DNA of 64,000 nucleotides from Polytrichum commune. Lineage: Eukaryota; Streptophyta; Polytrichopsida; Polytrichales; Polytrichaceae. The stretch spans positions 18,786,001 through 18,850,000 of the forward strand of contig OX485806.1 in assembly GCA_950295325.1 (NCBI GenBank). The letters run 5' to 3'. This document shows positions 1-64,000 of the stretch, in pieces. The position numbers and the translations under genes are program-made. The notes under the pieces were generated by a model. It saw only the letters and a program-made list of their open reading frames with translations, was not told the DNA's origin and did not search any database. The stretch's first letter is position 1. Each line of letters begins with the position of its first letter.

Positions 1-192
1 CAATTTATTATCACAACATCAATTTAAGGCCTCCGTTGTTAATTTCACAGTTTCTTATATATATACATATATCAGACAACAAGTATATGATTGATTCATC
101 CCAATTTATTATCACAACATCAAGTTAAGGGCTCCAATGTTAATTTCACGGTCTCTTATATTTATATATATATATATAATACACCAGACAAC
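1..192. repeat. Tandem pair of about 101 bp
   Basis: A stretch starting CAATTTATTATCACAACATC at position 1 is repeated from position 102 with a few substitutions, including the TTAATTTCAC and CAGACAAC segments. Both copies end in a (TA)n-rich tract. No coding potential is apparent. Confidence 0.8.
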
Positions 193-1631
193 GTGTTGGT
201 GGTGGCGGTGGTGGCGGTGGCCGTTGCCCCACCGTTCCATAGAGGTGTGGGAGCCACGTTAAAGTGATGTGTCCCATATGCATGGGTGCAAAGGATTGGG
301 ACGGCACAGGCCCATACTAGACCGATTGTCCCATTTAGTGTGTGTGGTATAAATTCCCGAAACACACATTGTTTTGTCAAATCTCAAAATTAGTGAGGGA
401 TGAATTTTTTACTAAATTCGTGAACATATGCTCATTTATCATACATTTCAAGATGACTAGTATGTGTTCTAAGGTGTTTGTAGATTGTAAAAACACAAGC
501 TATAAGGATGAGACCAACCTAAGTGCACCATGATGGCAAGAATTAAACCATTAAGGTTTCAAGCTACCCTTGGTTGGTATACATGACAATGTGTGCACTG
601 CCACTCTCACCACCACTCCCCCCCCCCCCCCCTTCCTTACACACAATTGTTTTAGTTCTTGATTGGTAACAGTCAACATCTAATTTAGTTTGTCACTAAA
701 ATTTCATACCATGTCAATCAAAGTGGTCATTATGGACTTGTCATGTAGCACCAAGTGTCATATGACATCCTTTGCAGGTGCTCCCCATAATTGCAAGATA
801 ATTGAATTAATGTGTGAATATGGTCGATGATCAATATTGTGGGTCACACCGAATCACATGCTTTGGTGTAGTTTTCACTTAGTCTATGAGACTAAGAACT
901 ATATTAAACACACCCTAGGTTTGAATCTCCTTGTATTTCTTTGGACCTTGACAAAAGGTTTGAATCGAGGCCCAAAGGAGTTATTGAAGGCCAACCTCAA
1001 TCTATTCAAGATTTGAGGTTGGGGTGGCCATGTATCCAACCTTGACCTACATTATTATCCAATAACAAGGACTTGGGGTTCAAGTTGAGGTTGGGATGGC
1101 CTTGCTATCTCACTAGATTAAGTTGGGATTTGTGATGCTAATATCGGGCTCAAATCTACTATATAAGGAAACTTCCAAACTACAAGGGTTTCCCAACATG
1201 TTCGCTTTCAACTTATATGGTTGCTACAAATCCCTGATTCCAAAGGCGAGGCAATCATGTAACTTAAAGTGTGTGTGGCTCTATTGGGGTAGTTTAACCT
1301 TCACACACAATTTTGACCAATGATAAGGTCATGAATTTTCTGATTCAATTATCATTTGTGAGTGACGGAGATTTCTATTTCAAAGTCGCATTTGAGAAGT
1401 AATAGTGATAGATGGCCAAGTGAAGATTCTTTTTCTTTTGAAGTAATCACATGAACTGATTATACCTAGAATGATGTCTATGTTTTTGAACATGTAGTCC
1501 AATCTCATCGTGACACATGTTATTTTTTTGTGTGTTCATTCTTAACAACTTGCCTTGCCATACACCACTCAAATCTAGATGTCGATCAAGAAGAGTGATC
1601 GCGTAAGGCCCACATCTAGTGGACCGGCATT
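193..1631. other. Unassigned AT-rich sequence
   Basis: I see no gene here. There is a GGTGGC-type simple tract near 196-222 and a poly-C run near 619-632. All open frames are under 70 codons and lack recognisable domains. Confidence 0.6.
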
Positions 1632-1636
1632 GTCAT

Positions 1637-2609
1637 TGTCGCAACCCTTGCTAGCTCCCCTTAACCATCTTAATCATTTTCATTTGTAGCAAGGGTCACG
1701 AGCGCTAACCCTTCACATTCCGCTATGCTAATGATTAGCTTCTCATACCCCCGACCTTATAGTTCATAGGAGGGGAACCAACATTTTTTTTTGCTTTCGG
1801 GACTCACCCTTTAATCGGTAACCAATTCTTAGATGTGGACTTCCATCGATGGAAGTCCAATCCTATGATGATCATCGCGTTGCCGGAGCAACACTATAAC
1901 AACCCAAACCATACTAGACAACTATGCCCTTACATTGGGCCAATGCCCATGAAGGCCGTGTCGTTCGGCCTCGGGTGGGTGAGGCCACATCACCTCACCC
2001 ATATAAGCCTCTAGGACTTTTGGCAGGGCCCCTACACCACCATCAAGAAATCTTTTGTCTCTCTACAAGAGTTGAGGCCAAGTATATATTTTCCTTTAGC
2101 CGTTGGGCCTAGAAGCCCCCAACAACTTCAGAACACCATAATTTTCTTGTATGATGTTTGATGCTAACAAATGACCGCTTCATTGTCATCTACGCTTCAC
2201 ATAAATGCCGATGGACTCCTTACTTGCCCCATTTTGGCAAGTAATGAGGAAGTTATGCCTCTTCAAACCTTGGCACTCCCGGGAGCCACTCCCAAGCCAT
2301 TGATGTACCAAGGCGATATCCCGGGACATCGCCCCACTCCAATTGCCATATCTCCTAGCTCACACATCCGATTGAGATGTTCTTGAGCATTCTAGAATTT
2401 ACACATCATAAGCTACGCATAGCTCATGGCCTTACCCTCATGACTTCTAATTTCCGTGGGTAGAAGGCGTTCCCAACGCCCGGGGCCCTCACCCACACTA
2501 GGATCACTTGGACCCTCTCACCAACGGTACCACAAGTCCCGGGTGTCACTCTGGGGTCCCCCTTGTGTCCATGGTGTTTCGGGCACTCCTCATGGAGAGG
2601 TGCGCGATA
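1637..2609 (+). mobile_element. Solo LTR, copy A (973 bp)
   Basis: The element starts TGTCGCAACCCTTGCTAGC and ends GGAGAGGTGCGCGATA. It is flanked by the 5-bp direct repeat GTCAT at 1632-1636 and 2610-2614. The TG start and 5-bp target duplication are those of an LTR; the expected terminal CA has mutated to TA. Two further full-length copies occur in this window: 17460-18439 and a split copy, 40644-41497 plus 63729-63853. No internal retrotransposon coding region adjoins it, so it is a solo LTR. Whether the parent was Copia or Gypsy cannot be told from the LTR alone. Confidence 0.88.
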
Positions 2610-2727
2610 GTCATAGTGCCCACCCAACTTTACATGCCATCTTTGGCAAGAGGGAAGTGTTGCATACAACCCACCCATCTTAAAAACCTACCCCCTATGA
2701 TTTTGTGATGATTCATTTACACTTTTG

Positions 2728-3340
2728 TTCACTACACCAAATCACGATCTTTAAAACCAATTCCAGTGTCAAATTATCTAAATTATGTGACGTCTACCCT
2801 ACATACTAGTTACATGCATTTTCGTTGGATGAATGAAAGGGACACTTGTATGCATCAATTCCCTCTCATCACCATCCACTTCCACGCCATTCTTCTCCTT
2901 ATCTTATTCTCTTCTTTAGTGGGTCAAACTTATCTCCATGGTCTTGTAAATTGATTTGATTCATATGTTGTTCATCACACTGAATCAAAGTCTTTGAAAC
3001 CGATTCCGGTGTCAAATTATTTTAAATAAATTACCTCCGACCTACATGCCATTCACGGGCATTTTCACTTGACAAAAGATTTGAGGCACACTCATATGCA
3101 ATAATTCCCCTCATCACCATTTACTTCCACATTACTCTTCCCCATATTCTTATTATCTTCCTTAGTGGGTCTGATCAAATCTCTAAAGTTTTATAAGCTA
3201 ATTCATTTCATATGTTGCTCATTACATGAAATAAATTTTTTTGAAACCACCTCCGGTGTCCAATTAGTCAAATCAAATAACCTCCAACATAATACCATTC
3301 ACGGACATTTTCGCTAGCTGAAAAAGGCTTGTACCACTAG
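2728..3340. repeat. Tandem repeat of about 244 bp
   Basis: Three diverged units begin near 2728, 2971 and 3217. Each contains a GAAACC-type segment, then CCGGTGTC or CCAGTGTC with CAAATTA, then CCCCTCATCACCATTTACTT-like sequence and a TTAGTGGGTC segment. The third unit is interrupted near 3340 by the 151-bp satellite array and seems to resume near 4745 (ATGTGCAATAATTTCCC, then CAGTGCGTCC). Confidence 0.75.
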
Positions 3341-3366
3341 AAGAAAGCTTGTCCATTACAACCACC

Positions 3367-4731
3367 TAGTGTGACTTGGCCACTACACTTGTGGCGAGAA
3401 AATGCATAGATAAATCATCTTGGTTGTCCAATGTCCAAAACCAAAACCCTCTTATTGACGACCAAACTCGTTTATTAATGCATTTTCCTCACCACAAGTC
3501 GCCACAATGGCCAAGTCTCAACAGATGGCCACTACACTCATGGCAAGAAAATGCATAGGTAAATCATCTTGGTTGCCCAATGTTCAAAAACAAAACCCTC
3601 CAGTTGACAACCAAATTGATTTATTGATGCATTTTCCTTGCCACAAGTCGCTGCAGTGGCCAAGTCTCAACGGATGGCCACTACACTCATTATGGCGAGA
3701 AAATGCACAGATAAATCATATTGATTGCCCAATGTCCAAAACCAAAACCCTTCGGTTGATGACCAAACTTGTTTATTGATGCATTTTCCTCGCCACAAGT
3801 CACCGTAGTGGCCAAGTCTCAACAGATGGCCACTACACTCATGGCGAGAAAATGCATAGATAAATCATATCGATTGCCCAATGTCCAAAACCAAAACCCT
3901 CCAGTTGACGACCAAACTCGTTTATTGATGCATTTTCGTCGCCACAAGTCGCCACAGTGGCCAAGTCTCAACGGATGGCCACTACACTCATCATGGCGAG
4001 AAAATGCACAGATAAATCATATCGACTGCCCAATTTTCGAATCCAAAACCCTCCGGTTGATGACCAAACTCGTTTATTGATGCATTTTCCTCGCCACAAG
4101 TCACTGCAGTGGCCAAGTCTCAACGGATGGCCACTACACTCATGGCGGCGAGAAAATGCACAGATAAATCATATTGATTGCCCAATGTTCAAAACCAAAA
4201 CCCTTCGGTTGATGACCAAACTCGTTTATTGATGCATTTTCCTCGCCACAAGTCACCGTAGTGGCCAAGTCTCAACAGATGGCCACTACACTCATGGCGA
4301 GAAAATGCATAGATAAATCATATCGATTGCCCAATGTCCAAAACCAAAACCCTCCAGTTGACGACCAAACTCGTTTATTGATGCATTTTCGTCGCCACAA
4401 GTCGCCACAGTGGCCAAGTCTCAACGGATGGCCACTACACTCATCATGGCGAGAAAATGCACAGATAAATCATATCGACTGCCCAATTTTCGAATCCAAA
4501 ACCCTCCGGTTGATGACCAAACTCGTTTATTGATGCATTTTCCTCGCCACAAGTCACTGCAGTGGCCAAGTCTCAACGGATGGCCACTACACTCATGGCG
4601 AGAAAATGCACAAATAAATCATATCAAATGCCCAATGTTCAAAACCAAAACCCTCCGGTTGACGACCAAACTCGTTTATTGATGCATTTTTGTCGCCACA
4701 AGTCGCCGCAGTGGCCAAGTCTCAACGGATG
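3367..4731. repeat. 151-bp satellite array with trimeric higher-order unit
   Basis: About nine head-to-tail monomers of 149-153 bp are recognised by TGGCCACTACACTC, GCGAGAAAATGCA, GATAAATCAT, AAACTCGTTTATTGATGCAT and CGCCACAAGTC. The block from about 3805 is repeated nearly base for base from about 4258, a period of 453 bp or three monomers, so a trimer was recently duplicated. Overlapping open frames through the array arise because monomers near 151 bp put the same sequence into successive frames; they are not genes. Confidence 0.92.
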
Positions 4732-6615
4732 CTTGAAATGGAGCGTGTTTTCTTCTCGTGTACACTCACTCACTCATGTGCAATAATTTCCCGCTGGCAG
4801 CGATCCACTTCTTTTCTTCTTCAGTGCGTCCAACGTAGTATCTCTCAGATTTGATGAACAAATATCCCAAGTTATCTACAACAAATCATACCCTATCCCA
4901 GTACCAGAATCCTAACTACCAGTGAGTACTCATGCCATTTTTCCAGTCTTCTGCAAGGAACTTGATCTCCGACTCCCCAAGTACTGAGGTGGCTGCAGTG
5001 TCTTCTCCTCCCGTATGCTTGCAAACTTACTGTTTCGTACTCGTCAGCAGCGAGTCAGGTATAAATCCATTTCACTCACCTCCCCGCCCGTGGATTTAAT
5101 TTGAATCACCGTAAGGTAACTATGTGGGCACTTTGGCCAACGCTACACCGATTTTTGAGCCCGTGAATTGTTTCACATGAATCGTGATGGTGAGTCACGA
5201 AGGTTGTCCTTTCAAGTTTCAAGATTGGATTACGAATGCAAAAGTTATAGGGTTGACACATGTGATGGGTTTTTTGCCTTTGCAACTTTTTATGACGCGT
5301 TATTCTTATTTACAGGGAAAAAAAAAGACCCAAAAATCATACTAAAATAAAGTCAAAACATGTATGGGATATTTTCAGGTGATAACCTTTTTGTAATGAT
5401 CACATACATAAGTATTGTAAATTTCATCTTAAGCACTAACCTAATTTGTTTGTGTGCCAATCCTTTCTAAACAACTTTGTCTTAAGAGGTTTCTCTTACA
5501 GAGTGAAGAACGTACTTTTTTTTAATAATGAATATTGAGATCGCTCAAAACCATTAGACAGAGGGAAGTCAACCCCGTTTCTAAAGCTTCATATGACAAG
5601 TCTGCGTGGTAACCAATGGATCCAATCCAGATTCGATCCACCGGTCAAGTGAGATGAAATCGGTCTGTGTATTTAAGTGTGCCCACATTATCAAGGCCGC
5701 ATTCTACCCGACCTTCATCGAAGGAGGTCAAGCGACGAGATTCGAAGCAACCCGAAGAATTAACGCCAACGAATCTTGTCGTCGCACAGAGTTTCAAACT
5801 TTCACCCAGCAGAGAGAGAGAGAGAGAGAGAGCCAGGCAGGGGTGCTCCATGTAAATCCTGCGATATATATAAAAATATAATGTACGAAGGTACCCGAGC
5901 AGCGGATCTGGAGATACGTACTTCCAGCGAGATTGTGTACCCGGCTCGAGGTTGTTGCAGATTCTTGTGGCACATGAGATTTGGAATGAAAGTGAAAGAC
6001 AAGTTAATTAAGTTGGCAAGTTAAGTTAGTACTATGTAGCCTACCTGCAACCAACTGAATCAAGGAGCGCCGTCCTGTATTAAGGCTCGCTTCATGAAAT
6101 GACACCCACCGTATCATGGGGGTCGTGTCGTTCGAAAGAGCATGTGAGGGAGGACAGATTTGCTCCTGCAAAGCAAAGCAAAGCAGTCGTGTGTTAACTT
6201 TACTTAGAGCTTTGTCACATCTATGTTATGTCGGCGTGATTTGCGCGGTCTTTGACTTTCGTGCTCGAAATGGACCGGCGTGAGTTATGAGGAAGGGTGA
6301 GTTATTAGGAGTCACTCCACACACACCCCCCCCCCCGCAAGACATGTGTCACAAGGGCACTGGCCCATGTGCTCAAAGTATAGACATCGTTCTAGGTTCG
6401 ATAATGAACACAATTGGAAGATTCTATGCGTTTGTTTTAAGACTACTGCACATTTTGGAACTTGAATGGATTATGTGTACGATTCACAATCCTCAAGAAG
6501 ATGAGATGATGTCCAAGCTAATGGGCAGCTAAAATCTCCCTCTCTTTGCTATGTTTTTGCTTAATCATAAATGAACAGAACCAATATCACAATATAACCC
6601 CAAAGGAATAATACT
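4732..6615. other. Unassigned sequence with a (GA)n microsatellite
   Basis: The start resumes the 244-bp repeat (about 4745-4870). A (GA)n tract lies near 5811-5832 and a poly-C run near 6327-6337. There is no recognisable coding region; short overlapping frames around 5600-6020 look random. Confidence 0.5.
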
Positions 6616-6640
6616 TTAGGGTTAGGTTAGGTTAGGTTAG
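6616..6640. repeat. Short TTAGG-like tandem tract
   Basis: TTAGGGTTAGGTTAGGTTAG forms four or five short units. It is not the plant telomere unit TTTAGGG and is too short to be a chromosome end. Confidence 0.6.
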
Positions 6641-9600
6641 TTTGACCTAACGAATATCCACCATAGATCAGATCCTCTGCATCTATGGTCACGATTGTTA
6701 CCTAATCCTATATTAAGTGAAAGAGGCCATGAGAGCCTCCTTTCACTAGTTAAACCGCAATGGCAGTTTACCCTAAGTAACTTTTGGGATTAGTGTAAGC
6801 TGTGTGAACTAGTTAAGGTGGGAGGTGTATGTAAGCTACCTCTAAGCTCGGTAGCACAAGGTTCAAATGGCTAAGGAATGGGTAGAATACTCTATGGCAA
6901 TATGTGTATTTGATGATACAAAGTGTATGATTATGCCATACATGATTGTGTGACATAGATAACAATTGGGTTTTGTTGTTATTCACCTCGTGTACGTTAC
7001 TAACCCTCTCTTTGGATTTGGTTGATGGCATGGACATAGGTGAGACATACCTTTCACAAATTGACGGCACTCTTAGGTTTTGTATATCATCTTCTTTTAG
7101 AAATAACGTGTGTATAGTGCTTAAATATTCTACAATGATGAGGAATACAAAGCAATATTTTGATTTGTGAGAGGACTTCAAAGTTCTTTTGAACATGTCT
7201 TACATATTATTTTAAACTTGTTTTTTTAAAACTTTGGATATGGAATGCAACACATTACTTAAAGGTACAAAGGATAAAACCTTAACAATGTAGGTTGCTT
7301 AAAGGTTTTAACTTTCTTAGATACATACCAAGGTGAGACAATGACAAAAGTATGGAGATAGTTAAGCAAATATATGGTCATGAGGGATGGTCCCACCCAC
7401 CGACCCTCCCGGGTTTTGAAAGGTACATAGATATGTAGAAGAATGGGTTGGCCTCTACATAAGAGGATGTATAATGAAAGGACTAAGGTTGAAAGTAAGC
7501 ATAGAACTGCTCAAGAAAAGCCCAACTCTCTCTCCAATGTCCCAAAGGCCTTTGTTGCCCTTCAACTGGACCATATCAAACACTACATGTACCATAGAAA
7601 CAAAACATGGTTGTACATTAAAAGACCATGGACATGATGTGCATGAACATTTGGCACCATAGTGGAAATATAAAAGCAGTCACATGGTGATACTTTAGTC
7701 CGGAATTGGCCAAAAACATGGATTTGCTTTAATATTAGGTAATGTATATGGTGTCATTTTGCCCAGCTATCGCCTATACACAAAACACATTTGGCACCCC
7801 CTAATTGTAAATTATAGACTTTCTTCTTTATATCTCCCTATCATGTGATGTACTGAATCTTTTGAGGGTTTCCATATTGACTTGCATCACATGCTCCTCA
7901 ACCATCTTGAAGCCATAAATTTGGCCATTCATAGTTGAAATTTCAATATTGGTATGTTGCAAAGGTGGCACCAAATTCCGATCGCAATAGACACAATGTG
8001 TAATACAAATTTCACTAAAGGTGTATAAAGCAATATGGTGCCATCACATGTGGGTTGGAACATGACATCCATAAAGCCCGCATAGTTGGTATGCCACATC
8101 CATGCCCTTCACAAACGTTTTGCATTCACATGCATTTGGATTGTGTCAATGTTTATGGGTTTCTTCCCACTCACCTCGGCTAAATATGACAGTGGGCCCA
8201 ATTGTGTCAATTATACCACTTGCCATTTTATTTGTAACCCCTTTGTCAATGTCCTCACTAAAACCGTACCTTGCTTGGCATTACCTTGCATGAAAGTTGG
8301 TCATCTACCATGAGATTGAGCTTCCATGTGTATATCCCAGTCATGCCCTAGTCCAACTATGGACAAATTGTACTTTGCCACCAAACATGTGAAAGCCCAA
8401 ACCTTGATCCCCTGTTTTGGGAGGTTTTTGGGTGAATTATTGGCACCATCTCTTCATGGAGAGAGATGGTGCCAATCAAGAGTTTGTAAGAAGAAGAGTC
8501 ACTTCACCCTTGGACACAAACTTAGGCTCATACAACATTTCCCTTTATATGTAACCATGCCTCCATCCACATTTTCTTCCATAGTGGCTTCGATCTATTG
8601 CTTTTGTCCTCAATCAACCATCAAAATTTGTTTAGTTTGTCATGATTTGGGCTAGCCCTATCAATTTCTCTTTCCACATGAATGCATGTGGCAATTGCAT
8701 CAAATCATTCCCTAGACATTGTGCTTGAAATGAATGAACACCTAAATACTAGTTGACTTATTTGTCAGTAAGTATATTAACCTAATGTTGAGATTTTGTT
8801 TTGCACCCATGAGATTAATTATTACAAACCATGGCTCTCAATCATGTTGGCATCCACCTTGATCCCCCCACCCCTCAACTCTGATTATCCCTTTGTTCGC
8901 TACACTCACATTGATATAACGATTGACATGTACTTAATTTGTGAAGAGTGTTGTGAGAGCATAAATCCCCAATCATTGTGGTTCAATGTTTATGCTTTAG
9001 GCCCTATGTTATTTAGGTTGCATAAGGGTCCAATGAATGTTATAGCAATGGAACATATAAATTTCGGGGTTGTAACCAATGCTCATTGGTATAACTATTT
9101 GTATGCCATGCGCCTTGGGATTTTATTTGTGTTTTCTCTATCTATCTTTTTGGTTGGTAAACTACATAGAATATGGGGACTAGCATCTTCATGCCCCCCA
9201 AGATGTAAAATTTTATCAGATTTTGGGGAACCCTCATTCTCACCTTCATTTCCTGCAATCTAGAACAATCCCGTCATCACTAAATGCAGCCCTAAACCCT
9301 AATCCCTAATGCATGTACTTGCACTTCACTCTCTATCAATTGCGCCCGATCCCCTATCTTCTACCAACCATGAGAATAAACATACCCAATGGACCAAAGT
9401 TTGACTTCATCTTTATCACCAAAATGTATAACAACTATATGTTGTTACCAACACCCACATAGCCCTCTCATCTTGTTCACGCATTGTTGTCTTCCTTCAT
9501 AAGTTATGGCCATGGAGAACCAAGCTCAAGACTTTGTGTTGCCTTAAAATCTCTCATCATAGTCACATGGTTTCGGACACTATATTGGTGATTGACATTG

Positions 9601-11049
9601 CATAAGCGGGTGCTTCATAAGTTCGTGAGGTTCCCTCAAATCCGTTATGGTAGCAATTGTGTACCATGATTACTATTTGCAATTGTTTAAGTCTCCCTCT
9701 CTTTATTTGGTTCTCCAACCTGGTAGCAACTATCGCCATTCCTTCATTGAAATTGAATGCGGCCATTGTCTTGCATTTGTGCAGGAGGCCTAGGGTAAAT
9801 GATAGGGCAAGGTGCTTGAGATTTGACATGCAATATAAAATAGAAAACCCATAAACGAATCTCCATTGTGGATAGGTTGCATGGATGAATTCGGCCAAAA
9901 TATTGATGATTGTAGCTTGAAGGGAGTCCCCCCACCCCCACCCCCACCCTGCGAAGTCCTTGTTTGATGTTCAATACGAGTCCATTGCTTTGAAATCAAT
10001 CAAATGGGATCCTTAAGGTGCAAGCCTTAGTACCGAAAACTCATCGTGCAATAATTTTCACATTTCTTGCCATTGGATCTTTGACCAAATTTGGCATCTT
10101 TCAACTACCAAGAGTCCTTAGAAGGGAGCACCACATGTAGATCATGGGCTCTTGTAAATTCTAACAATAACTACTGCGACAATCACTAGAATTTCAAAAT
10201 GGCATGGGAAAACGGCTCTTCTTCTTATAAGACATAATGTTAACCTTCCCCAAAGAAATTTAAAAAATCCTTCCTCTTTACCATTGCCCATGCATCACTT
10301 GTGCCCCTCTCGTTGGGTTTCCCCTCAATCAAGAATCAAACCCACCCAACACAAAAACCCTAACCCCTAACCCCTACCCCCACCCCACCCCCAAATCAAT
10401 GGTTTGGCCAAATAGACAATAGGCCAAGGGGTAGGCCCCAATACCCTAAACCCGCTCCCCGTCCAATAAATTATCCCAGCCCCCAATGAACCCAGTCTAG
10501 CATTGCAACATTTCAACATTGAAAAAAATCAAAATCAAATCTCCCCGCAACCAATTTTTGATTTGCCGGCGCTTAAGGGCCAATTTACACCATGGACCAT
10601 GAAGTCAGACCATGGAACAAGGACAATTTCCACAGTCCGACTTCATGGTCTAACTTTCATGGTCCAATTTCTTAAAAAAAAATCAATTTACAAAGCCTTT
10701 GGGATCCTCACTAGATGTAAACCGAATGTGGACCAAGAGGAACGACCATGCACCCAAAAGTGAATGTGCTGATTTATTTAGTACATGTCCAAAAAGTGCA
10801 TTTCTGAAAAAAAATAAAAAAATCGATTGAACATTCTTTTGTTTCCTCTTGTCTTCATCTTCATCCACCCCCCCACCCCCCCACCCACCCACCCAAAAAA
10901 AACATTAAAATATGAGTATAACAATAATTCTTTGCCATGGGCCCTTGTTTTTTTCCCTACCAAAACACTTATTTTGCCTCTCCCACCGTAAAAACCCATT
11001 GGACCACGTCAACGGATACTGCAGACCTCAACATACGTCTTTGGGGGAA
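6641..11049. other. Long unassigned AT-rich stretch
   Basis: I find no convincing gene. A 155-codon open frame at 8796-9263 has no recognisable domain and no supporting splice or homology signal. Poly-C/ACCC tracts lie near 9928-9948 and 10870-10893. An imperfect inverted repeat at about 10593-10660 pairs GACCATGAAGTC with GACTTCATGGTC. Confidence 0.5.
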
Positions 11050-11051
11050 AA

Positions 11052-11190
11052 GAAAGAAAAGAAAAAATAATGCCCGTACCATGTACCGGCATGAATGTGA
11101 GCCCGTTAACCCGATGTTGATCATGTTACCCATGATGCAGTATGGGGCGTTATGCCTCTTTAGGAGGTGGGCTCCGGTGGTGTGTCTTTA
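11052..11190. repeat. Dispersed repeat R1, copy 1
   Basis: This segment resembles 15766-15893. The shared order is an A/G-rich AAGAAAAGAAAAA tract, CCCGTAC then TGTACCGGCATGAATGTGAG, and finally GTTATGCCTCTTTAGG. It has no coding capacity and its class is unknown. Confidence 0.7.
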
Positions 11191-11202
11191 GTTAACTTCC
11201 CT

Positions 11203-11478
11203 TTAGGGCGGGGGAACAATGGTTTGTTTATTATCAAGTTTCCTTTTGTTAAGGACTAAGTAGGTGAGGTATTTGATGGCATTTTGGTGTAAGTTTTTCA
11301 TGAGTGATTTGATACTGGACTTTGGGAGTTTAAGTTTGTCGAGTTGTTCGATAGAGTGTTCATGGATGGCCCCTCGTACTCCAGCAGTGATAGTGATGAG
11401 GGGGTTCTTTGGGGGAACCTCGAACTCCATGACCACTCTAACATATTTATTCCGTCCCGGGACGCGTTCAACAGCCAA
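11203..11478 (-). CDS. Possible remnant ORF, 91 codons, unrecognised
   Basis: The leftward reading frame has a protein-like composition: basic, with an ordered mix of Leu, Ile and Lys, including KYVRVVMEFEVP and SIKSLMKNLHQNAIKYLTYL. That is unlike the low-complexity frames around it. It lies next to dispersed repeat R1 and could be the remains of a transposon gene. I do not recognise a family, and the start and end are only those of the open frame. Confidence 0.3.
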   Translation of the reverse strand: MAVERVPGRNKYVRVVMEFEVPPKNPLITITAGVRGAIHEHSIEQLDKLKLPKSSIKSLMKNLHQNAIKYLTYLVLNKRKLDNKQTIVPPP

Positions 11479-11934
11479 TGAAATATTTTACAAGGCCTTG
11501 GGACGAGTTCACGGTCCATGGTGTAAAGCAAACCGGCCGGACGACCCCCTCCCCTCCCCTCCTCCCCTCCCCTCCCTTAGGTTACACAACACATTGGAAC
11601 GGGAAATCGCTCGAGGGCCTCCGGAGGCGCCGGCAGGATAAGATAAATTGCCCCTTATCCTGGTCTCCTTACGAGATCTTTCGAGGTTTGAAAGAATGTT
11701 GAGCATGATCATGCAGTAGTACCAGCGCTGCTGCTGTTGCTGTTGCATGTAAGAAGTGAAGGATTCCGTGGATTCCGCAGATCTCCTCCAGCAGGCTCCC
11801 CAGTTGAATGGCCTTGTGCCCACTAGGCTTAAGCTAGCCAGCTTGTAGTGGCTGTCAGAGCTGTGAAAGCCCCTCCCCTTCCCTTCCCTTCACCCAATCG
11901 TGAATAATATATACGCGTATATAACTCACTTGTG

Positions 11935-12190
11935 CCCCCCTCCCCAGTGATCGGGGAGATTTTTGGGCATAATCGGTTGAGATCCTAGTGTTTGCAAGTC
12001 CAACCGGTTACATGTTCACATCCTTCGGTTTTTCTTTATTAAACTGGGGTATATTCTATAAATTCCTCTAAAATGATCGGAGATTTTCCTGCAGTCTTGA
12101 ACTTCAATCGGTTATTTTCCAAACTCAACTGGTTTGTCTGTATCTAACTGCCGGTTCTCCCCAATCATAGCCGCTCCCCACCTGACTTTA
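11935..12190. repeat. Dispersed repeat R2, copy 1
   Basis: Marked by TTTTGGGCATAATCGG, TGTTTGCAAGTCCAACCGGT, GGGGTATATTCTAT, AAAATGATCGG and CAACTGGTTTGTCT. Related sequence occurs at 23355-23515 and, in rearranged order, at 35095-35340. In the third copy the CAACCGGTTTGTCT segment precedes the TGCAAGTCCAACCGG segment, so the family is scrambled. No coding region is seen. Confidence 0.7.
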
Positions 12191-12657
12191 CCAAATCACC
12201 AAAGTCTTTCCGAAAACCCGGGTAAAGCTCCCTCGGTTACAGCGGAGGCACCCGGCTATCCCAATGCACCTACAAGGACTTGCTCCGGAGATTTTTTAGT
12301 AGGCTTTAGTTAAGTAGCTTTCACACGTGTTCATGGATAGTTTTTGTCCCATCCCCAAATGCCTTACTACTCGTCTATCTTACCATCGGTTTTTGTTAAT
12401 GGAGCTCCCTCGTGCCCTCATAGCTAAGACTAAAAAGCCACCAATCACAAGGGCGGGAGGCGACACTTTTGAAAGTCCTATATTCTTGCCTCATGTCTAG
12501 GTACCGATGGGAGGGTCGGTGCTTGGGGCTTAAAACCTCCACTTTTAAGCCATGCCACATCATTTGCCAACTAGGCTCAGCACTAGATAATGTCAATGGT
12601 GTGGAGGCCGTGTTTTTAGAACCAACTTTTAGGCTTCGCTAAAGTCAGGTGGGGAGG
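12191..12657. other. Unassigned spacer
   Basis: Spacer between repeat R2 and the MITE pair. Nothing recognisable as a gene. Confidence 0.5.
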
Positions 12658-13679
12658 GGGCGTCAAGCCCACTTCCCACACGAGACTGAGAGCCATGACC
12701 ATGAAATTGTGAGAGCCCAAAAGAAAGTGTCCAAAGGCCGTCCCAACACACACCTCCAAAATCATCTAGCGTAGTCGCGGACCCTCAAGTGTAATGAGAA
12801 GTCATATGTGACCGGCCCTCAACCGAATGCTATTTCAATAGATTTCTATTCATGCGGGTCCTCACACATGATAAAATAGAATAAATCAACGGTTGTAAGT
12901 GTTCGGAGTGCCATGGTCTCCATGTTTTGTGTCAGGCCTACCTATAAGAGGTGGTTCTTGAAAATAGTCCAAGTGACCATGAAGCATGATCTATTTGATG
13001 CCATGTAGACATTACATCCATTTTGCATTCACATGCTCCATTGGTCCTTCAAGCATAGTGTGAAGCGAACTTGGACCAACTCCGCCTATTCCACCGATGA
13101 GAGTGCTTGAAGTGTAATGGTCATGGGCTCTCAGTCTCGTGTGTGAAGTTGCCCTAACTCAAGGCCACTGCCCACACGAGATTGAGAGCCCGTGACCATT
13201 TTCATGCTTCAAGCACTCTCATTGGTGGGAAAAGGCAGAGCCGGTCCAAGTTCGCCGCTTCACACTACGCTTGAGAGACCAACGGAGTGAGTATGTGAAT
13301 GCAAGATGGATGTCAAGCCTATGTGGATTCGTACGTGATATCCAATGGATCATGTTTCATGACCACTTGGACTGCCTTCATAAACCACCTCTGGGAGGTA
13401 GGCCTAACACAAAACTGGGAGACCATGGCACTCCAAACGCTCACCGCAGAACCGTTGGTTTATTTTATTTGATCGTGTGTGGGGACGTGCGTGGATAGAA
13501 ATTCATTGGAATAGCATTTGGGTGAGGGCCCTGCCACATAGGGCTTCACACTACACTCGAGGGTTTGTGACCATACCACATGACATGATTGTGGAAGTGT
13601 GTTGGGACACTCTCGTTTGGGCTCTCCCAATCTCATGGTCACGGCTCTTGGCTCGTGTGTGAAGTGGCACTCAACGCCC
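12658..13679. mobile_element. Inverted pair of MITE copies forming a 1-kb fold-back
   Basis: Two arms of about 490 bp are reverse complements of one another and meet near 13158. The left arm contains ATGCTATTTCAATAGATTTC, the right arm GAAATTCATTGGAATAGCAT. Each arm has inverted ends of its own (CACACGAGACTGAGAGCC outward and GGCTCTCAGTCTCGTGTG inward), so this reads as two copies of one MITE inserted head to head. A single diverged relative is at 22391-22967. There is no coding capacity. Confidence 0.75.
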
Positions 13680-13711
13680 ATGATTTCATGTGAAAGTCGA
13701 ATCCCCACCGA

Positions 13712-13972
13712 TCATCATCATCATCATCATCATCACTCATCATCATCCGCATCACTCATCACTCATCATCATCGCCACCGCGGACCCGAGTCCCAGTGCC
13801 TGCTCTGACGAGACTGACCATTCAAATCACTGCCGCCTGCTGCTGTTACAAGACAAATTTACAATGACATATTCATTTCCGGGAGGAAGAGCTTGAGGCG
13901 GCGGAGGAGGAGGTGGAGGTGGAGGTGGAGGGGAAGGAGAAGAAGAAGAAGGAGAAGGAGAAGGATCTTGAA
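13712..13972. repeat. (CAT)n, (GGA)n and (GAA)n microsatellites
   Basis: (ATC)n and CACTCATCATC tracts run from about 13712 to 13785. GGAGGTGGAGGTGGAGGTGG followed by GAAGAAGAAG tracts run from about 13893 to 13972. They give proline-rich and histidine-rich open frames that I regard as spurious. Confidence 0.8.
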
Positions 13973-14228
13973 GATTGTGTGATGTGAAACAACGACGCCC
14001 GTCGGAGGGGAGGGGGGTCAAAGGTAACTTCAAATGATGTCTTTGCGAGATACTGTCATTGGTGAGGCTGAGAATGTATGGTGCCTTTTTGGAGAGTTGA
14101 TCATTTTATACCACTTCACTTCGTCTTCACTTTGTACCTCATGATGACGATAATAACAATAATATAGCACCCTTGAGGAGTGTAGATACTCTCCCTAGAT
14201 CAGCATCTCCCCAAGCGTATATTGGTAT

Positions 14229-14438
14229 ATGGTAAGGTAGATGTATGTTATTCGGAGACTTTTCTCTCTACATCCACTTCTTGGAGGATATGATGTATAT
14301 GGTAAGGTAGATGTATGTTATTCGGAGACTTTTCTCTCTACATCCACTTCTTGGAGGATATGATGTATATGGTAAGGTAGATGTATGTTATTCGGAGACT
14401 TTTCTCTCTGCATCCACTTCTTGGAGGATATGGAGTAG
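14229..14438. repeat. 70-bp tandem repeat, three copies
   Basis: GGTAAGGTAGATGTATGTTA starts at 14231, 14301 and 14371, an exact 70-bp period. The copies are almost identical and share TTCGGAGACTTTTCTCTC and CATCCACTTCTTGGAGGAT, so the expansion is recent. Confidence 0.93.
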
Positions 14439-14439
14439 G

Positions 14440-14710
14440 CAAATAGTGCGAGATGGTGATTAGCAGGCTCCAAATTGTGCCTCATGATTTTTGGAGCCCG
14501 TATGAAAATCTTATTTATCATCAAAGTGAAGGTTTTTGTGTTTGTTAAGTGGTCATGTAAGTCGCCTCCATCGTGTTGATTGTTGAGCCTAAAGAGGTTA
14601 GCGTATTTTGAGCGCATAGTCTTGTCTCTTTTTCATACACATGTCATTTTGGTGTTTTGCGCTTAGATGCACACTTCACCACATACCACTCAAATTCGGG
14701 TGTCCAAATT
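14440..14710. repeat. Dispersed repeat R3, copy 1
   Basis: Shares GAGATGGT(T/G)AT(T)AGCA, CTTATTTATCATCAAAGTGAAG and GATGCACACTT(C/A)ACCACA blocks with 21880-22170 and 35850-36060. The three copies are diverged and one lies inside a CCB4 intron. Class unknown. Confidence 0.6.
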
Positions 14711-15765
14711 ATCGTTGGGCTCGATTTAGGCATGTCTACTTGAGGGCAAGTTTTTATTTGGGGAAAACATTTAGTGTTTGATGTGAGGGGTTCAGTCCAT
14801 CGTAAGTTTAGAGAGATCAAGAGAGGTCCTCTCAAGAATGTTATGGGTGATGGTAGCATTAAATTGGAGTGGTGCCCAAAAGCTCTTGAACTCCTGCCCC
14901 ACATAGCTTAAGCTCAAGCTTGCGAATATGGTGGGCCAAGGTAGATTGAATTGGACCCTTGCATGGACTTGCGTGTGCCTACATGGTGCATAACTTGCAA
15001 CCATCTAACATAGTTTCTACATGTTCAAGTTCATGCTTGAACTTGACAGTCAATCCACAAAAATGGGGACCAACCTTGAGACAAAGGTTGATCATCTTAG
15101 GTACATGTAAAGGTTCAAATTTTGTTTACCTTGGCCCAACCAAACTTGAGGTCAAGTTGTGTGCAACCACCCCATGAATGCCAATCAAAAGTACTCGTGT
15201 GGGGTTGACCACCATGACCAAATGTTTTACTCTTTGAGTTGGGCCCCACCATTTTTACCTAGGTGAAAATGGAATGACATGTAATCCAATACATAAAACT
15301 TTCAAAAAACTATTTGACTCCGGAATTGCCATAAGACAGACCTTGAATTAGTACCAAGAAAAAGATTGGATGGAACTCCATGGAATACAAACCCATGGAG
15401 GGCAAGTTTTTACTAGACCACTTTCAAATTGGTATGATTAGTGGAGGCCTAAGTCAAAGAACTGCACTAAATATGATAACTAGTGCCACTGACTATTTGG
15501 AATTATGAGATGTTGTATTTTTTTTACTATTAATGTATTTTGTACTAACAAATGTCAAATTGGTTGTTTGGACATTATAAGATATTAACATCTTTGCTTG
15601 GTAAGAAATTACATCAATTAATAAAAAAATATTGGATTGCTTGATTACAAATAGAAAGTGACACTAAATACCACATTTAGCGTGGACATCACTTTGGAGC
15701 TCATGGAGTCTTCAATGTTATTGTTAGAATAGATGCCATTTCTCACTGTTAGGTAATGTAAAAGA
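14711..15765. other. Unassigned AT-rich sequence
   Basis: No gene or named repeat recognised. Confidence 0.5.
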
Positions 15766-15893
15766 AAGAAAAAAGAAAAGAAAAATTACGCCCGTACATT
15801 GTACCGGCATGAATGTGAGCCTGTTATCCAAATGCTTAACACGGCGGACCATGTTGTAGCATGAGGAGTTATGCCTCTTTAGGTAATGTAAAA
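15766..15893. repeat. Dispersed repeat R1, copy 2
   Basis: A diverged copy of 11052-11190, keeping the AAGAAAAG tract, the CCCGTAC/GTACCGGCATGAATG segment and the GTTATGCCTCTTTAGG end. Confidence 0.7.
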
Positions 15894-17454
15894 TATTAGG
15901 TTAAGAGTGTGGTTGCAATGACAAGTGACAATGGAATATTGACATCACCTTGGCATCAGTTTCTCCAAGTAGTTAGTGGATTGTTAGGGAGTTGATTACA
16001 TAGACCATCAATTTTTCACTTTGTGAAACCTGCTATATAGCATGTTGAGATCACCACTGTAAATTCAAGATTGTCCATAATTGGCTTTTCAACTTTTCTT
16101 TGGGCAACATTGCATCCTCATCCGGTCCATATTGTCATGTATATATGAGCATATGGCTTTGCCCTCCAAAAAACTAAAAGCCAATTGTTCATATAAAAAT
16201 TAAATATGATTATTGGAGTAACGCTCTTATGAGGATGAACAATCATAGGTCTATCCGTAATTGCTAAATGTGGAGGGAATGCATTGGGGCCATCAAATCT
16301 TGATGACATCAATGTTTGGTTTCCATCCCTCCAAGGAAGAAGAAGAAGAATTCCGCTTCCATGTCGGAGTGAATAGAATGTCTGTTCATAAGACGTCCAT
16401 GGCCACGTCCTAAAGGCCAATGACATTAGATATAAAACTACTTCACGCTTTGGAGGGAGTAGACACTGTCTTAGTATTTATTAACCTAATACCAATGACC
16501 AATAACATGTGACTATAGTTCTTGTGTGTTGTCTGAAAAAATAGTATCATTAGAAGTGGAGTATAAGGGTATGCTTTGGTAGTGAGTGGGCACCATGCTA
16601 TTCACTCCACATAATCTAGTCCGAGTTTGATTCATGTGGAACTCATTTGAATGGATGCGGATGTAGAACAACTTGATTTTACTATGTGAATACGTGCATG
16701 TAATGTCAGCCAACAACCTATCCCTAAGCAATTGTTAATTGAGCTAAAAGTGGTTGTGCCTCAACAAACTTTCTATTGCATTTATGATGGGTCTTGGCGA
16801 TTTCTGAAATATTATATTCCTAGGTGTGATGCAATTTTGGTAGCATAAATTTGTGTCTCTGATGTTTCCCTATTGATTTGTTGTTCTAAGGCGGATCTTG
16901 GAGGCTTGCAACAAATTGTTGATTTTATAGTGTTTGTTTATGGAGTATAATGGAGTGTGCATATTGTGTGGCAATTTGTTGATTTGTTTGGAATTACTCT
17001 TGATTTTTGTAACCGGGAGTTTTAGTTTTGTTTCCAAAGTTATCATTGATGAAATGTGTGTGGTGGCTCTTGTGCCCACACCTAAGACATAAGTGGGGCT
17101 ACGTTCCATCATCTTGTTGTGATGATGTTGACGAGTGGTTGATATTTGGATGTTTTACTATAGAGAGTTACTACGGAGAATCTATTGTCACAATATGTAA
17201 ATTCTATGAATTTAATTATGAATTTTGATGTGGGGCCTTTTGGTGGGGGTGATTATATGGGTGGCCTATGATACATAGTAGGTATGCTTTAAACATAACA
17301 TTGCATTGGCACGGTAACAACCATGTTGGTACGGTGTTGTCTTGAAGTAGTCCATTGTAAGTTCCTACATTCATGAGTATATAGTGTCTTGATACTGTGT
17401 TTAATTAAGGGGTTTACGTAGTTCCTACATACAACTTTGTGTGCCTTTGTGATA
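15894..17454. other. Unassigned AT-rich sequence
   Basis: No gene recognised. The 102-codon leftward frame at 16118-16426 has no identifiable domain and I do not call it. Confidence 0.5.
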
Positions 17455-17459
17455 TTAGT

Positions 17460-18439
17460 TGTCGCAACCCTTGCTAGCTCTCGTTAAGTATCTTGGTCAT
17501 TTCTTAATTCTAGCAAGGGTCACAAGCGCTAACCCTTCGCATTCCATGCATGCTAATGGTTTGCTCCCAATACCTTGGACCTCCAAGCTCATAGGTGGGT
17601 GACCAACCCTCCTACACTTGCATTCGGGACCCCCCTTTAGTCGGTAGCCAATGGTTAGATGTCAACTTCCATCCATGAAAGTCCAATTTTTAATTGATCA
17701 TTGCGTTGCCGGAGCAACACTATAACAACCCGAACCATACTAAGGCAACTATGCCCCCACGTTGGGCTGATGCCTGCGGAGGCCGTGCCGTTTGGCCTCC
17801 AGTGGGTTTGGTCGGCCACGCTGCCTCACCCATATAAGCCTCTTGGACTTTGGGTAGGGCCCCTACCCCATTATCAAGAAACCTTTTGTCTCTCTCCTAA
17901 GGGTTGGGGCCAAGTAGACATTTTTCCTTAGTTGTTTGGGCTAGAAGCCCCCAGTAACTTCAGACCACCATAACTTTTTCCCATGATCTTTGATGTCATC
18001 AAGCCACCACTCTATTGACATCCACTCTTTGTGTAGATGCCAATGAACCTATCACTTGCCTCATTGAGGCAAGTATTGAAGAAGTTATGCCTATTCAAAC
18101 CTAGGCAATCCCAAGCACCACTCCCAGGTCACTGCTCTCCCAGGGCACTGTCCCTAGGCAAGCCCCACTCAAATTGCCATATCTCCTAGCTCACACCTTC
18201 AATCGAGGTGTTCCTGAGCATTCTAGAATCCTCACAACATAAGATACTCATAGCTCATGGCCTTACCCTCGTGACTTCTAGTCTCCGTGGGTGGGAGGCA
18301 TTCCCAACGCCCGGGGCCCTCACCCATACTAGGATCACTTGGGCCCTCTCACCCATGGCGCCACAAGTCCCGGGTGTCACTCCGGGGTTCCCCTTGTGCC
18401 CATGGTGTTTGGGCAATCCTTATGGAGAGGTGCGTGACA
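17460..18439 (+). mobile_element. Solo LTR, copy B (980 bp)
   Basis: Same family as 1637-2609. It begins TGTCGCAACCCTTGCTAGC and ends GGAGAGGTGCGTGACA, the canonical TG...CA form. The flanking pentamers are TTAGT (17455-17459) and TTTCT (18440-18444); they do not match well, so the target duplication has decayed or the copy has recombined. No retrotransposon coding sequence adjoins it. Confidence 0.85.
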
Positions 18440-18444
18440 TTTCT

Positions 18445-19706
18445 AGTGTCAACTGATTGTTTCTTTAGGTGGTTTGAATGATTCATTTTTGTAGTTACTA
18501 ATGTGTGGCAATATTTGGGGGGGTATGTAGGCACCGTTCTAGATTAGTGATCGATGGGGTATCTAAGATTTAGGAGATTGGCAAGGGGGGGGGGGGGTAT
18601 GTGAGTTTTGATCATTTTGTATTGTAGGTTATTGGGACACCCAGTGGTGTAGCTTGTGTGTATGTTATAGGGATTTATAGGGTGTTAGGAATAACAACCA
18701 TTTGTTGTGTAAATACATCATATTTGATGGATGTATTTTTATGGTGTATGCAAAGTATATGGATGGCATTATTCTCTATTCTAGGTTCACTTCTCAAATA
18801 TGGTGGGACTTTTGGTTCTTTGTAGGTGATGGTGTCTACTTTGAAATGTGTTATGACATGTGAATTTGGAAAGGCACTATCATGGGGATTGAAGTTGTGA
18901 TACTAGTTATGGTCTAGTGTCCCTAGTGTTGTAACATTGTTTGGGTCATTCTTGGGTGTAAGGCATGCCTAGTGGGGGGTTTGTTGTGCTTTGTTTTCTG
19001 TATGTGGGTGTGAGCAAGAATCATCAACCACCCTTGAATGCGTCCTAGTCCGGGTGAAGAATCCTTCTTCACATAACCTAGGTTACACTTCACATGTGCA
19101 CCTTTGTTCCATTTAATGGTGAGAGAAGTGGTGTGTATAACACCTTTTTATTAAACAATGCAAGCATTCACAAATGCTTGGCCACCAAACAATGTCAAAC
19201 ACCAATGAACCAATTGCGTCCTTACCACATCCTAGCCTAATTCCACCTTCCTCCACAAGCGGAGAATTCGGCCCACAACCTACCTAGCGCTTCCTACTAA
19301 CAACAAGCTCATTCTTGATCCCACTTCATTGGCACCTCCATCCACGCCAATTCCCCTGTTGAGTGAATCAATAGCCGTGGAGGTGAGTTCCCAGCTCAAC
19401 CTCTGCATTTCCTCCGCAATTTTGCCTTGAATTTACTTCAACCCTGTACTTTGTCCGCAAGCTCAAACTCTTGCACAGCTGATTATTATTGCTTGCAGTT
19501 CGATCTGCTACAATACACCTCCTCCCTCGCCTACGACTTTCATAAAATCTCCTCACTTCTCTGCATTGTGAAATTTATCTCCTCATTGGTGGTCTGTCAA
19601 CAATCCAATGCTTCAAATTTGAACTATTTAAGCAGGAATCCCAGTAGTAACAATCTCGGCAGCCTCTCCCTCCGATACTTGGAGCTCTCACTTGTTTTCT
19701 TGCTCA
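18445..19706. other. Unassigned sequence
   Basis: There is a poly-G run near 18585-18597. From about 19300 the sequence becomes more C/T-rich, as in a plant 5' leader, ahead of the possible short coding exon at 19707. No promoter element is clear enough to call. Confidence 0.4.
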
Positions 19707-19919
19707 ATGGGAACCGACGAACCTGCTGCTGAGGTTCAGAAAGAAACAGAGCAGATTAAAGCACCGGTTGGAAGACTGAAGCAGAAATTTGAAACGCGAA
19801 TGGGATGCGAGCAATCTGGTTGGCGAGATGCGAGTTGGTGGTGGTCTAATTCAGTGTGTGGCTGGTTGCAGATTGGCGCCCTTCACTTCCCCCTTTCTCG
19901 AGAACAAGCTACAATCTAA
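19707..19919 (+). CDS. Possible first coding exon, unrecognised
   Basis: ATG at 19707 opens a frame whose first 28 or so codons look protein-like (MGTDEPAAEVQKETEQIK, then a basic KQKFETR segment). The rest, with many Trp, Ser and Cys codons, looks like read-through. A C/T-rich leader lies upstream. If it is a gene, the coding exon probably ends near 19800 and continues elsewhere. I see no downstream exon and no recognisable family. Confidence 0.25.
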   Translation: MGTDEPAAEVQKETEQIKAPVGRLKQKFETRMGCEQSGWRDASWWWSNSVCGWLQIGALHFPLSREQATI

Positions 19920-21860
19920 TTCTCCTAAACAGCTTCGTCACCTTCCTCGCCCAAAATTCCTGGCTGCCCATCAGCCTCACTCACTCACTCACTCACTCAC
20001 TCCTACAACCGCATCCACACAACCTCGGACCTACTTACCCTTCGGATCACTCCCATTGCAGCCTCCTCCTCCTGTTGCATGATGAATGCTTGCAATGCCC
20101 CATTCACCCAACCCGGCATCCCACCTCCACACGCCCTACCTGACTAATCCTCATTTGCAACCCAGCTTCATTTTTTTTCTTGAGTTCGTATACCACCAGA
20201 AGCTACCTGTCTGCGAGCTCGAAGCCTATCAACTTTTCCGCAATGGTTGTCTCCTCGCATCACCGGCCGGTCGACTCGGAGTCCACGTATACATATTACA
20301 TATACATGTTCATTCCACTAGCCAAGTCTCTCTCCTGCTCTCTCTCTCTCTCTCGTCATCCACATGATCCGGTAGCATCATCAAGAGCTTGGGCGACTCG
20401 TACCCATCTTCCGCACTTGATCCACGCCCCTGATGAGCACATGCCCCTTCCTCCGCCTCTCAACACCCTCCTCTCCATTCCGGCAGGGCTTCCGCATCAT
20501 GTCCCGAGTCTCTCCTCCTCTATTGCATACTGAGCTATCCTCTCCCCTACTCCCCGAGACCCCTCCAACCTTCTCCTTTTTTTTTTGCACGGCCTGGCAT
20601 CTTCGGGCCGCCCAAAGAAAAAAACCGGGTCTGGCCCTTCTCATTGGCCTTTCCCCTTTTTCTTAGACTCCACCTTCCCACGCATGGTAATCACGCTTAC
20701 CTTTTTACTTTTCTTTCCTCAATAAGGTGGGGTTAGTTTCTCTTGCTTGCTTCTTACCTCTCAATACCTTCCATTATAGTTAATAACATGTGAGTACGAC
20801 TTTTCGGGCTCACAGTGGGTGTGCATATCCAATACCCACTTCTCAATGGAAATGCACACTCCAAAACTAAGTTGTTATGTCAAATCAACCACCCCAACTC
20901 AATACCTATCCACCCTCATTCATTGCCTACCCTCAATGCCACCAGGTAACTATAATATTTTAGGTAATTTTGTCTACTTTCACATGTATTCATACGCATT
21001 CAAACTAATTAAGTGCGATTGATTGTAATTAAGTCTAATTAATCCCAAATAAATCAGAAAGTATGTTTACCAAGTTAAGTAAACATAATTAATTATAAAA
21101 TGCACTGTAATTTATGGAATTAATTCCAGCAAATTAATTCTGATAATTTGTTTTTGAAATCAATTCTAGTGAATGAATTATTATTTATAATTAATTAATT
21201 TCAGTCTTAATTAATTATTGAATGCATATAAATACATGTGAAAGTAAACAAAATTACCTAAAATATTATAAAATATACATACTAAATCAGCACACCAATT
21301 TAAGTGTCATTTTAGAATGACAAAGACAAATTCAAATTGTAAGTCACAAAAATTGTAATCTGAGTGGTAGTGAGGGTTTTGTAATATTTTTGACTTCTAG
21401 GTCAATTACATGTTTTATTGACGGTTTCACTTTGATAATGAAATCCTAGTCAATTGCTTATTACTCAATGAAAGTGAACATATATATTGGATTTTGGGCC
21501 TTGAAGGTGAAGTGCACTCAATATGAGATTTGTAGTCAAGCGGCCTTCAAGAATGCAAGGGCAATGTTTTTTTTCGAAGTTGGGTGGGGCGGGCAACAAT
21601 TTTTGGTTGGGGTCAAAAAATTCCTGGGAGGGCTGCCCCCGCCCGGATGTGACACCCCCCAAAGTTCGGAGGGGGGTGTTTAATGTTTGCCATGAATTAG
21701 ATCTTCAAATGCACTCCCAAGATTATGTGATATGAGGCAAATGACAACGGGCATGATTTGATTTGTTAACTATCTCGCCCTAATTAAGTGTTTCTATTCT
21801 ATGAGAAGTGGCTGCAGAGAGAAAAGTCTCCATTTGAGGTAGATGGGGTCCTAAATGGCT
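19920..21860. other. C/T-rich then AT-rich spacer
   Basis: (TCAC)n at about 19978-20000 and (TC)n at about 20332-20355 sit in a C/T-rich block up to about 20660. The next 1.2 kb is AT-rich with TTAATTAATT-like stretches near 21180-21215. The overlapping frames in the C/T-rich block are composition artefacts. Confidence 0.5.
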
Positions 21861-21879
21861 ACTTCTTCTGACTAGGCCA

Positions 21880-22170
21880 CCTTTCCTAGGATATGAAACA
21901 CACGATTAGTAAATTACTATGAGATGGTTAGCAAATCCAACTTGAGGCCATGGCCGCCTTCCTCATAATTTTGAAAGCTCATATGAATATCTTATTTATC
22001 ATCAAAGTGAAGATTCTCGTGTGCATTAAATGATGATAGAGGTCTATAAATTATGTTGACTATTGAACCTAGAAAATGCATCATTTCTAAGCAATTAGTT
22101 TAAGCTCCTTAAACACATGTATTTTTGGGATGTATTTTTGAAGCCACACCTAACCACATATACAAAAATT
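21880..22170. repeat. Dispersed repeat R3, copy 2
   Basis: Shares ATATGAAACAC, CGATTAGTAA, GAGATGGTTAGCA, CTTATTTATCATCAAAGTGA and the ACCACATA tail with 14440-14710 and 35850-36060. Confidence 0.6.
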
Positions 22171-22390
22171 ACTAAGTAGCTACATGATGGTCTCTTCTCA
22201 AAGAAAGAAGTTGTGATTTAAGAACTTGGATGATTCACAATTGCTTGTTGAAAAGTTCACAGTACACAACACGAATGCTCCTCATAAACATGAGATCCCA
22301 AAACTAAAGAAGAATCATATTCAACTCATACATGGTCCCAACATAATGCAACCAAGGAACTATATAATGTTATGTACCACTCAAGTATAA

Positions 22391-22967
22391 GGGCCACTTC
22401 ACACACAAGATTGAAGGCCTGTGACCATGGCAATCTAAGAGCTCTCATTGGTCGAAAGGGCGGACACCGTCCAAATTCACTTCACACACGACGGTGATGG
22501 CCTAAAGGCCCAAAGAAGACTTCATGGATGACAAGTCTAGATGGAATCCTACATGGCGGACTATGGATAAGGTTTCACGGTCTCCCGGAATTTGCATCAA
22601 GCCCACCTCTTGGAGGTAGCCTGACGAAAATTCCAGGAGACCATGACTTTTTTTGATATTTTGTCCAACAAAACAGAGTTCATGACAGATTCCAGGACAT
22701 ATTCCATGACAGACAAACACCACCAAGTAATTCTCTTAATTGATAAAATTTGAAACATATTATATCAAACCAAATCCTCCCCTCTTTTTCCGCCAACATA
22801 ATATGCAATGATCCCGTAACATGATCCATTCTCACTTCGCACTATGCTTGAGGGCCCGTGACTACATAAAACAACTTTCCCAACACCCATGGCATGACTT
22901 TTGGATGAGAGTCAAGGGTCCTCACCATTACAAGGTCATGGCTCTTGACTCATGCGTAAAGTGGCCC
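22391..22967. mobile_element. Tourist-like MITE with TAA target duplication
   Basis: The ends are inverted: GGGCCACTTCACACACAAGA at 22391 and CTCATGCGTAAAGTGGCCC ending at 22967. The element is flanked by TAA at 22388-22390 and 22968-22970. A 3-bp TAA/TTA duplication with GGGCC-type ends is usual for PIF/Harbinger MITEs (Tourist class). It is related to the inverted pair at 12658-13679. It has no coding capacity, so it would need a transposase in trans. Confidence 0.7.
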
Positions 22968-22979
22968 TAAGTGTCCGAT

Positions 22980-25565
22980 CAAAATAAGTAACCGAATTAG
23001 ACACGACTACGTAAAGGCCTGCTTACATTTCCCCGATGGTCTGAACCATAGTGCAATGGTCCATTGTGAACTGGGCTTGGAAAGCACAGCTGGAGCGGGA
23101 GACGTTTGTTGCCAGAACTGTACTAGAGAGGTGGCAGAAAGATCAGAAAAGGAGGAGGTATTTGGTACGTTCTGTACGTGGCTAGTGGCTACTTCGAGAA
23201 GGCTGTGGGGAATTGACTGTGAGCTTCTTCATACAAGCCCCCCCCTCCTTTTCTAGATTTGGGACACGTGCTACATCCTTTTGAAATTATTGTTTCGCTT
23301 GCCTTTTACCATGTGGGTGGTGATGTGTGGATGGCCGTAGTTGGAACAGCGTGTCTGGGAGACTTTTGGGCATAATTGGCAAGGTCCTTCGGTTTCAACG
23401 CCTAACTGGTGACACTTTGTGACCTTTTGGGCTTTCTTTTTTTGGTAAATATATTCCACAGATTTCTCCAAAATGATTGGTAACGTTCCTGACGTCGTGA
23501 ACTTCCGCAGTATAGTGCCACCCAACACTAGCCGTTAACCCAACATTGTTTGTCAAATTTTTTGGGGGGATTATAGAATTGACAGTGTTGCTATTACTGT
23601 CACTTACAAAGTGATTCTTCACCCAAATTTGAATCACCCATAATCATAGTTCATGACAAAGTTGCTGACAAGAGTAGGGTTTTGGCCAACAGATGACCTC
23701 GTCCATCATCCATGACAACATTTGTTCACTTATTCATGAGAAGTGTCGTCCGAAAAGTTACCATAGTGACATAAAATACCATGTGACACTAGATCTCAGA
23801 TGTAGTGTAGCAGTCAGGTCTCCACGATCATTGATTTGGAGACGGAAGAGCAGTTTCCACCCCATTTGCCATTCCATACAGACAAGCAATAAGTCACGGA
23901 AGTTAATGATTCCCGGTCCTTGGAATCCCGACACTCTTGGACTAGTCCACCACTAGCCCACCTTCCTGTGGTTTACACGTCTGCACGCAGAGGATGTAAA
24001 GTGCCGAAGTTAGTTCCCCATTTAGTCCACAATCGACTCAGGCAAGGTGCTTGTCGCTTGGCATGCTTGCAAGTTTCTGACTCGAGCTGAACTACTTACA
24101 CTTTCTCCTCGTTTCATCACCGATGAATTTGAGAGGTCCGTTAGTTAGAGACCAACAACTCATATTTTGCGCAGGTCCGTTTGCTATATGAGATCTCAGT
24201 TGGGAATCGGGAGTCTACAACATGTTGTGGGGACTCGGGACCTAGGAGCGTTCAAATCTAGATCTCATGGCCTGGATTCACAGTCATTTGTAAGTGTTTG
24301 ACTTCATTTTCTTTTACTTGTATGGCTGATGCGCTCAATTATTCATCATGTCTGTGAGCCAAATTGGGTTGCGTAGCGCTGTTTTTGACATTTGAGTGCA
24401 TGTCGATGCGTTACTAAGTGGTAGACTCGGCATGAAGATAGTTTTGTGGGCGCTATAAACCCCAGGGAGGGCTTGTATTGTGAGGTTTGTGCGTCATTGC
24501 GACAGACATGAAATTAGAGATTGGTATGAGTTTCTTCAATGATTGCAAGAACTTGTCATTGTTCCATATCAAGTTTTTCTAGTTGTGATGTCTTTTAGTT
24601 CTTAACAAGCACAAGGGACAAGCCAGTAGAACGCAAGGAAATTCTTGTGTCCCTGGCATGGCATCAAATTGCAAGGATGGTAGAGCCGAAGTTCTGAATG
24701 AGTAGATGGTGAGTGCGACACATAGATTTTTTTGGCTTCTTAATTATGTGTTGTGGCTAACACCATTAGCAACCATTATCTCTACTTCAAAGTTTAACCA
24801 TTAGATCATTAATTTCATATGAGACTTGAGTTTCGCAATGAAGAATCCTTTGTTTTGTAGTGTGTGGTCTTTGTTGCCAAAGAAAAATGAAGTTCAAGTC
24901 ATCATAAATTTAATCATTGTGGCACGTAGTGGAGTTGATTGGGAGTCAATTTGAATCAACCTACCTCACTTTCATATGCACCAACTCCAAGATTTTAAGG
25001 TGTATCCTCATTTTCTTGGTTTGTTCTTAAATTTATTCTTGGAGTGTAACAGGTTAAGCTCCTGCACTATATGATGGTTTTGGGTTATGTTTCAAAACCC
25101 TTCTACAGAGGACTATGACATGGACCCTAACCTCCTCTTGGCAAGGTACTCGACACACTCTACACCTCAGTTAGCACATAAAATCAAGAATCTTATGAAT
25201 GGGATATCACTAATTGCTATTGAAATGATCCAAGTGGCAGATACAAAAGTGATGACTTTCAAAATTGTGGGTTTATATTGTTAAGTGTATGTTGTCACCT
25301 TTTCAACATTATAGGACATTAGTCTTAGGGCTTATATTTAATTTTATGAATTTATAGCTAGGTATTCACTTAAGAGGATAACGTGTACTAAATTACAAGC
25401 TTATATTTGGTTATATCCCTTGTACTCATTGATCATATGTGTTTGACATGGAGAAGATGTGGGTGTTGAATTGGACATATAGGTTGCAAGCCATTTTTGT
25501 GTAAACATGTGGGTATGATGCAATCTATTATGCAATAATACTCTGGTGAAGGAGAGACCAGAACC
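22980..25565. other. Intergenic sequence, with repeat R2 copy 2
   Basis: Repeat R2 recurs at about 23355-23515 (TTTTGGGCATAATTGG, then AAAATGATTGG). The remainder up to 25565 is upstream of the kinase/NB-ARC gene and may hold its promoter, but no TATA element can be singled out. A 65-codon frame at 25087-25284 is unrecognised. Confidence 0.45.
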
Positions 25566-28078
25566 ATGGCAAATTATTTTGAACTTATCATACAAACGTT
25601 GCAAAGTATTGTGGATATGGAGAGATTATTGATATTGAATGCAAATCAATGCATACATTTGTCCCGCAAGCTCAACCAAGTTGTTGTATTAATCAAGACG
25701 ATCATTGGAAAATGCGATGAAGCACTGAAGTTTGGCCCAATTATTAAAGATTTCTACCGTATTGTGCAAAAAGCCCATTCACTTGTAGGAGATTGTGCAA
25801 CAGAAGAATGGTGTCAAGTTGTTGCAATCCAAATGGATAATAAGGAAGGGTTTAGAGAGTTGCTTCAGGAGTTAGAATGTTGGTTTCACACAGCATGTGA
25901 GGACTTTATGGAAAATCACTTGACACAAGAGACGAGAAGCTTAGATTTTTACCCGACCTCCTTTGCTGAGGTTCAAGGAGACCGAGATTCATTGGTGTCC
26001 ATGCTTATTGCGACACTCAACAATTCAACAACTAGTGACAAGATGCAAGCAATTACAAAGTATATGTTGGAAAAATTGATTTGCCTGAAAGAATCCGAAG
26101 GTATTCAATTGGATTTAGTCACAAACCCAAAATGTCATTGGGAGATTTCTCAATCATCAGAGATTCTTGGTCGAGGAGCATTTGGCACAGTGTTTAAATC
26201 ACAATGGATGGGTGTGCCATGTGCAACAAAAATCTTGCAAGAAGAGACTAGTCCACAAGTTGAAGCAAGTTTCTTGAAAGAGGCGTGCATTATGTCTGTA
26301 TTGAGTCATCCCAATATCACTAAGTTGATTGGATGTGGTACAACCACAGGTGAAAACACCCATTCTTTTGTGATTATGGAGCTGATGAAGTCAAATCTTT
26401 CAAAATGGTTATCGAAGCAACCCAAGGGAGTCCCCATCACACGTCTCGCGGTGATTGATGTTATGCACCAAATTGCAAGTGGGATGTGTTATCTTCATGA
26501 TATGCATGTTGCACATCGTGATCTCAAGCCTGATAACATCCTTATCACTTCCATGGGACCAAATCTTATGTTGGATGAATATGCATATATCAAGTTAGTT
26601 GATTTTGGCATATCCAAACTTGAGGTTGGGAATGTTCCCCTGGTACCAACTGGTGGGAATCTTGGTACAAGTAAGTACATGGCACCGGAGGCGTTTGGTC
26701 CTGATGAACAACTCCAACCAATAGACGCATTCAAGGCGGATGTCTTTAGTTTTGGAGCAACTTGTTCACAAATTCTTACTGGAGAAATTCCATTCTCTAC
26801 CATCTTGAAACATACAGATATATTGCAAAGAGTGAAAAATGGACATCGACCAAAGTTGCCAAGAAATTGGCCATCATTGACATCACTTATAAATGAATGT
26901 TGGAGTTCATGTGCACAAAAAAGGCCTTCGTTCTCAGACATTTGTGTGAAGCTTCAAAACTTAAGAAGTGATACTTTGAAAAATGGAGATGGTGATTGGG
27001 TTCCACTTTATGATACGAGGATTGATGCAAATATTTCTTATGAAGGTCATCAACAAGCTCACAACAAATTTTTGCATTGGTGGAATCAATTCAAATGGTC
27101 CAAAACAAAAGAAGTAACCAAACAGGTAATTGTTTTCTATATAAAATGCTATTGTTTTTAAATATACAATTTGGATGCATCATTTAGAGAAAAATTACTC
27201 AAGAGATTACCTATTGATTTTTTTCGAGTGTTTGATAAGTGAAATCATTGCAGGTTGAGAATGATAAACATGTGCCAATGGTTGGTGTGGAAGACATTGT
27301 TTTGGAAGCAACCACGAAGATTGGCAATGTTGGAACATTGGGTATTGTTGGTATTGGTGGAAGTGGCAAAACTAGATTGGCCAAGATATTATATGATCAT
27401 ATGCACCATAAATATGATGCAACTTGTTTCATCAAGGATTTGAAGAATCAAAGTGACAACCTCAACATATTGAAAGAGATATTGAAAGAAATCGGGGTCC
27501 AAAAAGAAGCTCGCTCTTTGAAGCATGGTCACAAACTTTTGAAGGAATCAACAAAACAAAAAAAAACCCTTTTCGTTTTAGATGGTGTCAAAGATGAAGG
27601 CCAGGTTGAGTTCCTTTTGCCACAAGAATATATCCAAGTTGACAACAATTGTCATGTGGTACTTACAACTCGCAATTGGAGTTTTATCCAAAACCGCGTG
27701 ATGGAGATTGGAAGGGTGGATATGCCAAAATTGAACAATTTCTTCTCAATGCAAGTCTTTTTGATGCATGCTTTCATCGATGAAAAAACATGCCCATTGC
27801 AATATGATTGTCTTGCCCAAAATATTGTGCAAGCTTGTGATGGTCTCCCTTTGAGCTTGGAGATCATGGGAACTTTCTTGTGTGGAAAACCACGATTACG
27901 CACATGGGAATGGGCCTTGCAAAGGCTAATAAGGGCAAGATCCTTAGGAGTTGGAGATGAAAATGAAATGCTCACTAATCTTAGAAGTTTGAGGTTGAAC
28001 TTTAATGAGTTACATGATACTAGAGGAAGTATTCATTTCCAAGACAAACGGAAGTTTTGTAGATGCATCTCTTCTTGA
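25566..28078 (+). CDS. Protein kinase/NB-ARC receptor (PNL-type NLR), 3' truncated
   Basis: Two exons, 25566-27125 and 27254-28078, with intron donor AG|GTAATT and acceptor TTGCAG, phase 0; about 794 residues. A helical N-terminal region of roughly 190 residues is followed by a complete kinase domain: LGRGAFGTV glycine loop near residue 201, the CATKIL lysine, HRDLKPDN near 317, DFG near 346, APE near 373. NB-ARC motifs follow: P-loop GIGGSGKTR near 553, kinase-2 FVLDG near 627 (Asp-Gly instead of Asp-Asp), LTTR, and CDGLPLSLE near 716. This order is the PNL class of mosses; such receptors act inside the cell in pathogen recognition. The frame stops just after the LRLNFNELHD segment, before the rest of ARC2 and any LRR, so the product is shortened. 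Confidence 0.85.
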
Positions 28079-28330
28079 CCATATCTCCATACATGTAGAA
28101 AATGGGTTCATGAATAATTAAGGTGGGTGATTTTTACCATCTACTAATTGGCTTTCAATTGTGTTGTCCACAATGGTGGAAATATTGGATTTTTTCTAAA
28201 GGTTGTCTCATTTTTCAAATCCATGATGCTAGAATTACCCTACCCCATGACGGCTTAAACGTTGAGCTTGTTGATTCAAAGCTTCATGTAGTGTGATTCA
28301 AGTCATTATATTAGAGCCATGTAATCTAAG
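28079..28330 (+). pseudogene. Decayed 3' remainder of the NB-ARC gene
   Basis: Past the stop, another frame still encodes GCLIFQIHDARITLP. This looks like an NLR 'MHD' segment (here I-H-D) at the end of ARC2. Stops and frame changes separate it from 27254-28078. No leucine-rich repeat array follows. This suggests the gene lost its C-terminal half by frameshift and deletion. Confidence 0.5.
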
Positions 28331-28826
28331 GCCCTCTTCTAGGTTGCTCAAGGAGCATATTAAGGATCTAAACGAGTTGCCACAAGGAACCAAGTGACAA
28401 CTACAAAGAAGAACATCAAGCAATAGTGTAATTCTAAGGTGTATGGAGGAAATCAAGCTTTGTTGGGGCACTGGAAATTATGCTAAGCCAGTTTGTATCC
28501 AAGAGTGGGTGATTGCTTCATGTGGCTAACAACCAATGTGGTGTGTATGGAAGTTGAATTTTTTGGGAGACCCCAAATTGAGAGTTGCATTGTCATGATA
28601 ACTACAATGTTTTGAAATCCTATTGTATTCATGTGGTAGTAAATTTCAATTTTTTTTGTTCAATTCTGGTTTAAATGTAACTAGAGCCTTTACTTATCTA
28701 GTTATTACTTGAACGGACCAGTAGGAATAGGCAATTGTCTCGGGGGATTAGAAACAATAACTAGTTGGACAATGGTCTGTGGTGGTTGAGGAAGTTACCG
28801 AGACTTGGCCGATCCTCGGGATCTAT
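28331..28826. other. Unassigned spacer
   Basis: Spacer between the NB-ARC remnant and the inverted 24-mer. No LRR-coding sequence is visible. Confidence 0.5.
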
Positions 28827-28850
28827 TAGGGTGGATGCATGGTTGAGTGG
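28827..28850 (+). repeat. Left copy of a 24-bp inverted repeat
   Basis: TAGGGTGGATGCATGGTTGA plus GTGG is exactly inverted at 39733-39756, 10.9 kb away. A TA dinucleotide abuts a GGGTGG end on both sides, which would fit a 2-bp TA target duplication. I see no longer duplication, so a transposon boundary is only a possibility. Confidence 0.55.
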
Positions 28851-29612
28851 CTCACTTTCTGTGTCACACCCTATTTTACAGTGTACCCCTGTGCATTGCA
28901 AGCCACGTTGCATACAATTGATAGAAGCTATGGATGTGAGATTTGGGATACACAATGGTAACTTGAATAGGTAGATGACCACATATTCCTTTACATGAAA
29001 TTCTTCTTCAATTAAGGGTGATGGACTTTTGAAAATACAATATGGACTGTGGTCAACAGGTTTTGGTTTAGGAATTTTGGCGTAAACGTCTAGAATTTTT
29101 GGGCATTTTACTAGGAGTGACTATGTATGTTATGTGATCCACTATGAGGTCCATAGTAGTGATGTTTTTTTCCACATTATGTGTAGAAATACAGTTGGTA
29201 TGGACTCTTAAGTAGGCTAAATGACGACGTTTTTTTGGAAGTCCATACTTGGAGCAAAAATAATCGTTTTTCATTATTTTTTTTCGGGAAACTACTAATG
29301 TACAATATCTTCAGGTGGGCTTCTTGTCAAAAATCCCGCTTTTACTTGCTATACTACAGTTATGGAAGCAGCGTTTTCGGGTCCCACCGACTGTGGGAGT
29401 GGATGTGGATGAGTTTAGTTGTAGGGTGGAGTGCACAGTGACTGGTGCCACGCGCCACGTGGACTACAACCCTCTGTTTTAGGGTTTAGGGACTGAAAAC
29501 GTTCCGGAGCAGTTTTGCGTTGCTCGTTACAGCTCGCATGTCTCTTGTTCAAACCTGCAGGTGCTCGTCATGTGCATGAAGAGTGAGGTTTAAGGTTCAG
29601 CTTGAGTGACGC
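28851..29612. other. Upstream region of the SDGCANQF gene
   Basis: Several TATGGACT/AGTCCATA words lie in both orientations (about 29198 and 29240). The same word recurs next to the 39733-39756 inverted repeat. No coding region is seen. Confidence 0.4.
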
Positions 29613-32600
29613 TTGCACGCCGAAATGGGTAGTGCGAGAGCGAGAGATAGGAGAGCAGGTATTCGGAGAGAGGGCCCTGTGGAGAGGGCTAGACTGGATG
29701 TTGCGCAAGAGCGGGCGAGGGAGCGCCAACGCGAATCACGGCGTCGGAGGAGAGCAAATGCTGCGAACTCCGTGCGTGTCAACGTGGACGCAGGATCGTG
29801 GTCAGAGGGTGATGACGCCTATGCTGATGGCATCAACCGCAGATTGGTGCGCCAGGACGTTCGTGCAATCTTGAGCTGCGTTCAAAGGACTTTGAGAGGA
29901 AGAGGGCGCTTGCTTCCACACAAGCAGGCAGTAATGCAGTCCGTGTGGAACAATAAGTTGACGAGGGATCTCCTGCCACTTCGGTCACGAAGGGTTTGCA
30001 GTGAAACAGATGCGCGAGAGACAATTGTTTCCAGTTTGTTGCAATCCCTGTCGGAGGTGAAGACTTCGAAGACAAAGGCACATTTAGCTACCAAACATGC
30101 TATCCTCACAGCCGCTGTGACGAATCCACAGCGAGTCTCTGCCCAACAGACAGCTCGCCTGCTTGGGGTTCATCCCCGCAATGTAGCGATGGCCACACAG
30201 AGGCGAGCGACCATGGTCAGTTCCGTGCATATGGAGTGGGCTTTGTCCGTCAGGAAGGTAAGGAGCGATGCGACATCTCTGATGGTGAAAGACATTGTCA
30301 CTGCGTGGTGGGCTGCAGAGATACGGCCAAGCCCGAATCGCAAGGAGGTTGTAAGGAAGTGGGTTGCTCCAAAAACATACGTTCAACACCATGCTCAATA
30401 TTTGTTGGAATCTCTGGTGGGCGCTCTCACATCTATGTCATATGTCGTCTTGCTTTTTTTTTGTGTAATGAGGGTCTCCGAATTTCGTGCTGGTTTAGGG
30501 TTCCTACCGATTCCAGGGTCGTAGGGCTACACCTAGATCTGTGCCTGTTTAAGGTATTCTCGTGTCATTTGAAGCCATGAGTGTGCAATCTGGCTATGGA
30601 CCTACCTATCACTTAAGTTGTAGAAATTTGCAATTTCTGTGCTAGGGTATGAAGGGTTTAGGGTTTCGGTGGATCGGTGAAAGGTGACAGTGCGTTCCTC
30701 CATTGGCTTCAGTCTTGTGGCTATCTGCCTGATTTGATGTGATGAGCGTTTTAGGGGTCACAGATGTTCTTAGGATTTCAGGTTTTCCTTGCGACATTGA
30801 ATGCAGTGGGCTTTAATTCGAATCTTGGATTTTAGGGTGATATTCTGGGTTATATTGAGCATGCTGGTTTTCTCTTCCAACTGATTCTAGGGACCAAGGA
30901 ATACACCTAGATCTGTGCATGTTTGGGGTATTAGCTTGTCATTTGAAGCCATGAGTGTGCAATCTGGCTACTTCTCTATAAAACGCATACCGGTACTGTG
31001 CATATGGGATCCCATCAGTTTCGTTGTGGTTTAGGGACGGCATTGCAACTTCTGGACTCTGTGGAACTTTTCACGCATGGGTGGGAGTTCAGGGTGATCC
31101 GCTTGGGTCTTCATAAGGAAATATTGGAGTTTATTTACTTCTCCTCCCATTGTATGTACTACGGTGGATATGCTACAGGGACCCCATATAGAGTATGGGA
31201 GGGAATTGTCAATTTATGGAATGTTTACATATGGGCATTTGCTAAATTGACATCGATGGGATTTCTCACCGTTCCTTTGGAGTGTATGCAGTCGAGTATT
31301 GAATATGTGTCTCTGATGGAGACGTTATATGCATTGTGTGGGGGTATATGGAGACGTTATAAGCATTGTGTGGGAGTATATGGACTTCCTATTCATCAGT
31401 ATATGGAAGCAGGCCAGTGTAATTGCAAACCCTGTAGACAGTCACCCAGGGTGAGGACCATTGTTTGAGGGTCATGGATGTTCTTGAAGTTCTTGCAGGA
31501 AATATGTGCACGTGTGGACTGCACAGGACCTCTATGGAGATCTGCAGGCACTTTTAAGCCCAGAACTTTTGGTGAATGTCTTAATAGTGTATTCTTGTGA
31601 CATATGGCGTCCTATATGCGCTTCGGTGAGTAAAGTATTGAATATGTGTGACTACTCGAGACGTTATATGCAGTGTGTGGGAGTATATGGACTTCCACAT
31701 GAGTATATGGAAGTAGCGTAGTGTAATTGTACAATCTGTAGACAGTCACCCATGGTGAGGACTATGTTTGTGTATTCCTATGACAGATGGCGTTCTATAT
31801 GCGCTTCCGTGAGGCCCATCCCGATGTAATTGTCGGTAAGCGTGTTTTTGATTCCTTGCAACCATATTGGGTGAAAAAATTGCATGACCAAAATGTGTGT
31901 TGTTGTATATACCACGTAGAAATGGAGGAATTGCTATCTGCTTTTACTCAACTGAGGACAAAATCAGGTATACACAACAAAGTAGATTGTGCTTGTCAAT
32001 GTGAGGTATGTCTCAGTGAATCAAATGTGGGGCAATGTGTTGCGGGAGTGTTTGTGTATCCTGGTCTGACAGCCATTTCAGATGCAGTGTTGTGCCCAAA
32101 ACCTCCTAATTCGGCGTGGCATGCAAAGGATTGTTTGTTTGGTGAATGTATGTGCTGCGGTGTGGACATTCTGCCCATGTGTCCTACCGAAGAGGATGGA
32201 ATCTCTCCTATAACTGTGCACTGGAAGCATTACGAGATGCAGTCTATCACTACGAGGAAAGGTCTACAACGAAAGAAATTGCAGTTGGTTTACAAAGACA
32301 CAACATCGCGTGAGTTAATCAACTACCTCAAGCCAAAACTCCAATTTTTTGTGCGTCATAGTTTTGTGGCGAAGTGGGAGGATGAACAATTTAGGACGTG
32401 CTTGAGGACCTCCCCCGCTGACACAATGGTGTCCGTCATTGACTATGCTGAAAATTATTCTTTTGAGGTACAAAATGAAGTCCAGTCCATGCACTGGCAT
32501 AGCTACCAAATTAGTATCCTTGTACACATAGCATATATCCGAAATCCTCACCCAGATCCACATGATGAGAGCACACGTAATATCACGACCTACCATTTCT

Positions 32601-33682
32601 ACATAAGTGATGATATGAAACATGATAGCTATTTTGTGCAACACTGCCTCATGTTGCATTGGGAAAGCGTTCTTCAGGGGGGTTTCATACCCAAACATCA
32701 CTGGATATGGAGCGATGGCTGTGCAAATCAGTTTAAGAGTCGAGTCCCGTGGTACTTTGTAGCTCGGTATCCAGAGATTACTGGTGGTTGCACGTGCATG
32801 TGGTCTTTTTTCGGAACAGGACATGGGAAAGGACCGCACGATGGAGCAGGTGCTGTCCTGAAACGGTACATTCGAACTGCCCAATTGGATATAAATGGCC
32901 CGAAGTTACAGTGCGCTGAAGATGTTGTCGGTTACTTGAGGAAAGAGTTGAGTGGCTGCCCAAAAACTGTCTATGGCGATAGGAGGCCTGTGAATAGAAC
33001 ATTTTGGCATGTTCTGGAAGGAGATGTTGACAGGGAACACGAGTACGATTGTGAGCCCATACCCCGGTGCAGAAATCTGCACTCTATTCGGTCTGTCAGC
33101 AGCATGGAGGTTGGTAAGTTGTTGAAGCGCCATTTGGCATGTTTTTGTTTCTCATGTATTGAAGGGAACTGGGAGGAGTGTGAGAATAAAGCTTGGGCTG
33201 GGGACTGGGAATTGGAGGTCTTAGTGCCATTGAATGCTGCTTATGTTCGGAATGTCCAGTTGAATGAATTTTCGGTGGAAGATTGGCATCATGTTGGTGT
33301 AAATGGCACATATTTTGCTTCAATAATCGAAGTGGGTGATAACTTTGCTATTGCAACTTCCCCTGATAATGAAGAAAATGTGGATTTTTATGTTCTTGTA
33401 TGCACTAGGAAAGCTTACACTTGTAAGACAGCTTTTGTTTGCAAGTGGGGTGAGGAATTCGAACCTGGAGATCAGGTTCTTGAGGGACTCTACTACCAGA
33501 AGTATGGTTTAGGCGCTGATACGTATGTCCTCTTGAGAAAGTCACATAGGGCACACATTTTGGCAGATCATGTTTGTGCAGTCAAATTTCCGATGTCAAT
33601 GTGTGATCACCGTGTGTCTGGTAATGACCCCGTGTACAAGTTGCAGAGGAAAGTGGAAGACGCCATTTTGGAGCAGGCGTGA
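29613..33682 (+). CDS. Transposase-like protein with SDGCANQF and HGKGPHDG motifs
   Basis: Two exons fit: 29613-30416 (268 codons) and 31787-33682 (631 codons), joined in phase 0 across a 1.37-kb intron. An ATG at 29625 could also be the start. The first 60 residues are Arg-rich. A possible helix-turn-helix is QQTARLLGVHPRNV. Exon 2 opens with HPDVIVGKRVFDSLQPYWV, then NVCCCIYHVEM. It has D-Y-A-E-N near residue 487, SDGCANQFKS near 577 and GHGKGPHDGAGAVLKR near 614, then a Cys cluster CFCFSCIEGNWEEC. These motifs are familiar from unnamed transposase-like proteins of plants and animals, with a likely DDE/RNase H core. Both exons are open, so it may still be functional. The intron contains imperfect duplications (about 30531-30592 with 30902-30963; about 31318 with 31658). 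Confidence 0.7.
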
Positions 33683-34032
33683 AGGGTTTAGGGTATTCTG
33701 GGTTTTCTTGCAGGTAAAACCTAAGTTCCACAGTGGAGGGGGTTGTCAAGTTCTGGATTCCTATTTGGGAGACGATTACGATGACCCACTATGAAGGTGA
33801 GAATTTTTATTGAGACCCTGGAGAGCATGATCATTTAAATGCACTAATCATGTTTAAAGTATGGTTTCAAGCTGGAATCTCAGAACGCCTCTATCCTCTG
33901 GTTCCATCTGCGTTTGGTTTACAAGCTAAAATCCGAGTATGCGGAACCACGGTTGTTACGTATGCAGGCAATTGTGTCCGTGAATACGTAGAAAAGAATC
34001 TCACCAAGCATTGAATGCATGATTGGTTACAG
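33683..34032. other. Spacer between transposase-like gene and eL21 fragment
   Basis: It ends in a splice-acceptor-like TTGGTTACAG immediately before the eL21 exon at 34033. The upstream eL21 exons are not present here. Confidence 0.5.
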
Positions 34033-34272
34033 GTCGGAAACAGGATCATCCAGAACCGACTTCATGTGCGCATCGAGCACGTGCAGCCGTCAAGATGCAG
34101 GGAAGAGTTTTTGGAGCGTCGCAAGAGCAACGACATCAAGAAGGCTGAAAAAAAGGCCAGGAGCGAAACCGTGGACCTGAAGAGACAGCCTGCAGGTCCC
34201 AAGGGTGGATTTGTGTTGGACTCTTCCACATTGGAGACTGTGACCCCCATTCCTTACGATGTCGTACATGGG
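34033..34272 (+). pseudogene. RPL21: Terminal-exon fragment of ribosomal protein eL21
   Basis: After an intron-acceptor-like CAG, the frame encodes [20 protein letters not shown], then [19 protein letters not shown] and [11 protein letters not shown]. These are the conserved C-terminal blocks of 60S subunit protein eL21. The family normally ends soon after with N-D-L-K-G-G-(Y/F); here the frame runs on as [10 protein letters not shown]. The N-terminal exons, with their RTRDLF and HKGMPHK-type blocks, are not found upstream. This is therefore an isolated last exon with a damaged end, probably a captured fragment. Confidence 0.85.
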
Positions 34273-34697
34273 CTACATTCAAACATGTACTATTTCATTG
34301 ATGAATACAGAGTTTATTCATGGACTAGGCTTCATTTTGGGTGTGATGTACATTTTTTAGCGCGTGGCTTTGGTGCTCTCATCCCGAGTGGTTGTGTTAC
34401 AACATTGAAGGAACCCCAAACTATCACGGCAGTGAACCTTCTGACTCGAATTGAATGCAATGACGGTTGGTTTATGGATAAGCACGGAGTGTATTGGGTA
34501 CTGGGAGGATACTGTTGGGTATCAAGGTGAAGATCATGCTTGACTGGGAAGACACCATCCCTGGGTCTAATATAAACCAAAACACATCAAAGACGACGAC
34601 CTTATCCACATTCATCCACACTTATTCATCCAAATGCTAGGTGCGCTCCAGCGTGTTCGCCCCCGCCACCATCGCTCGCAAACACCGGTGCGCTCCA

Positions 34698-34891
34698 CCC
34701 TGTTATTGCCTCAAACTTCCATCGGCTAGACGCCAATAGTCCCTCTAAGAAGTTGGCCGCGAAGGGGATCCTTCGCGTAACTAGTTAGCAGGTTGAGGTC
34801 TCGTTCGTTAACGGAATTAACCAGACAAATCACTCCACCAACTAAGAACGGCCATGCACCACCACCCATAGAATCAAGAAAGAGCTCTCAA

Positions 34892-34930
<39 letters not shown>

Positions 34931-34954
34931 CCGTGTTGAGTCAAATTAAGCCGC

Positions 34955-35012
<58 letters not shown>
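34698..35012 (-). rRNA. Antisense fragment of 18S rRNA (about 315 bp)
   Basis: The plus strand reads as the complement of nuclear small-subunit rRNA: CCTCAAACTTCCATCGGCTA, GTCCCTCTAAGAAGTTGGCC, GGTCTCGTTCGTTAACGGAA, CGGCCATGCACCACCACCCA, GGTGGTGCCCTTCCGTCAAT, TTTAAGTTTCAGCCTTGCGA. The stem near 34760 (AAGGGGATCCTTCGCG) differs from the usual sequence, so it is a degenerating partial copy and not a working gene. Both ends are abrupt. Confidence 0.93.
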
Positions 35013-35651
35013 TGGAGGTGTTAAAAAAATGCCAGGTTGAGAAATTGAATGAGTCAGGTCGAAGCTTTGTCTTTGCTGTTTTTGCACTCGTAATAGTTTC
35101 CTGGATTCTTGAACCTCAGATGGTTATTTCTCAAACTCAACCGGTTTGTCTCTAAGTAGCAGCCGGTTCTCTGTTCATATCAGAGCTAGCTAAACACAAT
35201 CGGACGAGATACTAGTGTTTGCAAGTCCAACCGGTTACATGTAGACATCCTCTGGTTTTCATGTATTGAATTGGGGTATATTCTATAGATTCTTCTAAAA
35301 CGACCGGTACTTTTCTTGAAGTCTTTGATCATGTTCATTTTGGTGGTCATGGTGATTATAGGTACAACAGTTATTAGCATACCTGACTTGAAGCTGAGGT
35401 ATTATGGTATTTAGGGTTTGGAATTGTTGTACAGGAGTAAGGGTTTGTGGAGATTGTCTCCAAGTGTTCATCATTCAAGCTAGCGCAGGTGAGCTGATGT
35501 TTCTTGCACAGACTTGTATTGATCGAAGCCCTTCCTACTCAGGTTAATCCTGGTTTCAATGCTTGCATCTTTTAGGACCGGATTAATGGGTTTTTTTAAT
35601 GTTGTAGCATCTTCAATGTTTAATGGATGATTATCGGGGGATATTGGATAG
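35013..35651. repeat. Dispersed repeat R2, copy 3 (rearranged), then spacer
   Basis: From about 35095 to 35340 it contains CTCAACCGGTTTGTCT, TGTTTGCAAGTCCAACCGGT and GGGGTATATTCTAT in an order different from 11935-12190. No upstream CCB4 exon is recognisable here. Confidence 0.55.
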
Positions 35652-37049
35652 GTGGAAATGGAAGGTGTTGAGTGCTTCAACATTGCCTCAAATTTGCCTG
35701 TTGCTGTCGCCCAAGAGCTGCAATGGTACATCCTTGTTAAAAAGTAGTTTTTATGGCAAGGCTGCTTGCCTGTAAATATGCACTGGGCAAAATCATGTTG
35801 CGTGGTAACCTTTGAACAATACGTGGCTCTTAGTTGGTTACTTTTCCGATTAGCTCACTTCTCCTTGTATATGAAACACGTGATTAGCATGAGATGATTA
35901 GTGCATCCAATTCAGGGCTATAGTCATTTTCCTCAAAATTCTCGGAGCTGATATAAATATCTTATTGATTATCAGAGGGAAGATTTCTTAGATGCACACT
36001 TAACCACACATCACTCATATATAGGCGTCCAATTAAGATAAGTAACCAATTTAGGCCTTCTTACCTTAACTAGCAAGTGGGTATGCCCCAAAATGCTAAT
36101 AATCTTCATACCATAATTATGTCAACTGATTCTTCCTTTGGGTGTGACCAGGGTGTGGGATGCCATAAGGAGCTCTACTCAATCACAGGCTCTCATTATA
36201 TTATATCGGACCACTTGTATACTGCAAACAGGTTTAGTTGCTGCCTCAGAGGATGGATCTGCAGTCTCTGTCAATGCCACTAAATTCCTACATGGACCAC
36301 TTTGTAAAGGTCTTAAAAGCTCCGGGAAACGTAAGGACTAAACTCGTGACCGAGAAATTATGCTGTGTCATTGCTTTTACTTACTAACTCTTTAGTAGGA
36401 CATAACAACTCCTTGGTGACGAAGGTTGTTGGTTTGTGCATTGCAGAAACCTATCTTGCAAATCTTGCACTTTATCCTGGGCGATTCGAGTTGTCATTTT
36501 TGCCATCTAATGCACAGGTCTGGTATTCATGATTGTCCTATTCCTTTCAAGTTTCTAAATGTGCAATATCATATCACAATAGTGTTTGTTTCCCCAGTTT
36601 GTGAGACGACTGAAGGTTCTCTGCTAATACCTTTCTTGTGTTCCTTTAAGGTTGCAAATTCTTACATGACTTACTTGAATGTGTTTCTGGTTTGAGGATG
36701 TGAGCAGGCAGTCATTCTACAGCCTTTGGGTGATGATGGTGTGTTGGTGGTTGCAAGTGACACAATTCGTGGGTTCACATCTAGAGACCAGGTACTTTGT
36801 CATCCTTTGAAATGAAGTTTCTTTTTGCGGAGGCCAATTTGTTGTGAGGAGACATTTTGAGTTGAAATGTTTGCACGGGAACCATGTAGACGTAGTCAAA
36901 ATAGAAACGTCTTATTTGAATCTCAAATTCTTATGTCAACTGAACTTGTGCAGGCATGGTTAGGTACTATTGCAGAGAAATTAGATACCTCTTTAGAAGA
37001 ATGGGTTGATACCTCTACATCAAATCTGGAGGGTCAAGTTTCTCATTAG
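35652..37049 (+). CDS. CCB4: CCB4-like cytochrome b6f heme c-i assembly factor, 3' five exons
   Basis: Exons 35652-35725, 36152-36330, 36447-36517, 36708-36791 and 36954-37049 have GT/AG borders and splice in frame. The joined product includes NLPVAVAQELQWVWDAIRSS, YLANLALYPGRFELSFLPSN, AVILQPLGDDGVLVVASDTI, RGFTSRDQ and AWLGTIAEKLD. These are conserved blocks of plant CCB4, a thylakoid membrane protein needed to attach heme c-i to cytochrome b6. The N-terminal part (transit peptide and membrane helices) is not recognisable upstream; the nearest upstream sequence is repeat R2 and an 18S fragment. It may be a 5'-truncated copy, or its first exons may be too diverged for me to see. Repeat R3 sits in the first intron shown. 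Confidence 0.8.
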
Positions 37050-37380
37050 ATTTCTTGCACTAGTAGAAGAAATTCAGGACTTGCCACATGTGCTTTTCAT
37101 GAGTACAAAAATCACTGGCTGAAAAATTGGCTCATTCATCAAACTTTTGGAAATAGAGGCACCCAAAAGTAGCTGTTTGAATAAGGCTGGTGTTAGCATA
37201 AGATGTATCTACCTTATCTTCTGCACTTGTAGGTAGCAAAAGAATGAGAGCATTAATTGATGGTTTTCCTAATTGCATACAGAGTCTATTACATGAAGAC
37301 AGAGGATGAAGGCACTGACTACCTTGTTGACCACTCCATTATCTTGTACAATAACAACTCATTCTTCTGTGTACTTGATT
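37050..37380. other. Unassigned spacer
   Basis: Nothing recognisable between the CCB4 stop and the direct duplication. Confidence 0.5.
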
Positions 37381-38066
37381 GAAATATTTGAATGACATTT
37401 TGCATATAGAGTTCATACTTTGGGGGAGGTCATAATTCTTAAATCTTGCAACGATGTGTGCTGTGCACAGTGTCCTTGTGGTAAAGACTTGGCCTCTCTT
37501 AAAGTGTGAAGTTTATGATGCTTGTCTCTTAGAAATTGCAACCATGACAATAGAGTTAATATGTATATTGTGTTAGGCATTAGATACGTAGGTTAAATTG
37601 GCATTAACTTCATTTGTGCTAATGGTTTGACATTACTGGTCTTATTCTTTTGTAGGTGAAGAAAAAGAGTATTTATCAAGTCCTAGCGTGAAAAGCTTTC
37701 AGAACTACTTTTACTAGAAGTTGAGCTTGCAAACTCACGGTTTTCTTTGGAAGTTGATTTTACTAGTGTTCATATCGGTGAGTGCTTCTTTTTTCAAGGC
37801 CAAAGTGTATGTTGAGGTGGATGACAACCAATTTGTTATAAATATGTATGTGAATATGTGTGAAATATTTGAATGACATTCTGCATATAGAATTCATACT
37901 TTGGGGGAGGTCATAATTCTTAAATCTTGCAACGATGTGTGCTATGCACAGTGTCCTTGTGGTAAAGACTTGGCCTCTCTTAAAGTGTGAAGTTTATGGT
38001 GCTAGTCTCTTAGAAATTACAACCATGACAATAGAGTTAATATGTATATTGTGTTAGGCATTAGAT
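37381..38066. repeat. Direct duplication of 205 bp, 481-bp offset
   Basis: 37381-37585 and 37862-38066 are about 97% identical, from GAAATATTTGAATGACATT through AATCTTGCAACGATGTGTGC to GTGTTAGGCATTAGAT. The intervening sequence is unique. It lies just 5' of the zinc-finger/oxygenase-like gene and could affect its promoter. Confidence 0.9.
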
Positions 38067-38271
38067 GGAGGGTGCCATTGTCGCCGTCCTCTTGCATTTG
38101 GTCATGAATATGACAATGTATTCCAATAAGGAATCAACATTTTATCTATCTGGAGTTGTAGTTTAGTTCTCTAAATAATGCTCCTGATGATGTCATAGTT
38201 TGATTTTGCACTTTCAAAACATATATTCTAATAAGTTATTGGTTTTGAATGATTTAGGATCATTGACAAAA

Positions 38272-39523
38272 ATGAGGATCAAGGTGGCCAAGGCTAATGT
38301 AACGTGTGATATATGTCTCATTGAGATCACCAACAAAGCTAAACACATCGAGCGCCATACCTTAGGTAACAAGCATCAGAGGATGCTTGAGCTGATTTTG
38401 AAGAAATATATTTTAGAATCCTGGAACTTTCAATGGATAAAAAGTAACAATACATTCGTGTGTTTAACTTGTTTGGAGCCTATAGACAACAACCTCAGTT
38501 TTAAAAGGATGAAGCGACATTTCAAGTCCCAGCATCAACCATTTTCTTCTTCAACGGACTATACAGTGGAGATTTTCAAAGTTTTCAGAAAGAATAAATA
38601 TTATGAATCAAGTGAGTATGATTTTGAGGAAGAGAAGAAAAATTTTAAGACAATGGAAGGTCTGGTACGTATGGTGGATGGATTTGAAAATTTATTGAGA
38701 GTTTTGAGGTTGAATGTTTTTCCAGTATCTGATCATTCAAGATTTTATGCAATGGCATTCATTCTTGAGGAGCACGGAAAAAGTACCAACAGAGGTAAAT
38801 CAAAGGGAGAATCGAGGATGGTCATGTATGGGCAATATGAGAACCATTCATGTGGATGGTTTATTCATCCCCATGAGAGTTTATATGCTTTGTCAGAGAT
38901 TTTTATTCAGGAAGTATCAAAATGGCTTCAAATTTCATTTCCCGATGTTATGAAGACTTTGGACAAAAACTTTGAAAATGAAGGTCTTTTGGGAGGAGAC
39001 GGTCATTTTGGTAACACTCATTTTACTCTATTTTCAGTTACTAGGGATTATTATTGTTGTCCTCATGACGATGATACCGACTATGGATATGGGTTTATAG
39101 TATGGTTTTTTCCTGATGGGAAGCTTGAGGTGGAAGAACAACCAAGTTTCTGGCTCCCAGAATACAAGGTACGGTGTACACCAATAGCGGGAGCAACATT
39201 TCTTTTAAATTCAAAGACTACTGTTCATTGTACAACGCGACCAGTTCAAGTTGGTGTTTTAGGTATTGCTTTGGTACAAAAAAGGTCATTTATGTTACGC
39301 TTGAAAAAAAGTCTGGATAATCCTTCAAGCAAGATTGGACTGGCGTATTTCAAAGCCAAGAGAACTTATGAAGCTAGACGGGTAAGGAAATTCATTTATG
39401 TTGTTAATTTTTGAAATTGTTTAAACTTGTTATTTATTTTATGATGAATTTTAATAGTTTTCTTCATTGTGATGCTTTCAGGAGCATTATCAGGGAACTA
39501 GAGTAGCAAAAGGTTTCTACTAG
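38272..39523 (+). CDS. Two zinc fingers fused to a 2OG-Fe(II) oxygenase-like domain
   Basis: Exons 38272-39381 and 39482-39523 (donor CGG|GTAAGG, acceptor TTTCAG, phase 0) give about 383 residues. I prefer the ATG at 38272; an in-frame ATG exists at 38200. Two fingers come first: CDIC with HIERHTLGNKH, then CLTC with MKRHFKSQH. The C-terminal half has CPHDDDTDYGYGFIVWFFPD near residue 265, FWLPEYKV, and VHCTTRP near 317. The H-x-D, distal His and following Arg are the pattern of a double-stranded beta-helix 2OG-Fe(II) dioxygenase, resembling TET/JBP-type or transposon-linked oxygenases. The substrate is unknown; a nucleic acid is plausible because of the fingers. Family assignment is inference from motifs only. 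Confidence 0.6.
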
Positions 39524-40638
39524 TAGATATTTATGTAATTAGTAATAGAGTTGTTTGTTTATCCATTTCTTTAACTTTGTAATTGTTCTTACTTTTGTAT
39601 GAACATTGAATCTCATAATCTTAGTTTCGGGACCCAGCACTTAGCAACAAGAGTGCTGAAACTTTGAGTGTCTTCGGTCTCGACTTTCAGGGGTATGGAC
39701 TTTAAAAAAAAAAAGTATGGACCGGTATTGGTCCACTCAACCATGCATCCACCCTAGGGGTTTTGAGTCCTATCTAGCTCTCTGTTGGTGAGGCTTCTCC
39801 CTCTCTTTGGCCCAGGATTTTCGAACCATAATTCTCTGCATTGAAGGGCATTTGACACTGCTCGCATCGCTTAAACTTCAGCACCTGGGGTTGCTTGAAT
39901 TCCCATGTGTTCCTGCGCATTCACTCATCTTCAAGCCTGTTGTGCCGAAAACATAGCCAAATGTTCCGAGGCGACTGAATTTCAAGCAGTCATTGTTTCA
40001 AAAGCGATGAACTTTATGTGGAAAACCAGTTCTTCACCCAATACTTAAACCAAAAAACAGGTTTTTAGAATGAGTTCGACTTGCCACTACCAATGCCATC
40101 TAATTACCAGCCAATTCACAGGGGCTACAGGTCCACTCTCTGATCATCCCAGGCATGGATAATATGTTCTATAAGTTATCATAAGACCATGGCAGCTTCT
40201 AAAAACAAAACAATGTCACAGCATAGGGTAAATGCCATCATCTTAGTTTTAAATACCACTTAGATGTACCATGACATTCTCATACTGTACTTGAATTTGA
40301 GACATTTATAATAAAACAGGGCCTGCAATTCTATGCATAGAAATTCCACTTGGACACCTGAGATGCAAGAGGAGACTTTCAAAGAATACTTGAGGACAAT
40401 CGCAAAAGAAGAAATTCAAAGAATACCTGAGGACACTCAAGAACGTTCTATTTCCTTGTAGGTTCAAAAATAATTCCATATTTCAAGGTTCATAAGATCA
40501 AGGACCTTGATTCAAGAATAAAGCCAAGTGACAAGCTCTCAGTGTTTGACGGCTGACTCTTACCTAGCTATATCTTGGAATAAAGCCCTTTCCCATCACC
40601 CTAGAGTCAACTATCACAAAACCGTGAAGATAATGCAA
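39524..40638. other. Spacer containing the right copy of the inverted 24-mer
   Basis: 39733-39756 is the exact reverse complement of 28827-28850. A short stem-loop (CAGCACTTAGCAACAAGAGTGCTG, written here as arms CAGCACT and AGTGCTG) lies near 39635-39658. AGTATGGACC and GTATGGACTT flank an A-run near 39695-39725. No gene is seen in the rest. Confidence 0.5.
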
Positions 40639-40643
40639 TCTTC

Positions 40644-41497
40644 TGTTGCGCACCTCTCCATGAGGAGTGCCCGAAACACCATGGGCACAAGGGGGACCCC
40701 GGAGTGACACCCGGGACTTGTGGCGCCGTTGGTGAGAGGGCCCAAGTGATCCTAGTGTGGATGAGGTCCCCGGGCGTTGGGAACGCCTCCCATCCACGAA
40801 GACTAGGAGGCACAAGGGTAAGGCCATGAGCTATGCGTAGCTCATGGCGTAGTGATTCTAGAATGCTCAAGAACACCTCAATCGGAGGTGTGAGCTAGGA
40901 GTTATGGCCATTTGAGTGGGGCGCTGTCCCGGGACAGCGCCCTGCTACAGCGGTGCCTGGGAGTGATTCCCGGGACTGCCAAGGTTCAAACAGGCATAAC
41001 TTCCTCACCACTTGCCCGAATGGGGCAAGTGAGGAGTCCATCGGCATCTACGTGAAGCGTAGATGAAGATGGAGTGGTTGGTTGCTGGAATCAGACATCA
41101 TACAAGGAAGTTATGATGGTCTGAAGCTGCTGGGGGCTTCTAGGCCCAGCGGCTAAGGGAAAATGTCCACTTGGCCCCAACTCTTGGTAGAGAGACAAGA
41201 GGTTGGTTGACGGTGGGGTAGGGGCCCCTCGTAGAGTCCTAGAGGCTTATATGGGTGAGGTGGTGTGGCCTCACCCACCCGAGGCCGAACGGCACGGCCT
41301 CCATGGGCTTTGGCCCATTGTGAGGCCATAGTTGCCTAGTATGCTTCGGGTTGTTGTAGTGTTGCTCCGGCAACGCGATGATCAACATAAGATTGGACTT
41401 CCATGGATGGAAGTCCACATCTAAGGAGTGGTTACCGATTAAAGGGGTGAGTCCCGAAATCAAAGTAGGAGGGTTGGTTCCCCTCCTATGAACTAAT
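40644..41497 (-). mobile_element. Solo LTR, copy C, 3' part (split by the 22-kb insertion)
   Basis: Reading leftward, this is the 3' seven-eighths of the LTR family seen at 1637 and 17460. On the plus strand it starts TGTTGCGCACCTCTCCAT, the reverse complement of the LTR end. The pentamer TCTTC at 40639-40643 is matched by TCTTC at 63854-63858, just beyond the other piece of the same LTR. The two pieces (854 and 125 bp) add up to 979 bp, the length of the intact copies. The LTR was therefore one unit before the large element entered it. Confidence 0.95.
41494..41497. other. Left TAAT target-site duplication of the giant element
   Basis: TAAT directly precedes the left terminal inverted repeat. 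The same TAAT follows the right terminal repeat at 63725-63728. With one copy removed, the LTR reads GAAC-TAAT-GGTCCGGGG, closely matching the uninterrupted LTR at 1637-2609 (GAACTATAAGGTCGGGG in the same orientation). Confidence 0.9.
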
Positions 41498-41525
41498 AAC
41501 ACTATATTAAACATTTCGGGACTTT
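41498..41525 (+). repeat. Left terminal inverted repeat (28 bp)
   Basis: Starts AACACTATATTAAACATTTC and ends GGGACTTT. It matches 63697-63724 in inverted orientation at all 28 positions. Similarity stops abruptly after it. Confidence 0.95.
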
Positions 41526-41566
41526 CGGGAGTCCCAAAGTGAAGATTTTTTTACATTTTGGGGACA

Positions 41567-41821
41567 TGGGAACATATTTATTGCTCCCAGGAACATGCAA
41601 CTAGCTTGTGGGAACGTGGGAACAATGAATTCAGACCATGTGAATGCCAGATGCGCACGTGGGAACCTATGTATGGGAACGTTAAAGCGAACGCATAAAC
41701 GCTCTATGGGAACATGGGAACGATATATGGGAACGTTGGGAACGCGGGAACGCTCTATGGGAACGTATGTGCGCACTGTGGAACGGGGGAACAAGAAGAC
41801 ATTTTGTGGCTACATGGGAAC
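41567..41821. repeat. Left subterminal TGGGAAC cluster
   Basis: Eleven exact TGGGAAC heptamers (starts 41567, 41609, 41617, 41660, 41674, 41707, 41715, 41728, 41737, 41758, 41815) plus GGGAAC variants, all in one orientation reading inward. Such subterminal clusters are typical transposase-binding regions in TIR transposons. Three copies in the mirrored orientation lie at the other end. Confidence 0.88.
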
Positions 41822-42282
41822 GGTGTGTGGTCGCGGCAGGGTAGTGTGGTTTGCAAACGTGATAGAAGGGGTGTTTGTGGTGTGCACAGTGACAGACCGA
41901 GGGCTCATTAATACAAGTAAACCCAAACCCACATCCAAATACAAAGGATAGACCTTGCATTACATACTTCAAAGTTCAAATTACAACACTTCACATTAGA
42001 TAAATGAACCCACCCTCTATAATGCTGGTGGTTTCCATTAAGAGTTGCACGGGTACACCGTGCCCACAATGGGGTTCCATTTAGCTGCATAGTGTTGAAA
42101 TCAACAAAAATTGCACCCACATGTCCGAGAGGAGCCATGATGGTCTCCCATCGAGGAACCACCCCAAAAAAATTAGTACCAATCATTGGAGTATTTGATG
42201 TGGTGTCTCACATTGTCAAGGAAATCACATCTAATCATGAATCATTGTGTGACGACTACGATGTGGGTTTTCCAATCTCGCA
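41822..42282. other. Spacer downstream of the transposase-like gene
   Basis: Non-coding; it should contain the 3' UTR and polyadenylation region of the leftward gene ending at 42283. Confidence 0.5.
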
Positions 42283-45200
42283 TTACGAGGAAGGGTTGCC
42301 CCGAGCTCCCCGTCTACCAGTTGCACGGCCACGACCTCGAGTTCCATGTCCACCCCCTACATTTCCACGTCCACGACCTACTCGTCGCGCACTCGGCACA
42401 TCAACGTCCTCCTCAACCGCCATCCCTCCGCGCTCTTGCGCAGAACAACGGCGAAGGTTGTCTTTGGCAAATTCAATCTGCTCTGGTGGAATAGTAATCT
42501 TAAGGGGCTCAACATCTTCATGTGCAGGTAGAGGCCATGCTGCCAAGATGCAGTCAATTGGTTGCCAGTCGGGGATGGAATATTTCGAATCGGCTTTCCA
42601 CTTGAAGTTCGTGTTGGAGTCCCAACCATGGTATTTCTTTGTTATGTCTCTAGCAGTTGAAGTGGGAGTGAACCATTGTACCAGAATCTGACGGGGATGG
42701 TCCCCAGTGACGTTCAAGTTTGGTGGACACAAAGCTCGGCACACCCAAATGGGTCTATCAATATCTTGATCTTGGGGTCGAAGAATGAGGAAATGCCCCT
42801 CATGCACGTTGTCGGCAATGCGGAAAGCCGGTGCAGGTCGAAGGTTAGAGGGGCCCACATAATGGTCATCTGGTTGGTGTTCCTCACGAAGTTCACCAGT
42901 ACTCATGAAAGGATGTGCGTCCCTTTCGATTCGGGAGGATGGCCAGAATCCCTCCTGGAGTGCCAATCCCGCAGTGTACACATTTGTGAGGGGTGCCCGT
43001 AATGCCTCCAGTACCCCAGTCCAGTATTGTAAAAGATGTGTTTGTGAGCCCCTATATGCTCCGGTCATGTCATGGTCACATATAGATTGCCAGTAGTCAA
43101 CAAACCCTTGCAACCCAACAAGAACATCGTCCAGTTTTGCCATTTCTCGAGGTTTAGCAGGGTAAGGTTCCCCAGGTGGGAAAACTGGCTCCCCCTTTAT
43201 GTTGGATTTCCACATCAATATGCCATCCTTGGGCAACCATTCATCATGCGTACTAAGCACCTTGTAATGCATGACGGGCCAACCATCATCCCGTACAACA
43301 AATTTGAATTGTTGGGCTTTCGTATGGCCAATGAGTTTGTCTTGGCCATCAGGAATGTACTCACTAACAAAAGCCCTCCAATCTGGAAGCTCCTCTATCA
43401 TATGTGGGATGATAGGGACCTTCTCCATGTCCATGTATGATTTCATGAGCAAGGGGATAGTGGGGTAATCATGTTCACGCAAGTCCATACTCCATCTACC
43501 AAATGAAGCGTCAATGTCGTCATGTGTATGACCAACTAAAAGGTAAGACACGTGGACCTCTGTGAATATACCTTTGGCCGTGAGCATGGACCAAAATGCC
43601 TTCACATATCTACACTTGTTGTCCTTCCAACAATTATCGAGTTGAACATGCAAAACGGGTGGAAGCGAGACAGCTGGAATAGGCTCACTAGGTGGAGGTC
43701 GTAATCCTGACAAACATACATCACTCCCATGAAGAACAGCACGATAAAGCGGTGACCGACCCGCACCATGGAATAGCATGCGAGATGATGAAGCCGGGGG
43801 CTGTTCCAAATCGCGAAGAAGCCTCGCAAATGAGCCCACAGTATGGTTGCAATCACCAGGATACAAATCCAATGCATAATGAGCATATCTCTCATCTCCA
43901 TGGCCATGAGCCATCATGCCTGTCACGGAAAGTGGTAGTTTCGTGAACATATCAGTGTCTTTGTTCTTGTTAGCAAAGCATGGAGATGCAGTTTTGCCAT
44001 GGTCCATTTTGTCGTGAATGATGGTCAAAACCTTGCGCGGATGCTCAATGGACAACGCTCTCATACAACGGTAAGCATTACGAGCGGATTCTTGCTGTGC
44101 CTGGTGCTTCTCCAACTGCTTGGAAAACCCGGTGTGTGCGGCAGAACCTTTAACATGTTGAAGAATAATAGCCATAAGTGAATCGCATTTCCCACAGCGA
44201 GCAAAATTGTCCCCTGCTCTTTTTGTCACGTAGTGCTTAAAATAATTCTGTCTTATTTGGCTCAGAGTCGAAAGAGAGATTGGTTGCAACCCACATTTGT
44301 CATTCACCTGAATATCATACCACATACAACATTTAGACAGCCACAGAAATGAGAACACCTGGATTGAGGCAATCACTAACAACACATTGAAAATGGACTA
44401 AGTGGAACATCGGGAGCCTACTAACCTGGTTGATTGTAACTAAAAATTTCTTCCATTTTGTGCCGCGAGGCAAGACCATCTCCACTACTCGAGTACCATT
44501 AGGCAAAGTGCGGGATTTATGAGGCATCATGTCCGCTTTGTCCTCTAAGAGGTTGGAAAGAGTGGCAGTGGCTTGCTGAGTGGACACACGATACCGTTTG
44601 GTGTTCAAGTTCCCATGGTCTCGTGGTCGCACCCCACAATTGAACTCTTGTCGATTTCTGTAGAACGCGGTTTTTGAAATCACAAATATGTGCCTCCATG
44701 CGATTAGGCAAATATCACGTCCACTAAGTGTTACCACATTCGTATGCCCCCCCGGAAGTGGATGTACTTGTCCGTGGACCTCAAGACGTTTTGCATGCCT
44801 CATCCTTGTGGAGCAATCATAAAATTCAGTTCGAAGAGCGAGAGCCTCATCTCTAGGAAAGAATCTAAGGCACTCGCGATCACAACACAAAACTGCAGAT
44901 AGTTGTTGTATGCTTGCATTGGTTAGTATTTGGGATTTTTTCGTTGGCTTACGACGCTCTGGTATCCTCGATGTTTCATACGCTCTCTTCCCGTCCTTCC
45001 TTCGCTTCTCCAGCGACTTGGTTTGTGCCCGTAATCTGTGGCCACTAACAAGGAGATGATGTGCCAGAGTGCAACCACCGTGGAAAACACGAGAGATTGG
45101 CCACGCCCTCAAAGCAAACATGGCCCCCATGTCCATCATGCCATGAATAGGCTCCATTATTAGTACACCAACGTGATCAGGTCCCAAACATTTGTCTTCC

Positions 45201-45476
45201 ACGCAGTCAATTGGGTTTACATTACGGCAAATTCCTTTTGCCATATTGTGTCCATGTTCATTCACAAGCATAACAGGCTTGTTCACCCAATCATCCCTAC
45301 GAAGTCCACTGCAATTCGGGTCAATATCTTCAACCGGAACAGTTTCATCTTCCGAGAATATTGCGTCGGAAAGGGATGACCCCTGCACAAACACTTCATT
45401 AGTAAAACATATTCCAACAAACAATGTGAAACATCTTAGTTTAGAAAACCACCTCTGTGGTAGATTCCGCATCCAT
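42283..45476 (-). CDS. Probable transposase of the giant element (HTHDDID family)
   Basis: Three exons in phase 0: 45476-45453 (ATG, MDAESTTE), 45382-44426 and 44307-42283; about 1,001 residues. I chose this start because it splices cleanly into the long open exon. The N-terminal half has Cys/His-rich and basic segments including GRDICLIAWRHIFVISKTAF. The C-terminal exon has TIIHDKMDHGK (Asp near 426), HVQLDNCWKDNK (Asp near 551) and LLVGHTHDDIDASFGRW (587-593), a spacing suited to a DDD/DDE RNase H-fold active site. The tail is Arg/Gly-rich (RGRGNVGGG, GTRGRGRATGRRG). The 'GHTHEDID' motif is widespread in unnamed eukaryotic transposon proteins. Its place inside the TIRs makes it the likely transposase. 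Confidence 0.75.
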
Positions 45477-45698
45477 GTGCTCGGCCAATCTGCACAAGAA
45501 CACTTGCGCGGTCAGTGTTACAACTTAGGCCTAATATAGCTTCACGTACCATTCGCTATTGAATCATATTAGTGCTTGTACTCGCAATCACCAAACGTTT
45601 AAACTAAAAACACAACTGTAGATATCCTAAAGAACGAAAACTTCATCCTGTATTATCTGCCTTGTGACCTCACTAGATATCACCTATATCACCTGTTA

Positions 45699-45792
45699 CA
45701 ATATGTCGTGTATGTGGCGCGGGCATGCATCCCACTTTCACTCGATCGAGTGAAAGTGGGATGCATGCCCGCGCCACATACACGACATATTG
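45699..45792. repeat. Perfect 94-bp palindrome (47-bp arms)
   Basis: The arms 45699-45745 and 45746-45792 are exact reverse complements with no spacer. The centre is the 24-bp core ACTTTCACTCGA plus its complement (45734-45757). The outer 35 bases of each arm (CAATATGTCGTGTATGTGGC and following) are specific to this site. It lies about 220 bp upstream of the transposase ATG, within its probable leader. Confidence 0.97.
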
Positions 45793-45991
45793 GGCCCTTC
45801 ATGCCTTTTCTTTTCTCAGAAAATCCGGTCATAAATAGATGTTACCCAATCTATCCCACCCGATTAACACCTACCTCCCTCTATACATATTATTTGTGTC
45901 GATAATAAAAACGTCGATCACCAAACAATCACATCCTCTCCCCAGAAACTAATCACATCCTCATCCCCAAACAATCACATGTTCATCCCCA

Positions 45992-46139
45992 TGCAATCGA
46001 CTCGCCAGCCCACTTTCACTCGATCGAGTGAAAGTGGTGGGCCTGCCAGCGCCGCGCCACAAAACTTTCACTCGATCGAGTGAAAGTGGGCTGGCGAGTC
46101 GATTGCAGGCCCACCACTTTCACTCGATCGAGTGAAAGT
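45992..46139. repeat. Cluster of three core palindromes with mirrored flanks
   Basis: Cores at 46012-46035, 46064-46087 and 46116-46139. The 32 bp at 45992-46023 (TGCAATCGACTCGCCAGCCC and on) recurs inverted at 46076-46107. GGTGGGCCTGC right of the first core recurs inverted as GCAGGCCCACC left of the third. The cluster lies in the upstream leader of the transposase gene. Confidence 0.93.
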
Positions 46140-46408
46140 GTTGGGCCTCCCAGCGCCGGTTGTTCGGGCCGTACTGTACGGACTGCAGGGATGGGTACAG
46201 GGCCCCGCAAATATGGTGCCGCTGCAATGCTCCATGCATATGGAACGGCACATTGAACAGCGCCTCTTCGATCAGGTGTTTCTTGTTGCGTAGGACCGAA
46301 CCTTGTGTGAAATTGATCCCTGGAAGGGATAGAAAGAAGAATGTTGTGGTGTTGTGCTCCCTGGCACAAAGGGCGACAAAAGAGGGTTCGAGTGTGCTCC
46401 TTCCAGGC

Positions 46409-46416
46409 TTATATAG
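46409..46416 (-). promoter_or_regulatory. Probable TATA box of the transposase gene
   Basis: On the minus strand CTATATAAGCC is followed by an A/C-rich leader (CACAACACCACAACATTCTT). Transcription would start near 46380 and cross all four upstream palindromes before the ATG at 45476. Inferred from sequence pattern only. Confidence 0.5.
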
Positions 46417-46419
46417 TCG

Positions 46420-47190
46420 GGTGTAGCAGAATTGGTGGGAGAAGTGCCCTAATCCAATTTTGAAGGTTCCCTCCCTTTCGTTTTAGGCCGTCACAGATCC
46501 GTATGTGGACGGCTTTTGATGCCTTTGGGTGGGTTTTTACATGCACCTTGATACAATTGTGTTAGTGGGATTGTTTTGCATTATTTTCGGCATGATGTGT
46601 TTAAGCCAATCCGGTCCACCCCCAATCCTGTAATGATAGTTAGCACATCGCCCACTCTTGGGCATCACTACTATGAGCGCGTACTACCTGTTGGTACGCC
46701 TTTGGATCCAAGTTTGATTGATGAGATGAAAACACGCCAGAATGTGGTCCTATCAACAGGTACCCTCAGCCCACCACTTCCATCGCACTTGTGGCATCAC
46801 ACCCTGCTATTGAGGCGCGTACAACGTTGAGGTACTCACAAGCGCTCATTGTCGTTGCAACCTACATTTGTGCACCGGCTTCAAGGTTGAAGATATTTGC
46901 ACCCCTAGACCTTGAATCTCTTGAAAATAAATGGATGTCCCCAACATGTCATAACAATTACAATTAAATCATCGGCCCTCATCCCAACGTATCTATGTAT
47001 GCTTGTAGTATTGCAGATAAATTGCCATGCTCCCAATGCTATCGGAGTGGTTTATGGCACCCCGATGAGTTCTCCTTCCGAAATTCATATTAACTATTTC
47101 AATATTAATCCAAAATTAATTATTATGTGGGTGGGTCCAATTTCCAATTACAATGTGCTTTGCACATCTCTCAACATTGACATAATGTCT
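46420..47190. other. Unassigned element-internal spacer
   Basis: An 84-codon frame at 46576-46830 is unrecognised. No other feature seen. Confidence 0.4.
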
Positions 47191-47194
47191 TAAT

Positions 47195-47487
47195 AACTTC
47201 CCAATAGAGGTTAGTAACTTCCCAACTTCCCAATAGAGGTTACTAGTAACTTCCCAATAGAGATTAATAACTTCCCAATAGAGGTTAGTAACTTCCCAAT
47301 AGAGATTAGTAACTTCCCAATAGAGGTTAGTAACTTCCCAATAGAGATTAGTAACTTCCCAACTTCCCAATAGAGGTTACTAGTAACTTCTCAATAGAGA
47401 TTAGTAACTTCCCAATAGAGGTTAGTAACTTCCCAATAGAGATTAGTAACTTCCCAACAGAGGTTAGTAACTTCCCAATAGAAGCAA
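47195..47487. repeat. 21-bp tandem repeat, about 13 copies
   Basis: AGTAACTTCCCAATAGAGGTT and the variant with GATT alternate with a 21-bp period; two positions carry an extra AACTTCCC. The leftward open frame reads as a seven-residue WEVTNLY repeat, a by-product of the period. Confidence 0.92.
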
Positions 47488-49800
47488 ATTAGGAAGGGGC
47501 TTATTAACCCCATTATAGTAACCCCATTGGGCTTATGGGGTTCAACAATTCATAAATTAAATTGGAAGAATTTGAAATTTGCGCCTCCAACTTCATCTGA
47601 GGATGCCGTCTCGAATTGACCCTAGACCCTTCTACCCTATTTAACAATTAGTCCAATACCCTAAATGAAAGGTGAAAAGTGCATGTGTGGGTTAATATTA
47701 GTGAAGATTGAGTAGCCTCTGGAGGCCCATCAGCCTACTTAAACCCTAAACCCTAAACCCTAAACCCTATACTCGAAGTACCACTTTGGTTTGCATTTGA
47801 AGCAAATAATGAATGGGCTACCATGATACAAAACCAATCCCAAATATATTTGATATTCATATTAAGTGCTATGTCTGAATCGGTTGCTTCCACCATTGGT
47901 CACACTTTTTACATTATTTTGTTAGGTCCAATAGCTAAGTCATAGTCTAAGAACTCTAAAATGATTTGAATCAGCTGATCAAACTAGTCAATTTAAAGCG
48001 TTGTCTACATTTGAGCACGTCGTAAGTTAATCTCATCCTAACACGTGTTCATTTAGTGTTCCCTCATAACTGCACGTATTACAAGCATACAACTCTTGGA
48101 CAATTGATCTGCGTTAGTGACAAATATAGGTGTTTAATTAAGAAGCGCGAACATAAGGCCCTCAAACCTTAATCACCATGTGTCCAAGTGTCTTCGTGGC
48201 AATAATGCATCCAAATAAATGCATGGCTTGGACCCTGTAGGAAGCAGTTACAACACTGGCCATTCCCGCAAATTCCTGTGAGCATGCCACGTGTCACATA
48301 TCTTCACATCATGTCTTCAAAAGTTCACGCCCAAGCAGTTGCTCTTGCAATGGTCGGAGTCAATTGTTGAAAGTGCCTATATTGTTCGTAATTGGGAGTT
48401 CACCCATTGGATCTCCCCTTTATGACCTCTCCACTTTCCTTCCATCCACACTCATAACCTTAGTACGTGTAATTAGGTTGCCTTCGCAAATGGGTAAAGT
48501 TGTGTTGCCTCTTACATCGCCTCTTTACGCAAGCAACTTTCCATAGGTCAAACTCGGATCAAAAACCTTATATTAAGTTTTTTGGTTCATTCCTATCACA
48601 ATTAAAGTCCATACAAAATTTGTGTATTTTGTTGTACTGGTAATAAATAATCAAGTAATGTGACATGCCAATAGATTAGTGCAAGACTACCTAATTGCCA
48701 ATATTGGTGTAGGTAGATTCATTGGCATTTATTTGAGCTACTAGTCTAAGAGACAAATTGAATCCAAACTTAAGTTAGAGTTAGAGCAAACCAAGAGCTA
48801 CCTCAATTGATGGAAACAGGGATTTGAGTATATTTGGATTATGCATTAATTTTGGACAACACAACTGCCTAGTAGTATATGGCGTGCACTAGATTGGAAA
48901 ACTACATGAAATTAATATAATGGTGGTTGGCAAATATGGCATACATTGTCAAACATTTGAAGTTGTCACTGATTGTTGTGTTGTCACTCCCACTCCAGTG
49001 CGCAATAATTGTGAACTTTTTAGGGTTTAGGGTTTAGGGTTTGGGGTTTATGGGTTAAGTTATTTAGTGGGCTCCAATCTGCCTTTGAAATCCAATGAGC
49101 TCAGTTATGTGCAAAATGCAAGGGTGGCCATTACGAATGGAACGGTCATTTGAAGCTCCAATGTGGTGTTTTGAAAAATGGGGTAACGTTATGGTCACTA
49201 ACCTTTCACCATTTAAACTAGTGATCAATCTTGGGTCAAGTAACATAGTGACATTTCAAACATATTGGCATAAATATGCTTACAATTCAACCTACAAGCC
49301 TCAACCCTCCATCCTAAACATGCACTCTAAAAACTAAAACTCTATGCCTGAACCCCAAGTTCTAAACGTTACCCCTAGACAATGAGTTTAATATCCAGCC
49401 GACGTTGAATGAATCATATCATCGTGACGAAGGCCACAAACCTATGCATTGGGGAGTCAAGTGTTCCACATGTTGATGGATGAGAGTAAACTTGTCAAAG
49501 CATAATTATTATACCCATAAGAAGTTTACACATTTGGTATGACACTAGTCGTATAACTAGTGTTAGACATAAATGCGCCACCACCCTCCCTACGACCATG
49601 CACCTTCTCTTATCTTTGTTAAGAAATTTTCACATCCTTACTAACACTAAATTTGGGCATGTGACTTACCATAGTCCAAGTTTAGTGTTTGAGTTCACAA
49701 TGAATGTTACTTACTTTCATCTAGGGTTACTAATATTTAGTGTATGCGTTCGTATTTTGTGTATCTAACACTAAATATCACTAGAGTGGGTTGGGACATA
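47488..49800. other. AT-rich element-internal spacer with two telomere-like tracts
   Basis: Four CCCTAAA units at 47741-47769 and about three TTTAGGG units at 49021-49043 face opposite ways 1.25 kb apart. They match the plant telomere repeat but are internal. No coding region recognised. Confidence 0.7.
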
Positions 49801-51880
49801 TATGCACCACTATAGTTAACTAATCATTAATAGGTCAATGATCATGCACAAATAATATCATCGTGAACTAAACCTTAAAGGTCAGCAATCATGCACCACT
49901 ATAGTTAACTAATCATTAATAGGTTAGTGATCAAGCACCACTATAGTTAACTAGGTTATGAGAGGATTGTTTATTGCGCACCACTATTCACCACTTAGTG
50001 TAGTTAGTGGCGTTGTAGTTGCCACTATTATTTAGTGGTAGAAGGTCTCGAATACTTGCCAGCAGATTGCCTACTAGTAGGCTTATGAAAGTGCACAATA
50101 TTAATATCGGATGGAGGGCTAACCCTTGCGACACCCACTTTCACCATATGTTATAATCAACACAACAATAACATAACATCTGTTATGTTATTATAACCAA
50201 CAGACAACCTTAAAGTTTACCACCTTGCAATAAAGAAGTTCAACCCAAGTTAACTTATGCGTAGTACAATGAACACACGACATCCTTACACCGTCGCGTA
50301 GGCCTAAGGTATAGACACCCATAACCGATAACACACCCATCACCGACAAGTAGACCTATGCATGAACGCGCATGGCTTAAATTAGCAGAAGTCGATGTTT
50401 TTATATTATAAACGTGAGGACCATATGACTTCGTGGAGGGGAAGTTGTCGAAATAGTTGTTGTCGGTCATGGGTGAAGCTATATGTTGGTTATGGACTCT
50501 AACCAACTTTCATGTTTGCAAAATTTGTAGTAATTCTAACTTTAATCAATTTTGAAAAAAAGCTCGACATTCATCATGGACATTATTTTCCTACGCAGAA
50601 AAATTAACTCCTTCTTGATAACCGAAGATATGCTATGCTGAAATTCTTAAGTTATCGGTTATAGGTATAATATGTACCTTAACTTAAATTTAGGGGAAAT
50701 CTAGATATATTTAAAGATCCTACTACAGGCCACCGGTCCCTCTATAAATGTCCGTGAAGGATAGAAGATTTCAAGAGTGATTTAGATTGTGAATTTCTTA
50801 CATCTTTCTACTACTGCTTTCTTGTTGTCCTCGAGATTATCATTGATACATTCTATTAACCTTGATAATGTCACCCTTGGTAATAGAACACCTTAAAGTT
50901 TGAAACCGATTTTCTTAGTGTAAAACTCCCTTGTTATTATCCCTATCATCCTAGACAATGCCACTATCCAAAATCCAAAATACATCCAAAATACTCCAAA
51001 ATACATCCAAAATACTCCAAAATACTCCAAAATCCGTAGTGTGAACGTTATAATATCAATTATGGATGGATTGTATGTGATGGTTGGATGGACAGATTGT
51101 AATAGCCAAAAGGGTCATGAGCCGCCCCCTGTGATAATGCAATGCTATTCACATGGTCATGAGCCGTCCATGTGCACCAACTTTGAACGGTGTTGTCTAT
51201 ACACGGCACTCAAAGGTGTTGTATGGGACGGCACTGTCAAGACTTCAGACCTTAAACAACTGCCAAAATAACTAGAGTTAACTAGAGTTTTTTCAAGACA
51301 TTAGAAAACAACTATAGTTAACTAGGAAATTTTCAAACCAATTTGAAGAACAACTATAGTTAACTAGAAATATTTAAGACCATATTAAAAAACAACTATA
51401 GTTAACTAGAAAAAAATTCAACCAACTACAACTTGAGAGTTCCAAAAAATGTAAGGAGTCAACCAACAAGTTATTTCATTTTTGAATTAACGTATATTAC
51501 ATAACTTCTATAATAGACCTTATGTTTGTCACCCATGAAGGCCCATCCCAAGAAGGACTAGAACCCATTATACTCTAAGTAACTTAGACATAATGAAGTC
51601 ATCATCATGATGCTCATTGGGTGTTGATTGAGTGCGGATCACAACTGGAATCAAGTCCCAAATTTAAATTTTGAATAAAAGAGAAGGAAAATATATAGAT
51701 GCTATGATCTGTCATGGTACTACACTACAGGTTGTGCCCAACTTTAGTTAACTAGATATAACTATAGTTAACTAGATTTTTTGGCATACCAAAATCAAAA
51801 CAACTATAGTTAACTACATTTTTTGGCAGGTCAAATCACAAACAACTATAGTTACGAAAGGCAACTAGTTAACTGATAGT
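49801..51880. repeat. Dispersed CTATAGTTAACTA motif field
   Basis: ACTATAGTTAACTA or close variants occur near 49806, 49895, 49932, 51312, 51353, 51394, 51758, 51798 and 51845, with related GAGTTAACTAG and TTTAGTTAACTAG copies near 51268 and 51740. The copies near 49806 and 49895 also share TAATCATTAATAGGT. A separate short tandem of ATACTCCAAA/ATACATCCAAA runs from about 50975 to 51030. No gene is evident. Confidence 0.75.
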
Positions 51881-52159
51881 TGAATTAGTTGGTTAGTTGT
51901 CCAAGGTCTGCAAGACTTCTCGGCCTCTAATATGCATCCCACCTTCCGTCACATGTGTTCACCTAATATGTGTCTATGAGGGTTTCGGCTTGTGTGAAGT
52001 AATTTGGGATGTTAGTTAAGTTCTACGGTTAGGTGAGCTGGTCTAGGTACAGAGTAAGTGTCGACTTAAGCTAAATTAGTTCAATTGGTTTGCAGTGCAG
52101 GTGTTATTCGTTGTGTTGTTGTTTTTGTTGTTGTTGCTACATTGGAAGCTAGTGATTCC

Positions 52160-52442
52160 ATGGAAGAAGACCCATTGATTGTTGATAGCAGTCACTGTGA
52201 TGACGAGTCTAAAGTAGTATAGCTAAGCGATCATGCACAAAAATATGCTAAAGATGTTTTGAATTTTATGGTTAGCCAAGGTTTTCAGATTTTCAACACC
52301 CAGGAGTTGTTAGGAATGGAAAAAATCCATAACAAACTCATTAGAATTGGTGTTGGACAATAAACATCACTAAAACAATGTGACATTAGAAGCTCCTTTG
52401 TCTCTAGTGAGAGGTCTTTACCTGGTCTCAATGACAGATTAT
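52160..52442 (+). pseudogene. Decayed coding exon, unrecognised
   Basis: The frame from ATG 52160 reads like protein (MEEDPLIVDSSHCDDESKVV, LSDHAQKYAKDVLNFMVSQG, EKIHNKLIRIGVG) but has two internal stops before its end near 52442. The frame stays meaningful on both sides of the stops, so this looks like a mutated exon. Family not recognised. Confidence 0.4.
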
Positions 52443-55132
52443 GATGTGCTCTTGCTGTTATTCACAATTTTGAATTAGAGTTTACATGTAAAAACATTGA
52501 AGTCTTGTATTTGTTATTTTCTTTTTTTACATTGAAATTTTATTTTGATTGTCTACCTATTTTTTTTGATAATATCACATTATGCACAAATCTTCAGAAT
52601 GTGACATTATCAAATATGACACCTTCAATGCTTATATCACACTTTATGGTGAAACGGATGCTGTGATATTATCAAGGTTAGACTGTACCAATATGTTGAA
52701 ATGTCAGTACCGTTTCAATATACTCAAACATCAATGTTTCATTATTGAAATTATTATTCTATCTTTTCACCATGTGTGTTCTTTAAGTTTGGTCTCACTT
52801 ATATTATAATAGTATTGAACATCGCTTAAATGATAAACATGATAATGTGCACTTTGAACAAAAATTTCAATACATACATGAAGGGCAATTTTTGAGCTAA
52901 CCCTTCATTTTGAAAGGGAAAATTTTAAGTTACCCTTCCTTATGAAATACAAGCAACCCTTCAAATTTATTCCCTGACACTAAACACCATAAACAATGTA
53001 ACAATACTTATTGAATGCAGGGCCTAGTAAACAAATTAAACTTTTTAGGTTTGATCACCCCACCTTATTTTTCACTCGGAAATTAAACTCAAGGTTTTGA
53101 TGATGATTTCAAGACAAAATTGCTCAGAAAAGAAATATTTGGACTACAAGGGAGCGCTAAATTGTCGTCCAAAGTATTCCAATGTGCTACTCTCACTGTC
53201 ATAATGTAGATTTTTCAATTAATATTTTTGCTTAAACATGTTACTTATGTTGATGAATTGTATCATATGGGCAATTAGTAGGCTAGCCTTGACACTTTGA
53301 GACCCCGCCGGCATCTAGTTTAGGCCCTTCGCAAATTGTGCACTTGACACTAAACATCATAAACGGTGTAGTACCTTCTTACATGTGGTGAAATATATAT
53401 GTATATGAATATGTATGTGTATATGTATAATTTTTGAGCTGCATATATATAGGTCCATTCAACTGAATCGTTTTTGAGAGTAGAGATTATCAACGTTTCA
53501 ATACATAGTACACTCTTTTAAACGTGTCTTCTTGATGTTTGCTCTTTGATCCTCACTGAACCCCATACCATTCAAATATAGGGGTTTCGGTTTATGTACC
53601 AGCCAAGCGGTGGCGGTGGCCGTATCATATCTAAATTGAACCATTGTGATGGAATCAAGCCATTTGGACGAAAGCTCATTTGGTAAGTTAAGTGAATCAT
53701 AAGTGAAAGCACCAACTAACATCATACAGTTTGCAATCAATACCCTCTACAGTTAGTAGGAAGTACCCTTCCTACTAACCCACACCCTCCTTAATGAGAA
53801 CGGGTGAAACTACACCCTAGCCTACTCGTCCGCCCATCATGGTCCGGCGTCTAGGATCTGGGCCGTCCATTATTGACGGCACAATCCTGACCATCGGCAC
53901 TTGGGCGAAGGGACGTGGCCGTTCCCAATCTTGGGTCCAGAATGACCTCCCCCGCTCAACACTTTCATTGTGTTTTCTCCTCTTCGATCCTAGTGTTTTC
54001 TCCTCTTGGTTCTTCCGTTGCAACATTGTGCACCCTCTCCCTCTCCGCACCCGGCTCCAAGTGTATTATGCATTTGCCTTCGTCTATGCTCCTTGCTTCA
54101 TTGAAATTGCTGATCTAGTATGCACCTTGCACCTTGCTTCACTGCCATCCGGTTGATCTCTTCTAGTATGCACCTTGTTTCATTGAAATCTGGTTGATAT
54201 CTTGTAGTATGCACCTGGTTCACTCCAATCTGGTTGATATCTTGTAGTATGCACCTGGTTCACTCCAATGTGGTTGAGCTCTGCCTCTAGTATGCACATT
54301 GCTCAACAATCTGCATCTTCCTTTTTTCAATTCACAATCTGCATATCTCCCTTTTCGCACATTCCTCCACCCTCCTGAAGTGCCATCCACACCTGGGATC
54401 CACTCAGTATATCACAAAGAGCATCCTGGTTATGTTTATTTCATTGAATGCATTTTGCTTGACGTTTTTCTATACATTAGGCACCCTGAATTCTTATTAA
54501 GAAATCTTCTTTTGTTTGTTCCATCTCCATGGATTCGGGATGTTCACCCTGATACTCTTGATTTCTAAAGAGTATGCACCTGGAGCCTCCAAGTGTATTA
54601 AGTCAATTTTCGTGTTCCACATTGTTTGTTTGCTATGCTTCATTGAAATCTTCACCCCCAGCATCCTAAATTTGTTCAGTGCAATCGGCATCTTGAATTT
54701 TCCTTCGATATGCTCACTTTTTGAGGTATTTACAACTGGAACCTAATCACATTCTGGTTTTTCTTTTTCAATCCAGGCCCCTGAATCCTTGCAGCATAAG
54801 CATTCAGATTAGCCATATTCCTGTAAACAATATTAAATAACCTCCATCTTGATCCATGTAGCAAGACATGGTATTGGTTTCTACAGTAATCAGAACTTAT
54901 GTAAAATCCCCACTCCTGCTCTTATTGTTGATTCCAAGTGAAGGTCGTGCAAGCAGAGACTGAGTAGCAAATATACATCCATACTCTTCACACATCAGGT
55001 ACACTTCCCGGCTTGCATTGAATGTCAAAGACATAGAAATAAGAAGTTTACAGTCGAAGTATATTTCAAGATATAGTGGTGGGAAATATCCCCGTTCACA
55101 CCTGACTGTACGGACACTCTTCAGGGTTGGAG
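52443..55132. other. Element-internal spacer upstream of the ParB-like gene
   Basis: Between 54100 and 54330 a TAGTATGCACCTTG/CACCTGGTTCACTCCAAT phrase with GGTTGATATCTTG recurs four or five times, a diverged short tandem repeat. Apart from that I see no gene. The last 100 bases (CTGACTGTACGGACACTC, then CAGGG) resemble sequence beside the palindromes at about 46170-46190. Confidence 0.5.
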
Positions 55133-55450
55133 GCGCTGGGCCACTTTCACTCGATCGAGTGAAAGTGGCCCAGCGCTGGCGTGCTGGCTGCCTGAGAGCC
55201 ATGGCTGGCCACTGGCCACTTTCACTCGATCGAGTGAAAGTGGCCCAGCGCTCGCGTGCTGGCTGCCTGCTTGTGCCATGGACAACCATGGCTCACTTTC
55301 ACTCGATCGAGTGAAAGTGGCCCAGCGCTGGCGTGCTGGCTGCCTGAGCTGGCCACTGGCCATTTTCACTCGATCGAGTGAAAGTGGCCCAGCGCTCGCG
55401 TGCTGGCTGCCTGCTTGTGCCATGGACAACCATGGCTCACTTTCACTCGA
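55133..55450. repeat. Tandem array with five core palindromes
   Basis: Cores at 55143-55166, 55218-55241, 55295-55318, 55362-55385 (one base changed) and a half core at 55439-55450. The first is the centre of a perfect 44-bp palindrome, 55133-55176 (arms GCGCTGGGCCACTTTC and on). Units alternate between CAGCGCTGGCGTGCTGGCTG and CAGCGCTCGCGTGCTGGCTG, giving a two-unit period of about 145-150 bp. The array ends about 80 bp before the ATG of the ParB-like gene. Confidence 0.95.
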
Positions 55451-55532
55451 TAACATGAAAGCATTAATGTTGAGTTGAGATGCATTAATGTGGTTTGAAG
55501 ATTAACTTATTTCACATACCATTGCAGGAGGC

Positions 55533-58500
55533 ATGGACAAAGTTGTTTTCTGGACAGATATAGTTGGAGTCAAACAAACAGGACCAACTGCTCAATGGGT
55601 AATTAGAGACTCTCATTTGCAGAAGTGGTCGCTGGCCATTAACAAGAGAAACAAATCTTCAGGGTACGAGCTTATATTTACGTACAAGGTAAACAATAGT
55701 TGGATTCCGAACCCTGGAAATCCAATTACCATCGCTCATGTGGGAGCGAGGGACAGGCTAGAGGTTTCGGTTATGGAGGGGGTGGAAGAGAGAATTTTAT
55801 CAATTGATTGCAAGAAGCATACATTTCTCTTGGTGCCATTTTATGAGTCCATGGCCTCATTCCCTTCGAAGGAGAAGGAAGAGATAGAGAAGGTGATGTC
55901 ATCTGGAATATCCAAAAGAGCCATAAACTTTGTGTTGGAGACACTGGAAGACATCAACAGTAGAGAGGCAGCTACACGGGAAGAATCAAGGCAGCAAAAG
56001 AAGAAGCAAGCCGAGGTTATACTGAAATCCAAGGCCGATGAAGGTGGCAGCTCTATTGGACAACAGCCGAAGGCAAAGAAGGGGAAAAAACCTGAAGAGC
56101 TAACCGCATCACTGGAGACGGAGAGAAGGAAGCCTCACGAGGTGGTGCCCCACGTTTCTACAGATTCTCAGAACACGGAGAGGGATGCTGGGGATGCCGG
56201 GAGTGGAAGGAAAAAGAAAGCAAAGAGGGCTTTGTCACCCGAGAAGAAATCAAAGCAAAAGAAAATGAAGCCCGACGTTGTTATGCATGAGGAAACCCCA
56301 CTGGTCTTGACTCAAGCGGAGAAGGGTCGAGTTATATCGCAAGGTCAACAACCCAGCCTTGAGGAAGCTGCTCTGGATAGGAAGAAGTTTTTGCAACTTT
56401 TTGGGCACATTTATCCATTCGGCGCAGAATCGATATTCCGTGTACCCATCAAACAAATGAAGGGCGCAAAAGCTTATCAAGTTACGCGGCCTTTGGATCC
56501 AAGTGGGGTGAACCTCATGAAGAACTACCTTATCCAAATCCCGCCTGCTTGGCCTCAGCACAATCTGTGTTTGATGCCGAAGTTCAAGAAAGGTGAAACA
56601 TGGCGAGAAGGCATGACATGGGATGACATCAAGAACATGCAATTCGCCATAATCAATGGGCAACATACTGTAGCCGCATCTACGGAAATAATTGCTCATC
56701 GAGATACCGATCCGAAGCTCAAGGAGAAGTTAAAGGTGTGGCCCTGCACAATTGTGTGGACAGAGGATCCGAGCATGACCGTCAGGCTTTCATATACATT
56801 GAACAATTCGAACTCGTTCAACAAGTTCACACCGACATGGACTACACAAATTCTGTATTATCGCAGGGTTTGGGTGAAGTTGAACAAGCCCGAAAAGCAG
56901 CGTGCGAACGCCTCTGAGGCTACACAGGACCCTGAGAAAACATTGGCTTGGAATGTATGTTACTCTGCTCCCTTAATTCATCAGACCTCTCAAGTGTTGA
57001 CATGACCTCACACCACTTTCACTCGATCGAATGAAAGTGGTGAGGCGCACCTAAAGTGTTGACATGGCCTCACACCACTTTCACTCGATCGAGTGAAAGT
57101 GGTGAGGCGCACCTAAAGTGTTGACATGGCCTCACACCACTTTCACTCGATCGAGTGAAAGTGGTGAGGCGCACCTAAAGTGTTGATCATGCAGGCATTG
57201 TAAACCATTGTATCCTAAACCAATGTATCCTATATCCATGATGTGCAGAACTTTACTACCAGCATGGAGGCATCATTCACCGCAATCGCAAGAGGGATCA
57301 CGCATAACGATCTTAAAGCGGAACTCACGTTAATTATGGCCCCTGAGGAAACATCAAGATTGTGGAAGAAAGTGTTCATGTCGCACGAGAAGGGCTTATT
57401 TATCAACCCGGACAAGCCAGGACGCACATACCTGGAGGATCATGTGGAGGCTCAACAAAAATTACGAGCTCGCCACGAGAAGTCCAAGGCAGGAATACCC
57501 TTCGTGGAGAAACCTTTCGTGACTAAACCCCTTACAAGGGAGACATTCAAGAGTATGTCAGGACTCACAAAGCCAGACTTTCACCTGGCAGCGAGACGGC
57601 TTTTAGAAGGGAGGGGAGAGGACGACGTTCCTAGTGTCACTCTCAGGCCTTGCAAGAACAGCAATGTCGTGACACTGAAGTCATGGTGCAATTTCCGCAA
57701 GTGGAAGAATATCTTGCTGCAGGAGTTGGATAAGCGGGATCCCAATAAAGTTGGCTTATGGAAGAAGGATGATGAGGGGAATGGGTTCCTGGATCGCGAC
57801 GTATGGACAAAATTCAAACGGGAGCATGGAGTTACAAAGCCGAAATGGGTAAAGCTCTACCAGGTTGCGACTTCAGAGTGGTTGAACAGGAAGAGGGCGA
57901 CTAACAACAAGTCCTTACCGGTACAACCGGCTTTAGACCGATTGCTTCGCGACTGGCTGCAAACAGATTTCAACGAATGTACAGGGCAAGTGATCACGCG
58001 GTGGGTGTCACATAATGTCATTAAGAAACGATTGGTGATTCCCAAACAAGATTCCAGTGATGTTGAGTGGATTGAGGGAAGCACCATTGCCGCGGGGTTT
58101 CTGGACTTCAGGTTCATCCCTGGATGTGTAGATGAACCAATCCCTCCTGAAGTTGTGGAGTCCTTGGTTAAATACTTGTGCTCTCCGGAATGGACACCAG
58201 GGGTGAAATCTGTTCCAGCTTGGATGATTATCTCCGACTTACGTAGCCATGATGCCTCGCTCGTATTCATGTCGTCGCTTATGCGCAGACATCCCAACAC
58301 GTTTGTGATCGTCCCGTCGTTCTATTTCCCTTGTCCTGCAGAGGAGATAGCCGACCCCAAAGAAATAGTTGGAAAGAGGCAAACCCCTGCCCTCTACATC
58401 GACCACCTCATTGTCCCAGATAAATTTCCCAGGTGGAAGGTAATTGCATGTCCAATGCTAGCCCCGGATTCGCGCCGATACAAAGTAAAACCCAAGGATT

Positions 58501-60175
58501 GGTCTGAGTTAACATATGAAGTGAATCGAGGGGAGCTCAGAATGGAGGTCTATATTAAGTTCTTGGAGTACATGGGTTCCGCCGGAGGCATGGTTCTCAA
58601 TCTATTTGGGGGCTTGAAACCAGTTGCTGCAGCGTTGGTGAGTTCTACCTATCTGAACTATCTCAATTCGTTCCCTTTCACCTCTTCCCTCTTCCATTTA
58701 TCTAACCTCATTGATTTTCCAGATGCACGATTACAACGTCTTTTCCTACATGGATTCGGCATTCTTGCATATTCTGGACGCGTTGATTCAACGTGTTCGC
58801 GTACTTAAGCTGAAGGATTTCGCTGAACAAGCCGAAGATGAAGATGAGTACCAAGCCCACGATGGCCACATTCACCCTGACCTCAACCCAGATCCACCCT
58901 TGCTTTTGGTAAGTATTGCTAATGAATTACTTTCTTGTGTTTATGAAAATCATCGTTTTCTCACTTCCCCTTTATATGAGATGATAGTTGACATTGTATG
59001 GTTGCTACACAGGAGGATGTCGAAGATCGCGAACCGATCGAGGCCATGGACATTGACCGAAACCCCTCCGATGTGGAAGATCTTCCTGACGATGAAGATG
59101 ACGAGTCTGTGGAGCCTCCAAGTGAACGGGATACCGACGTCGAGAGCCATGGCGAATCCCCCCACACGTCCCATCACTCGGACGATGATGCCCCTGGCGG
59201 TTTGACTCCGTTGGAAGAGCATATGTCGACTGCCTGCGATCTCGGTGCTTCGCCGCTACGAGCGAAGCAACTTGACTTCGATGACGAAGACCGCGATGAC
59301 CAAGACCCAGCTGACGATGAAGACCAGGAGGATGAGGACCAGGAGGATGAAGAACACCAAGATGAGGACCAGGATGTCGAAGAAGAGGATCAGGATGCCC
59401 TTGAGGAGGATCAGGATATCCAAGAGGCCCAGGATGTCGAAGAGGAGGTCGAAGATGTCGATGTGGTTTTGGAGTCCCCTCGTTCTATTCCCGACACCTA
59501 CCAACCTCCACAGCCTGCTGCACGTAGTCCACAGAGACCCAATACCGCCGAAGTTGGTGCTAGTGGGTCCATGGACATTCCACAGAGTCCCCTCAGACCC
59601 AGTACTGCCGATGTTGGTCCTAGTGGTGCCATGGACATTCCACATAGGAAGTCCTCTCGCTCACGAAGTCGGTCCTCAACTAAGGATAGGCATAAACGCC
59701 GCCATGGTAAGCCCGTGGAGCCCCCACTTACGACGGCTGTTTTGGAACCTCTCATGATGGGCATTTTGAATAAAAATTTACCAGGCTTACTAACGAGCTT
59801 GTTCAAGGATGCCATGGCCCAGGCCATGCCACCCTCTCAAGTCGTGCCCACGCCAATTCCTACTCCGGCCACTGTACCAGCAAATGCGGAGGTTGTTTTT
59901 GTCCCCATTGATACTGACCCTTCCCAAGATGTCCTTCCTCAAGTAAAGCCAGCTCATGTGGATCAACCGGAGGTTGCTGAGAAATCGGCCGAGAAGAACG
60001 AAGTGGAAAGTTCACCTGCAGATGCCGGATGCCTGGAGGGGCCTTCACATGATTCCCAGCTTGTTGAAGATGAGGTAAATATCCTTGACCTATTCTCGCT
60101 TTTCCAATTGTTTTTAAACATGCTAGTCACTGAATCTCCGCCGGGATGTTTGATCAGGTTGGAGGCCGCGCATCA
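55533..60175 (+). CDS. ParB-like / DNA-methyltransferase-like fusion with acidic tail
   Basis: Exons 55533-56954, 57249-58637, 58723-58908 and 59013-60074, all joined in phase 0, give 1,353 codons; a last exon from 60158 would add VGGRAS and a stop near 60175. A CATTGCAG acceptor precedes the ATG, so a leader exon is likely. Residues 150-270 are Lys/Glu-rich. Near 372-382 AIINGQHTVAAS resembles the ParB/Srx-fold DGQHR motif. Near 917-940 GGMVLNLFGGLKPVAAAL followed by an acidic YMDS resembles methyltransferase motif I of N6/N4 DNA methylases, with L-N for V-D and GGLKP for GSGTT, so probably inactive. ParB-methylase fusions are common in bacteria and phages. Exon 4 is Asp/Glu-rich, then Arg/Ser-basic (likely nuclear). 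It may bind DNA or palindromes; that is inference. Confidence 0.65.
57005..57182. repeat. 62-bp tandem repeat, three core palindromes, in intron 1
   Basis: Cores at 57015-57038 (one base changed), 57077-57100 and 57139-57162 are exactly 62 bp apart. Each unit reads GGCCTCACACC-core-GGTGAGGCGCACCTAAAG. The flanks pair imperfectly (CCTCAC with GTGAGG). The array lies wholly inside the first intron of the ParB-like gene. Confidence 0.95.
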
Positions 60176-60372
60176 TAATCAAACCACTTGGAGAATAGGA
60201 AGCCGTTTGTAGATCGCAATCCAAGGCTGACTAGAGCATTGGACTTAAAAACCTTTAGGACATTTTAGTTGTAGCCAAACTCATGTACTGGGTATTTGGA
60301 AGATGTACATTTTACATTCAATGAAATGTGTTTCGTCTATACATTGTCTGCAATGGCTGTCATTAACAATGC
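60176..60372. other. Junction between the ParB-like and HAD-like coding blocks
   Basis: Stops occur in all rightward frames (for example TAA at 60176-60178 and 60364-60366). The sequence reads like a 3' UTR (TGTACATTTTACATTCAATG), so I treat the next block as a separate gene. A long intron joining them is still possible. Confidence 0.45.
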
Positions 60373-62405
60373 ATGTTCAATTCACATGCTGGTTTGCAAA
60401 TCGTTGATTTCACACGGCCAGAATCACCATGTGCAGCAGTCCCGCAAACGGGTGCAGCCGAAGAGGACACCTCACTTATAGTTGGCCCCATGCAAGCCCC
60501 CATTGCCACTACATGTCGAAGTCCAACGCTTGTCGTCACCCCTTTGGACAAAGGGGATCGTTCACCCCTCTTGCCCATAGGTAGTGACGATGATGTGGTC
60601 AAGTCGCCTTCACCCACAGCGGTCCACATTGCTGCCATCAAACCTCTTGCTCTGAAGCAGGCTGTCATCGAACATTCAGAGCCCGGGTCATCATCTGCAG
60701 GCCTGCAACAACCAATATCACCACCTTGTTACTGTACTGCTACCGTGGAGCCAACGGAGCCTTCCTCTTCTGCAGGCCCTTGCCAACCCGAGGCTCCACA
60801 TTGTGAGGAGCATGCTGTCGTTGATGCAACGGAACCCGCTGTCGTCGATCCAACAGAGCCTTCATCTTCTGCCGGCCCACATCATGTCAAGAAAGTCGTG
60901 GAACGTTGGCCACGCGACGACAGGTTCCCCGACTTTCCCCCTGACAATACAAAAATAGCCGAACGTCCATTTGAGGCTTGGCGGGCTATGCACGCCAGCC
61001 GTTCCGAGGTCACTTGCCCAGAGCTGCGTGTGCGGCCAGCTCTCCCAGTTTGTGTAAGCATCGTTTCCCCTTCTCATGGCACTTAGTTTGTGTAAGCTTC
61101 GTTTCCCCTTCTCAATAAAATTTCACTTGGTCCACTGGATTTTCTTTTCAATATACCCGGTTTATTTGTGTCCCAAACATTCATCTCCGCGTAGTTTTGG
61201 GTTCAGGGTGGACAAAGTGCGCAAACGACTATGGATGCGCCCTTCAACCCACACGTTGTTTATGATAAACTTTTTGTTTACGCTGACAACTACCCAACGT
61301 ACGATAGGAACATCTCTCAAGTTTTCACGAGGGAGATGGGAATAGCGTGTGCTAAAAGACTTATTTCTAGGGACCCTCAAGACCCTTCAGTAGGACCATC
61401 GGATCGCTGGGAATTCAATCCCATAACTTTCGAGGTATTGGTTTCCCAGTTCATAATAACTTTTAATATTTAGTTCATTATAAACCCCCATATCAATATA
61501 TGCACCTATTGCATATATGAATGTAAGTTATTGAATATATGAATGTAAGTTATTGAATATATGAAGTTCCACAATTTTCATTAGTTGCAACATTATATGT
61601 AATTCGAGTAAAGCAGGAGAAGTTGACAGTGGATTCCTGTCGCCAGGCGCTAGCTGCTGTACCCGACCGAAGGTTCATTCTGGTGTTCGATTTGAATGGC
61701 ATATTTTGTCATTGTATTCCTCGCGGCCGTTCCGCTTTACCCACATGGATGGTGCAAGATCGTGCGCCAGACAAGGGTCCGGCGATTGTTGGTCCCAAAG
61801 CTGTCCTACCTAGACTGGGTTACAAGCACTTTTGGGAGAGAATGACCCAAATGTTCTATGTTTGCATATGGTCATCTATGAAAAAGTCCACTGTGGACCT
61901 CGTGGTGGAGTTTTTATTCAATGGGATGTCAAGACCTGCAATAGTTCTTGGCCAGGAGGATTGCATCACATTCAAAGACATCTGGGACAATGAGATCAGG
62001 AACCCCCTAAAGCCAGAATCAATATTGTTCTTCAAGAGTTTAAACAAAACATTTTGGTGGCCGCCTGTATCTCTTGATTCCGGACGTGTTACTGCCACTA
62101 TTGAGAACACTGTTCTTGTGGATGACAGCCCCTACAAAGGTGCTTGTAATCCTCCCGGGAATGTATTGTTTCCCGATTCCTTCACCACCAACAAACAGGC
62201 AACTGCGGATATGAGAGCAGTTCTTCTCCCCTACTTCCAACGTATGTTCAATTCGACAATGAGCGACGTACGCGATTTTGTGATCACACATAGATTTGGG
62301 CAACAGCCGGTCCCGCATAACGATCCAGTCAGGGAGTCACTTATGATGGCCAACAAGCACTCCAATCGACCCGACTTGCACCCTATAACTGCTGTCCCAA
62401 GATAG
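60373..62405 (+). CDS. FCP1-like HAD phosphatase-like protein
   Basis: Exons 60373-61053, 61207-61434 and 61617-62405, phase 0 throughout, about 565 residues. The first 230 residues are Ser/Pro-rich with repeated EPSSSAGP and look disordered. The last exon is a HAD domain of FCP1/small-CTD-phosphatase type: RFILVFDLNGIFCH near residue 328 (DxN where classic FCP1 has DxDxT), FYVCIWSSM, PLKPESILFFKSL and NTVLVDDSPYKG near 469. Some plant FCP1-like proteins also have DLNG. The first Asp is kept, so catalysis cannot be excluded. The substrate may be a phosphoprotein, but nothing here shows which. The start codon is uncertain because it follows a stop at 60364, and this could be a 3' part of the gene before it. 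Confidence 0.65.
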
Positions 62406-62488
62406 TTAGCATGTAGGGTTTAGGTTAGGGCATGTAAGGTTCATGAATTGTATGGCATGTAACATTGTGTATTATATGCTTTGTTCAG

Positions 62489-63288
62489 TTTCCTCCTGCT
62501 GGATACACACCATCCACTTCCAAGCGATCGGCATTCGTGTGTCTCACCCCGCGGCATGAACACAACGTAGTACTGGCCTGCCATCCCTTCTCACTCGCCC
62601 ACGTGGGCGTAGAAGCTATCCGGGTCGCTAACTCTCAAAGTGTGTCACCCCTCACTGAAGCAACCCCTGAAGGACAGAGTCTGGTAAATATAGCTCATTT
62701 TGTTCACCTGGGAATGTTCTTACCCAAATAAATATTTTGCAAATCTCCTTTTCAATCTCTATCTAATCTCCAACATTTGGCGTGGAATGTATGTGCATGT
62801 ATATGAATGTTGGTGGTATTTGTGGGGCAATAAGTTGGAGAATGTTTTTTGCCTATGTCGGCCTGCAGGATGTTGACCTAAATATGCTCCCCCCAATGGA
62901 TGATGGACCACAACCCGCCCATACATTATCCATTATGCGCCCCACCCCTACCCGCGAGTACCAAATTGCGCTAATCGAATCGCAAGGCCCTGACTCAAGA
63001 GGTGTTCGTCTTCTACGTGCTGGATTGGCATCACTTGGGAAGACTTATGCCCCTCAACCCGCCATGACGAAGCTCCCTTCCACCATTAACCATGTGGAGG
63101 GCGTTGACACCAGTATGTGCACCCTCGCAGATGCTTCAACACCTCCATGCGGAACTTTGGCCATCGTGCACCCCGCTGCTACACGGGACTACCAAATTTC
63201 ACTCATCGAATCTCAAGGCCCTAATTCAAGGGCAGTTCGACTTTTGCGGGCTGGATTGGGTGACCGTGGAAATAATCGTATCGCTTGA
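62489..63288 (+). CDS. Small 3' gene block with an internal 40-residue duplication
   Basis: Exons 62489-62683 and 62869-63288 have clean acceptors (TTGTTCAG, GCCTGCAG), a GTAAAT donor and phase-0 joining. The second encodes two related segments, TREYQIALIESQGPDSRGVR plus LLRAGLASLG and TRDYQISLIESQGPNSRAVR plus LLRAGLGDRG, about 80 residues apart. There is no good ATG at the head of the first exon, so this is probably the 3' end of the HAD-like transcript by an alternative splice, or of a gene whose first exon I have missed. Function unknown. Confidence 0.5.
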
Positions 63289-63625
63289 CGAGGCAGGACT
63301 ACAATTGAGCGACCTGTAGAAGCCACAACATGTATTAAATACTATAGTTGATAATGCGTCCCCTTTAGCCACATATCGGTGGGGACATATATATAGCCAA
63401 ACATGTATGTAGACGCCTAAGAATGAGGCATTCGACATATGCTTCAGGAATAAAGATCTCAATTCAAACAGTAATTGTTCTACAAACTTGGTGTATGGGT
63501 TACCAATTCTTTTCTTTCGAGTACAAGGCTGTAGCCTCCACTCACCCACTCATTTGAACCGGTCAAAGTAGTGTTGCAATCAACTGGGAGTCCATTAGGG
63601 GTCACTGCTACACAACATAGGATTT
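63289..63625. other. 3' region of the rightward genes
   Basis: Non-coding; AATAAA-like AGGAATAAAGATC at about 63446-63458 could serve as a polyadenylation signal. Confidence 0.4.
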
Positions 63626-63654
63626 GTTCCCAATGTGTTCCCAATGCGTTCCCA
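63626..63654. repeat. Right subterminal TGGGAAC repeats (inverted)
   Basis: GTTCCCA at 63626, 63637 and 63648, an 11-bp period, is the reverse complement of the left-end heptamer. Both ends therefore read TGGGAAC inward. The unit here is ATTGGGAACxC on the minus strand. Confidence 0.85.
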
Positions 63655-63696
63655 ATGCGATCTCAATGGACACTCCAGAAGTCCCATATTGACGCC

Positions 63697-63724
63697 AAAG
63701 TCCCGAAATGTTTAATATAGTGTT
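63697..63724 (-). repeat. Right terminal inverted repeat (28 bp)
   Basis: AAAGTCCCGAAATGTTTAAT and then ATAGTGTT is the exact reverse complement of 41498-41525. It is followed by the TAAT duplication at 63725-63728. Confidence 0.95.
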
Positions 63725-63728
63725 TAAT

Positions 63729-63853
63729 GGTCCGGGGTTAGAGGAGCTAACCATTAGCATGGCGGTATGCGAAGGGTTAGCGACTCGTAACCTTTGCTAG
63801 AATTGAAAATTGGCAAGATGGTCAAGGGGGGGGGGCTAGCAAGGGTTGCGACA
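63729..63853 (-). mobile_element. Solo LTR, copy C, 5' part
   Basis: On the minus strand it starts TGTCGCAACCCTTGCTAGC and runs to CCCCGGACC, where the giant element enters. It continues on the far side at 41497. The pentamer TCTTC at 63854-63858 completes the target duplication with 40639-40643. A G-run at about 63826-63834 is a local expansion. Confidence 0.95.
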
Positions 63854-63858
63854 TCTTC

Positions 63859-64000
63859 ACTGCAACCTCCTGCCGAACCACAGACAAGATTCCCATAGGA
63901 TATGCAAAGACCCCTAAACCTGAATCCTTAAGGCCTGTGCCGCTGGGACGATCTGGTCCTCGTGGAAATAGGTTTTCGATTAGCAAGGGTCAATTTCTTC
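63859..64000. other. Host flank right of the LTR
   Basis: No gene or repeat recognised in the last 142 bases, apart from ATTAGCAAGGGTC near 63978-63990, which echoes the LTR word TAGCAAGGGTC. Confidence 0.5.

Follow-up and report, generated by a model that had tools for sequence, protein, structure and literature searches.

The window analysed here is a 64,000-nucleotide stretch of Polytrichum commune DNA in which a 22,227-bp element (41498-63724) splits a solo LTR. The features between the outer flanks of this LTR are as follows, with the strand given where one is assigned.

40639..40643: TCTTC 5-bp duplication, left flank of the solo LTR, read from sequence
40644..41497: solo LTR, left piece, 854 bp
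41494..41497: TAAT target-site duplication, left
41498..41525, plus: 28-bp terminal inverted repeat (TIR), left
41568..41821, plus: left subterminal repeats, 13 GGGAAC in a single orientation
42283..44307, minus: transposase exon 2, with a predicted DDE/D RNase-H-like core
44426..45511, minus: transposase exon 1, start codon provisional (open ORF 44333-45511)
45699..46140: palindrome array 1, four copies, upstream of the transposase gene
46200..55100: spacer, largely AT-rich, with tandem repeats and no ORF of at least 150 aa
55142..55386: palindrome array 2, four copies, upstream of the ParB-like/methylase-like gene
55533..56954, plus: 'ParB-like' exon, 30 homologues (alignment A1)
56955..57248, plus: 294-bp intron by predicted splice, holding palindrome array 3
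57014-57163: palindrome array 3, three tandem 62-bp units
57249..58637, plus: exon with a beta-class/MT-A70-like amino-methyltransferase fold
58723..58914, plus: continuation of the methylase-like protein by P0142 and P0146 homology, phase 0, 58914 being the last homologous base
58992..60212, plus: acidic low-complexity ORF, probably one or more further exons
61557..62405, plus: NIF/FCP1-type HAD phosphatase-like ORF (PF03031, E 7.7e-10)
62767..63288, plus: last ORF, internally repeated
63626..63653, minus: right subterminal repeats, three GTTCCC, opposite in orientation to the left array
63697..63724, minus: 28-bp terminal inverted repeat, right
63725..63728: TAAT target-site duplication, right
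63729..63853: solo LTR, right piece, 125 bp
63854..63858: TCTTC 5-bp duplication, right flank of the solo LTR

The two 28-bp ends are identical to each other, and no match to them turned up in any of 100 shuffles with up to three mismatches allowed. The LTR pieces add up to 979 bp with TG...CA termini; once joined, they match both other LTRs of the window in alignments that cross the junction (86% and 81%). The first-pass annotation had proposed an exact-ended DNA transposon of this length, with perfect 28-bp ends and TAAT on both sides, inside a 979-bp solo LTR in two pieces with TCTTC on both outer sides. The coordinates confirm both the LTR and the insertion in it, and the transposon proved to be multicopy.

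The check for a second copy that the annotation had suggested was run with the termini on one assembly of the same 408-Mb genome. It returned 40 left-end matches, 22 of them at 97% or above, and 41 right-end matches, 21 of them at 86-100%, these counts being lower bounds for diverged family members. The loci in hand, 20 left and 30 right ends, gave 18 same-strand pairings that include the window copy, with two left ends unpaired. These pairs span 22.2-31.5 kb, and all 18 carry the 28-bp inverted repeats with 0-1 mismatch at both ends. Matching 4-bp duplications, comprising 15 different 4-mers, flank 15 of the 18; the three pairings without matching flanks look rearranged. Over the right-end 1,690 bp, the 14 other flank-matched copies are 99.2-99.9% identical to the window copy. 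Left ends are less similar (93.3-99.1% in the 12 copies aligned over the whole stretch) and vary in repeat number in those 12; of the other two left ends, one gives a fragmented alignment and the second aligns along just 394 bp. A diverged copy of 27,110 bp has TTTA on both sides. This is a giant TIR DNA transposon family with recent activity, as observed in its ends, duplications, copy number, gene set and the close similarity of its copies. We are highly confident that the insertion in the window is a full-length copy of a giant autonomous family (22-31 kb) whose main genes retain long open frames. One cluster of copies (C2), holding two of the 18 pairings, looks duplicated.

The transposase candidate of the first-pass annotation is matched in Pfam by DUF7869 (PF25273). 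Its predicted strand and helix order is b1-b2-b3-a-b4-a-b5-a, in which, by our reading, D129, D254 and D294/D296 are predicted to sit as in a DDE/D core. Foldseek matches were weak, and rows 1-35 of 50 in VIA-align were transposases, integrases or transpososome chains. The protein is thus predicted to be a DDE/D RNase-H-fold enzyme, sharing this core with the structures of Mos1/mariner, the SETMAR transposase and retroviral integrases, although identity with these is just 5-12% and their target-site duplications differ, mariner duplicating TA. Exon 1 is homologous to the N-terminal parts of L001, P0010, P0024 and P0071, and a BAH-like (SH3-type) domain is suggested at the C-terminus, in exon 2.

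The accessory genes lie on the opposite strand. The 'ParB-like' exon owes its label to IINGQHTVAAS, a putative ParB-like motif. Pfam, queried with the full ORF, with each half and with the 19-row family, gave no credible match, and neither did NCBIfam, PHROGs, PDB sequences or tblastn against phages. A predicted in-frame splice of the 294-bp intron, GCTTGGAAT^GTATGT...GTGCAG^AAC in phase 0, joins it to an exon that agrees with beta-class/MT-A70 amino-methyltransferases at the level of the predicted fold. The catalytic motif of these enzymes is (D/N/S)PP(Y/F/W). Here DFRF, invariant in all 20 rows of the methylase-like alignment A3, apparently replaces the DPPY motif, a position taken from strand order, not residue alignment. 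The methylase half of the earlier ParB/methylase-like assignment stands at fold level, and the ParB half found no support in Pfam or NCBIfam profiles or in PDB sequences. The HAD-like gene also named there is borne out by the PF03031 match, with DLNG instead of DxD.

Several alternative accounts of the locus must be weighed against an autonomous transposon with its own accessory genes. An assembly join or segmental duplication could imitate an insertion, given a single assembly as the source and the duplicated appearance of C2. However, the flanks differ among the 15 pairings with matching duplications and the LTR alignment runs through the junction, making such an artefact unlikely on the data in hand, to the point of being negligible. 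Size, multiple genes and exact inverted ends would equally suit an endogenous virus, or a hybrid between transposon and virus like Maverick or Teratorn, yet Pfam found no polymerase, capsid, packaging ATPase or protease among nine ORFs, and PHROGs gave no match below E 0.09 in six. We do not favour this account, which we regard as highly improbable, because protein alignment and exact DNA pattern scans of IMG/VR viral contigs gave no relatives. A less remote, though still improbable, account holds that the ParB-like, methylase and NIF genes are captured host passengers, the transposon needing its transposase alone. NIF/FCP1-type proteins are ordinary host proteins. Giant eukaryotic transposons frequently carry captured genes, according to excerpts of PMC6431247. 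Against capture, the methylase exon is present in all 14 other full-length copies sampled (in part in one, owing to the start of the stretch sampled) and the ParB-like exon in 13 of the 14. The C-terminal half of the phosphatase-like ORF (stop-free) and the last ORF (one stop in two copies) are 96-100% identical in all 21 closest right ends, the window's included. Homologues of the ParB-like and methylase-like ORFs, within the length limits of the search, are unnamed proteins only. The diverged copy keeps an identical gene order, although protein identity in these three genes is just 63-67%. Its dN/dS against the window copy is 0.11 for the ParB-like gene, 0.14 for the methylase-like gene, 0.24-0.30 for NIF and 0.10-0.13 for the transposase. 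At the sequence level this shows purifying selection on the element's genes, as measured against one diverged copy. Because order and selection are both maintained there, for the methylase-like gene, the phosphatase-like ORF and the last ORF alike, the accessory genes are not captured cargo, contrary to the earlier description.

Whether this transposon is a member of a DNA transposon superfamily that already has a name, such as Academ or Sola, is a related question, and we judge membership unlikely. A 4-bp duplication suits Academ, Sola or Ginger, and it agrees in length with the 3-4 bp of Academ; Academ elements carry their own transposase and an XPG nuclease, and no nuclease domain was found among nine ORFs in Pfam. 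The defining domain of Ginger, the Pfam integrase core, was unmatched in the 19 transposase family members at E <= 1, and DUF7869 is the sole Pfam family at E <= 0.05 in any of them, which argues against a named superfamily. Kolobok and piggyBac, which duplicate TTAA according to excerpts of PMC9587614, were rejected with none of 16 duplications being TTAA, and KDZ (Zisupton), with 8 bp in excerpts of PMC12730594, was rejected on the 4-bp length. With D254 and D296 taken as the catalytic acids, residues 254-296 of the window transposase lack both signatures that these excerpts place between the second D and the last acid, namely C(2)C and H(3-4)H of CMC/EnSpm-Mirage-Chapaev-Transib (PMC12730594) and C/DxxH of hAT, P, MuDR, Kolobok and Dada (PMC9587614). 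These absences also count against membership, although the sequence comparison made here covers only a minority of the 20 DDD/E superfamilies named in the excerpts of PMC9587614.

The subterminal repeats and palindrome arrays had not been mentioned in the first-pass annotation. Each of 20 left ends has 10-18 GGGAAC within its outermost 400 bp. The 26-bp palindrome has 11 copies in the window, all within the element, where 0 are expected, and the first copy of array 1 sits in a 94-bp perfect palindrome. Among 13 copies covering the intron, the number of intron palindromes ranges from 1 to 5. Upstream of the ParB-like gene, CACTTTCAC-TCGATCGA-GTGAAAGTG in the window becomes CACTTCCAC-TCGATCGA-GTGGAAGTG in the diverged copy, so that the changes are mirror-symmetric; the intron of the diverged copy holds a variant of its own palindrome, and a related one precedes its transposase gene at a distance of about 1 kb upstream. 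The relative L001, with a transposase 46% identical, has its own palindrome three times upstream of that gene.

Such sequences could act as nucleic-acid hairpins (hairpin RNA, a small-RNA source, a cruciform or a replication/recombination site) and not as protein-binding sites. The inverted repeats are perfect or nearly so, one reaching 94 bp; array 3 lies inside a predicted intron and would therefore be transcribed; and symmetric substitutions preserve hairpins and dimer sites alike. However, the conserved core is short (~26 bp) with variable flanks, the arrays occupy two promoter regions and one intron, and a related family has a different palindrome upstream of the same gene. A protein target explains core, placement and the related family's palindrome more simply, and we consider hairpins rather unlikely.

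In placement, the palindromes resemble the motifs of the VANC anti-silencing system of VANDAL elements (MULEs) in Arabidopsis. VANDAL elements differ from the moss element in the 8-11 bp duplication of MULEs, against 4 bp here, and Pfam found no MULE or VANC-type domain in the moss element. In excerpts of PMC5735166, tandem motif arrays lie upstream of the VANDAL transposase gene and in accessory-gene introns, repeat number varies between copies and the repeats diverge together between subfamilies. The moss element shares accessory genes, the position of the arrays (ahead of the transposase gene and within an accessory-gene intron), variable repeat number and joint divergence, whereas the VANC21 motif YAGTATTAY is directional (same excerpts) and the moss motif is a 26-bp palindrome. 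Because of this likeness in placement we propose, by analogy, a self-recognition system. In the likeliest mechanism, the DUF7869 transposase binds the 28-bp ends together with the subterminal GGGAAC arrays, excises the element and integrates it at AT-rich sites through cuts staggered by 4 bp. Two parts of this are inferred, namely that the element is excised and not copied by replication, and the assignment of each binding site to a protein. The second, oppositely transcribed module carries the NIF/FCP1-like phosphatase, the small ORF and, by the predicted splice, a fusion of the 'ParB-like' first exon with the degenerate amino-methyltransferase fold. This fusion, or another element protein, may bind the palindromes as a dimer, the putative targets being the element's two promoter regions and the intron of the fusion's own gene, and may influence the chromatin or the transcription of the element itself, by countering silencing or by autoregulation, in the manner of VANC in VANDAL transposons. 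We regard this proposal as plausible, if somewhat short of an even chance. The fuller reading is more tentative: a new superfamily-level lineage of giant plant transposons, in which a fusion with a catalytically altered DNA-methyltransferase fold would recognise the promoter and intron palindrome, protect the element from silencing and co-evolve with that palindrome between subfamilies.

As far as we found, the combination is new: an intact-ended TIR element of 22-31 kb with many copies that resemble one another closely, a transposase family still under a DUF name, and accessory genes with palindrome arrays that change mirror-symmetrically between subfamilies. No description of the element was found in the open-licence PMC literature among the matches listed for giant, moss and liverwort transposons and for superfamilies, and no paper of the searched part of that literature uses the name DUF7869. 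Fungal TET/JBP-carrying DNA transposons of several superfamilies likewise hold a DNA-modification-related gene beside the transposase, but theirs is a dioxygenase (excerpts of PMC12730594), in contrast to the degenerate amino-methyltransferase fold and 4-bp duplications here. Teratorn (41-182 kb), Polinton/Maverick and Helitrons are also very large multi-gene DNA elements (excerpts of PMC6431247), but with another transposase, and their viral or Helitron hallmark genes were not found in the nine ORFs. Should a protein of the element itself target the palindromes, the VANC strategy would have arisen a second time, independently, in plants only distantly related to Arabidopsis, and the element would offer a case, open to direct testing, in which a methyltransferase fold serves for recognition. 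The DUF7869 family would gain a biological role, and its elements could be annotated by a set of ends. Its proteins in mosses and green algae belong to the same transposase family as the element's; a Ceratodon purpureus protein, encoded on a contig of 110 Mb, shows 46% identity, and a distant match lies in Cymbomonas.

Both levels of nesting proposed in the first-pass annotation are borne out, with an insertion of exactly 22,227 bp splitting a solo LTR. The features that carry this reading are as follows:

40644-63853: solo LTR (TG...CA), flanked by TCTTC on both sides
41498-41525: left inverted end, AACACTATATTAAACATTTCGGGACTTT, adjoined by TAAT
63697-63724: right inverted end, the perfect 28-bp reverse complement, adjoined by TAAT

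The 28-bp end had no match at up to three mismatches in shuffled windows (100 trials). The LTR pieces, 854 and 125 bp, sum to the claimed 979 bp, and the joined sequence aligns, junction included, to the window's two other LTR copies at 86% and 81% identity.

The element belongs to a family with many copies in the genome. Searching the 407.8-Mb assembly that contains the window (at C4:18786001-18850000) with the left end (196 bp) returned 40 scored matches, including 22 with an identity of at least 97%, and the right end (225 bp) returned 41, of which 21 were at 86-100%. Ends were paired by strand and by a distance of 15-40 kb, using the 20 left ends and the 30 right ends that had a locus; among the 22 closest matches to the left end, two partial ones had none. 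This yielded 18 pairs, with two left ends lacking a right partner. The expectation that further copies would share the same termini and a 4-bp duplication was confirmed, as identical 4-bp flanks bound 15 of the 18 pairs, the window copy included, and all 15 duplications are different (TAAT, ATTA, GTAT, GTTG, CAAA, CTAT, CTGA, TCAT, ACTA, TAAA, TTAT, TATA, TATG, ATGT and ACAT). These 15 copies range from 22,227 to 31,502 bp. A diverged copy of 27,110 bp (C4:27786891-27814000) is flanked by TTTA at each end, and its termini show 2 and 3 mismatches; with it, the 16 duplications have an A+T content of 81%. In the 14 further copies whose duplications match, the right-end 1,690 bp is 99.2-99.9% identical to the window element. 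Left-end identity is 93.3-99.1% in the 12 copies whose alignment spans the whole stretch; of the other two left ends, one gives a broken alignment and one can be aligned over just 394 bp. These data indicate that the family moved recently, through a mechanism that staggers its cuts by 4 bp and does not require TTAA. The three pairs with non-matching flanks, two in a C2 cluster and one on C6, look like rearranged inverted duplications. In that cluster (C2:23193592-23289424), element ends are rearranged and inverted and ATGG flanks recur at separate ends, as if a single insertion had been broken up and then duplicated.

Cut-and-paste transposition, with excision as a presumed step, would be sufficiently accounted for by the transposase and the two ends. 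The left end carries 13 GGGAAC motifs in a single orientation within 324 bp, and the right end has three in the opposite orientation. Seven more lie elsewhere in the element, all in reverse orientation, and 18 in the window's other 41.8 kb. Each of the 20 left ends holds 10-18 in its first 400 bp, and the motif is kept in diverged right ends. Subterminal arrays of this kind are the usual transposase landing sites in other superfamilies.

We file the element as a TIR DNA transposon with no superfamily assigned, Academ and Sola being among the possible placements. Within the tests made, the 4-bp duplications argue against Kolobok and piggyBac, which duplicate TTAA, and against KDZ, which duplicates 8 bp. 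Signature tests on the transposase, as far as they went, disfavoured CMC and the C/DxxH group, and Ginger had no profile support. Among 109 transposase matches, those with a name come from Ceratodon purpureus (two proteins) and from the green alga Cymbomonas (one). These relatives, together with the kinase and NB-ARC ORFs of the window listed below, suggest that the host is probably a moss. A further relative, with 46% identity to the window transposase, is a DUF7869 protein of 947 aa encoded without a break in a single frame on a 4.3-kb contig filed as a Synechococcales MAG (L001:1-4327), apparently moss or algal DNA that was binned with bacteria. On this contig, the palindrome AGTTTAGCTCGASTCGAGCTAAACT occurs three times upstream of the DUF7869 gene, counting up to two mismatches and the better strand, and degenerate versions of it lie downstream.

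The window element has palindromes of its own. The 26-bp palindrome CACTTTCACTCGATCGAGTGAAAGTG is present in 11 copies (8 exact, 3 with one mismatch), all within the element, against an expectation of none. Four lie upstream of the transposase gene, four upstream of the exon labelled ParB-like and three in the intron. In 13 fetched copies with the intron, the intron count runs from 1 to 5. Scanned for perfect palindromes with arms of at least 11, the diverged copy shows them in each of these three regions. Its two upstream of the ParB-like exon carry a symmetric change from TTTCAC/GTGAAA to TTCCAC/GTGGAA; the single intron palindrome has this change in common with them and differs in its outer bases; and three others, some 1 kb upstream of its transposase gene, are more strongly altered (GGTTCCACTCGRYCGAGTGGAACC). 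The same scan found AT-type palindromes in this copy. The window element has one unrelated palindrome in its spacer, and its non-coding spacer also holds short telomere repeats of the plant type at 47740-47769 and 49019-49056, (TAAACCC)n and (TTTAGGG)n, which run in opposite directions.

By analogy, the closest parallel for these palindromes is VANC21 of Arabidopsis, in whose family VANA is the transposase. VANC21 motifs form tandem arrays both upstream of VANA21 and within VANB21 and VANC21 introns, with repeats gained and lost between copies (PMC5735166). The element's palindromes resemble that system in placement, copy-number variation and concerted divergence, but its proteins and motif type are different. 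From the likeness in placement, copy number and divergence, we tentatively propose that the palindromes may mediate self-recognition: a protein of the element, most likely the predicted methylase-like fusion, would bind them for the purpose of regulation or anti-silencing. The main rival, somewhat less likely, is that they serve hairpin-based functions.

Other features of the window lie outside the element:

3377-4731: tandem array, 9 units of ~152 bp, with higher-order periods of 301 and 453 bp
25539-28078 (+): protein kinase ORF, then NB-ARC ORF
29610-30524: 304-aa ORF
31784-33682 (+): 632-aa ORF containing SDGCANQFK...GTGHGKGPHDGAGAVLKR
34015-34530: ORF
34673-34955 (-): 283-bp eukaryotic 18S rRNA fragment (Rfam RF01960, 230 bits, model positions 1184-1495)

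The 632-aa ORF, which lies between the ORFs at 29610-30524 and 34015-34530, had no Pfam match at E <= 0.1 and may be another unclassified transposon. RF01960, the sole Rfam match at gathering score among the matches listed for the window, possibly marks an rDNA-derived insertion. Kinase-NBS resistance genes are an arrangement that occurs in mosses, and the kinase and NB-ARC ORFs are like these.
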